A stretch of 64,000 bases of DNA from positions 4,340,001 through 4,404,000 of the forward strand of contig NZ_CP017279.1 of assembly GCF_001750725.1 (NCBI RefSeq). The letters are read 5' to 3'. Shown piece by piece: positions 1 to 64,000 of this stretch. The position numbers were made by a program, and so were the translations under genes. The stretch comes from Enterobacter ludwigii (GTDB lineage: Bacteria > Pseudomonadota > Gammaproteobacteria > Enterobacterales > Enterobacteriaceae). The notes beneath the pieces are model-generated. The model worked only from the letters and a program-made list of their open reading frames with translations, ran no database searches and had not been told where the DNA came from. Position 1 is the stretch's first letter, and each line of letters starts with the position of its first letter.

Positions 1-198
1 TTCAACATCACCTGGGTTGTCGGCCACAGCGAACAGGCGGTGGCCGAGCGTCTGGCGGCGTTGACGGTGCCTGCGGAAGATTATTTTATCTGGCTGACCG
101 GGGAAGGGAAGGTAGTGAAAAACCTGAGCCGTCAGTTTGAAACCGACGCAATCGACCAGCAACTGGTGCGTGCCAGTGCATACTGGCATGCTAAATAA
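1..198 (+). CDS. yqjH: Siderophore-interacting protein (YqjH-like), 3' end only
   Basis: Open from base 1 to a TAA at 196-198; 65 codons of the C-terminus are present. The tail shows the W-x-TGE stretch (residues WLTGEG) and a final A-Y-W motif typical of the C-terminal NAD(P)H-binding lobe of siderophore-interacting flavin reductases, which release iron from ferric chelates in the cytoplasm. E. coli has yqjH in the same place and orientation relative to ileX and mug, which supports the name. The flavin-binding half lies outside the window, so the assignment rests on a short piece plus synteny. Confidence 0.65.
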   Translation, partial: FNITWVVGHSEQAVAERLAALTVPAEDYFIWLTGEGKVVKNLSRQFETDAIDQQLVRASAYWHAK

Positions 199-1368
199 TC
201 AGGCTGCGGACTCCAGCTGCGCTTCGCTCACCTGATGTTCGAGCGAGGCGCGAACGTCGTGCAGCGCCTTCTCCTGCTGGGCAAAGTAGGTTTCCATATT
301 GCTCAGCGACGAGACCAGCAGCCAGGACTCCTCTTTCTCCAGCTCCGCCAGCTCGTTCACTAACGTGTCAATCTGCTCGCGAACCTGCGCCATTTTTTTG
401 CGGATGCGTTCCAGATCGTTCAGCCTGTCGCTGGCCATCAGCGGCTCAAAGCCCTGCTGCAGACGTGCCACCAGCGAACGAATGGCTTTAACGTCACCAC
501 GCTGTTTGGCCTGGTTGAGTTGCACCATCATCGCGTTGGCTTCTTCTTTCAGATCGTCAGCGACCAGGTCCGGATGGCAGAGCTTGCTCGCCTGACGCCA
601 GAGACGCTTCAGTTCGTTCTGATCTTCCTCGGAGAGGTTCTTGCCTTTACGCAGACGCATTTCGGCATCGTGATGCTGCTCGCGGTATTTCTCGTACTCT
701 TCATTGGCCTCGTCGCGCGCCTGACGTGCAGGCTCTTCTTCGCGCGTTAAGCCACTCTCCAGTTCCAGCGCTTCGGCCAGCAGGTTAGCAATCAGATTGC
801 TTTGCTGCTGCAGTTGCTTACGCGCCTCGGCGGCCTGTACGGAATCCGCAGGCAGATCGCGCCAGCGCTGGGTCAGTATCGCCAGCACTTCCACCGCCTG
901 CGCCATATAGCGCTGGCAGCGACGGTAATCTTCCTCACGTCGACGCGCCTCCGCCTGCTGACGTCGCAGGTTCAGCTCCGCCAGCGTTTTACGCAGGGCG
1001 AGGATCTGCTGCATCAGCGGTCCGAGGCGTGAGAAATAGAGATCGTTGAATTCATCGAGCTGTTGCACGCGGGCATTGCGACGGTCAATCAAATCCCTGA
1101 GGCGCTCTTCCAGCGCTTTTAGCTCCATCTTGCTGGCCGCCACCTGCGGGTCACGCCATTGCGTCATGGCGCGCTGGCCCTGTAGCCAGGCAGCGATCGC
1201 CGCCATGGCCACGGTATAGTTTTTCTGCTCAAGCGCCGCGACGATTGCCTGTAGCTCATCGTCAAACGCTTCATTTTTCAGCCGTGTCAGCTGGCTCTGG
1301 ATGATGTCGTCGTCTTCCAGTTCAATCGCATTTTTTATGATTTCTAGCCGTTTGATCGGTGTGCTCAT
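199..1368 (-). CDS. J-domain coiled-coil protein
   Basis: A 389-residue soluble protein dominated by charged heptad-rich helices (about residues 80-240 and 320-380). A J-domain-like segment lies near residues 246-275, with the diagnostic HPD triad at 265-267. J domains stimulate Hsp70 ATPase, so a DnaK co-chaperone role is plausible; the substrate is unknown. The stop abuts the convergent yqjH stop, so the gene looks like stable host DNA, not prophage cargo. It is the last intact host gene before the phage-derived element. Start ATG at 1366-1368. Similar proteins are sometimes labelled DNA repair proteins in databases, but nothing in the sequence shows that. Confidence 0.7.
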   Translation of the reverse strand: MSTPIKRLEIIKNAIELEDDDIIQSQLTRLKNEAFDDELQAIVAALEQKNYTVAMAAIAAWLQGQRAMTQWRDPQVAASKMELKALEERLRDLIDRRNARVQQLDEFNDLYFSRLGPLMQQILALRKTLAELNLRRQQAEARRREEDYRRCQRYMAQAVEVLAILTQRWRDLPADSVQAAEARKQLQQQSNLIANLLAEALELESGLTREEEPARQARDEANEEYEKYREQHHDAEMRLRKGKNLSEEDQNELKRLWRQASKLCHPDLVADDLKEEANAMMVQLNQAKQRGDVKAIRSLVARLQQGFEPLMASDRLNDLERIRKKMAQVREQIDTLVNELAELEKEESWLLVSSLSNMETYFAQQEKALHDVRASLEHQVSEAQLESAA

Positions 1369-1501
1369 GATGCCTTTCGCTTTGGCGCTTAAGTATTTGA
1401 GTTAAGGTTAATTGTTGTAAACGCTACAGGAAATAATACACACGGATGATGATCGGCGCGATGGGGGATTTCTTTAGTTTTTAGGGTTTGTGAAGAAGAG
1501 T

Positions 1502-1575
1502 GGCACGAACAGGAAGCCGAAAGGCTGGCGGGGGAGCGTTGGCCCCGGTTCTTGTTCTGCCATTCCTGAAGGAAT
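1502..1575. other. Structured intergenic element (predicted three-way junction)
   Basis: In the gap between the J-domain gene and cI, bases 1502-1514 pair with 1549-1561 (12 pairs plus one G-U, one bulged C). The closed region holds a GNRA-type hairpin AGCC-GAAA-GGCT and a second hairpin with GGGG/CCCC arms near 1531-1546. A further hairpin, ATTCCT-GA-AGGAAT, follows at 1562-1575. No protein is apparent. It could be a small RNA, a remnant of a lost phage segment or a processing signal. The pairing was worked out by eye only. Confidence 0.4.
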
Positions 1576-1577
1576 AC

Positions 1578-1640
1578 CTAAGGCTGAATGCCCTGCATAG
1601 CGAAATCGAAAGATGCCATACGAACCATATGTACCGTCAT
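1578..1640 (-). CDS. Possible 20-codon ORF overlapping the cI stop
   Basis: An ATG at 1638-1640 overlaps the cI TGA by one base, as in translationally coupled pairs, and runs 20 codons to TAG at 1578-1580. In 186-like phages the integrase gene normally follows cI here. The peptide does not resemble the N-terminus of 186 integrase as I recall it, so this may be a chance ORF left at a deletion edge or a very small coupled gene. Confidence 0.2.
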   Translation of the reverse strand: MTVHMVRMASFDFAMQGIQP

Positions 1641-2215
1641 CAGTTCACCTCGCTGTAGATGCCCACCACACGGCCCAGTGTTTTTATCTCATCGATACCG
1701 CATTCAAAGGGAACTTTGCCGCCCGCGACGTGGAGTTTTTTCCCCGGCAGCAGGGTTAAATCACGAAGACTGGTGGTGCCTTCAATCTCAACCAGCCATA
1801 GCCCGTCGGTTAATGACGCCCCTTTTTCAACAAAGTGGAGCTTTGCCTCAGACCGGACTGCGATACCGCGAGTGAGCGGTTTGCTAAAGAGATGTGAATC
1901 GATACTCAAAGTGGAATTTTCTTCCAGTTGACCATCACTGAGAGTGAATGTGACAACCGCAACGGGATCGCCAGGCGCAGGGTTACCTTCAAACTGGGCA
2001 CCCTGTCCGGTCATCAACCAGCGCAGGCTGGCCCCTGTGTCCAGTGCACACTGTACCGCGAAGTCGTAGGAGATGGTGCCGCGCGCGTAGCGGTTCTGAA
2101 GGGAACTGGCGGCAATATTGAAGTGCCGGGCCAGCTGGATTTTTTGGGTAAAACCATATACCTGACAGATTCTATCGAGTAACTCTTCATTATTCACTTG
2201 AGAATCTAAAATCAA
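1640..2215 (-). CDS. cI: 186-type CI immunity repressor
   Basis: Represses the early and late-activator promoters of the element. The N-terminal third (L-D-R-I-C...Y-G-F-T-Q-K-I-Q-L...N-R-Y-A-R-G, then I-S-Y-D-F) is the bacteriophage CI helix-turn-helix domain of coliphage 186. The C-terminal half is an S24-like oligomerisation fold. 186 CI is not cleaved by RecA but is inactivated by Tum, which is also encoded here (5670-6110). The frame stays open to a TTG at 2248. I prefer the TTG at 2213-2215, because AAAGGA lies 7 bases upstream and the resulting N-terminus (M-I-L-D-S) lines up with that of 186 CI (M-R-I-D-S). Length 191 residues. It diverges from the early genes across a palindromic operator. 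Confidence 0.85.
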   Translation of the reverse strand: MILDSQVNNEELLDRICQVYGFTQKIQLARHFNIAASSLQNRYARGTISYDFAVQCALDTGASLRWLMTGQGAQFEGNPAPGDPVAVVTFTLSDGQLEENSTLSIDSHLFSKPLTRGIAVRSEAKLHFVEKGASLTDGLWLVEIEGTTSLRDLTLLPGKKLHVAGGKVPFECGIDEIKTLGRVVGIYSEVN

Positions 2216-2233
2216 AATATATTCCTTTGGGTA

Positions 2234-2262
2234 TTTACTAATACTCAATTGGGTATTAGTAT
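2234..2262. promoter_or_regulatory. Divergent early/cI promoters with class-1 palindromic operator
   Basis: Bases 2237-2260 form an almost perfect palindrome: arms ACTAATAC and GTATTAGT, centre AATT, one mismatched pair. A rightward promoter fits TTTACT (2234-2239), 17 bases, TAGTAT (2257-2262). A leftward promoter for cI fits TTGATA, 16 bases, TATTAG on the minus strand over the same DNA. Repressor bound here would cover both. The 18-base core (2240-2257) recurs with one difference as a perfect palindrome at 19273-19290. Confidence 0.6.
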
Positions 2263-2347
2263 CAATGCGAATTCGGGCAATCAGCGGCAGACGTTGGCAA
2301 ACAGAGGCTAATGATTGCAGACATTATCAAAATGGGAATCATGCAAC

Positions 2348-2440
2348 ATGGCTTCTGAAATCGCAATCATCAAAGTGCCAGCCCTGTCGTTAGGCTGGCG
2401 CAGTTCGCTGCGCTGGAAAGCGGCGTAACGCGTAGGCCAA
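2348..2440 (+). pseudogene. cox: Frameshifted, truncated cox (excisionase/switch regulator) remnant
   Basis: ATG at 2348 opens M-A-S-E-I-A-I-I-K-V-P-A, which matches the start of the regulatory phage Cox family as I remember it (SEIAIIKVPAP...L-Q-Q-F-A-x-L-E-G-V). After codon 12 the reading frame is lost and stops at 2426-2428, giving only 26 codons. In the next frame the sequence continues as V-V-R-L-A-Q-F-A-A-L-E-S-G-V-T-R-R before decaying, so one base has been lost near 2383. The HTH and C-terminal part are gone. Cox/Apl proteins direct excision and set the lysogeny switch, so their loss fits the missing integrase. An inverted repeat at 2377-2399 (GCCAGCC/GGCTGGC) lies within it. Confidence 0.55.
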
Positions 2441-2469
2441 TCCCGTTTTCAGCCCGTTACGGGTGAGTA

Positions 2470-2486
2470 ATTCACACAGTGTGAAT
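2470..2486. promoter_or_regulatory. Class-2 palindromic operator upstream of early operon
   Basis: ATTCACA-CAG-TGTGAAT is a 17-base inverted repeat ending 16 bases before the DUF5347 gene. The same arms recur as ATTCACA-AAT-TGTGAAT at 19742-19758, over the ogr promoter at the other end of the element. 186 CI is known to recognise two distinct operator types, so this may be the second type. That link is inference. Confidence 0.5.
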
Positions 2487-2502
2487 CAACGCGAGGGTCG
2501 TT

Positions 2503-2841
2503 ATGGCAATAGAAGCGACACGTGCAACGGTCCCACTCAAGGTGGGGGCACGTCTTTCCGGGCTTAATCACGTGGCCGAACTGCGTGCCAGGTACTGGGG
2601 CGATAACGAGAAAGCGCTGGCGCGGTTTTTGGCCGAGATGCGTGATAAGCGCGATCCCAGTTTTGAGGAGAATAACAGGGCGCTGGCGGCCATCTTTTTC
2701 CTGGCTAAATTACCCGCCGCCCGTCACGAATGCGGTATCAACGAGCTGACGACTGAGGAGAAAAGAGCGCTTATCGGAGCCATGAATCATTTCCGTGCAG
2801 TCGTGAGTTTATTTCCTGAACGGCTGACCATGCCGCTTTAA
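2503..2841 (+). CDS. Phage early protein, DUF5347 family
   Basis: A 112-residue protein of the small family found after cI/cox in 186-like prophages. Recognisable features are G-x-x-L/I-x-G-L/I-N-H-V-A-x-L-R-A near residue 20, M-R-D-K-R-D near 46 and a conserved C-terminal stretch ending in F-R-A-V-V-S-L-F-P. Function is unknown. ATG at 2503 follows the class-2 palindrome. It opens a rightward early operon (DUF5347, DUF2732, zinc-finger protein, gene A). Confidence 0.75.
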   Translation: MAIEATRATVPLKVGARLSGLNHVAELRARYWGDNEKALARFLAEMRDKRDPSFEENNRALAAIFFLAKLPAARHECGINELTTEEKRALIGAMNHFRAVVSLFPERLTMPL

Positions 2842-2908
2842 TCCACCCCAAAACGTAATGGCGTAAACCCGCCGGGCATTTTATTGCCTGAATTAAGGAG
2901 AATGAGTG

Positions 2909-3136
2909 ATGCGAAATAGCGAAAACCGCACTTTTCTGAACGGGCGCGAGGAACTCCAGCACCTGCTGGTGCAGGCGAAGATGGAGGAGCGCAGGGCACT
3001 CGCACTCGCCGTCTCCCTGCGGCTGGAGGCATTAGCCAGTCACATCTATAAGACCGGAATGTGTGGCGAAGACGCAGCGGAACTGCTGTGTCACGAGGCT
3101 GCCCGTTACGAACGCGAATCCCAGGAGCTGCACTGA
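2909..3136 (+). CDS. Phage early protein, DUF2732 family
   Basis: A 75-residue, mainly helical protein with the pattern N-G-R-E-E-L-Q-H-L-L-x-x-A-K and ending Y-E-R-E-S-Q-E-L-H, typical of the DUF2732 proteins between cII/fil and gene A of 186-like phages. ATG at 2909 is preferred over GTG at 2906 because AAGGAG ends 8 bases before it. It overlaps the next gene by one base (TGATG). Function unknown; its retention suggests that the early operon is still transcribed. Confidence 0.75.
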   Translation: MRNSENRTFLNGREELQHLLVQAKMEERRALALAVSLRLEALASHIYKTGMCGEDAAELLCHEAARYERESQELH

Positions 3137-3357
3137 TGGCCGATTTTATCGATCTGGCGCAGGAGCGTGAGCTTGAAGATCGCGAACGTCATATTAATAG
3201 CGCCCGCCAGCGATGCGCATCGCCCTCGCGTTTTACCTGCGAGGAATGCGACATCCCCATCCCCGAGGCGCGGCGAAAGGCGTTACCTGGAGTGGCCTTA
3301 TGCGTCACCTGCCAGGAGATAACGGAGCTGAAAAACAAACATTTCCGGGGAGGATAA
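3136..3357 (+). CDS. TraR/DksA-type C4 zinc-finger protein
   Basis: A 73-residue protein whose C-terminal half carries a C-x2-C (C-E-E-C), 17 residues, then C-x2-C (C-V-T-C) zinc finger with the intervening I-P-E-A-R-R-K-A-L-P-G motif. This is the signature of TraR/DksA-like proteins, which act in the secondary channel of RNA polymerase. It is common in P2/186 early operons. The start ATG at 3136 overlaps the preceding TGA; the frame is open further upstream, but the coupled start is the natural one. Confidence 0.85.
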   Translation: MADFIDLAQERELEDRERHINSARQRCASPSRFTCEECDIPIPEARRKALPGVALCVTCQEITELKNKHFRGG

Positions 3358-3364
3358 GTTGGTG

Positions 3365-5560
3365 ATGTCATTTGCTTATCCGTGGAATGAACCCCGATCG
3401 GCTATTGCCAGCCCCTACCTGACTCACCCCCAATTACAGCGTCGCGACCGTCTGTTCGCGGCGCTGCGGCAAGCCAGAAAAGCGCTCGCTCTGCAGCCTG
3501 ACTGCGTGCGTTTTGACGTCTGGCGCACGGTTGATGCTCTTGAACTTCATCAGGGCAGCCTGCGAGCCAATGCCTTTTTGATTCGGTTCTGCAACAGGGT
3601 ATTACCACGTCTGCAGCAGGTCTCTGCACGGTATGCCTGTTCAGGTGTTGACCGTAACGTCTCCACCGCCGTTTTTGGTGGACACTTCGACACGCCGCTT
3701 TTGCAATATCTTGCATCGCGGATGGTTACGCTGATTGCCCGCTTCAATCGTCTCCCGGATATGTCCCGCGCCGATATTGATTTGCTGGCCGCTGACATCG
3801 CTGGCTTTATTCGTTCCGAGCTGGCGAATATCAATGACGCTGGCCTCGGCGAATTTCAAACCCTTCATGTCTGGTATCAGCGAGCTGGATTAATCACCCG
3901 CCAGTTCAATGTACTGCCTCCTCACTGGGAGCGCGTGTCGAAGATACTCTTTAACAAAGAGGACATTGCGCCAGCGGTGATCCGCATGTTTTCCGAAGAC
4001 TGGTGGCGTGGACGACTGCGTCGCATGGCGGCCGCCTGGCGTGAGCATGTGCAGATTGCACTTGGAAACGTCAGCAAAAAGAAGTCTGCCTATGCGAGTA
4101 AACGCTGCATCACTGACTGGCGTGAACAGAAGCGGCGCACGCGTGAATTTCTTAAAGGTCTGGAACTGGAGGATGAAGAGGGCAACCGTATAAGCCTGAT
4201 TGCCAGGCACGATGGCTCGGTGGCCAATCCCGCGATACGTCGCTGCGAACTGATGACCCGCATCCGCGGGTTTGAAAATATCTGCCATGAGCTTGGCTAT
4301 GTGGGCGAGTTCTATACCTTAACCGCGCCGTCGAAATATCACGCCACCCTGAACACCGGCTATCGTAACGGTAAATGGAACGGGGCGAGCCCTGCGGATA
4401 CACAAAGCTACCTGACAAAACTGTGGGCGCGGATCCGGGCAAAACTCCACCGGCAGGCGATTCGTCTGTTTGGCATCCGCGTTGCTGAACCCCACCATGA
4501 CGGTACGCCTCACTGGCACATGCTGATGTTCATGCTGCCCGAAAACGTTGAGCGCGTTCGCCGCATTATGGAGGAATACACACAGGAGGAAGACGCTTTT
4601 GAACTGCAAAGCGATAACGCCAGAAAAGCTCGCTTTCACGCTGAAGCTATAGACCCGCAAAAGGGCAGTGCCACCGGTTATATCGCTAAATACATCTCCA
4701 AGAATATCGACGGCTATGCCCTTGATGGCGAGACTGATAACGAAAGCGGCGAGTTGCTTAAAGTGACTGCATCTGCCGTTTCGGCCTGGGCGGCGCGCTG
4801 GCATATCCGTCAGTTTCAGTTTATCGGCGGTGCACCGGTGACCGTCTACCGTGAGCTGCGCCGTTTGACTGATACGCAGGCCGCACACGGTCTGAGCGTA
4901 GAATTTGCGGCAGCGCATGACGCCGCGGACGCCGGAGACTGGGCAGGATACGTCAATGCACAGGGAGGACCGTTTGTTCGTCGGGATGCGTTGCAGGTGC
5001 GCACGCTGTATGAGCCCCGTGCCGAATACAATCAGTACGGCGAAGAACGAGTCTGTATTCGCGGCGTTTACGACACCGCACTCGGCCCGGGCTCGCCGAT
5101 TTTGACCCGGCTCACGCAGTGGAAAATTGTGCCGAAGCGTGCCGTTGATTTGGCCGTTGACCTTAACGGCACCGCTGCGCGTTCTTGGAGTTCTGTCAAT
5201 AACTGTACGGTGAGCGACGTCTCTCAACCCCTCAGCCGCCGTGCGAGACGCGCGTTAGCCGCACGCATAACCCTCCCCAGACCGGTTGCAAAGACTCCCT
5301 TTGTCTATGAAAAGGATCCGCAGAACGGAGTGGCAGAGAGAGTGATTGATGAGATACGGCTCGCCACCGGAATAACGATCAGCCGGGGGGAAGCCCTGCA
5401 TCTTATGGCGGGGGGCATTAGCCGTTTTAACGACAAATGGTGCCGGGGATCTGCAGACGGATCGCTATTTCCTGCGGCACCGTCTTATCAGCAAAAGGCC
5501 CGGAAAATCCTTGAACGTATAAGGTATTTAACGCATCTGATAAGCAAAGGGATTCGCTAA
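3365..5560 (+). CDS. A: Replication initiation endonuclease gpA
   Basis: P2/186 gpA is a rolling-circle initiator that nicks the phage origin and stays joined to the 5' end by a tyrosine. Counting from the longest frame (TTG at 3359), the HUH metal motif (H-H-D-G-T-P-H-W-H) lies near residues 379-387 and the paired catalytic tyrosines (Y-I-A-K-Y) near 441-445. Both motifs are intact and the roughly 731-residue length is close to the P2 protein. Starts at TTG 3359, GTG 3362 or ATG 3365 are possible; GGGGAGGA at 3347-3354 serves the last two best. An intact replication gene is odd in an element with no capsid or packaging genes. P2 gpA also contains its own origin, so an origin may lie inside this gene. 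Confidence 0.9.
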   Translation: MSFAYPWNEPRSAIASPYLTHPQLQRRDRLFAALRQARKALALQPDCVRFDVWRTVDALELHQGSLRANAFLIRFCNRVLPRLQQVSARYACSGVDRNVSTAVFGGHFDTPLLQYLASRMVTLIARFNRLPDMSRADIDLLAADIAGFIRSELANINDAGLGEFQTLHVWYQRAGLITRQFNVLPPHWERVSKILFNKEDIAPAVIRMFSEDWWRGRLRRMAAAWREHVQIALGNVSKKKSAYASKRCITDWREQKRRTREFLKGLELEDEEGNRISLIARHDGSVANPAIRRCELMTRIRGFENICHELGYVGEFYTLTAPSKYHATLNTGYRNGKWNGASPADTQSYLTKLWARIRAKLHRQAIRLFGIRVAEPHHDGTPHWHMLMFMLPENVERVRRIMEEYTQEEDAFELQSDNARKARFHAEAIDPQKGSATGYIAKYISKNIDGYALDGETDNESGELLKVTASAVSAWAARWHIRQFQFIGGAPVTVYRELRRLTDTQAAHGLSVEFAAAHDAADAGDWAGYVNAQGGPFVRRDALQVRTLYEPRAEYNQYGEERVCIRGVYDTALGPGSPILTRLTQWKIVPKRAVDLAVDLNGTAARSWSSVNNCTVSDVSQPLSRRARRALAARITLPRPVAKTPFVYEKDPQNGVAERVIDEIRLATGITISRGEALHLMAGGISRFNDKWCRGSADGSLFPAAPSYQQKARKILERIRYLTHLISKGIR

Positions 5561-5631
5561 TCTTCATCGATATCATGTACATACCTCGCATGGTTCTGAT
5601 TTTTTGCTTCACTCTTTTTATGAATACATGC

Positions 5632-5651
5632 TACTGTATGTTTATACAGTA
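5632..5651. promoter_or_regulatory. LexA (SOS) box
   Basis: TACTGT-8 bases-ACAGTA, with the core CTGTATGTTTATACAG at 5634-5649. It fits the LexA consensus CTGT-N8-ACAG fully, with an AT-rich centre and symmetric TA flanks. It sits 18 bases upstream of the GTG start of tum, where bound LexA would block transcription. Confidence 0.9.
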
Positions 5652-5669
5652 TCTCGTGGTGGAGGTTGT

Positions 5670-6110
5670 GTGGACAGAGAGTTGAACGAGCAAGTCATGA
5701 TTGAACGCGTCGAGATGATTGCGCGGCTGACGACAGAAGGAACGTGTCAGGAAAGAGATCGTGAAATTGCCCTGAATTTGATCGCTGAGATTGCGAGAGG
5801 AAATTTAATCAGGAACAACGCGTTTACCGTGGTTTTCTCGGCATCACCCGTTCCGGACAGAATCAAAAAAGAGGCCAGCGTGCGGGTGAACATTACCCTG
5901 GATAAGGATCAGCTTATTGGTCCGTCCGTCGTGGAGGCGTTTCAGGACGAATTAACCCGCAGGATAAGATCCGTGTTTCCGTCAACGCTGGTTACCGTCA
6001 AAAAAGGATCCATGACCGGCGTGGAGTTGCAGGGGATTGAAAGAGAGGCCGATCGCGAAGCGCTGGACAATATCCTCCGGGAAGTCTGGGAAGACGAGAG
6101 CTGGCGCTAG
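5670..6110 (+). CDS. tum: Tum-type antirepressor with DinI-like domain
   Basis: From GTG at 5670 (GGAGG at 5661-5665) the protein is 146 residues, the length I recall for 186 Tum. The C-terminal half (V-R-V-N-I-T-L-D...F-Q-D-E-L-T-R-R-I-R-S-V-F-P through I-L-R-E-V-W-E-D-E) is a DinI-like domain. The N-terminal half (M-I-E-R-V-E-M-I-A-R-L-T, then R-D-R-E-I-A-L) is the phage-specific part. In 186, Tum is made when LexA is cleaved and removes CI from DNA, causing induction. The perfect LexA box just upstream gives the same logic. The frame is open upstream to 5604, but those codons cover the LexA operator. A simple DinI-like RecA modulator is the alternative reading. Confidence 0.75.
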   Translation: MDRELNEQVMIERVEMIARLTTEGTCQERDREIALNLIAEIARGNLIRNNAFTVVFSASPVPDRIKKEASVRVNITLDKDQLIGPSVVEAFQDELTRRIRSVFPSTLVTVKKGSMTGVELQGIEREADREALDNILREVWEDESWR

Positions 6111-6233
6111 GCCCTCTGCCATCTCGCGGGCAGTCTGTTGTGTCCGCGATTGTCCATCCTGCAGCAATAGCAAAAAGGGCGCCAGCGCTGGAAACTCAAC
6201 GGTACCTGGAAATCCGGATGTTGGGAGCGTCTG
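6111..6233 (+). promoter_or_regulatory. Junction replacing head genes, with candidate late promoter
   Basis: In P2 and 186 the six head/packaging genes lie immediately before X. Here only 123 bases separate tum from X. Bases 6137-6156 read GTTGT, 8 bases, TTGTCCA. This fits the activator consensus GTTGT-N8-TNANCCA that I recall for 186 B protein, with one mismatch. A site centred near -55 would put the start of transcription near 6200, just before X. The same pattern occurs before FI (13315-13334). No head-gene fragment is recognisable. Confidence 0.5.
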
Positions 6234-6437
6234 ATGAAAATCTATGCAATGCAGGGGGACACGCTTGATGCCATCTGTGCCCGTTATTATGGGCGCACGG
6301 CAGGGGTGGTTGAAACCGTTCTGAACGCCAATTCTGGCCTCGCGGAGTTGGGGGTCATCTTACCTCATGGCACGCCGATAGACATGCCAGAGGTTGATAG
6401 CGCACCGACTAAAGAATCAGTGAACCTATGGGACTGA
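6234..6437 (+). CDS. X: Tail protein X
   Basis: A 67-residue LysM-like protein (Y-A-M-Q-G-D-T-L-D-A-I-C-x-R-Y-Y-G) equivalent to P2 gpX, needed for tail assembly and thought to act near the tail hub. GGGAG lies just upstream of the ATG. It is the first gene of the tail/lysis operon here and overlaps the holin start. Its neighbour on the left should be head-completion gene L, which is absent. Confidence 0.9.
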   Translation: MKIYAMQGDTLDAICARYYGRTAGVVETVLNANSGLAELGVILPHGTPIDMPEVDSAPTKESVNLWD

Positions 6438-6649
6438 GTCTTGAGAAAATCACCACGTTTATCGCCTACTGGCTGGCCGTAGCGCTGGCCTGGTTCGGGG
6501 CGATGTCTCCTGAAAAAGTCGCGCTATACGTGGGAAGCCTCTGCGCCATTTTTACCGCGCTGACGAATTACTGGTTTAAGCGGAAAACCTATCGCTATCT
6601 GACCTCTCTTGGACTCGATAAGAAGAGTATTCGTGAACTCAATCATTAA
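6428..6649 (+). CDS. Phage holin
   Basis: A 73-residue membrane protein with two hydrophobic segments (about residues 9-28 and 32-50) and a basic tail (K-R-K-T-Y-R-Y-L), of the HP1/P2-like holin type. Holins permeabilise or depolarise the inner membrane and so activate the SAR endolysin encoded next. The start overlaps the X stop by 10 bases and the end overlaps the lysozyme start, giving a tightly coupled cassette. Confidence 0.8.
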   Translation: MGLSLEKITTFIAYWLAVALAWFGAMSPEKVALYVGSLCAIFTALTNYWFKRKTYRYLTSLGLDKKSIRELNH

Positions 6650-7142
6650 GCGTTGCAGTGCCGCGGGCGTACTGGCCCTGGCGGTGCTGATGCCTGACTT
6701 CCGGTTACTGAACATCTCACCGGAGGGGTTGGCGCTCATTGCTGATCTCGAAGGGTGTCGCCTGTCGCCTTATCGTTGCAGTGCGGGCGTATGGACATCA
6801 GGCATTGGCCATACGTCAGGCGTCGTGCCGGGACGGGAAATTACGGAGCGTGAGGCGGCAGAGAACCTTGTTGCCGACGTGATGAACGTTGAAAGACGGC
6901 TGGCGGTATGCGCACCGGTGGAGATGCCACCCCGTGTCTATGATGCGCTGGTGAGTTTTGCCTTTAACGTTGGAACAGGGGCTGCCTGCCGTTCCACGCT
7001 GGTGTCATTCATAAAGCGTAAACAGTGGCCGCAGGCGTGCAATCAGCTTACCCGCTGGGTGTACGTCAATGGGGTCAAAAATGCCGGACTGGAAAACCGT
7101 CGAGCTCGTGAGAAGGCCTGGTGCCTGAAGGGGATGCCATGA
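6633..7142 (+). CDS. SAR endolysin, glycoside hydrolase 24 lysozyme (gpK-like)
   Basis: Cleaves peptidoglycan to release the particles. From GTG at 6633 (AAGAAGAG upstream) the protein is 169 residues. Its weakly hydrophobic N-terminus, rich in Ala, Val and Leu (about residues 8-22), looks like a signal-anchor-release segment. The GH24 triad follows the E-8-(D/C)-5-T spacing: Glu40, Cys49, Thr55, so cysteine takes the usual aspartate place, a known variant. The I-G-H-T motif is intact. It overlaps the holin at the 5' end and lysB at the 3' end (ATGA). Confidence 0.88.
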   Translation: MNSIIKRCSAAGVLALAVLMPDFRLLNISPEGLALIADLEGCRLSPYRCSAGVWTSGIGHTSGVVPGREITEREAAENLVADVMNVERRLAVCAPVEMPPRVYDALVSFAFNVGTGAACRSTLVSFIKRKQWPQACNQLTRWVYVNGVKNAGLENRRAREKAWCLKGMP

Positions 7143-7552
7143 AACCTCTCCTGCTGGTACTGGCTGTTCTGCTGGCCATCACGCTGTGGTTTCGTCATGA
7201 CAACGTGAACCTGTCCCGCTCTCTTGCTAAAGCCAACCAGATCGCCCGCGATCAAAAAAACACTATCAACACGCTGCTTCAGCAGTTATCCGAAGCACAG
7301 CGGATTGCCAGGTCGAACGAAGATGCGCAGGTCAGGCTCCGCGAGGATCTTGCTGCCGTCGGCGAGGAGATGGCACGACGCGAAGCGGCTATCGGGAAAT
7401 GGGTAAATGAAAATGAAGAGTTACGCCGCTGGTATAACGCTCAGCTGCCTGATGCTGTGCGCAGGTTGCACACCCGCGCCGCCTGCGCCTCCGCAGCACA
7501 TTGTTTACAACGCCTGCCCGAAGGTGAGCGCCTGTCCGATGCCGGGCAGTGA
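7139..7552 (+). CDS. lysB: LysB/Rz-type inner-membrane spanin
   Basis: A 137-residue protein with one N-terminal membrane anchor (L-L-L-V-L-A-V-L-L-A-I-T-L-W) followed by a long coiled coil rich in Ala, Gln and Glu. This is the standard design of i-spanins, which join an outer-membrane lipoprotein to fuse the envelopes at the end of lysis. ATG at 7139 overlaps the endolysin stop. The lysC frame is embedded in its 3' half. Confidence 0.85.
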   Translation: MKPLLLVLAVLLAITLWFRHDNVNLSRSLAKANQIARDQKNTINTLLQQLSEAQRIARSNEDAQVRLREDLAAVGEEMARREAAIGKWVNENEELRRWYNAQLPDAVRRLHTRAACASAAHCLQRLPEGERLSDAGQ

Positions 7553-7697
7553 GCCCATCACCAACGGCGATCTCAGTGCTGATATTCGTCGGCTTGAGCA
7601 TGCCCTTATCGCCTGCGCGCTGCAGGTCGAAACCATAAAAGACTGTCAGGATAAACTCGATGCACAAACTCAACAGCCTGCGTCAGGCATTAATTGA
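7407..7697 (+). CDS. lysC: LysC/Rz1-type outer-membrane spanin lipoprotein
   Basis: A 96-residue protein in another frame, starting inside lysB. The signal sequence ends in the lipobox L-C-A-G-C, followed by a proline-rich stretch (T-P-A-P-P-A-P-P), the classic Rz1 pattern. It would be lipidated at that cysteine, placed in the outer membrane and pair with LysB. It overlaps gene R at its 3' end. The overlapping arrangement is conserved in P2-like phages. Confidence 0.85.
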   Translation: MKMKSYAAGITLSCLMLCAGCTPAPPAPPQHIVYNACPKVSACPMPGSEPITNGDLSADIRRLEHALIACALQVETIKDCQDKLDAQTQQPASGIN

Positions 7698-8127
7698 CGC
7701 CGTTCCTCAACTGAACGCTCACCCTGATCATCTGCAGATGTCGGTGGGGAGCGGAAATATTGACGCCCGCCTCGCGTCCTCGCTCTCCTTTGAAAAAAAG
7801 TATGAACTGAAAGCGAATATCAGTAGCTTCGCCGGCGACAGCGAGGGGGTCTTCGTCCCGGTACTCGCCTGGCTGCGTGATAACCAGCCAGATATTTTTA
7901 CCCTCGATGACGGGCGAAAAAACGGGTTTCTCTTTGGCGTCACCATCAACGACGATGGTACGGCGAATATCAGCTTTAGCCTGCAGCTCACCGAGCGCAT
8001 TCTTGTTTCGCAGGAGCAGGGAACGTTGCATGCCACCTATTCCCCGGAGCCGCCGTTACCAGAGCCCGTCACACGTCCGCTGGAGCTGTACATCAACGGT
8101 GAACTGGTCAGTCAGTGGAAAGCGTAA
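7660..8127 (+). CDS. R: Tail completion protein R
   Basis: A 155-residue homologue of P2 gpR, required for finishing the tail. Matches to the P2 protein as I recall it include S-L-R-x-A-L-x-D-A-V at the start, A-S-L-S-F-E-K-x-Y near 40, V-P-V-L-A-W-L-R-x-N-Q-P-D-I near 70 and the C-terminal P-V-T-R-P-x-E-L-Y-I-N-G-E-L-V-S. In P2 gene S follows directly; here the next gene is V, so S has been lost. Confidence 0.9.
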   Translation: MHKLNSLRQALIDAVPQLNAHPDHLQMSVGSGNIDARLASSLSFEKKYELKANISSFAGDSEGVFVPVLAWLRDNQPDIFTLDDGRKNGFLFGVTINDDGTANISFSLQLTERILVSQEQGTLHATYSPEPPLPEPVTRPLELYINGELVSQWKA

Positions 8128-8166
8128 GTTCACCGCGCTGATGGCTGTCCAGCCATCAGCGTGAAC
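8128..8166 (+). terminator. Strong hairpin after R, with possible late promoter half-site
   Basis: GTTCAC (8128-8133) pairs with GTGAAC (8161-8166), and inside it GCTGATGGCT pairs with AGCCATCAGC around a four-base loop. Only a short T-rich run follows, so it may be a terminator or an RNA-stability element. GTTGT at 8171-8175 matches the left half of the late-activator consensus, but the right half is poor. This occupies the place where gene S would be. Confidence 0.5.
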
Positions 8167-8236
8167 GATTGTTGTTTCATCCCGCATAAAACCCCGTCTC
8201 GTTGCTGCCGATCCCCCTGAAGGGCATTCTCTTCTC

Positions 8237-8878
8237 ATGAATACACTCACTTCCATGCACGGTATCGCTCGCGCGATCCGTAACCTGATTCGTATCGGTG
8301 TTGTCACCGATGTTGACCTCAACAGAGGGCTCTGCCGCGTCCAGTCCGGAGGGATGAAAACCACCTGGCTGAACTGGCTGACCTGTCGCGCCGGCCGTTC
8401 GCGCGTGTGGTGGGCACCGTCCGAGGGAGAACAAGTGCTGCTGCTGGCCATCGGCGGTGAGCTTGATACCGCCTTCGTGCTGCCAGGTATCTTTTCCGAT
8501 GACCACCCGGCGCCGTCAGGTTCCCCTGACGCACTCCACGTCTCGTTCCCTGATGGGGCAGTTATCGAGTACGAGCCCGGGAGCGGAGCACTCATGGCCG
8601 CAGGCATTAAAACGGCTGACATCACAGCCTCTGAATCACTCACCGCCACCGTACCGGTGGTCCTGGTGAAGTCTGAGACGCGCATCACCCTGGATACACC
8701 TGAGGTGGTGTGTACCAACAAGCTAATTACCGCCTCTCTTGAAGTGCAGAAGGGCGGGGTAATGGCCGGCAATATTGAGCATTCCGGCGGTAAATTCACC
8801 TCCAATGGGGTGCAGGTGGACAACCATGCTCACGGCAGTGTGCAAAGCGGCGGAAGCTGGACTAAGGGGACGCAATGA
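8237..8878 (+). CDS. V: Baseplate spike protein V
   Basis: A 213-residue homologue of P2 gpV, the trimeric membrane-piercing spike at the tip of the contractile tail. An OB-fold region (about 10-95, R-V-Q-S-G-G-M...W-W-A-P-S-E-G-E-Q-V) is followed by a beta-helix. The C-terminal H-A-H motif (residues about 197-199) matches the iron-binding H-x-H of the P2 spike tip. ATG at 8237 gives M-N-T-L, as in P2. It overlaps W by ATGA. Confidence 0.93.
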   Translation: MNTLTSMHGIARAIRNLIRIGVVTDVDLNRGLCRVQSGGMKTTWLNWLTCRAGRSRVWWAPSEGEQVLLLAIGGELDTAFVLPGIFSDDHPAPSGSPDALHVSFPDGAVIEYEPGSGALMAAGIKTADITASESLTATVPVVLVKSETRITLDTPEVVCTNKLITASLEVQKGGVMAGNIEHSGGKFTSNGVQVDNHAHGSVQSGGSWTKGTQ

Positions 8879-9225
8879 CGGTGCGCTACAGGGGAATGAA
8901 CAGTCAGACCGGGCTCAGCATTTCAAAGGCTGAACATATCAGACAAAGCGTGCGGGACATTCTGGTCACGCCGATTGGCTCGCGGGTGATGCGCCGCGAG
9001 TACGGTTCACTGCTGGCGGCAATGATCGACAGGCCGCAGAGTCCGGCGCTGCGCCTGCAAATCATGGCCGCATGTTACTCCGCTATCCAGAAATGGGAGC
9101 CGCGGATCAGCCTGACGGCCATCACTTTCGAACGTTCGGAGAATGACGGGACGCTGTATGTCGATCTCACCGGCACCCGCCAGACCTCCGGACATTCCTT
9201 TTCTATCACTATTTCATTGAGTTAA
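8875..9225 (+). CDS. W: Baseplate assembly protein W (gp25-like)
   Basis: A 116-residue protein of the T4 gp25/P2 gpW family, which starts sheath polymerisation at the baseplate. The family motif is visible as I-L-V-T-P-x-G-S-R-V-M-R-R-E-Y-G-S (residues about 29-45). Length is close to the P2 protein. It is coupled to V (overlap) and lies 5 bases before J. Confidence 0.92.
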   Translation: MTVRYRGMNSQTGLSISKAEHIRQSVRDILVTPIGSRVMRREYGSLLAAMIDRPQSPALRLQIMAACYSAIQKWEPRISLTAITFERSENDGTLYVDLTGTRQTSGHSFSITISLS

Positions 9226-9230
9226 ACGCT

Positions 9231-10139
9231 ATGGCTATTGTTGATCTGAGCCAGCTCGCCGCGCCGGATGTCGTGGAGGAGGTGGATTACGAAACGCTGC
9301 TGGCAGAACGAAAGGCCACTTTTGTCTCGCTCTATCCCGAAGAAGAGCAGGAGGCAATTGCACGAACGCTGACGCTTGAGTCAGAGCCGATTGTGAAACT
9401 GCTGCAGGAGAATGCGTATCGGGAAGTTATCTGGCGCCAGCGCGTTAACGAGGCCGCGCGTGCGGTCATGCTGGCCTACGCCACCGGTAGCGATCTCGAC
9501 CAGCTTGGTGCTAACGCTAACCTTGCGCGTCTGGTGATAACGCCTGCCGACGACATGACGTTTCCGCCCACGCCGGCAGTGATGGAGTCTGACACCGACT
9601 TTCGTTTGCGCATCCAGCAAGCCCCGGAAGGGCTGAGCGTGGCGGGATCGACGGGGGCTTATCAGTTCCATGGTCGCAGCGCGGATGGCCGGGTAGCGGA
9701 CATCTCTGTCATCAGTCCTCAGCCTGCGAACGTTACCGTCTCCGTGCTGTCCCGGGAGAATAACGGCGTGGCGTCTGAAGAGCTGCTGGCCATTGTGCGC
9801 AACGCGCTGAACGATGAGGACGTCAGGCCCGTTGCCGATCGTGTGACCGTCCAGTCCGCCAGCATTGTCGACTACCGCATTGCGGCTTCTCTTTTTCTCT
9901 TCCCAGGTCCCGAAAGCGAGCCAGTACTCAACGCGGCAAGGGCCCGGCTGCAGGCCTATATAACGGCACAGCACCGGCTCGGGCGGGATATTCGTAAGTC
10001 CGCCATTTACGCTGCACTGCATGTTGAGGGTGTACAACGCGTCGAACTGACCGCGCCTGCGGCCGATATTGTGCTTGATGAAACCCAGGCCTCATGGTGC
10101 AGCCAGTACAGCGTAACCGTTGGGGGAAACGATGAGTAA
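9231..10139 (+). CDS. J: Baseplate assembly protein J
   Basis: A 302-residue wedge protein of the gp47/P2 gpJ family. It forms the baseplate wedges with W and I and triggers contraction. Visible features are the conserved E-N-A-Y-R-E-V-I-W-R-Q-R-V-N-E-A near residue 60 and A-T-G-S-D-L-D-Q-L-G-A near 85. It overlaps gpI by 8 bases. Length as in P2; no sign of damage. Confidence 0.93.
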   Translation: MAIVDLSQLAAPDVVEEVDYETLLAERKATFVSLYPEEEQEAIARTLTLESEPIVKLLQENAYREVIWRQRVNEAARAVMLAYATGSDLDQLGANANLARLVITPADDMTFPPTPAVMESDTDFRLRIQQAPEGLSVAGSTGAYQFHGRSADGRVADISVISPQPANVTVSVLSRENNGVASEELLAIVRNALNDEDVRPVADRVTVQSASIVDYRIAASLFLFPGPESEPVLNAARARLQAYITAQHRLGRDIRKSAIYAALHVEGVQRVELTAPAADIVLDETQASWCSQYSVTVGGNDE

Positions 10140-10662
10140 TGCCCGATTGTTACCGGTGGGGTCGTCGCCGCTTGAGGTCGCGGCGGCGCGCGCCTGTGCC
10201 GACATTGAGAATACCCCCGTCCCGCTTCGTCACCTCTGGAATGCCGACACCTGTCCGGCAAATCTGTTGCCCTGGCTGGCGTGGGCGTTTTCGGTTGATC
10301 GCTGGGATGAAAACTGGCCGGAGGCCACCAAGCGCGATGTTATCCGCAATGCATGGTTTATCCATGCACACAAAGGAACGATCGGCGCAGTACGCCGCGT
10401 GGTGGAGCCACTTGGCTATCTGATCAACGTGACGGAGTGGTGGCAAACCAACGACCCGGCAGGCACGTTTCGCCTGGACATTGGCGTGCTGGAAACCGGC
10501 ATCACCGAAGAAATGTATTACGAAATGGAGCGGCTTATTGCTGATGCAAAGCCTGCCAGCCGACATCTTATCGGCCTCAATATCATTCAGGATGTTCCGG
10601 GCTATCTCTATACCGGTGCCCTGAGCTATGACGGCGACATCATCACGGTTTACCCCGGATAA
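10132..10662 (+). CDS. I: Tail protein I (baseplate wedge)
   Basis: A 176-residue homologue of P2 gpI, linking the baseplate to the tail fibres. It shows the family features L-L-P-x-G-S-S-x-L-E at the start, P-W-L-A-W-A-x-S-V-D-x-W-D near 46 and I-G-A-V-R-R-V near 85. The start ATG at 10132 has GGGGGAAA upstream and gives M-S-N-A-R-L-L-P; a longer frame from 10120 is unlikely. Confidence 0.92.
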   Translation: MSNARLLPVGSSPLEVAAARACADIENTPVPLRHLWNADTCPANLLPWLAWAFSVDRWDENWPEATKRDVIRNAWFIHAHKGTIGAVRRVVEPLGYLINVTEWWQTNDPAGTFRLDIGVLETGITEEMYYEMERLIADAKPASRHLIGLNIIQDVPGYLYTGALSYDGDIITVYPG

Positions 10663-10673
10663 GTGAGAGCACA

Positions 10674-12857
10674 ATGACAGTGAAGTATAAAACGGTTATC
10701 ACCAAAGCCGGCGCCGAAAAACTGGCTGCCGCAACCGTCCCGAACGGGAAGAAAGTGAATTTTACGGCGATGGCGGTGGGTGATGGCGGCGGGCAACTCC
10801 CGACGCCAAATGCCAGCCAGACGAAACTCATCAATGAGGTCTGGCGTCATGCGCTGAACAAAATCAGCCAGGACAAAAAGAATAAAAATTATGTCGTGGC
10901 GGAGCTGCTGATCCCTCCTGAGATCGGCGGGTTCTGGATGCGTGAAATGGGGCTCTATGATGATACCGGGACGCTGATTGCTGTCGGCAATATGGCTGAA
11001 AGTTACAAACCTGCACTCGCTGAAGGATCTGGACGTGCGCAGACTGTGCGTATGGTCATCATGGTGAGTGATATCGCCTCCGTCGAGTTGACGATTGACA
11101 CCTCAACGGTGATGGCGACGCAGGATTACGTCGACGACAAACTTGCCGAGCACGAGCAGTCCCGACGCCATCCTGATGCTTCTCTGACGGCAAAAGGTTT
11201 TACTCAGCTCAGTAGTGCGATCGACAGTGTCTCTGAAGTCGTTGCCGCGACGCCAAAAGCGGTGAAGGTCGCGTATGACCTGGCTAAAGGGAAATATACT
11301 GCTCAGGATGCCAGCACGGCACAAAAGGGTATCGTCCAGCTCAGTAGTGCGATCGACAGCGTGTCTGAGGTGCTGGCCGCAACGCCTAAAGCGGTAAAGG
11401 CCACCTATGACCTGGCCAAAGGGAAATATACGGCTCAGGATGCCAGCACGGCACAAAAAGGTATCGTCCAGCTCAGCAGCGCCATTGACAATGTATCTGA
11501 GACGCTGGCCGCGACGCCGAAAGCGGTGAAGACTGCTTATGATCTTGCTAAAGGGAAATACACCGCTCTGGATGCTACTACGACACAAAAGGGCATCGTT
11601 CAGCTTAGTAGCGCAGCCGACAGCGCATCTGAGGCGCTCGCCGCCACTCCGAAAGCCGTCAAAACAGCTAATGATAACGCTGTAGCCGCAAATCGTAATG
11701 CCAGCGAACGCGTAAGTAAATTTGGTGACAGCATGAGCGGTACGCTCAATCTTGATGGCGTAAAGCAAGGAGTTTATCTGCAATCTGGACTGAGTAATGG
11801 CATGCGCGGTGAAAAAAACTACCTACGAAAAATGCGTGGTGGGGAAGGTGATACTATCTGGCATGAGACGGTACAACAGGGAAATTGGCGTCTTGCAACT
11901 GGTTCGACAGACGGTCAGGAGGAAATCAATCTCAGTACTGCAAACGGGTTACGTGCACGACTCGAAATCACCTCCTTGAATGCAAATGGTATGCGTATTG
12001 CTTACGGTGACTATGGCACCTTTTGGCGCAATGATGGCGCAAACCTATATCTCATGCTAACGAACAAAGGTGATAAATTTGGTGGCTATAATTCGCTGCG
12101 CCCTTTGTGGGTGAGCCTTGAAACCGGTGCGCTAAATTCCGCTTCGCCGCTATCTGTTAATAATACGATTTATGCTGGAAAAGAAATTACGGCGGGTTAT
12201 AGCGGAAATTATGCATGGGTCGAGCAATATAATACTAAAGCGCCATTTTTCAATTTATACAGTACAGCCGGGACAAGCGAATATCACCCAGTTTTAAAAC
12301 AACAGGCAACCATTCAGGGGGTAAACTCTTGGGCATTTTCAATGGGCTCCCTGGTAAGCAGTAGCGTTCTTTCATGGCATTTACATATGAAAGGGAGTGG
12401 AGGTCAGGACGTTAATTATAAATGGGATACTAGCGGTAATTTTATTGCACCAGGACAGATTATTCCAGGGAGTTTTACTAATTTCGACTCCCGTTATTAC
12501 ACCAAGGGACAAAGTGATGCCGGTTATATGGCAAAAACTTCTGCCTATACAAAAGCCGAAAGCGATGCGCGGTACAATCTTAAAAATACAGCCAGCAAGG
12601 CGGCGAGTGGTTGGGAGAAAGATAACTCGACAGGAATTATGAAGCAATGGGGTGTGGCAACACGGAGTGCGGATTCAACACGTATCGCTTTCCCTACGGC
12701 ATTTCCTAATGCTTGTTTGAGTGTGCAGTTAACACTGCTTTATACCAATGGATTCCACGATCAGAATATTTATGTTCAAAACCCTGATAAATCAGGTTTT
12801 ACCTATGTTGCTGGCAGTGGTGAGGTTAAAGTTTATTTCGAGGCGAGAGGCTATTAA
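10674..12857 (+). CDS. H: Tail fibre protein H (receptor binding)
   Basis: A 727-residue fibre. The N-terminal 160 residues are the conserved P2-type baseplate-attachment domain (Y-K-T-V-I-T-K-A-G-A near the start, G-F-W-M-R-E-M-G-L-Y near 86). Next come four tandem 44-residue repeats (about 173-348) with the core K-G-I-V-Q-L-S-S-A-x-D-S-x-S-E-x-L-A-A-T-P-K-A-V-K, typical of fibre shafts. The distal half (about 349-727) is different: more AT-rich codons and Asn/Ser/Tyr/Gly-rich sequence, including D-S-R-Y-Y-T-K and S-D-A-R-Y-N collar-like motifs. That tip would set the target range. In a tailocin this protein decides which strains are killed. Confidence 0.92.
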   Translation: MTVKYKTVITKAGAEKLAAATVPNGKKVNFTAMAVGDGGGQLPTPNASQTKLINEVWRHALNKISQDKKNKNYVVAELLIPPEIGGFWMREMGLYDDTGTLIAVGNMAESYKPALAEGSGRAQTVRMVIMVSDIASVELTIDTSTVMATQDYVDDKLAEHEQSRRHPDASLTAKGFTQLSSAIDSVSEVVAATPKAVKVAYDLAKGKYTAQDASTAQKGIVQLSSAIDSVSEVLAATPKAVKATYDLAKGKYTAQDASTAQKGIVQLSSAIDNVSETLAATPKAVKTAYDLAKGKYTALDATTTQKGIVQLSSAADSASEALAATPKAVKTANDNAVAANRNASERVSKFGDSMSGTLNLDGVKQGVYLQSGLSNGMRGEKNYLRKMRGGEGDTIWHETVQQGNWRLATGSTDGQEEINLSTANGLRARLEITSLNANGMRIAYGDYGTFWRNDGANLYLMLTNKGDKFGGYNSLRPLWVSLETGALNSASPLSVNNTIYAGKEITAGYSGNYAWVEQYNTKAPFFNLYSTAGTSEYHPVLKQQATIQGVNSWAFSMGSLVSSSVLSWHLHMKGSGGQDVNYKWDTSGNFIAPGQIIPGSFTNFDSRYYTKGQSDAGYMAKTSAYTKAESDARYNLKNTASKAASGWEKDNSTGIMKQWGVATRSADSTRIAFPTAFPNACLSVQLTLLYTNGFHDQNIYVQNPDKSGFTYVAGSGEVKVYFEARGY
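11193..11720 (+). repeat. Four tandem 132-bp repeats in the fibre gene
   Basis: Units start near 11193, 11325, 11457 and 11589, exactly 132 bases apart, each coding for 44 residues (K-G-x-x-Q-L-S-S-A...L-A-K-G-K-Y-T-A). Units 2 and 3 are almost identical at DNA level; unit 4 has diverged and ends in the junction with the variable tip. Such repeats can change fibre length by recombination and can seed tip swaps. Confidence 0.85.
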
Positions 12858-12858
12858 T

Positions 12859-13281
12859 ATGAGTTATGTTTATTGTCCCATTACCCGGGCTTTTTATAAC
12901 GATACTCTTGAGGCAGACTATCGTTCCGCCGGCACCTGGCCAGATGATTATGTAAAAGTGATCGATGAAGATTATGATTCGCTTATGGCCGGGCAAACCG
13001 AGGGAAAAGTGATTGTCTCAGATAAGAACGGCTATCCCGTGCTTGCGGAACCGCCAGCACCCACGCATGAAGATCGTGTTGCTCTGGCGCATTCTCAAAA
13101 AACATCCTTAATGCAAGCGGCAAATGACATTATCACTCCGCTTGAGGATGCCTCCGAGCTAGGCATTGCTACCGAGGAAGAAGCTGCCGCGTTGTTACGC
13201 TGGAAGCGGTACCGGGTAATGCTAAATCGGGTTGATGTTACCACCGCCCCGGATATTGAATGGCCAGAACGCCCTGCCTGA
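12859..13281 (+). CDS. G: Tail fibre assembly chaperone G
   Basis: A 140-residue protein of the Caudo_TAP family, which helps the distal fibre fold and trimerise and usually co-varies with the fibre tip. Recognisable features are F-Y-x-D-T-L near residue 12, W-P-D-D-Y-V near 27 and the C-terminal L-L-x-W-K-R-Y-R-V-x-L-N-R-V-D...P-D-I-x-W-P-x-R-P. ATG at 12859 lies one base after the fibre stop. Confidence 0.88.
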   Translation: MSYVYCPITRAFYNDTLEADYRSAGTWPDDYVKVIDEDYDSLMAGQTEGKVIVSDKNGYPVLAEPPAPTHEDRVALAHSQKTSLMQAANDIITPLEDASELGIATEEEAAALLRWKRYRVMLNRVDVTTAPDIEWPERPA

Positions 13282-13286
13282 CCCCA

Positions 13287-13309
13287 AACCCTCCATCCGG
13301 AGGGTTTTT
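13287..13309 (+). terminator. Rho-independent terminator after G
   Basis: AACCCTCC (13287-13294), loop ATCC, GGAGGGTT (13299-13306) and a run of five T. It closes the V-W-J-I-H-G transcript, with a separate late promoter for FI directly after. Confidence 0.85.
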
Positions 13310-13314
13310 CGTTT

Positions 13315-13334
13315 GTTGTGTAATCCTTTCTCCA
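13315..13334 (+). promoter_or_regulatory. Candidate Ogr/B-dependent late promoter for FI operon
   Basis: GTTGT (13315-13319), 8 bases, TTCTCCA (13328-13334) fits the recalled 186 B-protein consensus GTTGT-N8-TNANCCA with one mismatch and closely resembles the site at 6137-6156 before X. A -10-like CAATAG near 13371 lies at the expected distance. FI begins at 13406. Confidence 0.55.
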
Positions 13335-13405
13335 ACCCCAATACGTCGCATCAATCGTGCGCTCCACAGACAATAGCCTCACCACTAAACGAAGGAGTTA
13401 AACGG

Positions 13406-14593
13406 ATGGGCGACTATCATCACGGCGTGGAAGTCATCGAAATCAACGATGGCACCCGCACCATTTCTACCGTCTCGACGGCAATCATCGGCATGGTCTG
13501 TACGGCCAGCGATGCGGACGACAAGACATTTCCTTTAAACGAGCCTGTGCTCATTACCAACGTGCAAACCGCGATTGCGAAAGCCGGGAAAATGGGGACG
13601 TTGTCCGCTTCCCTGCAGGCGATTGCCGATCAGTGTAAACCGGTTGTTGTTGTCGTGCGTGTCGCTGAAGGCACCGCTGATACCGCTGAGGAAGCACAGA
13701 AAGAGACTATCTCTAATATCATCGGTACAACCGATGAAAACGGTAAATATACCGGTCTGAAAGCGCTCCTTACCGCGAAAACGGTCACTGGCGTTAAGCC
13801 ACGTATTCTCGGTGTTCCGGGGCTGGATTCGCAGGAAGTGGCGACCGCGCTGGCCGCCATGTGCCAGAGCCTGCGCGCGTTTGGCTATGTCAGTGCATGG
13901 GGTTGTAAAACCATTTCAGCCGCTATCGATTACCGCAAAAACTTCAGTCAGCGCGAGTTGATGGTAATTCACCCTGATTTTCTGGCGTGGGATACCACCA
14001 CCAACACGACGACCCACGCCTGGGCCACTGCACGTGCTCTCGGCCTGCGCGCCAAAATCGACCAGACGATTGGCTGGCACAAAACCCTGTCCAACATCGG
14101 CGTTAACGGTGTCACAGGTGTAAGCGCCTCCGTGTCCTGGGATCTGCAGGAACAAGCGACCGATGCGAACCTGCTTAACCAGGCCGGCGTCACCACGCTT
14201 ATTCGTAACGACGGCTTCAAATTCTGGGGCAACCGTACCTGTTCAGACGATCCGCTCTTCGTCTTTGAAAACTACACCCGTACCGCGCAGGTGTTGGCCG
14301 ATACCATGGCCGAAGCACACGCATGGGCAATGGATAAACCCATTACGCCAACGCTCATCCGCGACATCGTTTCCGGTATCAATGCCAAATTCCGTGAGCT
14401 GAAAACCAACGGCTATATCGTTGATGGCACTTGCTGGTATGACCCGGAATCAAATGATGCATCGACCCTGAAAGCAGGGAAATTGTACATCGATTACGAC
14501 TACACCCCTGTCCCGCCGCTGGAGAACCTGACCCTGCGCCAGCGCATCACCGATACCTATCTGGCAGATCTGTCCGATTCGGTTAACAGCTAA
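13406..14593 (+). CDS. FI: Contractile tail sheath protein FI
   Basis: A 395-residue homologue of P2 gpFI, the sheath subunit that contracts and drives the tube through the target envelope. It shows the family features Y-H-H-G-V-E-V-I-E near the start, T-A-I-I-G-M-V-C-T near 30 and a C-terminal W-Y-D-P and L-R-Q-R-I-T-D-T-Y region. ATG at 13406 has AAGGAG upstream and gives the P2 length; the frame is open further upstream but covers the terminator and promoter. It begins the last late operon, FI to D. Confidence 0.95.
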   Translation: MGDYHHGVEVIEINDGTRTISTVSTAIIGMVCTASDADDKTFPLNEPVLITNVQTAIAKAGKMGTLSASLQAIADQCKPVVVVVRVAEGTADTAEEAQKETISNIIGTTDENGKYTGLKALLTAKTVTGVKPRILGVPGLDSQEVATALAAMCQSLRAFGYVSAWGCKTISAAIDYRKNFSQRELMVIHPDFLAWDTTTNTTTHAWATARALGLRAKIDQTIGWHKTLSNIGVNGVTGVSASVSWDLQEQATDANLLNQAGVTTLIRNDGFKFWGNRTCSDDPLFVFENYTRTAQVLADTMAEAHAWAMDKPITPTLIRDIVSGINAKFRELKTNGYIVDGTCWYDPESNDASTLKAGKLYIDYDYTPVPPLENLTLRQRITDTYLADLSDSVNS

Positions 14594-14604
14594 GGAGCTG
14601 AAGC

Positions 14605-15123
14605 ATGGCGTTACCACGCAAACTTAAATATCTGAACATGTTCAACGATGGCCTGAGTTATATGGGCGTTGTTGAGTCTGTCACCTTACCGAAGCTCACC
14701 CGCAAACTGGAGAAGTATCGCGGCGGCGGTATGCCGGGCTCGGTCTCTGTCGACCTCGGCCTGGACGATGATGCCCTGGCGCTTGAGTGGACCATTGGCG
14801 GTCTGCCGGACGTCGCGCTGTGGGCACAGTATGCCTCTCCGGGCGCGGACAGCGTGCCTCTGCGCTTTACCGGCTCCTTCCAGCGTGACGACACGGGCGA
14901 AATCTCCGCCGTCGAAATCGTCATGCGAGGCCGTCATAAAGAGTTTGATGGTGGTGAAAACAAGCAGGGCGAGAGCGGCACCACCAAGATGTCCACCGAG
15001 TGCGCTTACTACCAACTGACCATCGATGGCAAAGAGATCATCGAAATTGACATCATCAACATGGTGCTGAAAGTCGACGGCGTCGATCGTCTGGCGGAAC
15101 ACCGTAAGGCGATTGGCCTGTAA
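14605..15123 (+). CDS. FII: Tail tube protein FII
   Basis: A 172-residue homologue of P2 gpFII, the inner tube subunit, the same length as in P2. Features are M-A-L-P-R-K-L-K at the start, G-G-G-M-P-G-S-V near 48 and R-G-R-H-K-E-F-D-G-G near 115. AAGGAG lies before the ATG. Tube and sheath both being intact is the core requirement for a working R-type particle. Confidence 0.95.
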   Translation: MALPRKLKYLNMFNDGLSYMGVVESVTLPKLTRKLEKYRGGGMPGSVSVDLGLDDDALALEWTIGGLPDVALWAQYASPGADSVPLRFTGSFQRDDTGEISAVEIVMRGRHKEFDGGENKQGESGTTKMSTECAYYQLTIDGKEIIEIDIINMVLKVDGVDRLAEHRKAIGL

Positions 15124-15130
15124 ACCTTTA

Positions 15131-15153
15131 ACCGGCCGGGACTGCCGGCCGGT
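15131..15153 (+). terminator. GC-rich hairpin between FII and E
   Basis: ACCGGCCGG (15131-15139), 5-base loop, CCGGCCGGT (15145-15153). There is no T-run, so it is probably an attenuator or mRNA-stability hairpin that lowers expression of E and T relative to the abundant sheath and tube proteins. Confidence 0.55.
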
Positions 15154-15179
15154 AAGTTAACTTTCTGAAGAGTAACGAA

Positions 15180-15488
15180 ATGGAAAATATCAACGAGACC
15201 GTCATTAACGAAAGCGAAAACCCGAACACCATTACGCTCGATACCCCCGTTCTGCGCGGCGAGCAAAAAATCGAAAAGGTGACCGTCGCAAAACCCAACG
15301 CGGGGACCCTGCGTGGGGTATCGCTGGCGTCGCTGGCACAATCTGACGTCGATGCGCTGATTAAAGTGCTGCCGCGAATGACCTCTCCGGCCCTGACCGA
15401 GCATGAGATTGCGCGTCTGGATGCTTCCGATCTGCTCTCTTTTGCGGGCAAGGTGATCGGTTTTTTGTCACCGGCTTCGGCTCGCTAA
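15180..15488 (+). CDS. E: Tail assembly protein E
   Basis: A 102-residue homologue of P2 gpE, a tape-measure chaperone. It shows L-D-T-P-V-L-R-G-E near residue 20, K-P-N-A-G-T-L-R-G-V-S near 39 and the C-terminal A-G-K-V-I-G-F-L-S-P. It carries a T-TTT-TTG slippery site at 15461-15467 near its 3' end, from which the longer E+E' product is made. Confidence 0.9.
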   Translation: MENINETVINESENPNTITLDTPVLRGEQKIEKVTVAKPNAGTLRGVSLASLAQSDVDALIKVLPRMTSPALTEHEIARLDASDLLSFAGKVIGFLSPASAR

Positions 15489-15640
15489 CATTTCCCGAAA
15501 ACCTGTCGGTCGATGATCTGATGGCGGATATCGCGGTGATCTTTCACTGGCCGCCGTCAGAGCTGTACTCGCTGAGCATGACCGAACTCCTTATATGGCG
15601 CGAAAAGGCGCTGCAGCGAAGCGGAAACTACCATGAGTAA
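15180..15640 (+). CDS. E': Tail assembly protein E+E' (programmed -1 frameshift product)
   Basis: Slipping back one base at T-TTT-TTG (15461-15467) lets ribosomes read through as F-V-T-G-F-G-S-L and on to F-H-W-P-P-S-E-L...W-R-E-K-A-L and a TAA at 15638-15640. The same heptamer is used in P2 E/E', and analogous shifts (lambda G/GT) are conserved in tailed phages, where the ratio of short to long chaperone matters for tail assembly. The extension ends over the T start (15633). The shift is inferred, not shown. Confidence 0.8.
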
Positions 15641-18080
15641 TAATGTCAGACTTCAGGAGTTGCTTAAGGCAGTCGACCGGGCAAGCCGACCGCTTAACGC
15701 TATCCAGAACGCCAGTCTCTCTCTCGCGGCCAGTATCCGCGATTCTGAGGCGGCGTTGCGCGCGCTTGATGAACAGGCGGGCCGCATTAACGGCTTCAGA
15801 AAAGCCAACGAACAGCTCGCCGTGACGGGGCAGTCTCTTGCCCGGGCGAAACAGCAGACCGCGGCACTGGCGCTCCAGCTCAAAAACACCCAGAACCCAA
15901 CCCGTGACCAGGCGGATGCGCTGGCGGCAGCCCGCCAATCTGCCGCCGCGCTTAAGCTTGAGTACAACAATTTACGCCAGTCGGTGCAGCGCCAGCGCGG
16001 TGAGCTGGCGCAGGCAGGGATTAATACGCGCACGCTGTCGTCAGATGAGCGTCGTTTAAGACAGGGTATCAGCGAAAAAACGCTACAACTAAATCGACAT
16101 AAAGAGGCGCTTGCCAGGGTCAATCAGCAACAGGAGCGGCTTAATACCGTTCAGAACCGCTACGAGTCTGGCAAACGTGTTGCCGCGGGTGTGCAGCAGT
16201 TTGCTAATGTGAGCGCAGGAATGGCAAAGGCGGGCTTTAATCAGACGTCCCGCTTTATTGCCCCGGGAATCCGTTTTGAAAAGCAGATGTCTGCCATACA
16301 GGCAAGCCTGGGTCTGCAGAAGGGGGATACCAGGCTGGAGGCCATTCGCCAGCAGGCACGGGATGTCAGCGTCAGTACAGGAACCTCTACAGATGTTGTC
16401 ACCCGGGCGCAGGGCGAGCTGGCCCGATCAGGCTATGACGCCGACGGGGTGGTGGCCGCCACTGTGCCGACGGTCAACCTCAGCCTCGCTGGGAATATTG
16501 ATGCCGCCAAAGCGGTCGACATCATCCGCAGCACGCAGGCCTCGTTTAACCTGGCGAATACGGATGTTGAACGCGTTGCAGATGTCCTTACCCGCGGTTT
16601 CACTGCGTCAAATACCAGTCTCACCGAACTGAGTACCGCCGTTGCATCCGCCGCACCTGCCGCCGGAGAAGCCGGCGCCAGCCTTGAGGAGACCACCGCG
16701 CTGCTTGGTATTCTGATGGAAAAGGGGATGAAAGGGGCAGATGCCGGCGCAGAGGTTAGCGCCATGTTGAGCCGCCTGCAGACGCCGGATGGGCAGCGTT
16801 CTGCAGCGCTGAATGAACTGAAGGTGCAAACCCGGGATGGCGAGGGTAATCCACTGCCGACAGAGAATATCCTCAAGGCGATCTCTGCCTCATTCGAAAA
16901 CAGCAAAATCGGTGCGGCTCAACAAACTGAATACCTGAAGGCCATTTTCGGTACGGATGCGATGCAAGGCGCAGGCGTACTGGTTTCAGCGGCTGGGAAT
17001 GGAACGCTGGATAACAAGCGCCAGACACTCCAGGGCGCGAGGGGGAGCACCGCGCTGACAGCCTCGGTTCAGGGCGATAACCTCGAGGGTGATATCAGCA
17101 AGTTCCAGGCTGCATTAAACGGCCTGAAGATTGATGTCTTTGATAAGGCCGATGGTGCCCTACGCACGCTGATCTCAACCGCGACCGGATGGCTTAGTAC
17201 GCTCTCTCTCTGGGTCAACGCTAACCCTGCACTGACGCAAGCCCTGGTCAGCGTGGTTATGGGCGCACAAGCCTTTGCCGGTGTCCTGGGCACGCTAGGT
17301 ATGGTGGTCGCCCCCATTGTGTCAGGCCTGAATCTGGTGATAACCGCTGCCGGGATGCTGGGCACGGTATTCAGCGTAGTGGGGGGGAGCATCATGACGG
17401 TGCTGGGCGCCCTGAGCTGGCCCGTTATTGCTCTCGGAGCGGCAATTGCCGCCGGCGCTTTACTGATTCTTAAATACTGGGAGCCCATTAGCGCCTTCTT
17501 TGGCGGGGTGATTGAGGGGCTTTCTGCGGCCTTCGCGCCGCTGGGCGAGCTGTTCTCTCCGCTGTTACAGGCCTTTGGTTTCATTTCAGAAAAACTGGGC
17601 GGGATCTGGCAGTGGTTCATCGATCTGATTGCGCCGATTAAGGCGACGCAGGAAACGCTCGACAGCTGCAAAAATGTCGGCGTGGCGTTCGGTCAGGCGC
17701 TGGGAGATGCGCTAATGGCGCCGCTAAATCTCTTTAACAGCCTGCGCGGCAAGGCCAGCTGGCTGCTGGAGAAACTCGGCGTCATAAAAAGAGAGTCGGG
17801 CAATATCGACTCGGCTGTACCGAAAGAAGGCACCTCCTCTGCTGACGCCGGCAGTGCCTGGGACCCGGCGTCACCTGTTTACAGCGGCTTCATGGGATAC
17901 CAGCCGATGGCAGCAGCGGGAGGACGTTCTTACATCGATCAGAGTAAAAGTGAATACAACTTCACGCTGCAGGGGAGCGCAGCCTCCGGAACGGATCTGA
18001 CTCGTCAAATCCGGGAGGCTATAGAGAGCAGTGAGCAGGAAAAAGCGAGACGGCAGCAATCCAGCTTTATGTATGGTTAA
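15633..18080 (+). CDS. T: Tail tape measure protein T
   Basis: An 815-residue tape measure, the length I recall for P2 gpT, so a tail of P2 length is predicted. The first 200 residues are coiled coil rich in Ala, Gln, Arg and Leu. A phage tail tape-measure region follows (about 225-450). Hydrophobic, Gly/Ala-rich segments lie near 530-620 and are thought to enter the target membrane. The frame is intact over its whole length. Confidence 0.93.
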   Translation: MSNNVRLQELLKAVDRASRPLNAIQNASLSLAASIRDSEAALRALDEQAGRINGFRKANEQLAVTGQSLARAKQQTAALALQLKNTQNPTRDQADALAAARQSAAALKLEYNNLRQSVQRQRGELAQAGINTRTLSSDERRLRQGISEKTLQLNRHKEALARVNQQQERLNTVQNRYESGKRVAAGVQQFANVSAGMAKAGFNQTSRFIAPGIRFEKQMSAIQASLGLQKGDTRLEAIRQQARDVSVSTGTSTDVVTRAQGELARSGYDADGVVAATVPTVNLSLAGNIDAAKAVDIIRSTQASFNLANTDVERVADVLTRGFTASNTSLTELSTAVASAAPAAGEAGASLEETTALLGILMEKGMKGADAGAEVSAMLSRLQTPDGQRSAALNELKVQTRDGEGNPLPTENILKAISASFENSKIGAAQQTEYLKAIFGTDAMQGAGVLVSAAGNGTLDNKRQTLQGARGSTALTASVQGDNLEGDISKFQAALNGLKIDVFDKADGALRTLISTATGWLSTLSLWVNANPALTQALVSVVMGAQAFAGVLGTLGMVVAPIVSGLNLVITAAGMLGTVFSVVGGSIMTVLGALSWPVIALGAAIAAGALLILKYWEPISAFFGGVIEGLSAAFAPLGELFSPLLQAFGFISEKLGGIWQWFIDLIAPIKATQETLDSCKNVGVAFGQALGDALMAPLNLFNSLRGKASWLLEKLGVIKRESGNIDSAVPKEGTSSADAGSAWDPASPVYSGFMGYQPMAAAGGRSYIDQSKSEYNFTLQGSAASGTDLTRQIREAIESSEQEKARRQQSSFMYG

Positions 18081-18091
18081 GGAGAGAGAAA

Positions 18092-18556
18092 ATGTTAATG
18101 GTGCTGGGTCTGTTTGTCTTTGAACGACGAACCTTACCGTATCAGTCAATGGTATTTACAAAAGACTACCGCTGGGCATCCAACGAACGCATCGGGAAAC
18201 CCAAAGCCTGGCAGTACCTTGGCGAAGGTGAGACATCCTTTAACCTTTCCGGATTACTTTACCCGGAGCTCACGGGAGGGCGGCTTTCTCTCAAGGCGGT
18301 TGAGCTGATGGCGAATGAAGGGCGGGCATGGCCGTTGATAGACGGTACCGGCATCATTCACGGCATGTTTATCATTGAGAAAGTCACGCATACGCATTCG
18401 GATTTTTACAGCGATGGCACTGCCCGGAAAATTGATTTTACCCTGGTACTGAAACGCGTGGATGAATCGCTGATGACGACGTTTGGCGACCTGAGAACGC
18501 AGGCCTCAGAGCTGGTGGAAAGCGCACGTAATAGCATTGGAGGGCTGGTGGGATGA
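18092..18556 (+). CDS. U: Tail protein U
   Basis: A 154-residue homologue of P2 gpU, a tail terminator/assembly protein. It shows M-L-x-x-L-G-L-F-V-F at the start, Q-Y-L-G-E-G near 45, L-S-G-L-Y-P-E near 57 and F-x-I-E-K-V near 103. GGAGAG precedes the start and it overlaps D by 4 bases (ATGA). Its retention makes sense in a headless particle because something must cap the tail. Confidence 0.9.
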   Translation: MLMVLGLFVFERRTLPYQSMVFTKDYRWASNERIGKPKAWQYLGEGETSFNLSGLLYPELTGGRLSLKAVELMANEGRAWPLIDGTGIIHGMFIIEKVTHTHSDFYSDGTARKIDFTLVLKRVDESLMTTFGDLRTQASELVESARNSIGGLVG

Positions 18557-19707
18557 TCACCGAAATGAATATCCGGGCAGGTGGGAAAATCGCCCCTGAT
18601 TTTATGCTTAAGCTTGACGAGCGCGATATCACGCAAAATTTCAGCCATCGTCTTATCAGTTTGACCATGACCGACAAACGTGGGCTGGAAGCCGATCAGC
18701 TGGATATTCTACTGGATGATTCCGACGGGTTGTTAGACCTGCCTGCCCGGGGGGCAAGACTGTCCTTATGGCTGGGATGGGAAGGAACACCGCTCCAGCC
18801 GAAAGGGGACTTTACGATAGATGCGATTGAATTCCGGGGCACGCCGGACACGCTGACCATCCGAGGATGCAGCGCCGATTTTCGTGGGAAGCTCAACGTG
18901 CGGCGCGAACAGTCGTGGCATGACACGACGATCGGCGCGATAGTCAACACCATTGCTCAGCGTAACCGGTTTACCGCCAGCGTCGGGGCGGGACTTGCAT
19001 CCATCGCCATTTCTCATATCGATCAGTCTCAGGAGACTGACGCGGCGTTTCTCTCCCGCCTGGCCGAACGTAATGGTGCATTTGTTTCAATCAAAGCCGG
19101 GAAGGTTATTTTTATGAAAGCGGGCCATGCCGTGACGGCCAGTGGCACACCGCTTCCCTTAATGATGATTGAGCGTGGAGATGGCGATCGGCACCTTTTT
19201 TCCGTCGCTGACCGTGAAAATTATTCCGGCGTGACGGCCAAATGGCTGCAAACGCGTGACCCAAAACAACAAAATACTCAATTGAGTATTGCTCGTCAGC
19301 CCGGGGGGCAGCCGACAGAAGGACTACAGCACCCGGATGCCGCTACACCGGTAGCGGGAGCAGGAGGCAAGGCAGAGAAGCCGCAAGAGAGGCTGGTGGG
19401 ATCGGCGGAAAACGTTTTTGAGCTCACCACGGTTTATGCCTCTCAAGAGCAGGCGCTCAGGGCTGCAGAGGCGAAGTGGCGCGCGCTTCAGCGGGGTACC
19501 GTGAATTTTTCTATCCAGCTGGCGCTGGGACGCGCCGATCTGTATCCCGAAACGCCGGTGCTGGTCAACGGCTTTAAACGGGTCATTGACGAGCAGGCGT
19601 GGATTATCAACGAGGTGGTTCATACTCTCAGCGAGAGTGGATTTACCACGCAACTTAAGCTTGAGCTGAACGTCGCCGATGAAAAATTTTCTATCGAAAA
19701 TGAGTAA
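18553..19707 (+). CDS. D: Tail protein D (baseplate hub)
   Basis: A 384-residue homologue of P2 gpD, the hub of the baseplate (gp27-like), holding the spike. Features are the F-S-H-R-L-I-S-L-T-M-T-D-K-R-G near residues 31-46, D-Q-L-D-I-x-L-D-D near 51 and E-T-D-A-A-F-L-x-R-L-A near 160. The gene also contains the perfect class-1 palindrome (19273-19290), encoding N-T-Q-L-S-I, which suggests a regulatory site laid over coding sequence. Confidence 0.92.
   Translation: MITEMNIRAGGKIAPDFMLKLDERDITQNFSHRLISLTMTDKRGLEADQLDILLDDSDGLLDLPARGARLSLWLGWEGTPLQPKGDFTIDAIEFRGTPDTLTIRGCSADFRGKLNVRREQSWHDTTIGAIVNTIAQRNRFTASVGAGLASIAISHIDQSQETDAAFLSRLAERNGAFVSIKAGKVIFMKAGHAVTASGTPLPLMMIERGDGDRHLFSVADRENYSGVTAKWLQTRDPKQQNTQLSIARQPGGQPTEGLQHPDAATPVAGAGGKAEKPQERLVGSAENVFELTTVYASQEQALRAAEAKWRALQRGTVNFSIQLALGRADLYPETPVLVNGFKRVIDEQAWIINEVVHTLSESGFTTQLKLELNVADEKFSIENE
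19273..19290. promoter_or_regulatory. Class-1 palindrome inside D
   Basis: AATACTCAATTGAGTATT is a perfect 18-base palindrome. It differs by one base from the core of the cI/early operator at 2240-2257. It lies about 470 bases upstream of the ogr promoter. It may be an auxiliary repressor site, as 186 CI uses distant flanking sites. Confidence 0.5.
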
Positions 19708-19712
19708 TGTAT

Positions 19713-19759
19713 TTGCTATTGAGTTCTTTTCGGGTATTATAATTCACAAATTGTGAATT
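19713..19759 (+). promoter_or_regulatory. ogr promoter with class-2 palindromic operator
   Basis: A TATAAT box (19738-19743) follows TTGCTA (19713-19718) at 19 bases; TATTAT (19735-19740) would give 16. AATTCACAA-A-TTGTGAATT (19741-19759), a perfect 9-base inverted repeat, overlaps the -10 and the expected start point, where a bound repressor would block transcription. In 186, CI represses the equivalent pB promoter. Confidence 0.65.
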
Positions 19760-19773
19760 ACGTGGAGGGGTAC

Positions 19774-19974
19774 ATGTTTCATTGTCCTAAGTGCAAGCAT
19801 TCCGCGCATGCGCGTACCAGTCGCTATTTAAGTGAAAATACCAAAGAGCGCTATCACCAGTGCACCAATGTGGACTGCAGCTGTACGTTCGTGACGATGG
19901 AGTCCGTGGAGCGTCTGATTGCGACACCTGGCGCCGCTGAGCGTGTCCGAACGGCTTCGCAGACCCATGGTTAG
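19774..19974 (+). CDS. ogr: Late transcription activator Ogr/B (zinc finger)
   Basis: A 66-residue homologue of P2 Ogr and 186 B. It begins M-F-H-C-P-K-C, and C-x2-C plus C-x4-C (C-T-N-V-D-C) give the single zinc site, with A-H-A-R-T-S-R-Y and T-K-E-R-Y-H-Q-C as the family core. It switches on the late tail and lysis promoters. ATG at 19774 has GGAGGGG upstream. It is the last gene of the element, as in P2, about 80 bases from the ileX tRNA. Confidence 0.93.
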   Translation: MFHCPKCKHSAHARTSRYLSENTKERYHQCTNVDCSCTFVTMESVERLIATPGAAERVRTASQTHG

Positions 19975-20002
19975 CGACTGCGCCACCGGCTCAAAAAAAC
20001 CA

Positions 20003-20030
20003 ATAAAAAAGCCACTCAATCGAGTGGCTT
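20003..20030 (-). terminator. Terminator downstream of ileX
   Basis: On the minus strand AAGCCACTC, loop of four, GAGTGGCTT is followed by six T. It lies 26 bases after the tRNA 3' end and so belongs to ileX. This marks the right limit of host DNA: the element's right border must lie between about 19975 and 20010. Confidence 0.75.
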
Positions 20031-20055
20031 AATCATTTGATTATACAGCTAAATT

Positions 20056-20131
20056 TGGTGGCCCCTGCTGGACTTGAACCAGCGACCAAGCGATTATGAG
20101 TCGCCTGCTCTAACCACTGAGCTAAGGGGCC
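20056..20131 (-). tRNA. ileX: tRNA-Ile2 (anticodon CAT, lysidine-modified)
   Basis: A full 76-base cloverleaf on the minus strand beginning GGCCCCTTAGCTCAG, with anticodon CAT, T-loop GGTTCAAGTCC and encoded CCA. CAT at this place in a GGCCCC-type tRNA marks the minor isoleucine tRNA, whose C34 is changed to lysidine by TilS so that it reads AUA. It matches E. coli ileX from memory and has the same neighbours (mug, yqjH). A tRNA-Ile gene is the attachment site of phage 186. Confidence 0.97.
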
Positions 20132-20255
20132 GTGGCGGTGAATTATAGAGGAACTCCCTTCAGCAATCCAGCCATTCACACCTGCCTGCTGTTTTTATAA
20201 ACAATGCATAATCAATCCTTTATACTTCCATAAGGATGTATCAATGGGAGTAGAG

Positions 20256-20762
20256 ATGATCAACGATATTCTGGCCCCGGGCTTGCGGGTGGTGTTTTGC
20301 GGGATTAACCCGGGGAAGTCCTCGGCGCACACCGGTTTTCACTTTGCCCATCCGGGGAATCGCTTCTGGAAGGTTATCTATCAGGCCGGGTTTACCGACA
20401 GGCTACTAAAGCCTGAAGAGGAGCAGCACCTGCTGGATACGCGCTGCGGGATAACCATGCTGGTCGAGCGGCCCACGGTACAGGCGAGTGAGGTGAACCT
20501 GCATGAACTGCGCAGCGGTGGGCGGGAGCTGATTAAGAAGATTGAAGATTATCAGCCGGCAGCGCTGGCCATCCTGGGCAAGCAGGCTTACGAACAGGCG
20601 TTCAGTCAGCGCGGTGCGCAGTGGGGCAAACAGGCCATCACCATTGGCGTCACGCAGGTGTGGGTGCTGCCGAACCCGAGCGGGCTTAACAGGGCAACGC
20701 TGGATAAGCTGGTGGAGGCGTATCGGGAACTGGATGAGGCCCTGGTTGTGCGTGGGCTGTAG
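20256..20762 (+). CDS. mug: G/U mismatch-specific DNA glycosylase
   Basis: Removes uracil and ethenocytosine opposite guanine. The 168 residues match E. coli length, with the catalytic-site motif G-I-N-P-G (residues about 16-20), F-A-H-P-G-N-R-F-W near 31-39 and the second motif N-P-S-G-L near 140-144. The start is ATG 20256 (M-I-N-D-I-L, aligning with M-V-E-D-I-L in E. coli) with GGGAG upstream; the frame is open from 20244. It is convergent with rpoD across a shared terminator. Confidence 0.95.
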
Positions 20763-20800
20763 GGCGGTGTTTCCTTGTCCCTGAGGGGCGGAGAAAATGC

Positions 20801-20830
20801 AAAAAAAAAGCTCCCCAAAGGGAGCTTTTT
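20801..20830. terminator. Bidirectional terminator between mug and rpoD
   Basis: A-run, GCTCCC, short loop, GGGAGC, T-run. It works in both directions for two convergent genes. Confidence 0.85.
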
Positions 20831-20845
20831 CACTGACAGGATCGA

Positions 20846-22693
20846 TTAATCGTCCAGGAAGCTACGCAGTACTTCAGAGCGGCTTGGATGGCGCAGTTTA
20901 CGCAGCGCCTTCGCTTCGATCTGACGGATACGTTCGCGGGTAACGTCGAACTGTTTACCCACTTCTTCCAGAGTATGGTCGGTGTTCATATCGATACCGA
21001 AACGCATACGCAGCACTTTTGCTTCACGGGCGGTCAGGCCAGCCAGAACGTCGTGTGTTGCAGCACGCAGGCTCTCGGTCGTCGCAGAGTCCAGCGGCAG
21101 CTCGAGGGTGGTATCCTCGATGAAATCACCCAGATGCGAATCTTCATCATCACCGATTGGTGTTTCCATGGAGATTGGCTCTTTGGCGATCTTCAGCACT
21201 TTACGGATCTTGTCTTCCGGCATCAGCATGCGCTCAGCCAGCTCTTCTGGCGTTGGCTCGCGGCCCATCTCCTGCAGCATCTGGCGGGAGATACGGTTGA
21301 GCTTGTTGATGGTCTCAATCATATGCACCGGAATACGGATGGTGCGCGCCTGATCCGCGATAGAGCGGGTGATAGCCTGACGGATCCACCAGGTAGCATA
21401 GGTGGAGAACTTATAACCACGACGGTATTCAAACTTATCAACCGCTTTCATCAGACCGATGTTGCCTTCCTGAATCAGATCCAGGAACTGCAGGCCACGG
21501 TTGGTGTACTTCTTGGCGATAGAGATAACCAGACGCAGGTTCGCTTCAACCATCTCTTTCTTCGCACGGCGGGCTTTCGCTTCACCGATGGACATACGAC
21601 GGTTGATGTCTTTAACCTGCTCAATGGTCAGGCCGGTCTCTTCTTCAATCTGATGCAGTTTCTGCAGGCCGCGGAACACGTCTTCTTTCACGTCATGCAG
21701 TTTTTCAGACCACGGCTTGTTCATCGCGATAGCCGCATTGAACCAGGTTTCGCTGGTTTCGTTGCCGGTGAAGAGGGTGATGAAGTTCTTCTTCGGCATT
21801 TTGCACTGCTCAACGCACAGTTTCATGATGATGCGTTCCTGGGTACGTACGCGATCCATCATCACGCGCATGCTGTTAACCAGGTAGTCGAACTGTTTAG
21901 GCACCAGACGGAACTGTTTGAAGACTTCAGACAGTTTCAGGATCTCTTCCTGTGCGGCTGCGTGGCTGCGACCTTTTGCTTTGATGGTGTCACGCGTGAC
22001 TTCGTACTGGGTACGCAGCTCGGCAAACTTCTCGCGCGCCAGTTCCGGGTCGATGCTGTTGTCATCATCGGCGGTATCGTCGTCGGCATCTTCCTCATCT
22101 TCGTCTTCGTCATCATCCATCTCTTCCTGAGACAGTTCAGAACCCACGTGAGTGGCGGTCGGTGCCATATCTTCTTCAGCGTTCGGGTCGACAAAACCGG
22201 TGATCAGGTCAGACAGGCGCGCTTCTTCCGCTTCAACACGATCGTACTGCTCCAGCAGATAGGTGATCGCTTCCGGGTATTCGGCAACAGAGCACTGAAC
22301 CTGGTTGATCCCGTCTTCGATGCGTTTCGCGATGTCAATTTCGCCTTCGCGGGTCAACAGTTCAACGGTACCCATTTCGCGCATGTACATGCGGACCGGG
22401 TCAGTGGTACGCCCGATTTCAGATTCCACGCTGGACAGGACCTGTGCAGCAGCTTCTTCCGCATCTTCGTCAGTGTTGTTGGAGGTTTCAGCCAGCAACA
22501 GATCATCGGCATCAGGTGCTTCTTCCATCACCTGAATACCCATGTCATTGATCATTTGGATGATGTCTTCGATTTGATCTGAATCGACGATATCTTCCGG
22601 CAGATGGTCATTGACCTCGGCATAGGTCAGATAGCCTTGCTCCTTACCGCGTTGGACAAGAAGTTTCAGCTGTGACTGCGGGTTTTGCTCCAT
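20846..22693 (-). CDS. rpoD: RNA polymerase primary sigma factor, sigma 70
   Basis: A 615-residue sigma factor with region 1.1 (1-80), region 1.2 (near [11 protein letters not shown]), the acidic non-conserved insert (about 190-215, long D/E run), region 2 ([21 protein letters not shown]), region 3, and region 4 HTH ([19 protein letters not shown]). ATG at 22691-22693. Last gene of the rpsU-dnaG-rpoD macromolecular synthesis operon. Confidence 0.98.
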
Positions 22694-22843
22694 AAGACGG
22701 TATCCACACTTAATTCGTTTGATTGGTGTCGGCGATGGGGCTGCCAACCTTTAAAGCGAGGGCGTACTTATATTTGTGCCGCTGCCTCTCAGTGCGGCTG
22801 CCGGGGGCTTCCCGATCGATATTCGGCACTTAAGCCGTTGAAT

Positions 22844-24589
22844 TCATTTTTTTGCCAGCTCCTGGTTCAGCATCCAGAGTTCCCGGCGTTCTTCGCTGCT
22901 TAAGCCGTGTGTGCGCTCGCGAGCTATCAACTCTTCCTGGCGCAGCTCAAGCATCGAATCAAACATATGGTTGAGTGAGTCGGTGAACGTTTTTTCTGCA
23001 ATGTCCTTATCTGCTATATCGTCCCACATCGACAATTTTTCAAGGGTAGCAGCCTCTTTTGTGCCGCGATAATGTTCTAAAAGTTGTCCGGTGGTCAGAC
23101 CTGGCTGAGACAAACAAGTGTTGACCAATTCTGAAAATAAGCCAAGCCCGGGCAATTTTTCGTGGTTCAAACCCGCCAGTGATGGCACTTGCGGAGCAAG
23201 TTCGGGGTTTTGAACCAGTAACCCTATCAGTATACGCATGGTTGTGCGTTTTAGCTGAGGCGCGGGACGAACCGCACCGTTTTCAGACTGTTTAGGCATT
23301 AAACGTTCAAGCTGACTGTCATCCAGAATGCCGAGCTTGTTGCCTAGCTCCTGACGCAGATAGATGCGCAGCGTTTCGCCGGGCACCTGACTGATTAACG
23401 GCAGCGCCAGCGTGCTGAGCTGCGCGCGCCCGTCAGGGGTACTCAAATCGACCTGCGGCATCAGGCTGTTAAACAAAAACGTGGAGAGCGGCTGAGCCTG
23501 CTCCATCCGCGCTTCAAACGCCGCTTTGCCCTCTTTACGCACCAGCGTATCCGGGTCTTCACCGTCGGGCAGGAACATAAAGCGTAACTGACGCCCGTCG
23601 GTCATATAAGGCAGTGCGGTTTCCAGCGCACGCCAGGCGGCGTCGCGCCCTGCACGGTCACCGTCGTAACAGCAGATGACATTGTTAGTCACCCTGTACA
23701 GCAGCTGAATGTGATCGGCTGTGGTCGAGGTGCCCAGAGATGCAACCGCATAGTTGATGTCGTACTGCGCCAGCGCAACGACATCCATATAGCCTTCGAC
23801 GACCAGAAGGCGCGGAGGTTCCGCGTTATCCTTCAGCGCCTCATAAAGACCGTAAAGCTGGCGGCCTTTATGAAAAATATCGGTCTCCGGGGAGTTGAGG
23901 TACTTCGGCAGGGCATCACCCAGCACGCGACCACCAAAACCAATCACCCGGCCACGCTTGTCGCGGATCGGGAACATCACCCGTTCGCGGAAGCGGTCGT
24001 AGCTTCGTCCCTGGTCATTGGTGACCAGCATGCCGGCATCGATAAGAGACTTACGATCTTCGCTATTGCCGCCAAAACGCTTTAACACGTTGTCCCAGCC
24101 GGGCGGGGCGTAACCAATAGCGAAACGCGCAATCACATCGTCACTCAGTCCGCGCGCTGTCAGGTACTGACGCGCAGGCTCAGCAGCAGCGTGCTTAAGA
24201 GACTGTTGATAAAACGAGTTCAGACCATCCATCAGTTGGTACAGCGTTTGCCGTTGATGGCGCTCGATCTGGCTTGGTCCACTGCCTGCTTCATACGGCA
24301 CTTCAAGGTTGTGCATCGCCGCCAGTTCTTCGACGGTTTCAACGAACTCGAGCTTGTCGTAGTTCATTAAAAAATCGACAGCATTACCGTGAGCACCACA
24401 GCCGAAGCAATGGTAAAACTGCTTTTCACCGTTTACGGTGAAGGAGGGGGTTTTTTCGTTATGGAAAGGACAGCACGCATGGTAGTTCTTGCCCTGCTTT
24501 TTCAGCTTTACCCGCGCGTCGATGAGATCGACGATGTCGGTTCTGGCTAGCAGGTCATTGATGAATACGCGTGGGATTCGTCCGGCCAT
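22844..24589 (-). CDS. dnaG: DNA primase
   Basis: Makes RNA primers at the replication fork with DnaB. 581 residues, as in E. coli. The zinc-binding CHC2 domain is at about 40-65 (C-C-P-F-H-N-E-K-T-P-S-F, C-F-G-C-G), then a TOPRIM fold with V-V-E-G-Y-M-D-V (about 262-270) and Y-D-G-D-R-A-G (about 308-314), then the C-terminal DnaB-binding helices. The start is taken as ATG 24587-24589 (M-A-G-R-I-P-R). 150 bases separate it from rpoD. Confidence 0.98.
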   Translation of the reverse strand: MAGRIPRVFINDLLARTDIVDLIDARVKLKKQGKNYHACCPFHNEKTPSFTVNGEKQFYHCFGCGAHGNAVDFLMNYDKLEFVETVEELAAMHNLEVPYEAGSGPSQIERHQRQTLYQLMDGLNSFYQQSLKHAAAEPARQYLTARGLSDDVIARFAIGYAPPGWDNVLKRFGGNSEDRKSLIDAGMLVTNDQGRSYDRFRERVMFPIRDKRGRVIGFGGRVLGDALPKYLNSPETDIFHKGRQLYGLYEALKDNAEPPRLLVVEGYMDVVALAQYDINYAVASLGTSTTADHIQLLYRVTNNVICCYDGDRAGRDAAWRALETALPYMTDGRQLRFMFLPDGEDPDTLVRKEGKAAFEARMEQAQPLSTFLFNSLMPQVDLSTPDGRAQLSTLALPLISQVPGETLRIYLRQELGNKLGILDDSQLERLMPKQSENGAVRPAPQLKRTTMRILIGLLVQNPELAPQVPSLAGLNHEKLPGLGLFSELVNTCLSQPGLTTGQLLEHYRGTKEAATLEKLSMWDDIADKDIAEKTFTDSLNHMFDSMLELRQEELIARERTHGLSSEERRELWMLNQELAKK

Positions 24590-24678
24590 ATGCCCCAAAA
24601 TTTTTAGTAACTCATAAACGAAAACAAGCCGCGCATTCCTTCCGGAAGCACGGCCTTACGACTACAACTCTGTCTGTC

Positions 24679-24700
24679 ATTGAGGGCTGAGGCCCTCAAT
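24679..24700 (-). terminator. Attenuating hairpin between rpsU and dnaG
   Basis: ATTGAGGGC, loop TGAG, GCCCTCAAT forms a perfect 9-pair stem without a long T-run. E. coli has a partial terminator at this position that makes rpsU more abundant than dnaG mRNA. Confidence 0.7.
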
Positions 24701-24703
24701 TGA

Positions 24704-24958
<255 letters not shown>

Positions 24959-24989
24959 TCAACGCCAGCTTATTTCAAAATGGTGCGGA

Positions 24990-25019
24990 ATTTTACTGCA
25001 AATGCTGCTGCTTTGTAAA
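24990..25019 (-). promoter_or_regulatory. Promoter of the rpsU-dnaG-rpoD operon
   Basis: On the minus strand TTTACA, 18 bases, TAAAAT (-35 at 25014-25019, -10 at 24990-24995), about 70 bases before rpsU. A further TATACT lies at 25061-25066 without a good -35. I do not see a CTGT-N8-ACAG LexA box in this gap. Confidence 0.55.
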
Positions 25020-25155
25020 GCACCGACGCGTTTTTGAAAGGGACTTTAATAAGGGTGAGGAGTATACACGAGGCTTCTTCCTGGGGCGAACAAAGTTTTA
25101 CATCAATCCGCATTGGCCCTACACTGCGCGGTATTGAAACGAGGTAAAACAAGTC

Positions 25156-26169
25156 ATGCGTGTACTGGGTATTGAAACATCCTGCGATGAGACCGGCATC
25201 GCCATTTACGACGACGAAAAAGGGCTTCTTGCCAACCAACTGTATAGTCAGGTGAAATTACACGCTGACTACGGCGGCGTCGTGCCTGAACTGGCTTCTC
25301 GTGACCACGTGCGTAAAACGGTTCCCCTGATTCAGGCGGCGCTGAAAGAAGCCGGGTTGAGCTCTACTGATATTGATGCTGTAGCGTATACCGCAGGCCC
25401 AGGCCTGGTGGGTGCGCTGCTGGTCGGCGCAACGGTGGGCCGTTCGCTGGCATTCGCGTGGGATGTGCCGGCCATTCCGGTTCACCATATGGAAGGGCAT
25501 CTTCTGGCGCCGATGCTGGAAGATAATCCGCCTGCGTTTCCTTTTGTGGCGCTGCTGGTTTCAGGTGGCCATACCCAGCTGATTAGCGTAACGGGGATTG
25601 GCAAGTATGAGCTGCTCGGCGAGTCCATTGACGACGCAGCCGGTGAGGCCTTCGACAAAACGGCCAAACTGCTGGGCCTGGATTATCCTGGCGGTCCGAT
25701 GCTCTCGAAAATGGCATCGCAGGGCACGGAAGGGCGTTTCGTCTTCCCGCGTCCGATGACTGACCGTCCAGGGCTGGATTTCAGCTTTTCCGGTCTGAAA
25801 ACCTTCGCGGCCAATACCATTCGCAATAACGACGATAGCGAGCAGACCCGTGCTGATATCGCCCGTGCGTTCGAAGACGCGGTGGTCGATACCCTGATGA
25901 TCAAATGCAAACGCGCACTGGAAAAGACCGGCTTTAAGCGTCTGGTGATGGCCGGGGGCGTCAGCGCCAACCGCACGTTGCGTGCAAAACTCGCGCAGAT
26001 GATGCAAAAGCGTGGTGGGGAAGTATTTTATGCCCGTCCGGAATTCTGTACCGATAACGGGGCGATGATCGCCTACGCGGGTATGGTACGTCTGAACGCT
26101 GGCGCGACCGCCGATCTGAGCGTCTCTGTACGTCCACGCTGGCCGCTGGCGGAGTTGCCGGAGGCGTAA
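25156..26169 (+). CDS. tsaD: tRNA N6-threonylcarbamoyladenosine transferase
   Basis: Transfers threonylcarbamoyl to A37 of ANN-decoding tRNAs with TsaB and TsaE. 337 residues. G-I-E-T-S-C-D-E-T at the N-terminus, the metal-binding H-H-M-E-G-H (about 110-115) and G-G-V-S-A-N-R near 272 identify the Kae1/Qri7/YgjD family. It diverges from rpsU, as in E. coli. Confidence 0.97.
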
Positions 26170-26176
26170 TGTCTGA

Positions 26177-26199
26177 CCCTCTCCCGCCAGGGAGAGGGG
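26177..26199. repeat. CCCTCTCCC palindromic intergenic repeat, copy 1
   Basis: CCCTCTCCC-GCCA-GGGAGAGGG between tsaD and ureG. Related hairpins lie at 43244-43266, 48473-48494 and 54643-54663, always just past gene ends, suggesting a dispersed 3'-end element of the genome. Confidence 0.6.
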
Positions 26200-26209
26200 A
26201 TTTATACGG

Positions 26210-26827
26210 TTACACCCGCAACATCCCTTTCTCTTCCAGAAATGTCACGATCGTTGCCAGTCCGTCGCCCGCCTTCAGATTGGTGAAGGTCCACGGGCGC
26301 TCGCCGCGCATGCGGTGGGTGTCACGCTCCATCACCTCCAGTGAGGCCCCCACATAGGGTGCCAGGTCGGTTTTGTTGATCACCAGAAAATCGGATTTGG
26401 TAATCCCTGGGCCGCCCTTACGCGGGATCTTCTCCCCTTCAGCGACGTCAATCACATAGATCGTCAGGTCAGCCAGCTCCGGGCTGAAGGTGGCGCTCAG
26501 GTTGTCACCGCCGCTTTCAACGAAGATCAGATCCAGATTGCCGAACTTTTCGCTTAACGCTTCCACTGCCGCCAGGTTCATTGAGGCATCTTCCCGGATT
26601 GCGGTATGCGGGCAGCCGCCCGTCTCCACGCCCACGATGCGCTCTGGCTCAAGGGCGCCCGCTTCGGTGAGAATGCGCTGGTCCTCTTTGGTGTAGATAT
26701 CGTTGGTCACCACTGCCAGGTGATAGGTGTCGCGCATTGCTTTGCAGAGTGCTTCCAGTAACGCGGTTTTGCCCGACCCCACCGGGCCGCCCACGCCCAC
26801 GCGCAGGGGATGTTTGTAATCAGCCAT
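26210..26827 (-). CDS. ureG: Urease accessory GTPase UreG
   Basis: A 205-residue SIMIBI-class GTPase that powers nickel delivery to urease. P-loop G-P-V-G-S-G-K-T (about 13-20), the nickel-binding C-P-H motif (G-G-C-P-H-T), [12 protein letters not shown] and N-K-T-D guanine specificity motif are all present. Last gene of ureDABCEJFG. Confidence 0.97.
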
Positions 26828-26836
26828 GTTGTCTCC

Positions 26837-27511
26837 TCAGGAACGGAATAATCGTGAATATTGTGTTTCGTGGCGCGCAGAGGCGATGGCCGACAGCGGC
26901 GTTGCCGCACCCAGCGCGTCGTCGCCACGCAAAAATGCCGGTTCAAGCCCGGCGGCAAAGTGGTCGCTCAGGTCGATAATCAGCTGCTGCGCCGCCTGTT
27001 GCCCGAACGGCACCAGCTTGACGCCCGCCATGACCGCGCTCTCAATCCAGCTGTAGCCCAGGCTCAGGGCCAGCTCATGGGCGCTAATGCCCCAGCGTAC
27101 TCCGAGCCACGCCATGCCGCTGAGCTGGCTTTGCATAAACAGCGTCTGCCACTCTGCCGGACAGTCTGGCTCCCAGCTTTTGAGCAGGCGCGTAAAGGCC
27201 GCCCCGCGGTTGCGTTCCTCTTCACGCAGTTCACGCGTTTCCCGGCAGGCGAGAAGGTAGGCCGTCCAGCGTGTTGCCGTCGCCAAATCGTTTTGCTCGC
27301 ACGCCTGATAAAGTCGGGAAAACAGCGGCAGATCGACACAGAAAAAGCTCTGCTCCATCTGCAGGATCTGCCAGTTTTTGAACGCCTCAGCATCGGGGAC
27401 CCAGCCTGCTTCAACGGCCCACTCCAGCCCCTGCGACCAGGTGAATGACCCGACCGGAAGGCTGCTGCTGGAGAGCTGCATCAGGCGCAGCCGCTGGCGG
27501 ACGTGCTCCAT
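26837..27511 (-). CDS. ureF: Urease accessory protein UreF
   Basis: A 224-residue all-helical protein that, with UreD and UreG, forms the apo-urease activation complex. Features are [21 protein letters not shown] near the N-terminus and A-W-L-G-V-R-W-G near 135. It overlaps the ureJ stop by one base. Confidence 0.95.
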
Positions 27512-28050
27512 CAGCTCATCAGCGCCAGCAGCGCAGAGACAATCAGCCCGCCACCAAAGGTTTTACGCAACCCGTCGTGACGGCGCAGCAGTAACCCGGC
27601 GGCGAAGCTGGCGCACAGCACCGTGGCACTTGCAAACATAAAGCCGCTGGTGAAGAGCCAGAAGTTGTGGCCAGACATCTCTACCCCGTGCGCCCAGCCG
27701 TGGAACATTGCCAGCGCCGGCACGGCCAACAGCAGGCGATTTTCGGTTTTAAACATCATCGCGCCGCAGACCGCCAGCGAGGCGATAATCAGCATTTCCA
27801 TGCCGCTAAAGCCGCCAAGCAGGCTGCCTGCAACGGCCCCGGCCAGCATCATGCCGAGAGTGGCGAGAGGCAGCAGTAGCTTGCGCCCGCTCAGGGCCGA
27901 AAGTACGCCCGCACCGGTTAGCATCAGCAGATGATCAAGACCCGTCAGCGGATGGAAAAAACCGGCCTGAAAGCTGTCTGTGCCGTGTCCGGGATGCGCC
28001 AGGGCAGGAAGAGAAAAGGCCAGCAGTAACAGAGGTAAAAACGTACGCAT
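27511..28050 (-). CDS. ureJ: HupE/UreJ family nickel-associated membrane protein
   Basis: A 179-residue protein with a signal sequence (ending A-L-A) followed by H-P-G-H-G, H-P-L-x-G-x-D-H-L-L near 33-42 and about five further hydrophobic segments. The histidine motifs and the position inside a urease operon fit the HupE/UreJ family, thought to move nickel across the envelope. Direct function in this operon is inferred from family and context. Confidence 0.9.
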
Positions 28051-28059
28051 GATGAATCC

Positions 28060-28524
28060 TTAATGTGAATGAGCGTGAGAGTGACTATGGCTGTGGGCAT
28101 CGCTGGTATACGCCCCTGCTTCCGGTTCAAACGGGAGGGTGGCAAATGTCACCTCGAGTCCGAACTGGCGCAGCATGTCATCGAGCACATGATCGTGGTG
28201 ATAGCGCAGCTCGCCGGGCATGATCTGCAGCGGCACGTGGCGGTTGCCGAGGTGGTAGCAGGCGCGGGCGAGCAGGAATGGATCGTCGCAGCGCACCACG
28301 GAGACCGATTCCGGCGCGGCGATCACCTCGATCACCTCGCTGCCGTCGTCAGTGGTCAGCAGATCTCCCCCGCGCAGCAGCAGGCCGCGCGGCAGCATCA
28401 GCCCGGCTTCGCGACCGTCATTCAGCGCCACGCGGGCGCGGCTTTTCACCCGGACATCAATCGGCAGCGTGACGCTGGCGGTTATCGGATGGGCATGGTC
28501 AAGGCGTTGGGTCAGGTAGATCAT
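28060..28524 (-). CDS. ureE: Urease nickel metallochaperone UreE
   Basis: A 154-residue dimeric nickel carrier. The N-terminal peptide-binding domain contains P-I-D-V-R-V-K-S-R. The C-terminal metal-binding domain has G-N-R-H-V-P-L-Q and H-D-H-V-L-D-D-M, and the tail is rich in His (alternating Ser/Ala-His), which binds extra nickel. The start is taken as ATG 28522-28524 with AGGAG 5 bases upstream; a GTG two codons earlier is less likely. Confidence 0.96.
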   Translation of the reverse strand: MIYLTQRLDHAHPITASVTLPIDVRVKSRARVALNDGREAGLMLPRGLLLRGGDLLTTDDGSEVIEVIAAPESVSVVRCDDPFLLARACYHLGNRHVPLQIMPGELRYHHDHVLDDMLRQFGLEVTFATLPFEPEAGAYTSDAHSHSHSHAHSH

Positions 28525-28533
28525 TGTCACTCC

Positions 28534-30237
28534 TTAAAACAGGAAATAGCGTTGGGCCATCGGCAGAACGTCTGCCGGCTCGCTGGTAATGAGCTCGCCA
28601 TCAACGCGAACCTCGTAAGTTTGTGCATCAACGGTGATGTTGGGCTGCAGGCTGTTGTGGATCATGTCGGCCTTTTTCACCGTGCGGCAGCCTTTTACAA
28701 CGGCTATGCCGCTCTGCAGGCTGAGCTGGTGCGAAATGCCCTTCGCATCGGCAGCCTGTGAGACAAACGTCAGCCGCGTCGCATGGCGTGCGGCACCCAG
28801 CGAGCCAAACATCGGACGGTAATGGACCGGTTGCGGCGTTGGGATAGAGGCGTTGATATCCCCCATCGGCGCGCAGGCGATCATCCCGCCTTTCACAATG
28901 GTGGCGGGTTTGACGCCAAAGAACGCGGGGGACCAGACCACTAAATCCGCCAGTTTCCCGGCCTCAATCGAGCCCACTTCATGAGCAATCCCGTGGGTCA
29001 GCGCCGGGTTAATGGTGTATTTGGCGATATAGCGTTTCACGCGGAAGTTATCGTTGTTCCCGGTCTCTTCCGGCAGTGCGCCGCGCTGAACCTTCATACG
29101 GTGCGCCACCTGCCAGGTACGAATAATCACTTCGCCGACGCGACCCATTGCCTGGGAGTCGGACGAGGTCAGCGAGAAGGCGCCGATATCGTGAAGGACA
29201 TCTTCCGCAGCGATGGTCTCCCGGCGAATGCGTGATTCAGCAAAGGCCACGTCCTCGGCGATATCCGGATCGAGGTGGTGACACACCATCAGCATGTCGA
29301 GATGCTCGTCGATGGTATTCACCGTGTAGGGCAGCGTCGGGTTAGTGGAGGAGGGCAGAATATTCGGGTGCGCGCAGGCAGTAATAATATCCGGTGCATG
29401 TCCGCCGCCCGCCCCTTCCGTATGGAAGGTGTGAATGGTCCGCCCGCCGATAGCCGTCAGCGTGTCCTCAACAAACCCGGATTCGTTCAGCGTGTCGCTG
29501 TGCAGCGCCACCTGAATATCCATCTCCTCCGCCACCGCCAGTGAGCAGTTGATGGCGGCAGGCGTCGCGCCCCAGTCTTCGTGGATCTTCAGCCCGATGG
29601 CACCCGCTGCGATCTGCTCGCGCAGGGCATCAGGGTTGGAACCATTACCTTTGCCAAGCAGGCCGATATTCACCGGTAGTGTATCGGCCGCCTGCAACAT
29701 TCGTGCGATATACCAGGGCCCCGGCGTACAGGTCGTGGCGTTGGTGCCTGCCGCAGGGCCCGTGCCCCCGCCAATCATGGTGGTGACGCCAGAGACCAGC
29801 GCCTCTTCCGCCTGCTGCGGGCAGATCCAGTGGATGTGCGTGTCGATCCCGCCGGCGGTGACAATTTTCCCTTCGGCGGCGATCACTTCTGTCGCTGCGC
29901 CAATTGGGATCGTGACCCCGGGCTGTATATCCGGGTTGCCGGCTTTACCCACGGCAAAGATCCGCCCGTTTTTTACGCCAATATCGGCTTTAACGATCCC
30001 CCAGTGATCGATAATCAGCGCGTTGGTCAGCACCAGATCCACGCAGCCGTCGGATGTCATCTGCCCCTGGCCCATACCGTCGCGGATCACCTTCCCGCCA
30101 CCGAATTTGACCTCTTCGCCGTAGACCGTGAGATCGTTTTCCACTTCTATCCACAGCTCGCTGTCGGCCAGACGCACTTTATCGCCAGTGGTGGGGCCGA
30201 ACATATCGGCGTAGGCCTGACGTGAAATTTCAGCCAT
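28534..30237 (-). CDS. ureC: Urease alpha subunit (catalytic)
   Basis: Hydrolyses urea to ammonia and carbamate. The 567 residues number exactly as in the Klebsiella enzyme. Nickel ligands His134, His136, carbamylated Lys217 (G-L-K-I-H-E-D-W-G), His246, His272 and Asp360 are all present, as are catalytic His320 and the flap Cys319 (M-V-C-H-H-L). It overlaps ureB by 8 bases. No sign of inactivation. Confidence 0.98.
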
Positions 30238-30544
30238 TTTTCACCTCTCCCATCACCTCGCCGCGAAAGCCGAAAATACGCTGCGCGCCGCTGACCTGAA
30301 CCAGCGTCACCTCGCGCTTCTGTCCGGGTTCGAAACGCACGGCGGTGCCTGCCGGAATATTCAGCCGATAGCCTTTGGTGGCTTCCCGGTCGAATTTCAG
30401 CGCCGGGTTAATCTCATAAAAGTGGTAGTGCGATCCCACCTGGATCGGTCTGTCGCCATGGTTTTCGACGATCACGTTTTGCGTGTCTCGCCCAACGTTG
30501 ATCGTAATGTTTCCGGATTGGATCTGGTATTCGCCTGGGATCAT
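30230..30544 (-). CDS. ureB: Urease beta subunit
   Basis: A 104-residue structural subunit (M-I-P-G-E-Y at the start, [17 protein letters not shown] near 30-46, F-E-P-G-Q-K-R-E near 72). ATG 30542-30544 has AAGGAG upstream; a GTG one codon earlier is possible. Confidence 0.97.
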
Positions 30545-30554
30545 CACGCGCTCC

Positions 30555-30857
30555 TTATACGATCGGGTTATGGACGGTGACGAGCTTTGATCCGTCCGGG
30601 AACGTCGCTTCCACCTGAATGTCGGGGATCATCTCCGGTACGCCTTCCATCACCTGGTCGCGCGTCAGGACGTGACGGCCCGCTTCCATCAGTGAGGCGA
30701 CGGTTTCGCCATCGCGGGCGCCTTCCATAATAAACGCGCTGATCAGCGCGACTGATTCCGGGTAATTCAGTTTTACCCCGCGCGCAAGGCGGCGTTCGGC
30801 AACCAGCGCAGCGGTAAACAGCAACAGCTTGTCTTTTTCTCTGGGGGTCAGTTCCAT
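30555..30857 (-). CDS. ureA: Urease gamma subunit
   Basis: A 100-residue subunit ([21 protein letters not shown] near 30, ending V-T-V-H-N-P-I). It completes the (UreABC)3 enzyme. It lies 10 bases after ureD and 10 before ureB. Confidence 0.98.
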
Positions 30858-30867
30858 AACGTTTCTC

Positions 30868-31695
30868 TTATGTCTGCCAGATACGCGGCGAACAGGCGGT
30901 TTTGGGGGTTAAAAGCGGGCGAAGCGACTGCCAGATATCGCGCATCACCCGCTGGCAAATCAGGTTGTCGTGGGAGAGAAAACGCACCGACAGCAGATCG
31001 TCTGTGAGCGTTGCCCCGGCAAAGTGGCTCAGCGGCGTCAGCAGCTCGCGCACCGTTTCGAGGTGCGCTTCCCTGGCCGGAAAGAACAGCAGCGTGCCGA
31101 CCCACGGGAGACCTGCAACGGGCGTGAGATCGCCATTGCTGAGGTGCTGACGTTCAATCAGCCGTGGCTCATCGTCGACCCAGATCTCAAGGCGGCTTTC
31201 CAGCGTGCCGTGGCTGAAGGTTTCGCCGATCACCGGGCGACCCAGACAGTACAATTCCCACGCCAGCAGCGTACTGGAAGCCTTCAGATGAAAAACGGAA
31301 CGCAGGGCGGCATTCGCACCGGGAAAGATAATGGTGTCCTGCGGCAGCCACTCCAGCGTAGCCTCATCGTCGAGCCAGAAGTGCTGATTGAGACAGGCCT
31401 GCGGACCGCTGCTGCGATAGAACTTGCTCGCGCCGGGCATGGTGATCAGCGCATGGCTTTTCGCGTCCAGATGCACCGAAATATCCAGCGTATCGCCGCC
31501 GACTATCCCGCCTGGCGGGTGCAGTAAATACAGGTGGCAGGTGTCGCCTTCGGGATAAAAAGGTCGCTGTACGGTGAGGGGCCCGATGTGATGAGCAGCG
31601 TGCAGGAGGGTTTTCTCAGGGGTGTAACAAAACTGCAGGGCGAGCGATGCCTGCCAGCCTTTGTAAGAATTATCAGTGACCTGAGCTGCTAACAT
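30868..31695 (-). CDS. ureD: Urease accessory protein UreD
   Basis: A 275-residue protein that binds apo-urease first in activation. Features are [13 protein letters not shown] near 42-54, [10 protein letters not shown] near 63, [11 protein letters not shown] near 88. It starts the operon. No ureR-type regulator gene adjoins it, so control is probably by nitrogen status as in Klebsiella, though I could not find a convincing Nac site. Confidence 0.95.
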
Positions 31696-31777
31696 GCTGC
31701 ATCCATCTGCTCATCATCGGGAGACGTTTCAGTATGCCCTGGCAGAAATGAAGGCTGTCATATGAGTCGCTTATGGA

Positions 31778-31804
31778 TAAAAAAACCGGCTCAAGGAGCC
31801 GGTT
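31778..31804 (-). terminator. Terminator after the MFS gene
   Basis: On the minus strand AACCGGCTC, loop, GAGCCGGTT then a run of T. It separates the MFS gene from the urease operon, which therefore has its own promoter within 31696-31777. Confidence 0.8.
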
Positions 31805-31811
31805 GAGAAGG

Positions 31812-33278
31812 TTATCGATAATCCTCTGCATCCACATCATAGCCGGACGGTTCCCAGCGGATCGCCAGTAGCGAAGCCAGCCCGATAAACGGTGCCAGGG
31901 CGATCACCCAGAACACGGCGGTATCAAGAGAGGCCACCAGCAGCGGGAACAGAAACAGCGAGAGCGTAGAACTGCTGCGCATCAGCGTCTGGTTAAGGCC
32001 CACGCCCACGCCGCGCAGAGAGGTGGGATAGCTCAGGGACGCAAACGTCATGGTATGGGCGCCGGGCCCAAATCCCTGACCGAACAGGAACAGCGCCAGC
32101 ATCGCGACGGCGATAATGCCTTCCGATACGCCTTCCGGACGACCAATCAGCGCCAGCCCCAGCAGAGCAACAAGCTGACAGGCGTAGCCCGCCAGTGACA
32201 TCCGCCACGCGCCGAAGCGCGGAACATAGCGCACTGCCAGCAATCCGCCGACGAAGGCAAACAGCAGGTTTAGCACCAGCGAGATCAGAATAGTGGTCAG
32301 CATCGACTGCACAAAGAAGCTGGAGATAATGACCGGCAGACCAAATGCGACGGCGTTATAGGCGAAAGACGACACCACCGAGAGCAGGGTAGCGAGCGTG
32401 GTACGTCGCAAATAGACGCCACGGAACAGGTTCAGATAGTTTGCCCACTTCGCCTTGTTGACCACCGGTGCCGGTTGGTTAAGCGCATCCTGCGGCACGT
32501 GGGCGTTGATGTTATACGATTGCCGCAAGATAGCGGCCGCCTCTTTCAGGTTGCCCTGATTCGCCGCCCAGACCGGGGACTCGCTCATGTAGCGGCTACG
32601 AATGGCGATAATCACCAGCGCTGGCACCGCGCCAAACCCCAGGATTAAGCGCCACAGCCAGTCGCTGTGACTTTCTGGCAGTACGGCGTAGAAGAATAAC
32701 ACCAACAGGTAAGAGATGCTGATTGCGGCATACCAGGTTGGGCACCACATTGCCACGCTGGAGGCCTTGTTTCCGGGGCCTTTGAGCCTGGCGAACTCGC
32801 TAAGAAACGCCATCGCCACCGGCAGATCGATCCCCACGCCGAGGCCCATCACAAAGCGTGCGCCCGCCAGCGCATATTCGTTGGGTGCCAGTGCACAGGC
32901 GATGGCCGCTACCACGAAGAACAGCATATCGGCCATAAAGACGCGGTAGCGTCCGATCTTGTCCGTGAGATAGCCACCCAGTAGCGCCCCGACAATCGCA
33001 CCAAAGGTAATGGCCGAGGCCACCATGCCGGTACCGGCGGGGGTGAGATTAAATTCGCGGGTGATGTCTTTGATGCCGAACGCCAGCGCGCCAAGGTCGT
33101 ACGCATCGAGGAAAATACCGCCCAGCGCGATACCGACTACGATGCGGGCGTTGGCCCGACCCTGAGAACCGTCGTTGACCAGACGTGAAACGTCAGAGGC
33201 GTTACGTACCCACTTGATGTCGCCATCAGGCGAATGTCCTGCCGTTGAAAGGGGAGTTGTGTCTGTAATGTCTGCCAT
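31812..33278 (-). CDS. MFS transporter (12 TM), substrate unknown
   Basis: A 488-residue major facilitator permease. The MFS signature occurs as G-G-Y-L-T-D-K-I-G-R-Y-R after the second membrane segment, and the second half shows a similar V-R-Y-V-P-R-F-G. The N-terminal extension before TM1 (about 45 residues) and central cytoplasmic loop are typical of sugar/organic acid porters. ATG 33276-33278 is preferred; a GTG at 33320 would add 14 residues. In E. coli the ttd (tartrate) genes lie between plsY and tsaD. Here the place is taken by this gene and urease, but the substrate cannot be read from sequence. Confidence 0.85.
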   Translation of the reverse strand: MADITDTTPLSTAGHSPDGDIKWVRNASDVSRLVNDGSQGRANARIVVGIALGGIFLDAYDLGALAFGIKDITREFNLTPAGTGMVASAITFGAIVGALLGGYLTDKIGRYRVFMADMLFFVVAAIACALAPNEYALAGARFVMGLGVGIDLPVAMAFLSEFARLKGPGNKASSVAMWCPTWYAAISISYLLVLFFYAVLPESHSDWLWRLILGFGAVPALVIIAIRSRYMSESPVWAANQGNLKEAAAILRQSYNINAHVPQDALNQPAPVVNKAKWANYLNLFRGVYLRRTTLATLLSVVSSFAYNAVAFGLPVIISSFFVQSMLTTILISLVLNLLFAFVGGLLAVRYVPRFGAWRMSLAGYACQLVALLGLALIGRPEGVSEGIIAVAMLALFLFGQGFGPGAHTMTFASLSYPTSLRGVGVGLNQTLMRSSSTLSLFLFPLLVASLDTAVFWVIALAPFIGLASLLAIRWEPSGYDVDAEDYR

Positions 33279-33370
33279 TTTCTTTTTGTGTGGTTGTGTT
33301 GTGTCATTAACAGTTACCACAGGCAGAGGGTGACCAAAATCACATTTGGTTATAAGGCATAACTAACCCC

Positions 33371-33985
33371 TTACGGGGCGTCTTTTTTCTTTCTCTTGAG
33401 CTTCGACCAGATTTTGGTCTCCTGGCGACGCCACAGGCGCTGAATATTATCGTGATGACGCAGCAGGATGAGGCAGGAGAGCATCGACACCGGGAAGGTG
33501 AACTGCGGTTTGAACCACCAGACATAGAATGGCGCGATCAGCGCGCTGACGATGGCGCCCAGTGACGAGTAACCGCTCAGAAGAATGGTCAGTAGCCAGG
33601 TGCCGGCCATCACGCCGGTTAAGTCCCAGCCGATAGGGGCAATAGCACCAAAGGCGGTGGCGACGCCTTTACCGCCTTTAAAACCAAAGAATACAGGCCA
33701 GATATGGCCGACACAGGCGGCGATAGCAATGAGCCCCAGCCAGAACGGCGTTACGCCCAGCGCATACGCTCCCCAGACGGGTAACATTCCTTTCAGAACA
33801 TCAAAAATCAATACCGCTACGGCTGCTCCCTTGCCGCCAATTCGTAGTACATTGGTCGCCCCCGGATTCCCGGAACCACTTTCGCGCGGGTCAGGTAACC
33901 CGGCAATGCGGCAGACCAGAATGGCGCTGGAGATTGAGCCGCAAAGGTAGGCGAGGAGGATCATTCCAGGCGCGATTGCACTCAT
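33371..33985 (-). CDS. plsY: Glycerol-3-phosphate acyltransferase PlsY
   Basis: Membrane enzyme making lysophosphatidic acid from acyl-phosphate. 204 residues, five membrane segments. The three family motifs are visible: [13 protein letters not shown] (about 36-48), [10 protein letters not shown] (about 101-110) and the late R-H-H-D-N-I-x-R. It diverges from folB, as in E. coli. Start ATG 33983-33985. Confidence 0.96.
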
Positions 33986-34092
33986 AACGCTGTTCCGTTT
34001 TGAAAATGTATCTGTATTCTCAGCATCTGTGGATAATACGCATAATTCGCCGGAAGTGGTATCCGGTTTAGCCAAAAAGCAGGCAGGTCGTG

Positions 34093-34461
34093 ATGGATAT
34101 TGTATTTATAGAGCAACTTTCGGTAATCACCACTATTGGTGTTTACGACTGGGAACAGACCATTGAGCAGAAACTCGTGTTCGATATCGAAATGGGCTGG
34201 GATAACCGCAAGTCAGCAAAAAGCGACGACGTGAATGACTGTCTGAGCTACGCCGATATCAGTGAAACGGTCGTGGGCCACGTCGAAGGGCAACGTTTTG
34301 CGCTGGTGGAGCGTGTGGCAGAAGAGGTGGCCGAGCTGCTGCTGAGCAAGTTCAACGCACCGTGGGTACGCATCAAATTGAGCAAACCGGGCGCCGTGGC
34401 GCGTGCTGCTAACGTCGGCGTGATCATTGAGCGTGGCACAAATCTGAAAGGGAAGATTTAA
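34093..34461 (+). CDS. folB: Dihydroneopterin aldolase
   Basis: Folate synthesis enzyme converting dihydroneopterin to hydroxymethyl-dihydropterin. 122 residues beginning [11 protein letters not shown] as in E. coli. Active-site Glu and Lys lie in D-C-L-S-Y-A-D-I and [12 protein letters not shown] at 34090 would add one residue. Confidence 0.97.
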
Positions 34462-34515
34462 CGTCATAATAGCTAAACCATTTTAGGTTATACCGGTCTT
34501 AAAGCTGTATCTTTC

Positions 34516-34546
34516 ACGGTTGTCCGCGTGGGACACCGTTTTTTTT
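34516..34546 (+). terminator. Terminator after folB
   Basis: ACGGT-TGTCC / GGACACCGT hairpin followed by at least eight T, 20 bases before uppP. Confidence 0.75.
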
Positions 34547-34568
34547 ATATCTTTTTAGGGGTTTATAG

Positions 34569-35390
34569 ATGAGCGATATGCACTCGCTGCTGGTGGCGGC
34601 AATACTGGGTGTGGTCGAAGGATTGACGGAGTTTTTGCCGGTTTCCAGTACGGGCCATATGATTATCGTTGGCCATCTGCTGGGCTTTGAAGGCGATACC
34701 GCAAAGACGTTTGAAGTTGTCATTCAGTTGGGGTCTATTCTGGCGGTCGTTGTGATGTTCTGGCGTCGTCTGTTCGGGCTTATCGGTATCCACTTTGGCC
34801 GTCTTCCTCAGCGCGAGGGTGAAAGCAAAGGTCGCCTGACGCTTATCCATATTCTGCTTGGCATGGTTCCGGCAGTGGTTCTGGGCCTGGTTTTCCACGA
34901 CACCATTAAATCGCTGTTTAACCCGATTAACGTCATGTATGCGCTGGTCGTCGGCGGTTTCCTGCTGATCGCGGCAGAACTGCTGAAGCCGAAAACGCCA
35001 CGCGCGGAAGGTCTGGATGACATGACCTACCGTCAGGCGTTTATCATTGGTTGTTTCCAGTGTCTGGCGCTGTGGCCGGGCTTTTCACGCTCAGGCGCGA
35101 CCATCTCTGGCGGGATGCTGATGGGCGTTAGCCGCTATGCTGCGTCGGAGTTCTCGTTCCTGCTGGCGGTGCCGATGATGATGGGCGCGACCGCACTCGA
35201 CGTCTATAAAAGCATTGGCTTCCTCACCACGGGTGACATTCCGATGTTCGCCGTGGGCTTTGTCACCGCCTTTATTGTGGCGCTGATCGCCATCAAAACC
35301 TTCCTGCAGTTGATTAAGCGTATCTCGTTTATTCCGTTCGCGATCTATCGCTTTATCGTGGCGGCTGCGGTTTACGTGGTCTTCTTCTGA
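34569..35390 (+). CDS. uppP: Undecaprenyl-diphosphatase
   Basis: Recycles the cell-wall lipid carrier; confers bacitracin tolerance (bacA). 273 residues, multiple membrane segments. Catalytic motifs [14 protein letters not shown] (about 17-30) and P-G-F-S-R-S-G-A-T (about 170-178) are intact. Confidence 0.97.
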
Positions 35391-35400
35391 CCGACGGCCC

Positions 35401-36642
35401 TCAGTCTTTAGGCTGAGGGCAATGCTTTTCCTTCCAGTCCGTCACCGCCTGAATTCGACGTTTCGTCAGCTCTTCCCGGATTTCCGGTCCCTTGAAGCCC
35501 GCCTCGACAACCGCTTTAGTCGGTACCGCTTTTGCCACTTCCCACGCTGCGCGTAACAGCCGCCCCTGCGGATAATCGCAGGCTTCAAAACCGGTGCGGC
35601 CACGTACGTCGGCTTCGCTGGTCAACGCGATCTGCTCGACGCGCTGGGGTTTGCGCCATGCGTCGATGTTATCAAACAGCTTAACGATGGTGGCCGGTTT
35701 GAGGATCGGGAAGGTGTGGATCAGGTCGTGAAATTCCGCCACCAGTCTGGCGAGATCGCGGATCTCGTTCGGTACCCGCAGGCGCTGGCAAAGCCCTTCG
35801 ACCAGCTTCACCCCGGCAGGACCGTGGCCATGGTGGCGCGGCCACATGGCTTTTGGCGTTAATCCTTTGCCGAGATCGTGGCACAGCGTTGAAAAACGCA
35901 CATCCACCTCGGGGCTGAGCATGGCAGCCATACTCAGGGTCATCAGGGTATGCACGCCGGTATCGATTTCCGGGTGCCATTTCGCCGGGGCGGGCACGCC
36001 GAACAGCGCGTCAATTTCCGGGAACAGCACTTTCAGTGCACCACAGTCACGCAGCACCTGGAAAAAGACCTGCGGGTTGCGGGTAGTAAGGGCGTTTTCC
36101 GTCTCTTTCCAGACGCGCTCTGGCGTGAGGTGGGCCAGTTCGCCCGCCTCGGTCATGGCGGTCATCAGTGCCAGGGTCTCATCAGCAATGCGGAAGCTCA
36201 GATGCGCGTAACGCGCCGCAAAGCGCGCCACGCGCAGCACGCGGAGCGGATCTTCAGAAAACGCCGGGGAGACGTGACGCAGCAGTCGATTACGCAGATC
36301 GTCCTGACCGCCATACGCGTCAATGATCTGGCCGTCTTCGTCCTGCGCCAGCGCGTTGATGGTGAGATCGCGACGCAGGAGATCTTGCTCCAGCGTGACG
36401 TCCGGTGCGGCATAGCAGGTGAAGCCGGTATAACCCGAACCGGATTTCCGTTCGGTACGCGCCAGGGCGTACTCCTCACGGCTTTGCGGATGCAGAAACA
36501 CGGGAAAATCGCGGCCTACCTGCTGGTAGCCCGCGTTAAGCATCTCTTCAGGTGTGGCTCCCACCACCACCCAGTCTTTATCTTTGACCGGCAGACCTAA
36601 CAACGCATCACGTACCGCACCACCGACCAGATAACTCTTCAC
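35401..36642 (-). CDS. cca: Multifunctional CCA-adding enzyme
   Basis: Adds and repairs the CCA end of tRNAs. 413 residues from GTG 36640-36642 ([12 protein letters not shown], aligning with E. coli). The nucleotidyltransferase motif G-G-A-V-R-D and D-K-D-W are at the N-terminus, and the HD phosphohydrolase motif C-H-D-L-G-K is near 225-230. The frame is open 10 codons upstream. Its stop lies inside a hairpin at 35397-35420. Confidence 0.97.
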
Positions 36643-36703
36643 GCCCTGTACTCCCGTTTTCTCTTTTCGCAAGATAATACGTAAGTCTGGCAGAGAAGAC
36701 GAA

Positions 36704-37324
36704 TTAGTTCATCCAGCGGTCTTTACGCTTACGGCTTGGGATCAGGTGAGGAAGCACCAGACCCAGCACCAGGCCAACGCCCAGCACACCGCCACCGTAC
36801 ATAAACCACTGCATGATGATGGTACGTTGTTTGTCATCAAGTTGCAGATTGGCGGCGTTCACCTTCTTCTGCGCGACAATCAGCTCGTTTTTCAGTTTCT
36901 GATTCTCATCTTTCAGACCGTTAATCACGCTGTCGCTCTGGGCCACTTTCTGCTGCATTTCCGCGGTGCGCTGGTTCCAGGTACCGTCGATATTGTTCAG
37001 CTTGTCGGTCAGCGTTTTCACCTGATTTTCCAGGTCCGGCACGCGGGTGCGTAGGCTTGGCACCGCGCTCAGCTCTTTCAGTGGGATCCAGGACGTGCGG
37101 CCGGTACTGTCGCGAACCTGACCATAATTGGTCTCCGCGTTGGTCTGTAACAGCGTCACTTCCTCGCCGGCATTGACCGTACCCACGAGGCGATAATTAT
37201 CTCCGGGGCCACTGCGTACCCAGGTGTTCAGTTCGTCAGAAACGTAACGCTTCTCTTCAGCGTGCACGGCGGTTGCGGCGCTAAAAGCGAGGAAAGTAAG
37301 TCCAATCAGGCGTAATTTAAGCAT
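36704..37324 (-). CDS. ygiM: SH3-domain membrane protein YgiM
   Basis: A 206-residue protein with a signal peptide (cleavage near V-H-A), a bacterial SH3 domain (about 25-85, [10 protein letters not shown]), a coiled coil (about 95-165) and a C-terminal membrane anchor ending in a basic tail. The biochemical role is poorly defined. Position next to cca is as in E. coli. ATG 37322-37324 preferred to the preceding ATG. Confidence 0.93.
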
Positions 37325-37553
37325 CATTAGTCGTTATTTTCATAAATAGTGGAACGATAGTAGTGGCAACAGTGTCTCTACGCAAAGCATTCGTCAGCAA
37401 TCAGAATCATCTGTGTCACGACCCTAAACATTTACGCCCGTCAAATTGCTCATTGCGTGGCAATTTGGCGCAAAATACTATGTACTGACAAACAAATGGC
37501 GAGGAAGTTCGCCCTCATTGACGCGTCTGTGACGCCTGCAAAAGTACAAGGCT

Positions 37554-38855
37554 ATGGCTCAAGAAATCGAATTAAAATTTATCGTCGAAAAAGACAGCGT
37601 TGACGCACTCCGTCAGCATCTGCAGACCCTTTCCGGCGAACACCATGAACCGGTACAACTGCTTAATATCTATTACGAAACGCCAGACAACTGGCTGCGC
37701 CGCCATGATATGGGACTGCGCATCCGTGGCGCGAACGGGCGCTACGAGATGACGATGAAAATCGCTGGCCGCGTGGTCGGCGGTTTACATCAGCGCCCGG
37801 AATACAATATCGACATCAATCAGCCAGAACTTGAGCTGGATCGTTTCCCGGCAGAAGTCTGGCCGAACGGCGTGCTGCCAGAAACCTTATCCGCCGAGGT
37901 GAAACCGCTGTTTAGTACCGATTTCTGGCGTGAAAAATGGCTGGTAACGGAAGGGAAAAGCCGCATTGAAATCGCCCTCGATCAGGGTGAGGTAAAAGCG
38001 GGTGAGCTTCAGGAGCCGATTTGCGAGCTGGAGCTCGAACTGCTGGAGGGTGAAGTCCAGGACGTACTGAAGCTGGCGCGTAAGCTGGTAAGCCAGCCGG
38101 GCCTGCGTCAGGGCAGCCTGAGCAAAGCGGCGCGGGGGTATCATCTGGCCGCCGGGAATGCGCCGCGCCTGCTGAAAGAGACGACTATTTTGCACGTGCC
38201 ACCGAAAGCCAGCGTTGAGCAGGGCATGGAGGCGGCGCTGGAGCTGGCGCTCTCACAGTGGCTTTATCATGAAGAGCTGTGGGTGCGTAATGTGAAAAAC
38301 GCAAAAGCGCACGTGTTAGCGGCGATGAGCCTTGTGCGTCATACCCTGGCGCTGTTCGGCGGCATCGTACCTCGTAAAGCGAGCGCTCACTTACGTGACC
38401 TGCTGACCCAGACCGAAGCGCTGCTGCTCTCTGATGTATCCGCACAAACGGCGCTCTACAGCCCGCAAAACGCCGCCGCCAGGCTGGCGCTGACCGAGTT
38501 TCTGGTGACGCGTAGCTGGCGTGCCTTCCTGGATGCAAAAGCGCAGGCCAAAATTGAAGATAACTTCAAACGTTTCGCGGATATCCATCTTTCACGCCAC
38601 GCGGCGGAGCTTAAAACCACCTTTGCGTATCCGCTGGGAGACCAGTATGGCGATCAGCTGATCCGCCTGTCGCGCAATATCGACAGCATGCTGCTGCTGT
38701 CGGGTGCCTATGACGGCCCTAAAGCGCAGGCCTGGCTGGAGAACTGGCAGGGGCTGAAACATGCTATCGAAACCCGTCAGCACATAGAGATTGAGCATTT
38801 CCGTAATGAAGCCATTTCGCAGGAGCCGTTCTGGCTGCACAGCGGAAAACGTTAA
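37554..38855 (+). CDS. ygiF: Inorganic triphosphatase (CYTH-CHAD)
   Basis: A 433-residue protein with an N-terminal CYTH domain (E-I-E-L-K-F, the E-x-E-x-K metal motif, at residues 3-8) that cleaves tripolyphosphate, and a C-terminal helical, His-rich CHAD domain (about 220-420). It lies 20 bases before glnE, as in E. coli. Confidence 0.95.
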
Positions 38856-38875
38856 CTCTGGCAAGGAACCCTATA

Positions 38876-41731
38876 ATGCCGCTTTCTTCGCAGTTACAGC
38901 AGCAGTGGCAGACCGTTTGCGAACGTCTGCCTGAGTCATTACCGGCGTCATCGTTAAGCGAGCAGGCCAGGAGCGTGCTCACCTTCAGTGATTTTGTGCA
39001 GGAAAGTATCACCGCTTACCCGGACTGGCTGGAGGCGCTTGAGAGCACCCCGCCGCAGGCAGACGAGTGGCGGCATTATGCGGGCTGGTTGCAAACCGCA
39101 CTTGAAGAGGTCGCGGATGAAGCGACACTGATGCGCGTCCTGCGCCAGTTCCGCCGCCGGGTCATGGTGCGTATTGCCTGGGCTCAGGCGCTGGAACTGG
39201 TCAGCGAAGAAAGTACCCTGCAGCAGCTGAGCGAGCTGGCACAGACGCTGATTGTTGCCGCACGGGACTGGCTCTATGCCGCCTGCTGTAAAGAGTGGGG
39301 CACGCCGTGCAATGAGGATGGGGTTCCTCAGCCACTCTTGATTCTGGGCATGGGCAAGCTCGGGGGCTGCGAACTGAATTTCTCCTCGGATATCGACCTG
39401 ATTTTTGCCTGGCCGGAGAACGGCTCCACACGCGGGGGCCGCCGTGAACTGGACAATGCGCAGTTCTTTACCCGTCTCGGGCAACGTCTGATTAAAGCGC
39501 TGGATCAACCTACCCAGGATGGTTTTGTCTATCGCGTGGATATGCGTCTGCGCCCGTTTGGCGACAGCGGTCCGCTGGTGCTGAGCTTTGCGGCACTGGA
39601 AGATTATTACCAGGAGCAGGGGCGCGACTGGGAGCGTTACGCGATGGTCAAAGCGCGGATCATGGGAGACAGCGACGATGCCTACGCCAACGAGCTGCGC
39701 GCCATGCTGCGCCCGTTCGTGTTCCGTCGCTATATCGACTTTAGCGTTATTCAGTCGCTGCGCAACATGAAAGGAATGATCGCCCGTGAAGTGCGTCGCC
39801 GGGGTCTGAAGGACAACATCAAGCTCGGCGCGGGCGGCATTCGCGAAATCGAATTTATCGTTCAGGTCTTCCAGCTGATCCGCGGCGGACGTGAGCCTTC
39901 ACTGCAATCCCGTTCGCTGCTGCCGACGCTGTCAGCCATAGAGCAACTGCATCTGCTGCCGGAAGGCGACGCGCAGATCCTGCGTGAGGCCTATCTGTTC
40001 CTGCGCCGCCTGGAAAACCTGCTGCAAAGCATCAATGACGAGCAGACCCAGACTTTGCCAGGCGATGACCTGAACCGGGCGCGGCTGGCCTGGGGGATGC
40101 ACGTCGACGACTGGTCAACGTTGACCGGGCAACTGGATGCGCATATGGCCGGCGTGCGCCGTGTCTTTAACGCGCTGATTGGTGACGATGAAAGTGAATC
40201 GCAGGACGATACGCTCTCTGAACACTGGCGCGAATTGTGGCAGGACGCGCTGCAGGAAGATGACACCACGCCGGTGCTGGCGCACCTGAGCGATGACGAT
40301 CGCCATCGTGTGGTGGCGTTAATTGCTGATTTCCGTCTCGAACTGAATAAACGGGCCATTGGTCCGCGCGGTCGTCAGGTGCTGGATCATCTGATGCCGC
40401 ACCTGCTGAGCAACGTCTGCTCGCGTGCGGATGCGCCGGTCCCGCTGTCGCGCATGATGCCGCTGCTGAGCGGGATCATCACCCGTACGACCTATCTTGA
40501 GTTGCTGAGCGAGTTCCCGGGCGCGCTCAAGCATCTGATTACGCTTTGCGCCGCCTCGCCGATGGTGGCCAACAAGCTGGCGCGGTATCCGTTGCTGCTG
40601 GATGAGCTGCTCGATCCCAATACGCTCTACCAGCCGACGGCAACGGACGCCTACCGTGACGAGCTGCGTCAGTATCTGCTGCGCGTACCGGAAGAGGACG
40701 AAGAGCAACAGCTGGAGGCGCTGCGTCAATTTAAGCAGGCGCAAATGCTGCGCGTGGCGGCGGCAGATATCGCCGGAACGCTGCCAGTGATGAAAGTGAG
40801 CGATCACTTAACCTGGCTTGCAGAAGCGATCATTGATGCGGTGGTGCATCAGGCATGGATTCAGATGGTGGCGCGCTACGGCCAGCCGAAACACCTTGCT
40901 GACCGCGAAGGCCGCGGTTTTGCCGTTGTGGGTTACGGTAAGCTCGGCGGATGGGAACTGGGGTACAGCTCGGATCTCGATTTAATCTTCCTGCATGACT
41001 GCCCGGCAGACGTCATGACCGACGGCGAGCGTGAAATCGACGGGCGTCAGTTCTACCTGCGTCTGGCCCAGCGCATTATGCATCTGTTCAGCACCCGCAC
41101 GTCATCCGGCATTTTATATGAAGTGGATGCGCGTCTGCGTCCTTCCGGCGCGGCCGGCATGCTGGTGACCTCAACGGAGTCCTTCGCTGAGTACCAGAAG
41201 AATGAAGCCTGGACGTGGGAACATCAGGCGCTGGTGCGTGCCCGCGTGGTGTACGGCGATCCGTCGCTGAAAACGCAGTTTGATGCCATTCGTCGGGAGA
41301 TTATGACGACCCCGCGTGACGGCAGCACGCTGCAGACCGAGGTGCGAGAGATGCGCGAGAAAATGCGCGCGCACCTGGGCAATAAGCATCGCGATCGCTT
41401 TGATATTAAAGCGGATGAGGGCGGCATTACCGATATTGAATTTATTACGCAATATCTGGTGCTACGCCATGCGCACGCTAAACCGAAGCTGACCCGCTGG
41501 TCTGATAATGTGCGTATTCTGGAACTGCTGGCGCAAAACGACATTATGGATGAGCAGGAGGCGCAGGCCTTAACGCGCGCCTATACCACGCTGCGCGACG
41601 AGCTGCACCACCTGGCCTTACAGGAGCAGCCTGGCCACGTCGCGCTGGACTGTTTCGCCACTGAACGCGCGCAGGTTACCGCCAGCTGGCAGAAGTGGCT
41701 GGTGGAACCGTGCGTAACAAAACAAGTGTGA
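38876..41731 (+). CDS. glnE: Glutamine synthetase adenylyltransferase/deadenylase
   Basis: A 951-residue enzyme with two nucleotidyltransferase domains. The N-terminal (deadenylylating) one shows G-M-G-K-L-G-G...S-S-D-I-D-L near 160-178; the C-terminal (adenylylating) one shows G-Y-G-K-L-G-G...S-S-D-L-D-L near 684-703. It controls glutamine synthetase in response to PII. Confidence 0.97.
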
Positions 41732-41771
41732 TATTATCGCGCGCAAATTGTGAATCTTTCTGGAGTCAGGA

Positions 41772-43202
41772 ATGAAAGTAACACTGCCAGAGTTTGAACG
41801 TGCTGGAGTTATGGTTGTCGGGGATGTCATGCTGGATCGCTACTGGTACGGGCCGACCAGCCGCATCTCTCCGGAAGCACCGGTACCGGTAGTTAAGGTC
41901 GACACCATTGAAGAGCGTCCTGGCGGCGCGGCAAACGTGGCGATGAACATTGCCTCTCTGGGCGCGCAGTCGCGTCTGGTTGGCTTAACCGGCATTGATG
42001 ATGCGGCGCGTGCGCTGAGCAAGTCGCTGGCGGACGTGAACGTGAAGTGCGACTTCGTTTCGGTTCCGACACACCCGACGATCACCAAACTGCGCGTTCT
42101 GTCGCGTAACCAGCAGCTGATCCGCCTCGACTTCGAGGAAGGCTTTGAGGGCGTTGATCCTGAGCCGCTGCACGAGCGCATTAACCAGGCGCTGAGCACT
42201 ATCGGCGCGCTGGTGCTGTCCGACTACGCCAAAGGTGCGCTGGCAAGCGTACAGCAGATGATTCAGCTCGCGCGTAAAGCCAATGTGCCCGTGCTGATCG
42301 ACCCGAAAGGTACTGACTTTGAGCGCTATCGCGGCGCAACGCTTCTGACGCCAAACCTCTCTGAGTTTGAAGCGGTGGCGGGCAAATGTAAGACGGAAGA
42401 AGAGCTCGTTGAGCGCGGCATGAAGATCATTGCTGACTTCGAACTCTCCGCGCTGCTGGTGACCCGCTCCGAGCAGGGGATGACGCTGCTGCAGCCTGGC
42501 AAAGCGCCGCTGCATATGCCGACCCAGGCGCAGGAAGTGTATGACGTGACCGGTGCCGGCGACACGGTCATAGGCGTTCTGGCGGCGACGCTGGCGGCAG
42601 GGAACTCTCTGGAAGAAGCGTGCTACTTCGCTAATGCTGCGGCAGGCGTGGTCGTCGGCAAGCTGGGGACTTCCACCGTTTCGCCGATCGAACTGGAAAA
42701 CGCGGTGCGCGGTCGTGCCGATACCGGTTTTGGCGTGATGAGCGAAGATGAGCTGAAAGTGGCCGTTGCCGCCGCCCGTAAACGCGGTGAAAAAGTGGTG
42801 ATGACCAACGGCGTGTTCGACATCCTGCATGCCGGTCATGTCTCTTATCTGGCCAATGCGCGTAAGCTGGGCGACCGTCTGATTGTGGCGGTGAACAGCG
42901 ATGCGTCGACGAAACGTCTTAAAGGTGAAACGCGTCCGGTGAACCCGCTGGAGCAGCGCATGATCGTACTGGGTGCGCTGGAAGCGGTGGACTGGGTGGT
43001 GTCGTTTGAAGAAGATACCCCGCAGCGCCTGATTGCCGGTATTTTGCCGGATCTGCTGGTGAAAGGCGGCGATTACAAACCGGATCAAATCGCAGGCAGC
43101 GAAGAGGTCTGGGCTAATGGTGGTGAAGTGATGGTGCTCAACTTTGAGGACGGGTGCTCAACCACCAACATCATCAAGAAGATCCAGAAAGACAGCAAAT
43201 AA
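41772..43202 (+). CDS. hldE: Bifunctional heptose-7-P kinase / heptose-1-P adenylyltransferase
   Basis: A 476-residue enzyme of ADP-heptose synthesis for LPS inner core. The N-terminal ribokinase-type domain has G-G-A-A-N-V-A near 52 and the C-terminal signature D-V-T-G-A-G-D-T near 257-264. The C-terminal domain has [11 protein letters not shown], the H-x-G-H nucleotidyltransferase motif, near 345-356. Confidence 0.97.
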
Positions 43203-43213
43203 AGTCAGCCAAT

Positions 43214-43242
43214 AAAAAACGGGCCATCTGGCCCGTTTTTTT
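43214..43242. terminator. Bidirectional terminator between hldE and ubiK
   Basis: A-run, CGGGCC, loop ATCT, GGCCCG, T-run. A CCCTCTC-type hairpin repeat (43244-43266, arms ACCCTCTC and GAGAGGGT) follows directly. Confidence 0.85.
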
Positions 43243-43243
43243 C

Positions 43244-43266
43244 ACCCTCTCTTTGCAGGAGAGGGT
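43244..43266. repeat. CCCTCTC palindromic intergenic repeat, copy 2
   Basis: ACCCTCTC, 7-base loop, GAGAGGGT; shorter arms than the copy at 26177. Confidence 0.55.
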
Positions 43267-43297
43267 ATCTTCGCAAACAGCCCGTTATACGCGGCTG

Positions 43298-43594
43298 TTA
43301 TTCTGCTTCATCAACCGGTGGAATGGCCGGTGCCGGTTTTACTTCCGCTGGCGTATTGCGGTTTTCCAGCTCGTTCAGACGCTGCTCCAGCAGGGCCAGC
43401 TTCTCGCGGGTACGCAGCAGAACCTGCGTCTGCACGTCAAACTCTTCGCGGCTGACTAAATCAAGGCGAACCAACTGCGCCTGCAGCGTCTGGCGGATTT
43501 TCTTCTCTACGTCATCTCCAAACTCACGAATACCTTTTGGCATAGACTCATGAACCTGACGCGCAATTTGCTCAATTTTCTTCGGGTCAATCAT
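43298..43594 (-). CDS. ubiK: Ubiquinone biosynthesis accessory factor UbiK
   Basis: A 98-residue trimeric coiled-coil protein (formerly YqiC) that helps the Ubi complex make ubiquinone. The sequence [15 protein letters not shown] and a coiled coil over residues 60-82 match E. coli. The start is ATG 43592-43594, not the upstream in-frame ATG at 43630. Confidence 0.95.
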
Positions 43595-43712
43595 TGTGGC
43601 TTCCCTTGATAAGACGGTGTTAATGAACATTGTAGCGCGTCATGCCCCAGGATAAAGGAGATTTTATGTCTGCGCATTGCCCAGGGTAATCAATCGCGTT
43701 ATAGTTATCTCG

Positions 43713-43862
43713 CTTATTCTCAGGGCGGGGCGAAATTCCCCACCGGCGGTAAATCAGCGTAACGCTGAAAGCCCGCGAGCGCTTTGGGTCACCACTCAAA
43801 GGACAGCAGATCCGGTGTAATTCCGGGGCCGACGGTTAGAGTCCGGATGGGAGAGAGTAACG
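43713..43862 (+). ncRNA. FMN riboswitch (RFN element)
   Basis: Conserved blocks are in order: TCAGGGCGGGGCGAAATTCC, CCCACCGGCGG, AAAGCCCGCGAGC, GACAGCAGATCCGGTG, AATTCCGGGGCCGACGG and AGTCCGGATGGGAGAGAG. It lies about 100 bases before ribB and lowers its expression when FMN is plentiful. Identical in layout to the E. coli ribB leader (sroG). Confidence 0.96.
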
Positions 43863-43967
43863 ATCAAGTCGGGCCTGGCCCGCTCACGTTATCTTTTTGC
43901 CGCTAATACGGCGCTCCTAAGACTGCCCTGATTCTGGTAACCATAATGTTAATGAGGTTTTTTTACC

Positions 43968-44621
43968 ATGAATCAGACGCTACTTTCCTCTTTTGGCACT
44001 TCTATTGAACGTGTTGAACATGCACTGGATGCACTGCGCGAAGGCCGCGGCGTGATGGTGCTTGACGATGAAAACCGTGAAAATGAAGGCGACATGATTT
44101 TCGCCGCCGAAAACATGACCGTTGAGCAGATGGCGCTGACCATCCGTCACGGTAGCGGCATCGTGTGCCTGTGTATCAACGAAGACCGTCGTAAGCAGCT
44201 CGACCTGCCCATGATGGTTGAAAACAACACCAGCGCCTTTGGAACCGGTTTTACCGTGACCATCGAAGCGGCACATGGCGTGACCACCGGCGTGTCGGCG
44301 GCTGACCGTTTGACCACCGTACGTGCCGCGATTGCCGATGATGCGAAGCCATCAGACCTGCATCGTCCAGGCCACGTCTTCCCGTTGCGTGCGCAGGCCG
44401 GCGGTGTATTGACCCGTGGCGGTCACACCGAAGCGACCATTGACCTCGTGACCCTGGCAGGCTTTAAACCTGCGGGCGTACTGTGTGAACTCACCAACGA
44501 CGATGGCACCATGGCACGTGCGCCGGAGTGCATCACCTTTGCCCGTCTGCATAATATGCCCGTGGTGACGATTGAAGATCTGGTGGAGTATCGCCAGGCG
44601 CACGCGCGCAAAGCCAGCTGA
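43968..44621 (+). CDS. ribB: 3,4-dihydroxy-2-butanone-4-phosphate synthase
   Basis: A 217-residue riboflavin precursor enzyme. [10 protein letters not shown] acidic metal/substrate loop (about 33-42) and R-P-G-H-V-F-P-L (about 133-140) are present. Controlled by the FMN riboswitch upstream. Confidence 0.98.
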
Positions 44622-44635
44622 AAGGGCTGATGTGA

Positions 44636-44661
44636 AAAAGCCGGGGAAACCCGGCTTTTTT
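44636..44661. terminator. Terminator between ribB and zupT
   Basis: AAAAAGCCGGG, short loop, CCCGGCTTTTTT; symmetrical, serves both convergent genes. Confidence 0.85.
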
Positions 44662-44688
44662 GTTGTGAGACGTTAATGCGCGATTGTT

Positions 44689-45462
44689 TTAGCCGATCCC
44701 TGCCGTTTGCAGCAGCACCAGGCTCAAGCCCATCACCGACATGCCGCACAGCACGCCATAGCTCGGGTTATTATTCGGATCGATCTCTTTCGCCAGCGGC
44801 ATCAGCTCATCCACGGAGAGCGCCACCATTATCCCGGCCACGGCGGCCATGATAGCGGCCATCACCACAGGCGAGACCAGGCTGCCCAGAATCAACCACG
44901 CCAGCACGCCGCCGAGAATTTCGGCCATCCCCGAGATCCCCGCCCAGAAGACCGCGGTCCGTTTCGAGCCCGTGGCGGCATAAACCGGCCCGGCCACCGC
45001 CAGTCCTTCAGGAATATTGTGCATTGCTACCGCCAGGGCGATACCAAAGCCCATCTCCAGATTGCTGCTGGCGGTGACATAGGTTGCCACGCCTTCCGGG
45101 AAGTTGTGCAGGCTTATGCCGAGCGTTAACAGAATGGCCGTGCGCTTAATATTGCGCGGCATCGGGGTCACGCTTTTTTGCATTAAATCCTGCGGATGCG
45201 CGTGCGGCAGCATGCGGTCGAGGGCAAAGTAACCAAGCAGGCCGAATACAAACATGCCATATCCCAGCACCGGAGACATGCCTTCGGTGCCCAGTGCGGC
45301 AGGGAGCATCTCCATCAGAGAGATGAGCAGCATGATCCCGGCAGCAAAGCCCAATGAGAAGGCCAGCACGCGGTTAGACGGCTTTTGACCAAGCACACCG
45401 AGAATGGCACCGATGAACGTTGCGGCGCCCGCCAGTATAGTCAGGATCAAGGGGACTGACAT
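44689..45462 (-). CDS. zupT: Zinc transporter ZupT (ZIP family)
   Basis: A 257-residue, eight-helix importer of zinc and other divalent metals. Metal-site helices show [10 protein letters not shown] (near 117-126) and [10 protein letters not shown] (near 147-156). A near-perfect Fur-type box lies immediately upstream of its start (45476-45490). Confidence 0.96.
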
Positions 45463-45475
45463 GCATTGCTCCTTA

Positions 45476-45490
45476 TGATAATGATTATCA
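45476..45490. promoter_or_regulatory. Fur-type box upstream of zupT
   Basis: TGATAATGATTATCA fits the 7-1-7 Fur inverted repeat TGATAAT-N-ATTATCA exactly. It lies 13 bases before the zupT start codon, so binding would cover the leader or ribosome site. Zinc control by Zur cannot be excluded from sequence. Confidence 0.65.
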
Positions 45491-45658
45491 TTAATATTAA
45501 TGGTTCATTTCGGTCAAAGCGAGAGGCGAAACCCTGCTTTACACATTCCTTACATTCAAATTTCCTGATGATGATCTTCACGCTTATCAGCGTTCATCCG
45601 GGCGAGATTGCGCGTAATGTAGAACCATTAAATTGACACCTTCTGTAAGGATATCACC

Positions 45659-46447
45659 ATGACTTCTTCCCGTATGCCAGCACTGTTTTTAGGCCACGGT
45701 AGCCCAATGAACGTTCTGGAAGACAACGTCTATACCCGAGTATGGCGTCATCTGGGCGAGACGCTACCGCGTCCGAAAGCGATTGTGGTGGTGTCTGCGC
45801 ACTGGTTTACCCAGGGCACGGGCGTGACCGCAATGGAAACGCCAAAAACCATTCATGATTTCGGCGGCTTCCCGCAGGCGTTGTACGACACGCACTATCC
45901 GGCACCTGGCTCGCCAGCGCTGGCCCGACAGCTGGTGGAATTACTCGCACCTGTGCCTGTGGCGCTGGATAACGAAGCCTGGGGCTTTGACCATGGCTCG
46001 TGGGGCGTACTGATAAAGATGTATCCCGAGGCGGATATCCCAATGGTGCAGTTGAGTATCGACAGCACTAAACCGGCGGCCTGGCACCTGGAGATGGGGC
46101 GAAAACTGGCGACCTTACGCGACGAGGGTATCATGCTGATCGCAAGCGGCAACGTGGTACACAACCTGCGTACAGCGCGCTGGCACGGTGAGAACACGCC
46201 ATACCCGTGGGCGACATCTTTTAACGATTACGTGAAAGCAAATCTGACCTGGCAAGGGCCGGTTGAGGAGCATCCGCTGGTGAACTATCTGGATCACGAA
46301 GGCGGTTCACTCTCTAACCCGACGCCGGAACACTTCCTGCCTTTGCTGTATGTACTGGGCGCGTGGGATGGTCAGGAGCCGATCAGCATACCGGTCGATG
46401 GCATTGAGATGGGAAGCTTAAGTATGTTGTCGGTGCAGATTGGATAA
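45659..46447 (+). CDS. ygiD: 4,5-DOPA-extradiol-dioxygenase YgiD
   Basis: A 262-residue zinc/iron enzyme of the LigB-like extradiol dioxygenase family. The metal ligands appear as F-L-G-H-G-S-P (about His13), S-A-H-W-F-T (about His47) and N-V-V-H-N-L (about His167). E. coli YgiD opens the ring of L-DOPA. Its physiological role is unclear. It diverges from zupT. Confidence 0.93.
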   Translation: MTSSRMPALFLGHGSPMNVLEDNVYTRVWRHLGETLPRPKAIVVVSAHWFTQGTGVTAMETPKTIHDFGGFPQALYDTHYPAPGSPALARQLVELLAPVPVALDNEAWGFDHGSWGVLIKMYPEADIPMVQLSIDSTKPAAWHLEMGRKLATLRDEGIMLIASGNVVHNLRTARWHGENTPYPWATSFNDYVKANLTWQGPVEEHPLVNYLDHEGGSLSNPTPEHFLPLLYVLGAWDGQEPISIPVDGIEMGSLSMLSVQIG

Positions 46448-46476
46448 CGTATGCGTGCCTTTCCCAAAGAGAAAGG

Positions 46477-46508
46477 GCCGGGGTGAGGGCTTCCGCTCGC
46501 ACCCCGGC
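46477..46508. terminator. Hairpin between ygiD and ygiC
   Basis: GCCGGGGTG pairs with CACCCCGGC around an inner GC-rich region. No T-run; placed between convergent genes. Confidence 0.5.
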
Positions 46509-46516
46509 ACACCCGA

Positions 46517-47677
46517 TCACTCGACGAAAATGTGCGGATAGAACCGTGACAGATCCTGCGTGATCAGCGCGCGATCTTCGCGGATGCCAATCCCGGCTGG
46601 CTGATCGTTGATGAGCCAGCTGCCAATCAGGGTATAGCTGTCACCAAACTTCGGCAGTTGATAAAACGCCTGGACGATCATTCCTTCCTCGCCATAAGGC
46701 CCTTCAACGGCTTCCAGCGTTTTGCCATTTTCAATAATCGACACGTTCGCCCCTTCACGGGAGAAGATCGGTTTAACGACGTATTTCTCCATCGGCGGGT
46801 GATCGTCTTCCGCAAAGTAAGCCGGCAGCAGGTTCGGATGGTTCGGGAACATCTCCCACAGCATCGGCAGCAGGGCTTTGTTGGAGATAATGCTCTTCCA
46901 TGCCGGCTCCAGCCAGCGCACGCCGGCGTCTTCCAGCTTGGTGGAGAACATTTCACGCAGCATGTATTCCCACGGGTAGAGCTTGAACAGGTTGCTTATC
47001 ACCTGATCCTGCAGGTCAGTAAACTGACCTTTCTCACCCAGGCCGATATCTTCGATATAAAGAAACTCGGTCGCCACTTCAGCTTCAGCCGCGCAGTCCT
47101 GCAGATATTGCACCGTGCCACGGTCTTCTTCCGTGTCACGGCAGCAGGCAAGGTGCAGCAGATTAAAACCATGCTGTTCGCGCAGTTCGGCGAAACGCTC
47201 AATCAGCTTTTCCTGCAGACTGTTGAACTGGTCGCTGCCTTGCGGCAGGTTGCCGGCATTGGCCTGGTCTTCCAGCCAGATCCACTGGAAGAACGCCGCT
47301 TCGTACAGCGAGGTTGGCGTATCAGCATTGTTTTCCAGAAGCTTAGGATCGCCCACGCCGTCCCACGCCAGATCCAGACGTGAGTAAAGCGAAGGCTGGT
47401 GGGTTTTCCACGACTGGCGGACGAAACTCCAGGTGTGCTTCGGAATGCGGAACTTCGCCATCAGCGCGTCGCTGTCGATGACTTTATCCACCACTTTCAG
47501 GCACATCTGGTGCAGCTCGGCGGTCACCTCTTCCAGTTTCTCAACCTGGGCAAGCGTGAGCTTGTAGTAAGCGTCTTCACACCAGTATGGCTCGCCGTAC
47601 ATGGTGTGGAAGTTAAAACCGTATTCGGTCGCTTTTTCGCGCCAGTCCGGGCGCTCGGTGATACTGACTCGTTCCAT
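46517..47677 (-). CDS. ygiC: ATP-grasp family protein YgiC
   Basis: A 386-residue protein resembling the C-terminal synthetase half of glutathionylspermidine synthase (ATP-grasp ligase). It begins [13 protein letters not shown] and shows [12 protein letters not shown] near 115-126 and [10 protein letters not shown] near 307-316. Substrate not established. It follows ygiB by 2 bases in the tolC-ygiB-ygiC order of E. coli. Confidence 0.93.
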
Positions 47678-47679
47678 GA

Positions 47680-48345
47680 TCAGCCGCCCATTGAGCGAGT
47701 GGACGTGCCTGACGCGCTACGCTGCATGCTGGTCTGTTTCGCCACAGACTCACCGAACCCGCCACGGGTAATGGTGCTGGTGGTCGCGGGTTTCGGAGCC
47801 ATCGCCGTTTTCGGTACGGTTACGGAGCGGCCAGGGGTGGCTGCGCCATAGCCTTTGCCGCTGGCATCGGTATATTGCCCATAAGCCGGGCTGGCCGGGT
47901 TTTTCGAGCTAAACAGCGGCTGCTGCTGGTAACCCGCGCCGCCACTCATCAGGCGGCCCATCATGTAACCTGCCATCAGCGGCATCCAGAAACTGCCGCT
48001 GGACTGGGCCTGTGCCTGGTTTTCAGGGGCCGTGCCTGCCTGAGCCGGTGCCTGCTGACACTGACCTTCACCGAACTCTGCTACGCAGTCTTCACGTGAA
48101 GCATATTTCGGAGCCGTACGTTCCGCCTCTTTCAGGGCGTTGGTATACGCCGTTTTACACTCTGCGGCGTTGCCGGTTGCAGCAGAGCAGTCGTCCGCGT
48201 TTTGATAAAGCGAAACTGTTTCATCGCTTTTCTCACAGCCTGCAAGCATAAAGACAGCCGTGACGGCCAGCGCAACAGGGGTGAGATGACGCGCGTTCCA
48301 GCTTTTGCGGAACGAAGCGTGATTGATAGATTTTGTCCGTTTCAT
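47680..48345 (-). CDS. ygiB: DUF1190 lipoprotein YgiB
   Basis: A 221-residue secreted protein with a signal peptide ending in the lipobox M-L-A-G-C, then Cys-containing repeats (D-D-C-S-A-A, A-E-C-K-T-A, D-C-V-A-E-F) and a Gly/Ser/Gln-rich tail. The tail M-G-G is preceded by S-T-R-S. Function unknown; operon with ygiC behind tolC. Confidence 0.93.
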
Positions 48346-48472
48346 CGTTGTCTTCCTGGACCCAGTGGTAATAACGCTCAGGATAGAGGATGAGTGGTTG
48401 AAAATGAAGCGATGATGGCCGGAATGAGGGGGATCTTTACGTTGGCTTACGTTCAGGTGTGATTTACGTACG

Positions 48473-48494
48473 CCCTCTCCCGAAAGGAGAGGGG
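48473..48494. repeat. CCCTCTCC palindromic intergenic repeat, copy 3
   Basis: CCCTCTCC-CGAAA-GGAGAGGG between tolC and ygiB; same family as copies at 26177, 43244 and 54643. Confidence 0.6.
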
Positions 48495-48535
48495 TATGGC
48501 GAAGGCATCAGGCCGCAGTGGGCCCGATGACATGC

Positions 48536-50014
48536 TTAATTGCGGAACGGATTGTTACCGCTGCTGGCCGGTGCAGTCGTACGTGCGGCAGCTGGCTGCG
48601 CGGCAGGTGCAGCACCGTTACCGTTGAAGTTATCAACGGCGGCAACCTGCTCAGGGTTCTCTGGCGCGACATTTTCCGGAGAAGTAGAGACAGGTTTACC
48701 CAGGGTGCTGTTCAGCATCTGCAGATCCTGCTCGTTCAACGTACCCAGCGCCTGTTTGATGTTCAGCTGGTTAATCAGGTACTGGTAACGTGCGCTGGAG
48801 AGCTGCTGTTTCGCGTTGTACAGCGTGGTGGTCGCGTCCAGGACGTCAACGATGGTACGCGTACCCACGGAGTAACCCGCTTCCATGGCATCAAGAGAGC
48901 TCTGCGCAGACACAACGGCCTGTTTGTAGGCGTTGATGCTGCTGATAGAGGCATTCACGTTGTTGAAGGACGAACGAACGGTCTGTACCACGTTGCGGTG
49001 GGCACTTTCCAGCTGTTCGCTCGCGCCAACAAAGTTGTACTGCGCCTGTTTCACCTGAGAGGTCACCTGGCCGCCCTGGTACAGTGGCAGCGAGAAGTTC
49101 AGACCCACTTTGTTCTGACCCATGTTGCTGTCGTCGTACTGGGACGTGTTCGTTTTAGAACCACTGTAAGTGGTATCAGACACGCCGGTAGACGCGCTCA
49201 GGCTCAGGGTCGGCAGGTGGCCGTCCTGTGCCTGACGGATTTGCTCGCGGGCCAAATCCTGGCTCAGACGCGCCTGCAGTAACGTCAGGTTGCGGTTTTC
49301 CGCTTCTTTCAGCAGGGCGTTAACGGCCTGCGGTTTATCCGTTTTGAAGCTGTCGACGTTCAGAGACGCCAGCTCAGGGTAGTAATTCCCGGTAACCTGA
49401 CGCAGGGATTCCAGCGCGTTATCGAGGTTATTACGTGCGGTCACTTCGTTGGCCAGGACGCTATCGTATTGTGAACGGGCGTTCTGAACGTCAGTGATTG
49501 CCACCAGACCCACGTTGAAACGCTGGGTGGTTTGATCTAACTGGCGGTAAATCGCCTGTTTCTGCGCTTCGGTGTAGGAGAGCGAGTCAATTGCGCTCAG
49601 CACGTTGAAGTATGCGGTGGCGGTGTTCAGGATCAGCGTCTGCTGATCGGTCTGATACGTCACATCCTGGATGCCCGCGCTCTTTTCCTGCAGGGTCAGG
49701 GCGCGCCATTTGGACATATCAAACAGCGTCTGTGTTAATTGCAGTGAGGCGCTGGTAGCATTGGAGTTAACGCCATTGGCGTCGCGGAAGCCGTTGCTGT
49801 AGGTATAATCTGCACCTAAACCTAACTGTGGCAGCAATGGGCTACGCGCTTCGTTAATCTTTTCAAACGCAGCATCACGATCGGCCGCTGATTTACGTAA
49901 ATCAGGGTTGCCCAGACGTGCCTGCTGGTAGACCTGTAACAGGTTTTCCGCCTGGCTCATTGCACTGAAGCCCGTCAGGCTCAGGCCGATAAGGATGGGG
50001 AGCAATTTCTTCAT
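48536..50014 (-). CDS. tolC: Outer membrane efflux channel TolC
   Basis: A 492-residue trimeric outer-membrane exit duct used by AcrAB and type I secretion. The signal peptide ends A-Q-A, then E-N-L-L-Q-V-Y-Q-Q-A-R. The two repeated halves, periplasmic helices and strand Y-S-N-G-F-R are as in E. coli. The C-terminal tail is Ala/Pro-rich. The start is ATG 50012-50014; another ATG lies two codons earlier. Confidence 0.97.
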   Translation of the reverse strand: MKKLLPILIGLSLTGFSAMSQAENLLQVYQQARLGNPDLRKSAADRDAAFEKINEARSPLLPQLGLGADYTYSNGFRDANGVNSNATSASLQLTQTLFDMSKWRALTLQEKSAGIQDVTYQTDQQTLILNTATAYFNVLSAIDSLSYTEAQKQAIYRQLDQTTQRFNVGLVAITDVQNARSQYDSVLANEVTARNNLDNALESLRQVTGNYYPELASLNVDSFKTDKPQAVNALLKEAENRNLTLLQARLSQDLAREQIRQAQDGHLPTLSLSASTGVSDTTYSGSKTNTSQYDDSNMGQNKVGLNFSLPLYQGGQVTSQVKQAQYNFVGASEQLESAHRNVVQTVRSSFNNVNASISSINAYKQAVVSAQSSLDAMEAGYSVGTRTIVDVLDATTTLYNAKQQLSSARYQYLINQLNIKQALGTLNEQDLQMLNSTLGKPVSTSPENVAPENPEQVAAVDNFNGNGAAPAAQPAAARTTAPASSGNNPFRN

Positions 50015-50218
50015 TTGCATTCCTTGTTGTGAAGCAGTATTAGCGCTGATCTAATTAAAAAATAATTGCCGATTCTAACAGAATCTTCCATACCAAAAGG
50101 TTGGCGTTACGTGCCATCTGGCGGTAATTTGCACCAATCTACCATATAGCCTTACAAACGGCAGCCAAACAGCCTTGAAATTCATAATTTCATCACCATT
50201 GCTACCAGGACTCGACTC

Positions 50219-50851
50219 ATGCAAAAACCAGAAAACTTGCCCGTGACATTCGCGAAAAACGATGTAGAAATTATTGCACGAGAAACGCTTTATAGCGGTT
50301 TTTTTTCAATGGAACTTTACCGTTTCAGGCATCGCCTGTTTAACGGCGAAATGAGCGGTGAAATCAGACGCGAAATTTTTGAGCGCGGGCATGCGGCAGT
50401 CTTGCTACCCTTTGACCCAGTGCGTGATGAAGTCGTGCTGGTGGAGCAGATCCGTATTGCCGCGTATGACGTCAGCGCCAGCCCCTGGCTGCTGGAGATG
50501 GTGGCCGGCATGATTGAAGAGGGCGAATCGGTCGAAGATGTTGCCCGCCGCGAGGCGCTGGAAGAGGCGGGGCTGGTGGTTGGCCGGACAAAACCGGTGC
50601 TGAGTTATCTGGCAAGCCCAGGCGGCACCAGCGAGCGCTTGTCCATTATGGTGGGCGAAGTGGACGCCACGACGGCGGAAGGGATCCACGGTCTGGCAGA
50701 TGAAAACGAAGATATTCGGGTTCATGTGGTGAGTCGGGAGCAGGCTTATCAGTGGGTAGAAGAGGGGAAAATCGACAACGCAGCGTCTGTCATCGCTCTG
50801 CAATGGCTGCAACTGCATTATCAGACTTTACGAAACGAGTGGAAAAAATGA
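50219..50851 (+). CDS. nudF: ADP-ribose pyrophosphatase
   Basis: A 210-residue Nudix hydrolase cleaving ADP-ribose. The Nudix box G-x5-E-x7-R-E-A-L-E-E-A-G lies at about 97-119. It diverges from tolC and starts the nudF-yqiB-cpdA-yqiA-parE cluster; overlaps yqiB by ATGA. Confidence 0.96.
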
Positions 50852-51270
50852 AGCGTTATACACCTGACTTCCCAGAAATGATGCGCCTGTGCGAAACCAA
50901 TTTCGCACAATTGCGCCGCCTGCTGCCGAAAAACGACGCACCCGGCGAAACGGTGAGCTATCAGGTGAGCAACGCGCAGTATCGATTAACGATAACAGAA
51001 TCAACGCGCTACACTACGCTTGTCGAAATTGAACAAACGGCGCCCAGCATTAGCTACTGGAGCCTGCCGTCGATGACGGTGCGCCTTTACCATGACGCGA
51101 TGGTCGCTGAAGTGTGTTCAAGCCAGCAGATCTTTCGCTTCAAAGCGCGGTATGATTATCCGAATAAAAAGTTGCATCAACGCGACGAAAAGCATCAAAT
51201 TAACCAGTTTTTAGCCGACTGGCTAAGATATTGTTTAGCACATGGAGCAATGGCGATTCCGGTTTGTTAG
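50848..51270 (+). CDS. yqiB: DUF1249 protein YqiB
   Basis: A 140-residue soluble protein ([12 protein letters not shown], ending H-G-A-M-A-I-P-V) conserved beside nudF and cpdA in enterics. No known activity. The start overlaps the nudF stop; the frame is open much further upstream inside nudF but has no independent signal. Confidence 0.92.
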
Positions 51271-51297
51271 CGTCATAAACCTACCTAAGGACACCAT

Positions 51298-52125
51298 TTG
51301 GAAAGCCTGTTGAACCTGACTGTTGCTGGTGGGGCACCAGTCAGGATATTACAAATCACCGATACCCACCTTTTTGCCGAAAAGCATGAAACTCTGCTTG
51401 GGGTGAATACCTGGGAGAGCTATCAGGCGGTACTTAGCGCCATTCACGCTGAAAATCGCCCATGCGATCTGATTGTCGCGACGGGCGATCTGGCGCAGGA
51501 CCAATCCTCCGCGGCCTACCAGCATTTCGCTGAAGGCATCGCGAGTTTTAGCGTGCCTTGCGTCTGGCTACCGGGAAACCACGATTTCCAGCCTGCCATG
51601 TACAGCTCGCTGCAGGATGCGGGGATCTCTCCGGCAAAATGTGTTTTTGTGGGTGACCACTGGCAGATCCTGCTGCTGGACAGCCAGGTCTTTGGCGTCC
51701 CACACGGTGAGTTAAGCGACTTTCAACTCGACTGGCTTGAGACCAAACTGTCTGCCGAACCTGAACGTCATACGCTGCTGTTGCTGCATCATCATCCTTT
51801 GCCGGCAGGCTGTAGCTGGCTTGATCAACACAGCCTGCGCAACTCTGCCGCGCTGGACAGAGTGTTGGCGAAATTCCCGCGGGTGCAGAATCTCCTGTGC
51901 GGACATATTCATCAGGAACAGGATCTCGACTGGAATGGCCGCCGACTGCTGGCCACGCCCTCGACCTGCGTTCAGTTCAAGCCGCATTGCGCAAACTTTA
52001 CCCTGGACACCATCGCACCGGGCTGGCGCTGGCTCGAACTGCATCCCGATGGCCTGCTCACCACGGAAGTCTGCCGTTTAACCGGCGCAAAATTCCGCCC
52101 GGACACCGCTTCAGAAGGCTATTGA
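51298..52125 (+). CDS. cpdA: 3',5'-cyclic-AMP phosphodiesterase CpdA
   Basis: Hydrolyses cAMP and so dampens CRP signalling. 275 residues of the class III metallophosphoesterase fold: D-T-H-L-F (about 22-26), G-D-L-A-Q-D (about 63-68), G-N-H-D-F (about 94-98), H-H-H-P-L-P and G-H-I-H-Q. The start is TTG (51298), as in E. coli, which keeps expression low. Confidence 0.96.
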
Positions 52126-52706
52126 TGTCTACGCTCCTCTATCTGCACGGATTCAACAGTTCGCCGCGCTCCGCGAAAGCGACGCAGTTTCGCCAGTGGC
52201 TGAGCGAACATCACCCGCACGTTGAGATGATCGTCCCACAACTGCCGCCTTACCCGGCGGAAGCCGCAGAAATGCTGGAATCGGTTGTGATGGAACACGG
52301 CGGCGAATCGTTCGGCGTGGTCGGTTCTTCGCTGGGCGGATATTACGCCACCTGGCTCTCGCAATGTTTTATGCTGCCTGCGGTGGTGGTTAACCCGGCG
52401 GTTCGGCCATTTGAGCTGCTGCGGGACTTTCTCGGGCAAAACGAGAACCCCTACACCGGCCAACAATATGTGCTAGAGTCACGCCATATTTACGATCTCA
52501 AAGTTATGCAGGTAGACCCGCTTGAAGCGCCCGATCTTATCTGGTTGCTGCAACAGACGGGTGATGAAGTGCTGGATTACCGCCAGGCAGTGGCGTATTA
52601 CGCATCCTGCCGCCAGACTATAGAAGAAGGCGGAAACCATGCTTTCACGGGCTTTGAGAATCATTTCACCCAGATTGTCGATTTTCTTGGACTGCACAGC
52701 CACTGA
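52125..52706 (+). CDS. yqiA: Esterase YqiA
   Basis: A 193-residue alpha/beta-hydrolase acting on short acyl esters. [10 protein letters not shown] (oxyanion region) is at the start, the nucleophile elbow G-S-S-L-G-G near 68-73, and the catalytic His near G-N-H-A-F. ATG overlaps the cpdA TGA by one base. Confidence 0.95.
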
Positions 52707-52731
52707 CAATCAATGCGAACTGCTAGTTTAA

Positions 52732-54627
<1,896 letters not shown>

Positions 54628-54642
54628 TGCCCTCTCTTTACT

Positions 54643-54663
54643 CCTCTCCCACCGGGAGAGGGG
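54643..54663. repeat. CCTCTCCC palindromic intergenic repeat, copy 4
   Basis: CCTCTCCC-ACC-GGGAGAGG just after parE. Confidence 0.6.
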
Positions 54664-54674
54664 ATGGAACGAAG

Positions 54675-54707
54675 GCCCGGTAGGCGCTAGCGCCACCGGG
54701 CTTTTTT
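54675..54707. terminator. Terminator between parE and the TonB receptor gene
   Basis: GCCCGGT-A-GGCGC / GCGCC-ACCGGGC followed by six T on the plus strand. Confidence 0.8.
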
Positions 54708-54710
54708 ACA

Positions 54711-56852
54711 TCAAAATTCCATCTTCACCGTAAACTGCACTTCACGCGGATCGCCTGGCTGGTTGCCGAGGTTATTGGTCGCAATCGACGAGGTGTAGTA
54801 GGTCTTATCAAACAGGTTCTTCACGTTGACCTGCAGCGTCACCGGATACTGTAGCTTCATTTTATAGGCCGCAAAGGCATCAGCAACAACGTACCCTGGC
54901 AAATAATAATCCGCACCGTTGGTCGCGGAGCGACGGCTCACGCCGTGTCCACCGCCGCCGATTGTCAGGGTATTCCCGCCGATGACGTTGTGAATATCGT
55001 ACGTCAGGAACAGCGAACCGGTATGGCGCGGCACGTTTGGTAGCGGTTTGCCGGCGTAGTCCGGGTCTTCCAGCACTTTCGCATCGGTGTAGCCATAGCT
55101 GGCAATAATATTGGTGTTCTCGGTCAGAGAGCCAGCCAGATCCACTTCCACACCCTGCGAGCGCACGCGGCCAGCGGTTTTAGCAATGTTTTCACCCGCC
55201 ACGCTTTCGGTGTACAGCACGTTGCGCTTGTGGATATCAAACAGCGCGATGTTGGCGGTAATGCCGTTGAACAGGTCAAATTTAGCGCCGACTTCGTAGG
55301 CATTGGACGTTTCTGGCGGCAGGTCGCCAATGTAGCTCGCGATGGACGATTGCGGCATAAACGTCTGGGCGTAGTTCGCAAACAGCGAGACGGATGGCGT
55401 GAGCTTGTAGACCAGCCCCAGCTTCGGCGTCCACTGCTCGTCGCGGCTGTCGGTATTGACGTTGAACGGCCGGCCCTTGCCCGCGTACTGGGTGTAATAC
55501 TGATAACGCAGCCCCGCGACGGCAATCCATTTATCCGTCAGGTACAGGGCGTCCTGAGCATAAGCGGAGTAACTCTCCTGCTTGAGCGTCTGATCGCTGT
55601 CCGCGGCGGAAACGGTCGTACACTTGCTCAGATTGCCGTAAGACGGATGGTAAATATTGAAATCTTTTACATTCTTACAGCGAATCATATCCGTGCGCAG
55701 CAGGTCGTAATTCTCATACGACACGCCGGTCAGGATCTCATTGTAAAAGCCCGCTATATCCACGTTCCCCTGCAGGTCTGCACGGGTGGAATGCATGCGC
55801 TGCGTTGATCCTTGCGTCGCATCGACACGACGGGTCAGGTTGCCGGTTTTCGCGTCATAGGCCATCACCCGCGCCTGGTTATCGCTGTATTTATCCTGGC
55901 TGTAGCTGTAATCGAACTTCGCCGTCCACTGGCTGTTAAGGCGGTATTCCGCGTTGAGCTGCGCCAGATCGGACTGGCCATCGGTAATGTTGAACGGCTC
56001 GTCAAAGCGGGTTTTACGGTCAACATTCACCGGCTGTTTGGTCGTGAGATCGAAGATCGTACCGCGATCGAACGGCGTCTTATAATCACGATGTGAATAG
56101 AGCGCGGTCACGGTGGCGTCATCGCCAAACCAGGTCAGCGAGGGCGCGATAAAGGTGCTGCGCGCCTTGCCGAAACTTCGCCAGTAATCTTCGTCCTGGT
56201 ACTCGCCCGTCAGGCGGTAAGCCAGACGCGTTCCTTCAATGGGACCTGTGACATCGAGCTGGCCGGTACCGCCGCCAAAACTTGAGGAGGTGCCCGAGAT
56301 CGAACCGCCAAACTGTTTTTCCGGGCGTCGGGTGACCACATTGATAAGCCCTCCCGGATCGAGGATGCCGTACAGCGTTGAGGCCGGTCCCTTGAGGACT
56401 TCCACACGCTCGGTGGCCGCGTTAAAGCTGCGCGGCAGCACGGTGCGCAGGCCGTTGGTCATGATTGAACCGTCGCGGTTCGCGCCAAATCCACGGCGTA
56501 CAAACGCATCCTGCGTGCCGCCCAGCGTGTTGGTCTGCACCACGTTACTGACGTTATAGAGGGCTTCATCCAGCGTGGTAGCATGCTGATCTTCCAGCAC
56601 TTTATCGCTGACAGTATTTACCACCTGCGGGATATCCAGCATCGGCATGTTGGTCAGCGTGGCGGTGGAGGTGTTCAGCGGCTGATAGCCGTTGGTGGCA
56701 TCGGCCACGGCATTAGGATCGGCGGTGACGGTAAGCGTTTCGCCGTCCTGAGCCGCGGTGTTGTCTGCTGCCTGCACCAGCGGCGCCATAAACAGCAGTG
56801 AAAAGAGCGCGCGCCCTTTTACCCCAGAGAGTGAAGGAGTGAACGTAGCCAT
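54711..56852 (-). CDS. TonB-dependent siderophore receptor
   Basis: A 713-residue outer-membrane receptor. It has a signal sequence (ending V-Q-A), a TonB box-like T-L-T-V-T-A just after, a plug domain (about 60-170, L-K-G-P-A-S-T-L-Y-G-x-x-D-P-G-G) and a 22-strand barrel ending in F (V-K-M-E-F). The plug motifs are of the hydroxamate-type FhuA/FoxA class; the exact siderophore cannot be told. Two Cys near the middle (M-I-R-C-K-N, L-S-K-C-T-T) may form a loop disulfide. ATG 56850-56852 gives a normal signal peptide; an upstream ATG at 56912 adds 20 residues. It diverges from the ABC importer genes, with a Fur-like box in between. Confidence 0.88.
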   Translation of the reverse strand: MATFTPSLSGVKGRALFSLLFMAPLVQAADNTAAQDGETLTVTADPNAVADATNGYQPLNTSTATLTNMPMLDIPQVVNTVSDKVLEDQHATTLDEALYNVSNVVQTNTLGGTQDAFVRRGFGANRDGSIMTNGLRTVLPRSFNAATERVEVLKGPASTLYGILDPGGLINVVTRRPEKQFGGSISGTSSSFGGGTGQLDVTGPIEGTRLAYRLTGEYQDEDYWRSFGKARSTFIAPSLTWFGDDATVTALYSHRDYKTPFDRGTIFDLTTKQPVNVDRKTRFDEPFNITDGQSDLAQLNAEYRLNSQWTAKFDYSYSQDKYSDNQARVMAYDAKTGNLTRRVDATQGSTQRMHSTRADLQGNVDIAGFYNEILTGVSYENYDLLRTDMIRCKNVKDFNIYHPSYGNLSKCTTVSAADSDQTLKQESYSAYAQDALYLTDKWIAVAGLRYQYYTQYAGKGRPFNVNTDSRDEQWTPKLGLVYKLTPSVSLFANYAQTFMPQSSIASYIGDLPPETSNAYEVGAKFDLFNGITANIALFDIHKRNVLYTESVAGENIAKTAGRVRSQGVEVDLAGSLTENTNIIASYGYTDAKVLEDPDYAGKPLPNVPRHTGSLFLTYDIHNVIGGNTLTIGGGGHGVSRRSATNGADYYLPGYVVADAFAAYKMKLQYPVTLQVNVKNLFDKTYYTSSIATNNLGNQPGDPREVQFTVKMEF

Positions 56853-57235
56853 TACATCTGTTTTCCCGAAATATCCCGCGAATGAAGCGTCACGGAAGAA
56901 TGTGTGAGTCATTGCCCTTTACGGTCTGCTCGTTAGCCATCGCTGGCATCGAACATGTAATTGAGAATCATTCAATCATGCGCTGATGTAGTAGTAAATG
57001 GAAAAAAGCAAAAATCGACTACAGCGGTACTTTCCCTCTAATGCTTAGCGAGGTAAGTAATTAACCTGTTGAAAATAATTAATTAATGCGTTTAGCGGTT
57101 TTCCCGTTTCTGCACGATAGCCCTGGGGTTTTAAGGGTGTTTCTTCTCTTGACTACTACATGGCGCAGCGGCAAACTCTCAAAAGAGAATGAGTTTTATT
57201 TTTATTTGTTAGTTTTTTATTAAGTTGGCGTTCAC
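56853..57235. promoter_or_regulatory. Divergent control region of the iron module, with Fur-like box
   Basis: This 383-base gap holds no credible gene. TGAGAATCATTCAAT (56962-56976) agrees with the 7-1-7 Fur repeat at about 12 of 15 positions and lies about 110 bases from the receptor start. The stretch 57000-57235 is AT-rich and must carry the promoter of the ABC operon, but I could not pick a second clear Fur site. Confidence 0.5.
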
Positions 57236-58048
57236 GTGGCTCACAACACGAATAAGTCAGGGCTGGTTCTTGAGAACCTCTCTGCTGGCTATCAGAAAAA
57301 AATCATCGTCGATGAGATCTCGCTTGCGATCCCCCCACAGAAAATAACCGTTCTGGTGGGCGCGAACGGCTGTGGAAAATCCACGCTACTGAGCACGATC
57401 GCACGTCTGCTGCAACCGCTCGGGGGAGCTGCGCTGCTGGATGGCAAAGCCATTCATCAACAGCCAACCAAAGCGGTCGCCCGTCAGCTGGGCATTCTGC
57501 CGCAGTCACCGCTGTTGCCGGAAGGGTTAACCGTGTTTGAGCTGGTTTCACGCGGGCGTTTCCCCTGGCAAAATTTTATGCGCCAGTGGAGTGACGAAGA
57601 CGAGCAGGCCGTGGAAGAGGCACTGCGCCTGACCGGTACGGCGGAGTTTGCCCATTTGCCGGTGGAAAGCCTTTCCGGCGGCCAGCGTCAGCGCTGCTGG
57701 ATTGCGATGGCGCTGGCGCAGCAAACGCCCTATATCCTGCTCGACGAGCCGACAACGTTTCTTGACCTCCGCTATCAGGTGGAAATCCTTGAACTGCTGC
57801 ATACGCTGACCCGTCAGCACGGGCGCACCGTCGTGGTGGTGCTGCACGATCTTAACTTCGCGGTGAACTACGGTGATTCCCTGGTCTTTTTACGCCAGGG
57901 GAAAGTCGAGGGCGTGCTTCACGAGGGCGATACCTGTACGCCGGAACTGATCAAAGCGGTGTTTGAGGTTGACGTACATATGTCAGTTAATCCGCTCACC
58001 GGCAAACCGTTCTTCATGCCGTTTCGCCAGGTCGCAGAAAAATCATGA
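57236..58048 (+). CDS. Iron-siderophore ABC transporter, ATPase
   Basis: A 270-residue FecE/FhuC-type ATPase. Walker A G-A-N-G-C-G-K-S-T (about 42-50), signature L-S-G-G-Q-R-Q-R (about 144-151), Walker B Y-I-L-L-D-E-P-T and the H-loop V-L-H-D-L-N are present. It starts with GTG at 57236, and the stop overlaps the next gene by ATGA. First gene of a five-gene operon. Confidence 0.93.
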   Translation: MAHNTNKSGLVLENLSAGYQKKIIVDEISLAIPPQKITVLVGANGCGKSTLLSTIARLLQPLGGAALLDGKAIHQQPTKAVARQLGILPQSPLLPEGLTVFELVSRGRFPWQNFMRQWSDEDEQAVEEALRLTGTAEFAHLPVESLSGGQRQRCWIAMALAQQTPYILLDEPTTFLDLRYQVEILELLHTLTRQHGRTVVVVLHDLNFAVNYGDSLVFLRQGKVEGVLHEGDTCTPELIKAVFEVDVHMSVNPLTGKPFFMPFRQVAEKS

Positions 58049-59028
58049 TGCGAACGTCACTGGCTTTTCTGCTCTTTGCGCTGCTGCTGGTGATGGGCGC
58101 AATTGCGCACCTGGGCACGGGCGCGCGCGTTATTTCCCCCCTGACGGTCGTGCAGGCTTTTGTCGATTTCGACCCGCGCAATTTCGACCATAACATCATT
58201 ATCAGGCTGCGCCTGTTACGCCTCCTTGCGGCCATGCTGACCGGCGCTGCACTTGGCGTGGCAGGCGTCTTGCTGCAGTCCGTTATCCGTAACCCGCTGG
58301 GTGAGCCACATATTCTGGGGCTGAATGCTGGCGCCGCGCTGGCCGTCGTGCTGACAAGTGCACTCGGGTTCACCCTGCCGTTTGGTCGCCCGTTGATTGC
58401 CGCCACCGGCGCCGCCGGGCTGTTTCTGCTGGTACTGATGCTCTCCTCTTCGGGACGCACCGGGTTGACGCCGATGAAAGTCACCTTGTGCGGGGTGGCG
58501 ATGTCGGCGTTCGCCTCCTCGATTACCGCCACGGTCCTGATCCTCGATGAGCAGACGCTTCTCGCCTTACGCACCTGGCTGGCGGGGGATTTGGCCGGGA
58601 TAACAGAAGGAACGCTTCGCAGCGCTTCGTGGGCCGCTGGCGCGGGTTTCGCCCTTGCGCTCTGGCTGTCGCCATCACTCAATATGCTGGCACTGGGAGA
58701 CCGGATGGCCCAGGGGCTTGGCGTATCGCTTCTCAGGACGCGCCTGTTCGCGCTGCTGGCAATCGCGCTGCTGTGCGGCGCGGCAGTCTCCGTTGCCGGG
58801 CCGATTGGTTTTATTGGCCTCGTGGTGCCGCAGCTGATACGGCGTCTGGTGACGGTGGATCTGTGCGTGATGGTGCCGCTTTCAGCCCTGTGTGGAGGGT
58901 TGGTTTTGCTGCTGGCGGATCTCGCCGCCCGCACGCTGTTTACCCCTTATGAACTGTCGACCGGCATTATGACCGCGCTGGTCGGTGCTCCCGTCTTTAT
59001 CTTTATGGCCTCGAGGGTGTTCAAATGA
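58045..59028 (+). CDS. Iron-siderophore ABC transporter, permease 1 (FecCD family)
   Basis: A 327-residue inner-membrane protein with about nine hydrophobic segments. FecCD motifs are R-L-L-R-L-L-A-A-M-L-T-G-A-A-L-G-V-A-G-V-L in two blocks near 55-75, N-P-L-G-E-P-H-I-L-G-L-N-A-G near 85 and G-P-I-G-F-I-G-L-V-V-P near 250. It overlaps both neighbours by 4 bases. It pairs with the following permease. Confidence 0.92.
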   Translation: MMRTSLAFLLFALLLVMGAIAHLGTGARVISPLTVVQAFVDFDPRNFDHNIIIRLRLLRLLAAMLTGAALGVAGVLLQSVIRNPLGEPHILGLNAGAALAVVLTSALGFTLPFGRPLIAATGAAGLFLLVLMLSSSGRTGLTPMKVTLCGVAMSAFASSITATVLILDEQTLLALRTWLAGDLAGITEGTLRSASWAAGAGFALALWLSPSLNMLALGDRMAQGLGVSLLRTRLFALLAIALLCGAAVSVAGPIGFIGLVVPQLIRRLVTVDLCVMVPLSALCGGLVLLLADLAARTLFTPYELSTGIMTALVGAPVFIFMASRVFK

Positions 59029-60065
59029 GCCGGGCCGGACTGCGCGCGTTGCGTATAGGCACCTTTTCTACGCTGGTACGCCCGAGGGCGCTGGCCTGCC
59101 TTGCGCTGATTTCACTCACGGCCTTTATCCTGCTCGGGTTTGGCCTGACGCACGGCTCGCTGCCGATCCCGACGTCGGCCATCGGACGGGCGCTGCTGTA
59201 TCCGCAAAGTCTGGAGGCGGATACGCGCTACATCGTGATGGATATTCGTCTGCCGCGTCTGCTCATGGCGGTGTTATGCGGTGCCATGCTCGGCATGGCG
59301 GGGGCAGCGATGCAGTCTGTCACCCGTAATGGCCTTGCCGACCCGGGGCTTATCGGCGTGAAAGAGGGATGTAGCGCGGCGGTGCTGGTGCTGATTTTTC
59401 AGTTCCCGGCGCTCAGCCTGGCCTGGCGACCGCTGGCGGGAATGGCGGGGGGCATACTCACCGCGCTGCTGGTGGTGGCGCTGGCGCGCGATATTTCGCG
59501 GCCGCGATTTATCCTGACGGGGATCGGCGTTTCCTGGGCGTTTGCCGCGGCAATGGGGGTCTTCATGACCACCGCCGACGTGCGTGACGTGCAGACGGCG
59601 ATGCTGTGGCTGGCGGGAAGCCTGCATGCCGCAAACTGGACGCTGGTGGGCATTGCGGCAGCCTGGACGCTGCCGGCATTTGCGCTATTGCTGTTGACCG
59701 CGCGCGCCGCAGACGTGGCCCTGATGGGCAACCCCACCGCAACGGGGCTTGGCGTACACACCTCACGGCTGGCGCTGCTGCGTGTGCTTGCCCCGGTGGT
59801 GCTGACCGCAGCCTGCGTCTCCTGCGTGGGCAGTATCGGTTTTGTGGGACTGATTGCGCCACATATGGCACGCCTGCTGCTGCGCGGCGGACAAACCGCG
59901 CTGCTGGCGGGAAGTGCCGTCCTGGGTGCGCTGCTGGTTCTGCTGGCAGATAACGTCGGACGTCTGGCTTTCCTGCCGCTGCAGTTGCCGGCAGGCGTAG
60001 TCATTTCATTGATTGGCGGACCGTTTTTCCTGCTGCTGCTCTGGCAGCGACGGGACAGATTTTAG
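59025..60065 (+). CDS. Iron-siderophore ABC transporter, permease 2 (FecCD family)
   Basis: A 346-residue second half of the permease dimer: R-L-P-R-L-L-M-A-V-L-C-G-A near 73, G-L-A-D-P-G-L-I-G-V near 105 and G-S-I-G-F-V-G-L-I-A-P-H near 265. Two separate permease genes, not one fused gene, is the Fec/Fep arrangement. Confidence 0.92.
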   Translation: MSRAGLRALRIGTFSTLVRPRALACLALISLTAFILLGFGLTHGSLPIPTSAIGRALLYPQSLEADTRYIVMDIRLPRLLMAVLCGAMLGMAGAAMQSVTRNGLADPGLIGVKEGCSAAVLVLIFQFPALSLAWRPLAGMAGGILTALLVVALARDISRPRFILTGIGVSWAFAAAMGVFMTTADVRDVQTAMLWLAGSLHAANWTLVGIAAAWTLPAFALLLLTARAADVALMGNPTATGLGVHTSRLALLRVLAPVVLTAACVSCVGSIGFVGLIAPHMARLLLRGGQTALLAGSAVLGALLVLLADNVGRLAFLPLQLPAGVVISLIGGPFFLLLLWQRRDRF

Positions 60066-60074
60066 GGGATGGTG

Positions 60075-61025
60075 ATGCGTATACTTTTTTCGATGTTGTT
60101 GCTGGTGGGGTTTACCGTGAGTGCGGCGGAGCCGACGCAGACGTTTACCGACGATCTGAACCGCAAGGTGACTGTGCCCCTTCACCCGAAGCGGATTGTC
60201 TCGCTGCACGATCTGGATATCACCATTCCGCTGATTGAGCTCGGCGTGCCGCCAGTGGCAAGCCACGGGCGCACGCGGCCGGACGGTAGCCATTTTCTGC
60301 GCGCCAGCGGCATGCTGACGGGCGTTGATTTTGATAACGCCGACATCAAATTTATCGGCTCCGCGGATATCGACATCGAGGCCATCGCCGCTGCAAAGCC
60401 GGATCTGATCATCACCGAACCAACCCGTAACACGCCGGTTGAACAGCTGGAGAAAATTGCCCCGACGGTGAGTATCGATCATCTCGATGGCGGCGCGCCG
60501 GAGATCTACCGCAAGCTGGCACAGCTCACGGGCACCGAAGCCCGGTTGAAGATCCTTGAACGTCGCTATCAGGAGCAGATTAACGCCCTGAAAGCGACCA
60601 TCGACACCCGCAACATCACCGTGTCGGTGATACAGGCCAACCAGGGCAAAATCAACGCCATGCACAGCTACCACTCGCTGGGGCGCGTGCTGCGTGACGC
60701 AGGATTCACATTCCCGCCGCTGATTGAGTCCATCCCTGACGGCGGTCGAATTGACGTCAGCGCCGAGCGTCTGCCCGAGCTGGATGCAGATTTTGTCTTT
60801 GCCACCTGGCGCGGGGATACCGGCGGCAAACCGCAGGATGAGCTGGCAGCGATGGATGCCGTGATGCCTGGCTGGTGTCAGTTCCTCAATGCCTGTCGCA
60901 CCGGTCACTACATACTGATCTCCCGTGAAGAGGCCATCTCGAACTCCTTTGCCTCCTTAGGCCTGATGGCCGCCCAGGTGCAGTCGCAGATTGCCGGTCG
61001 ACCGCTGCCGGAGGCGTCACAGTGA
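60075..61025 (+). CDS. Iron-siderophore periplasmic binding protein
   Basis: A 316-residue TroA-type binding protein: signal peptide (M-R-I-L-F-S-M-L-L-L-V-G-F-T-V-S-A-A), P-K-R-I-V-S-L near residue 40, D-I-E-A-I-A-A-A-K-P-D-L-I-I-T near 100. There is no lipobox, so it is probably soluble in the periplasm. ATG at 60075 has GGGGA about 7 bases upstream; ATG 60069 is the alternative. It overlaps the regulator gene by 4 bases. Confidence 0.9.
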   Translation: MRILFSMLLLVGFTVSAAEPTQTFTDDLNRKVTVPLHPKRIVSLHDLDITIPLIELGVPPVASHGRTRPDGSHFLRASGMLTGVDFDNADIKFIGSADIDIEAIAAAKPDLIITEPTRNTPVEQLEKIAPTVSIDHLDGGAPEIYRKLAQLTGTEARLKILERRYQEQINALKATIDTRNITVSVIQANQGKINAMHSYHSLGRVLRDAGFTFPPLIESIPDGGRIDVSAERLPELDADFVFATWRGDTGGKPQDELAAMDAVMPGWCQFLNACRTGHYILISREEAISNSFASLGLMAAQVQSQIAGRPLPEASQ

Positions 61026-61909
61026 TCAGAAAAGACAAAGCCCGGGTTGATGTCTATGGCGACCGCTTTCGCTCGCGGGGGCACCAGCTCACGCCGCGCC
61101 TGCTGCAGGTTGCGCGTTACATCAATGAAAACCGCGAAGCGGTGATGGAGCAGACGGCGATGGAGATTGCCGCGTTGCTGAAAACCTCGGACGCTACGGT
61201 GGTACGCGCCATTCAGGCTCTTGGCTTTGCCGGGCTGCGTGACCTGAAGCAGACTCTGGAGCAGTGGTTTGGGCCGGTGGTCTCCTCCAGCGAAAAAATG
61301 TCCACCACGGTGAATACGCTCACCAGCGACGTGAACGCGAGCATCGATTTTGTGCTGGAAGGGCATCAGCATACCTGTGACGTGCTATCCGAGCCGCACA
61401 ACCGCTACGCAATGGCGCAGGCGGTGTCGTTGCTGGCGCAGGCACGTCAGGTCGCGATCTTTGGGATTGGGGCTTCCGGCATTCTGGCCGAGTACACTTC
61501 CCGGCTGTTCAGCCGTATCGGCCTGCCCGCTATTGCGCTCAACCGCACCGGCATTGGTCTGGCAGAGCAACTGATAGCCTTACAGCGCGGCGACGTGCTG
61601 GTGATGATGGCGCAAAAATCGGCCCACCGGGAAGGACAAACCACGCTGCGTGAAGCGAAACGGCTGAGTATTCCCACGATACTGCTGACCAATGCTACGG
61701 ACTCGCGCTTCAGCAAAGAGGCCAGCGTGGTGATCCACGTTCCGCGCGGCGGTGAAAAGGGCAAAATTCCGCTCCACGGCACGGTGCTGCTGTGTCTGGA
61801 GATGATCATTTTGTCTGTAGCGTCAATGGAGCCCCAGCGCACCATCAGGTCGATGAAGCGCATTAACGAATTTCATCGCGGGTTAAAACCGGGCAAGAAG
61901 AGCGGGTGA
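61022..61909 (+). CDS. MurR/RpiR family transcriptional regulator
   Basis: A 295-residue regulator with an N-terminal RpiR-type HTH (about 20-95: A-M-E-I-A-A-L-L-K-T-S-D-A-T-V-V-R-A-I in two blocks) and a C-terminal SIS domain (about 125-265: I-F-G-I-G-A-S-G, then A-Q-K-S-A-H-R-E-G). SIS domains normally bind sugar phosphates, so finding it translationally coupled (GTG overlapping TGA) to a siderophore importer is unusual. It likely regulates this operon, but its ligand is unknown. Confidence 0.88.
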   Translation: MIRKDKARVDVYGDRFRSRGHQLTPRLLQVARYINENREAVMEQTAMEIAALLKTSDATVVRAIQALGFAGLRDLKQTLEQWFGPVVSSSEKMSTTVNTLTSDVNASIDFVLEGHQHTCDVLSEPHNRYAMAQAVSLLAQARQVAIFGIGASGILAEYTSRLFSRIGLPAIALNRTGIGLAEQLIALQRGDVLVMMAQKSAHREGQTTLREAKRLSIPTILLTNATDSRFSKEASVVIHVPRGGEKGKIPLHGTVLLCLEMIILSVASMEPQRTIRSMKRINEFHRGLKPGKKSG

Positions 61910-61914
61910 GGGGT

Positions 61915-62754
61915 TCACGCCGCGCCATGATTTTTCCGGTACTGCAGCGGCGTCTCACCAATTCCTTTTTTAAAGGCGCTGATAAACCACGTCACGTCGG
62001 AAAATCCCACCTGCGCGGCAATCTCACGCACGCTGGCATCACTGTGCAGCAAGTACTCGCAGGCTTTTCGCAGCCGTAGTGTATTCAGATAGTCGTGGAT
62101 CTTCTCGCCTGTTTCCGCATGGAATTTTCGCGATACATAGCTGCGTGATTTTCCCAGCTCAGCCGCCAGCGCATCCAGGCGAAATTTCTCCCGATAGTGC
62201 TCATCCAGCCAGAACATCACCTGACTTGCTACTCCCTGACTGCTCCCCGGGGCACCGTCGTTATCATCCGGCAGCATGGCAAACAGGCTAATCAACAGCC
62301 CGGCAATGTTTTCGCTGTTCAGCGGCGGCTGATAACAGCCAAGAAGATAATCGATATGCTTCTGGCAATGCGCCAGGTCAGCGACCCAGGCCTCGCCGCC
62401 ACGACGAGACAGCTTCTGCAGACGCTGCTGAGCCTGCGGAAAATCACGCAGGGTTTTCAGTACGGCATGCTGGTCGAGATGAATAATGGTGCGCCTGTAA
62501 AGGGCTTCTGCCTTCTCGTCCACCATCACCTTATGCAGGGTAAACGGTGGGAAGAAAAACAGCCGCCCGGGGCGCATGGTGTAATGACGGTTATCGACAA
62601 TCGCCACGCCAAAGCCTTCTTCCACATAGAGAATTTCCAGACACTGATGCCAGTGGTGATAGCGCACCGTATTGGCGAACAGGCGGCTAAACGACACCAC
62701 GGTGTCATTTAAGGTAATCAGCTCCAGATGATCGGATGTTGGCGTGTCGCGCAT
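61915..62754 (-). CDS. AraC family transcriptional regulator
   Basis: A 279-residue protein with an N-terminal cupin sensor domain (about 15-110, H-x-H-W-H-Q-C-L-E-I-L-Y-V) and a C-terminal double HTH (about 180-275, R-S-Y-V-S-R-K-F, A-A-Q-V-G-F-S-D-V-T-W-F-I-S-A-F-K-K in two blocks). It is convergent with the RpiR gene and diverges from the DUF2264 gene, which it may control in response to a sugar-like ligand. Confidence 0.9.
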   Translation of the reverse strand: MRDTPTSDHLELITLNDTVVSFSRLFANTVRYHHWHQCLEILYVEEGFGVAIVDNRHYTMRPGRLFFFPPFTLHKVMVDEKAEALYRRTIIHLDQHAVLKTLRDFPQAQQRLQKLSRRGGEAWVADLAHCQKHIDYLLGCYQPPLNSENIAGLLISLFAMLPDDNDGAPGSSQGVASQVMFWLDEHYREKFRLDALAAELGKSRSYVSRKFHAETGEKIHDYLNTLRLRKACEYLLHSDASVREIAAQVGFSDVTWFISAFKKGIGETPLQYRKNHGAA

Positions 62755-62920
62755 AGTGCAATAAAACTCAACTTTTTCCCGTCAGAATCTCTTTATAAAC
62801 CACCTTTTTAAATTTTCTTAACTGCGGGTTTATTCATCGCTCTTAGCTGTGACATGGCTAACATTTCTGCCCCGTGCGGATTCACTATGCTTTGCCGCAG
62901 TTGATTACGAGGGTGAGCGT

Positions 62921-64000
62921 ATGTGGGCGGCAAACAAAGAAAAATCAAATCCGTTGTCTTCACGCCAGGATATCGTGGCGTCACTGAATACTCTGTTGAG
63001 TGCGCTGGATAAGGCGTTTGCGCCGGACAGTTCACGATTTTCGCTGGGCGAAACCTGTGCGCATTACAGCACGGATATCGCGCAGATGGAGGGACTCTCA
63101 CGTGCGCTATGGGGGCTGTTTCCGCTGCTGGCATCCGGCGATGCCAGCCCCTTTTGCGAAAAATACCTTACCGCGATCAAACTCGGCACCGATCCGCACA
63201 GTGACGGTTACTGGGGCGAAACCGGCCCCTACGATCAGCGTCTGGTCGAAATGGCGGCCTACGGTCTGGGGCTTGCCCTGCTGGGGGATAAACTCACCGC
63301 GCACTTCACCGGGCGCGAGGTCATGAACCTGCACGCATGGCTCAACCAGAGCGCCCATGCGCAAATGCCGGACAGCAACTGGAACTACTTTGCCATTATG
63401 GTGCAGCTCGGTTTTAAGCGCGCCGGGCTGCCGTATGACCAGACGGCGATTGACCGACGGTTTGCGATGATGGAGGCCTATTATCTGGGCGATGGCTGGT
63501 ATTCCGACGGGCCGGGGCGGCCGAAAGATTATTACATCTCGATGGCATTCCATTTCTACGGCCTGATTTACGCCACCCTGAGCGGTGACGAGGAGAGGGC
63601 GCAGGTGCTGCGAGCACGTTCGCGCCTGTTCGCCGAAGACTTTATCTACTGGTCAGCCGCCGACGGTGCCTCGGTACCGTTTGGTCGCAGTCTGACCTAT
63701 CGCTTTGCAATGGTCGCCTTCTGGAGTGCCGTCGCCTTTTCCGGTCTGGAGGTGTTCACGCCGGGGATTGTGAAGGGCGTCGTGCTGCGCCATCTTCGCT
63801 GGTGGCAGCAACAGCCCATCACCGATCGGGACGGCATTCTGACCCTCGGTTTTGCTTACCCGAACCTGGCGATGTGTGAGGACTATAACGCCCCCGGCTC
63901 GCCATACTGGGCGCTGAAAACTTACCTGATTCTGGCGATGCCGGAGGACCATCCGTTCTGGCAGGCTGAAGAGCAGCCGCTGCCCGCGCTTGCGGAAAAA
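62921..64000 (+). CDS. DUF2264 family protein, 5' part
   Basis: 360 codons from ATG 62921 (GAGGGTGAG just upstream), running off the window. Aromatic-rich, helical sequence with repeated patterns such as G-D-G-W-Y-S-D-G-P-G-R-P-K-D-Y-Y near 188-203 and S-L-T-Y-R-F-A-M near 250 is typical of DUF2264, thought to adopt an (alpha/alpha)6 toroid like some glycoside hydrolases and lyases. No signal peptide, so cytoplasmic. The divergent AraC-type gene suggests a sugar-acid or polysaccharide breakdown setting, but no activity can be stated. Confidence 0.75.
   Translation, partial: MWAANKEKSNPLSSRQDIVASLNTLLSALDKAFAPDSSRFSLGETCAHYSTDIAQMEGLSRALWGLFPLLASGDASPFCEKYLTAIKLGTDPHSDGYWGETGPYDQRLVEMAAYGLGLALLGDKLTAHFTGREVMNLHAWLNQSAHAQMPDSNWNYFAIMVQLGFKRAGLPYDQTAIDRRFAMMEAYYLGDGWYSDGPGRPKDYYISMAFHFYGLIYATLSGDEERAQVLRARSRLFAEDFIYWSAADGASVPFGRSLTYRFAMVAFWSAVAFSGLEVFTPGIVKGVVLRHLRWWQQQPITDRDGILTLGFAYPNLAMCEDYNAPGSPYWALKTYLILAMPEDHPFWQAEEQPLPALAEK

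Follow-up and report, generated by a model that had tools for sequence, protein, structure and literature searches.

Described P2-derived tailocins and the Enterobacter locus

Xenorhabdicin, which the preliminary description of this DNA had cited as a known P2-derived tailocin, and dickeyocin P2D1 are both particles of that kind (PMC8855722, PMC10719855). The Xenorhabdus nematophila locus xnp1, by its published coordinates the likely xenorhabdicin locus, is reported to be without capsid, portal and terminase genes, and GpA and GpW are reported to rise after mitomycin C; the introduction of that paper calls xnp1 devoid of replication genes, although GpA is reported there (PMC8855722). Dickeyocin P2D1 of Dickeya dadantii 3937 is described as the product of a 22-kb cluster without O, M, N, and L, with bactericidal particles in mitomycin-induced cultures, and its authors report no tape-measure match (PMC10719855). 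Kosakonicin, known here by name only, is an R-type tailocin of Kosakonia radicincitans (PMC10598620), a close relative of Enterobacter. Carotovoricin Er, whose fibre-gene inversion is given in the title of a work cited in PMC10598620, differs in ancestry from the P2-derived tailocins, as judged from a published sheath comparison of carotovoricin with dickeyocin (34% identity; PMC10719855). Two other parallels were rejected: the E. coli ST131 “tailocin”, because its authors themselves report likely capsid genes (PMC9205054), and enterocoliticin, which is described as resembling phage Mu tails (PMC13030884).

The element studied here lies at positions 1640–19974 of the window (i.e., the whole 64,000-nucleotide stretch of Enterobacter ludwigii DNA that was analysed) and is of P2/186 type, with a repressor, replication gene A, DinI/Tum, lysis and tail operons, and Ogr, all of them open and assigned with PHROGs and Pfam. 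On the sequence evidence, we consider it, with a probability of roughly 0.87, an R-type tailocin that derives from a 186-like prophage, resides on the chromosome, and is passed on mainly by vertical descent. Since the tail is intact under selection, the head is missing, and a DNA-damage switch is present, this SOS-wired Enterobacter tail is very probably a bacteria-killing particle. The locus has an intact tail set, its own lysis cassette, SOS-linked control, and a conserved frame with a variable fibre, as expected of a P2-derived R-type tailocin, and it lacks the head and packaging genes, cos, and integrase of a functional P2/186 prophage. SOS-inducible R-type tailocins are a known kind, to which the Enterobacter locus adds a member, apparently without prior description for the genus: no Enterobacter tailocin locus was found in the open-licence literature among the matches listed, and PMC10531557 and PMC10457828 mention a tailocin alongside Enterobacter or Citrobacter in a reference only. 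With it, an important genus of opportunists would probably possess a killing particle of narrow spectrum, whose fibre varies naturally across 15 species.

Compared with these systems, the Enterobacter locus resembles dickeyocin P2D1 by published description (a P2-derived R-type particle) and xnp1 in gene content. Like it, xnp1 has CI, a DUF5347 gene, A with the origin motif, a LexA box, DinI, and X, followed by V-W-J-I-H in the same succession; its DinI-X interval is free of head genes, and gpS is absent (the comparison stretch ended before the sheath). It differs in having no gpR match and a DinI interrupted by a stop, and the small ORFs of its X-V interval are assigned to lysis by position only. 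Head loss in the xenorhabdicin lineage was independent of that in the Enterobacter clade; unlike Enterobacter, the Xenorhabdus loci have no TGTTGTG element within 150 bp upstream of X. Salmonella phage BIS20 (Eganvirus, 186-like) shares gene order, CI/DinI control, origin motif, and late-promoter element with the Enterobacter locus, but has Q, P, O, N, M, L, S, and integrase, which the latter lacks.

A complete tail and a missing head

The lysis and tail genes all lie on the forward strand. They begin with the baseplate hub gpX (6234–6437; phrog_46), the holin Y (6428–6649; phrog_20), the endolysin K (6609–7142; phrog_7) and the spanin LysB (7121–7552; phrog_89), both with uncertain start codons, the spanin LysC (7407–7697; phrog_952/456), and the tail terminator/completion protein gpR (7660–8127; phrog_65), after which gpS would come next in phages. 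There follow the baseplate spike gpV (8237–8878; phrog_6142/11), wedge gpW (8875–9225; phrog_43), and baseplate proteins gpJ (9231–10139; phrog_4226/6) and gpI (10132–10662; phrog_48), then the tail fibre gpH (10674–12857; PF12571, PF03406, PF21446, PF21882), with a conserved N-terminus and a variable C-terminus, and its chaperone gpG (12859–13281; PF02413, 1.1e-39). The sheath gpFI (13397–14593; phrog_23, 3e-153) and tail tube gpFII (14605–15123; phrog_55) precede gpE with its −1 frameshift product E+E’ (15180–15640; slippery TTTTTTG at 15461–15467), the 815-aa tape measure gpT (15633–18080; phrog_28), gpU (18092–18556; phrog_76), the baseplate hub gpD (18553–19707; phrog_52), and the Ogr/Delta late activator (19753–19974; PF04606, 3.5e-21; phrog_603). 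These PHROGs and Pfam assignments agree with the preliminary description, which had called the contractile tail, baseplate, spike, fibre and chaperone, tape measure, lysis genes, late activator, and repressor intact; several ORF starts in its six-frame list were too early, and FI and G start at 13397 and 12859, respectively.

The same description had reported Q, P, O, N, M, L, gpS, and integrase as missing, and tblastn searches (E 1e-6) with BIS20 and Wphi head proteins and the integrase of BIS20 likewise found no match in the window. Only about 125 bp separate DinI from X, and the R-V gap is 109 bp compared with at least 510 bp in 25 headed loci. Head genes elsewhere in the genome had been named as a finding that would speak against a tailocin; for the two head families searched, P2 capsid (PF05125) and portal (PF04860), there was no match anywhere in the genome, which has one Ogr. 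Each of the 19 headless Enterobacteriaceae loci seen, which represent at least three lineages, lacks gpS, described as a tail-completion protein, but retains R. The headless Enterobacter loci form one clade (support 100 and 100/100), whose ancestor, as the sequence comparison shows, lost the head/packaging block and gpS a single time. That head and gpS are missing together is relevant to the role of gpS, a classical P2 gene whose function is unclear.

Integrase was found as an open full-length match in one of the 15 headless loci, broken in three, and not at all in nine, the remaining two falling outside the test; the L126 integrase has an internal stop. Against a single P2 cos query, the closest 19-mer of the window had 5 mismatches versus 1–3 in four headed prophages, an imperfect control as headed BIS20 itself gave only 6 mismatches to the same sequence. 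Nothing better than 4 mismatches was found in 13/15 headless loci, and the matches of L075 and L076 (2 and 3 mismatches) fall inside the ogr coding sequence. These results bear on whether the element could be a satellite that brings its own tails and replication and relies on helper P2-like phages for heads and packaging. The retained gene A and origin motif, the single open integrase, and the headed P2-like prophages that occupy the same site in relatives would all suit a satellite, but with no cos-like site outside ogr by this one query, which BIS20 also matched poorly, and with core genes that follow the host, we regard it as extremely improbable.

Descent, constraint, and fibre exchange

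The preliminary description had proposed searching other genomes for the headless locus with conserved tail genes and variable fibres. Such a search covered 61 species genomes of the genus and found the same headless plan in 15 of them; because 14 further genomes share it, the locus is not a chance arrangement. On the dnaG tree, which places 31 of the 61 genomes, carriers are dispersed, with at least six changes, and the locus is therefore commonly lost or transferred. The candidates G016 and G042 were rejected as headed prophages at the same site, and L091 and L092 are headed as well. Among E. coli genomes, 5378/5426 gave partial matches to the query, as did 208 of 50,697 phage records, with none covering 80% in either set.

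Across the 15 headless loci, nearly all tail genes are full length (this length scoring left out fibre and chaperone), the exceptions being frame breaks in D of L077 and in W/J/I of L079. Median dN/dS ranged from 0.03 to 0.33 by gene, and for sheath, tube, and spike it was 0.058, 0.031, and 0.070 in headless loci versus 0.128, 0.124, and 0.173 in headed prophages. The E’ frame is open in 15/15 loci, with slippery TTTTTTG in 14 and TTTTTTA in L085. Mean dS of the tail genes (0.46–1.04 by gene) resembles that of host mug (0.59; nine loci), and thus the locus is old. A functionless prophage in decay that happened to lose its head genes first might be read from the two frame-broken loci and from integrase at various stages of loss, yet the locus is old and 15 species retain one and the same set of tail genes, with dN/dS far below 1, E’ open, and both the LexA box and the promoter distance preserved, which makes such decay very unlikely. 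The earlier argument that selection rather than random decay kept the tails is thus sustained, as tail genes in relatives are not broken as under neutral decay and fibre C-termini are hypervariable, and its reading of a probable R-type tailocin is well supported by constrained tail genes, head loss, and variable fibres. Observations that point against a tailocin are the absence of gpS, the frame breaks of L077 and L079, the somewhat weaker constraint on T, D, U, R, A, and DinI in headless than in headed loci, the dispersed carriers, and the lack of a TGTTGTG element before X in the Xenorhabdus loci.

Core genes follow host dnaG (Mantel r 0.84–0.93) while J and I do not (0.14 and −0.08), a contrast that persists after removal of the two deepest loci. 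For the fibre, 118 of 210 ordered pairs had no match over the C-terminal 200 aa, compared with a median of 87.5 for the N-terminal 160 aa. At the level of sequence, this shows exchange of the fibre-side cassette, with J, I, and the fibre tip departing from host descent. Similar to carotovoricin Er with its fibre inversion, the headless loci L078, L079, L081, and L090 carry an invertase, and inverted repeats flank the fibre segment in L079 and L081, the two examined.

Probable SOS switch, late promoters, and replication gene

A CI-type repressor (1640–2248, reverse strand; PF07022, 4.5e-22; PF16452, 1.9e-19), with no adjoining integrase, opens the element, followed on the forward strand by a DUF5347 early-region protein (2503–2841; PF17282, 6.3e-31; phrog_602), a small early protein (2906–3136; phrog_128), and a DksA-like zinc-finger protein (3136–3357; phrog_54, 7.3e-28). 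At the other border, ARAGORN placed a tRNA-Met(CAU) (20056–20131, reverse strand), which we take to be ileX from its anticodon and its mug/rpoD neighbours. The repressor is conserved (median dN/dS 0.09) and other elements also enter this interval, as might be expected if the locus served immunity to P2/186-like phages, through CI repression or occupation of the site, with tail genes as mere passengers. Immunity alone leaves the constraint on sheath, tube, and spike and the hypervariable fibre tips unexplained, and we consider it exceedingly improbable.

SOS induction of the tailocin, proposed before, gains direct sequence support from a LexA box CTGTATGTTTATACAG (5634–5649, forward strand), the sole CTGTN8ACAG per stretch, 36 bp upstream of DinI in 15/15 loci. 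The DinI-domain protein (5670–6110, forward strand; PF06183, 8e-16; phrog_189, 1e-70) has the position of 186 Tum and is the expected SOS antirepressor. The head-operon late-promoter element TGTTGTGTCCGCGATTGTCC (6136–6155, forward strand) now stands 98 bp before X, compared with 99 bp before O in BIS20, and lies 94–98 bp upstream of X in 15/15 headless Enterobacter loci. By this spacing, head deletion left the putative promoter before X at its old distance, and loss of the tail operon’s late promoter together with the head is rejected for this clade. Further putative Ogr sites, each with one mismatch to what we take to be the consensus, TGT-N12-ACA, precede V (8172–8189) and FI (13316–13333), both on the forward strand. 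By 186/P2 biology, DNA damage would remove LexA, DinI/Tum would then inactivate CI, and the early genes and Ogr would come on. Ogr may fire the retained promoter before X and those of V and FI, contractile tails would assemble with R as terminator, and holin, endolysin, and spanins would release them to puncture related bacteria selected by the fibre.

Head loss was recognized earlier, but the element is not tail-only, because it also carries DinI with its LexA box, gene A (3365–5560, forward strand), and an origin motif, none of which the preliminary description mentioned. A is a rolling-circle nickase-type replication initiator (PF05840, 1.9e-123; motifs GTPHWH and YIAKYISKN), and within it the P2/186 origin motif GCGTTCTTGGAGTTCTGTCAATAAC (5179–5203, forward strand), presumably the nick site, lies in its most synonymously constrained patch (codons 593–617). 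Retention of A and the origin although the locus cannot package anything suggests that the tail operon is raised in copy number; less surely than the steps above, A may nick the kept origin and amplify the locus ahead of late transcription. We give even odds to a broader proposal, that P2/186-type tailocins are replicating weapons in which A and the rolling-circle origin are kept under selection because SOS induction first amplifies the tail operon within the chromosome and Ogr-dependent late transcription then follows, and in which gpS, absent from the 19 headless loci while R stays, would serve head-tail joining. Nothing treating tailocins together with rolling circle was found in the open-licence literature. 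The 17-base origin core GGAGTYCTGTCAWTAAC is common to Wphi, BIS20, and 15/15 headless Enterobacter loci, and the motif is kept in 9/10 headless Xenorhabdus loci, an unexpected pattern of unpackageable elements in two bacterial families that keep a replication gene and its origin motif.

Make-up and distribution of the headless locus

A CI-type repressor (1640-2248) marks one end of the element and Ogr (19753-19974), which neighbours mug, rpoD and a gene for tRNA(CAU), the other. From the repressor onwards come an early region that includes the replication gene A and a protein with a DinI domain, then lysis and tail operons arranged as in P2. As the preliminary description had it for the tail genes, all 25 assigned frames were open in the window, and its account of a missing head block (Q, P, O, N, M, L), gpS and integrase held: searches of the window at E 1e-6 matched none of these, with the headed phages BIS20 (186-like, from Salmonella) and Wphi as yardsticks. 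Head genes elsewhere in the genome had been named as a point to check; neither the capsid nor the portal family searched (PF05125, PF04860) matched anywhere in the host genome, and the Ogr gene is present there as a single copy.

A sheath search of genome contigs returned 38 loci (individual loci carry L-numbers here), and the headless, S-less order with the window's DinI-X and R-V junctions was found in seven: L002, L003, L005, L006, L008, L010 and L016 (five Enterobacter and two Lelliottia records). Locus L019 of Pluralibacter gergoviae lacked S, and the 0.5 kb upstream of X, all that its contig offers there, contained no head gene. When 61 species genomes of the genus were searched for the junction, 25 showed any match; 16 candidates were examined as DNA (14 headless, two headed), and the headless locus occurs, window included, in 15/61, a count from which a more diverged junction could escape. 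Of 295 family genomes, 40 matched (two in the window's genus), and the five whose spacing or score looked most promising comprised three headless loci (L088, L089, L090) and two headed ones.

Ancestry and extent of head loss

A tree of eight tail proteins, with 24 loci labelled as headed for comparison, placed the 15 genus loci in one clade; among the 24, L009 and L027 showed no head region in the DNA examined and L014 and L022 only S. With ten proteins and 44 rows, support for this clade was 100/100, other headless loci were placed elsewhere, and the headed/headless state changed four times, at least three of the changes being forced by starred branches; a tree with ten Xenorhabdus headless loci and 6/15 genus loci required six changes, at least five of them forced. 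Because regain of a head is unlikely, head loss happened repeatedly.

Late-promoter sites, read against the Ogr consensus, point to how the genus loci lost their heads. The head-operon element TGTTGTG lies 95-107 bp upstream of O in six headed loci and 94-98 bp upstream of X in 15/15 genus headless loci, and it was absent before X in both headed loci checked (n=2). This O-like spacing before X indicates that excision removed the head genes from near the beginning of O up to the beginning of X, which left the lysis genes and the first genes of the tail served by that same element. TGTTGTG was missing within 150 bp of X in L088 and ten Xenorhabdus loci; L089 has TGTTGTT at -140 and L090 TGTTGTG at -146.

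Loss of gpS is also seen in the R-V interval, which spans 74-247 bp in 19 headless loci versus at least 510 bp in all 25 measurable headed loci; searches for S in headless loci gave nothing better than E 0.3. Two weak S pieces between R and V in L088 (17 and 20 aa, E 0.5-0.8) may be a remnant. This less reduced headless locus, from another genus, has also retained gene L together with 13% of P as a stub (4.7-8.0 kb) and, with these and possibly the S scraps, represents an intermediate stage.

In Xenorhabdus (the genus of record L028), a search with the spike V matched 30/30 genomes, and among 11 loci examined from 10 genomes, 10 lacked head genes before X and one was headed; in five of the ten headless loci the sheath lay beyond the stretch examined. 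R, like S, was not found in the headless loci. One genome carries P2-like loci at ~1.06 Mb (headless) and ~3.04 Mb (headed). Since PMC8855722 gives these positions for xnp1 and xnp2, and of the two only the ~1.06 Mb locus is headless, that locus very likely encodes xenorhabdicin. By this comparison the Enterobacter locus very probably joins an already known kind, that of the P2-derived tailocins named as a precedent in the preliminary description.

Gene integrity, control and fibre exchange

Full-length scoring over the 15 headless loci left out H (variable length) and G (wrong query start). Contig or stretch ends account for exceptions in L075 (early genes and A) and L085 (C). Elsewhere, the small early ORF at window 2906 was not found in L074, where T is 737 with an in-frame gap; A is short in L072 (651 aa) and L085 (681 aa); W (98) and lysC (86) are exceptions in L085; D has a frame break in L077; and the breaks in W, J and I of L079, clustered at 7341-9110, reflect either real baseplate loss or assembly errors. 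Nei-Gojobori median dN/dS by gene ranged from 0.03 (FII) to 0.33 (lysB). These medians and the few length exceptions argue against tail genes breaking as under neutral decay, the outcome that would have undermined the original proposal. For pairs with 0.1<dS<1, FI, FII and V were more constrained than their headed counterparts and T, D, U, R, A and DinI less so, with just 6 and 3 headed pairs for A and DinI; recombination and dS saturation set limits to all of these values.

A LexA box, the sole CTGTN8ACAG per stretch, lies 36 bp upstream of DinI in 15/15 loci, and one stands by the DinI start in L088-L090, which supports the predicted SOS-inducible control at the sequence level.

With the host represented by dnaG alone, Mantel r over the fifteen loci was 0.84-0.93 for A, DinI, K, R, V, FI, FII, E, T, U, D and ogr, 0.55 for W, 0.14 for J and -0.08 for I (H and G excluded); leaving out L074 and L085, core values were 0.51-0.86 (p 0.0005-0.031), and W, J and I were not significant. 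Fibre C-termini had no match in 118/210 ordered pairs and no pair above 80; the 15 of 61 genomes combine the shared plan with the variable fibres anticipated in the preliminary description. A resolvase-family (serine) invertase sits between the fibre and sheath genes in L078, L079, L081 and L090, and 27-28-base inverted repeats flank the fibre segment in the two examined, L079 (region 9194-12813) and L081. Such headless loci probably have phase-variable tailocin fibres and may switch target range.

Retained replication gene and insertion site

The GTPHWH-type and paired-tyrosine motifs of gene A are preserved in all 14 loci covering that part, L072 and L074 showing small variants. Over 14 loci, synonymous constraint in A is strongest at codons 593-617, where 9/10 amino-acid-invariant codons are identical versus 17% overall (p ~1e-6 before sliding-window correction). 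Within this patch sits the 17-base GGAGTYCTGTCAWTAAC, the nick site in P2, which the 15 headless loci all have in common with Wphi, BIS20 and another 4/4 headed loci. Both A and the motif are kept in 9/10 Xenorhabdus headless loci, the sole exception (L142) having neither, and in L088; L089 and L090 have A without the exact motif. No cos-like site was found outside ogr in headless loci with the one P2 cos sequence searched, which headed BIS20 also matches poorly. Keeping an origin but no packaging site suggests that the locus is amplified in place, an idea on which L142 bears as a natural deletion. Late transcription in P2 depends on replication.

The interval between the flanking genes was <6 kb in 8/40 non-carrier genomes (both genes on one contig), so these eight sites are empty or nearly empty. 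Among 13 of the 15 loci, only L124 has an open full-length integrase match; the gene is broken in L126 (stop), L132 (two frames) and L128 (pieces), and none was found in nine (the window, four flanks examined, and four with a ~0.3 kb repressor-to-flanking-gene gap by coordinates). In L134 (genome G049) and L133 (genome G008), other integrase-bearing elements, one with a P2-like capsid and portal, separate the Ogr end of the tailocin from the mug/dnaG flank, and the site is thus still being invaded. Elsewhere in the window, a match to the Rfam 5' ureB small RNA family at 29808-30085 is antisense to a minus-strand gene (28534-30237) resembling that of the urease alpha subunit, and possibly reflects coding conservation alone.
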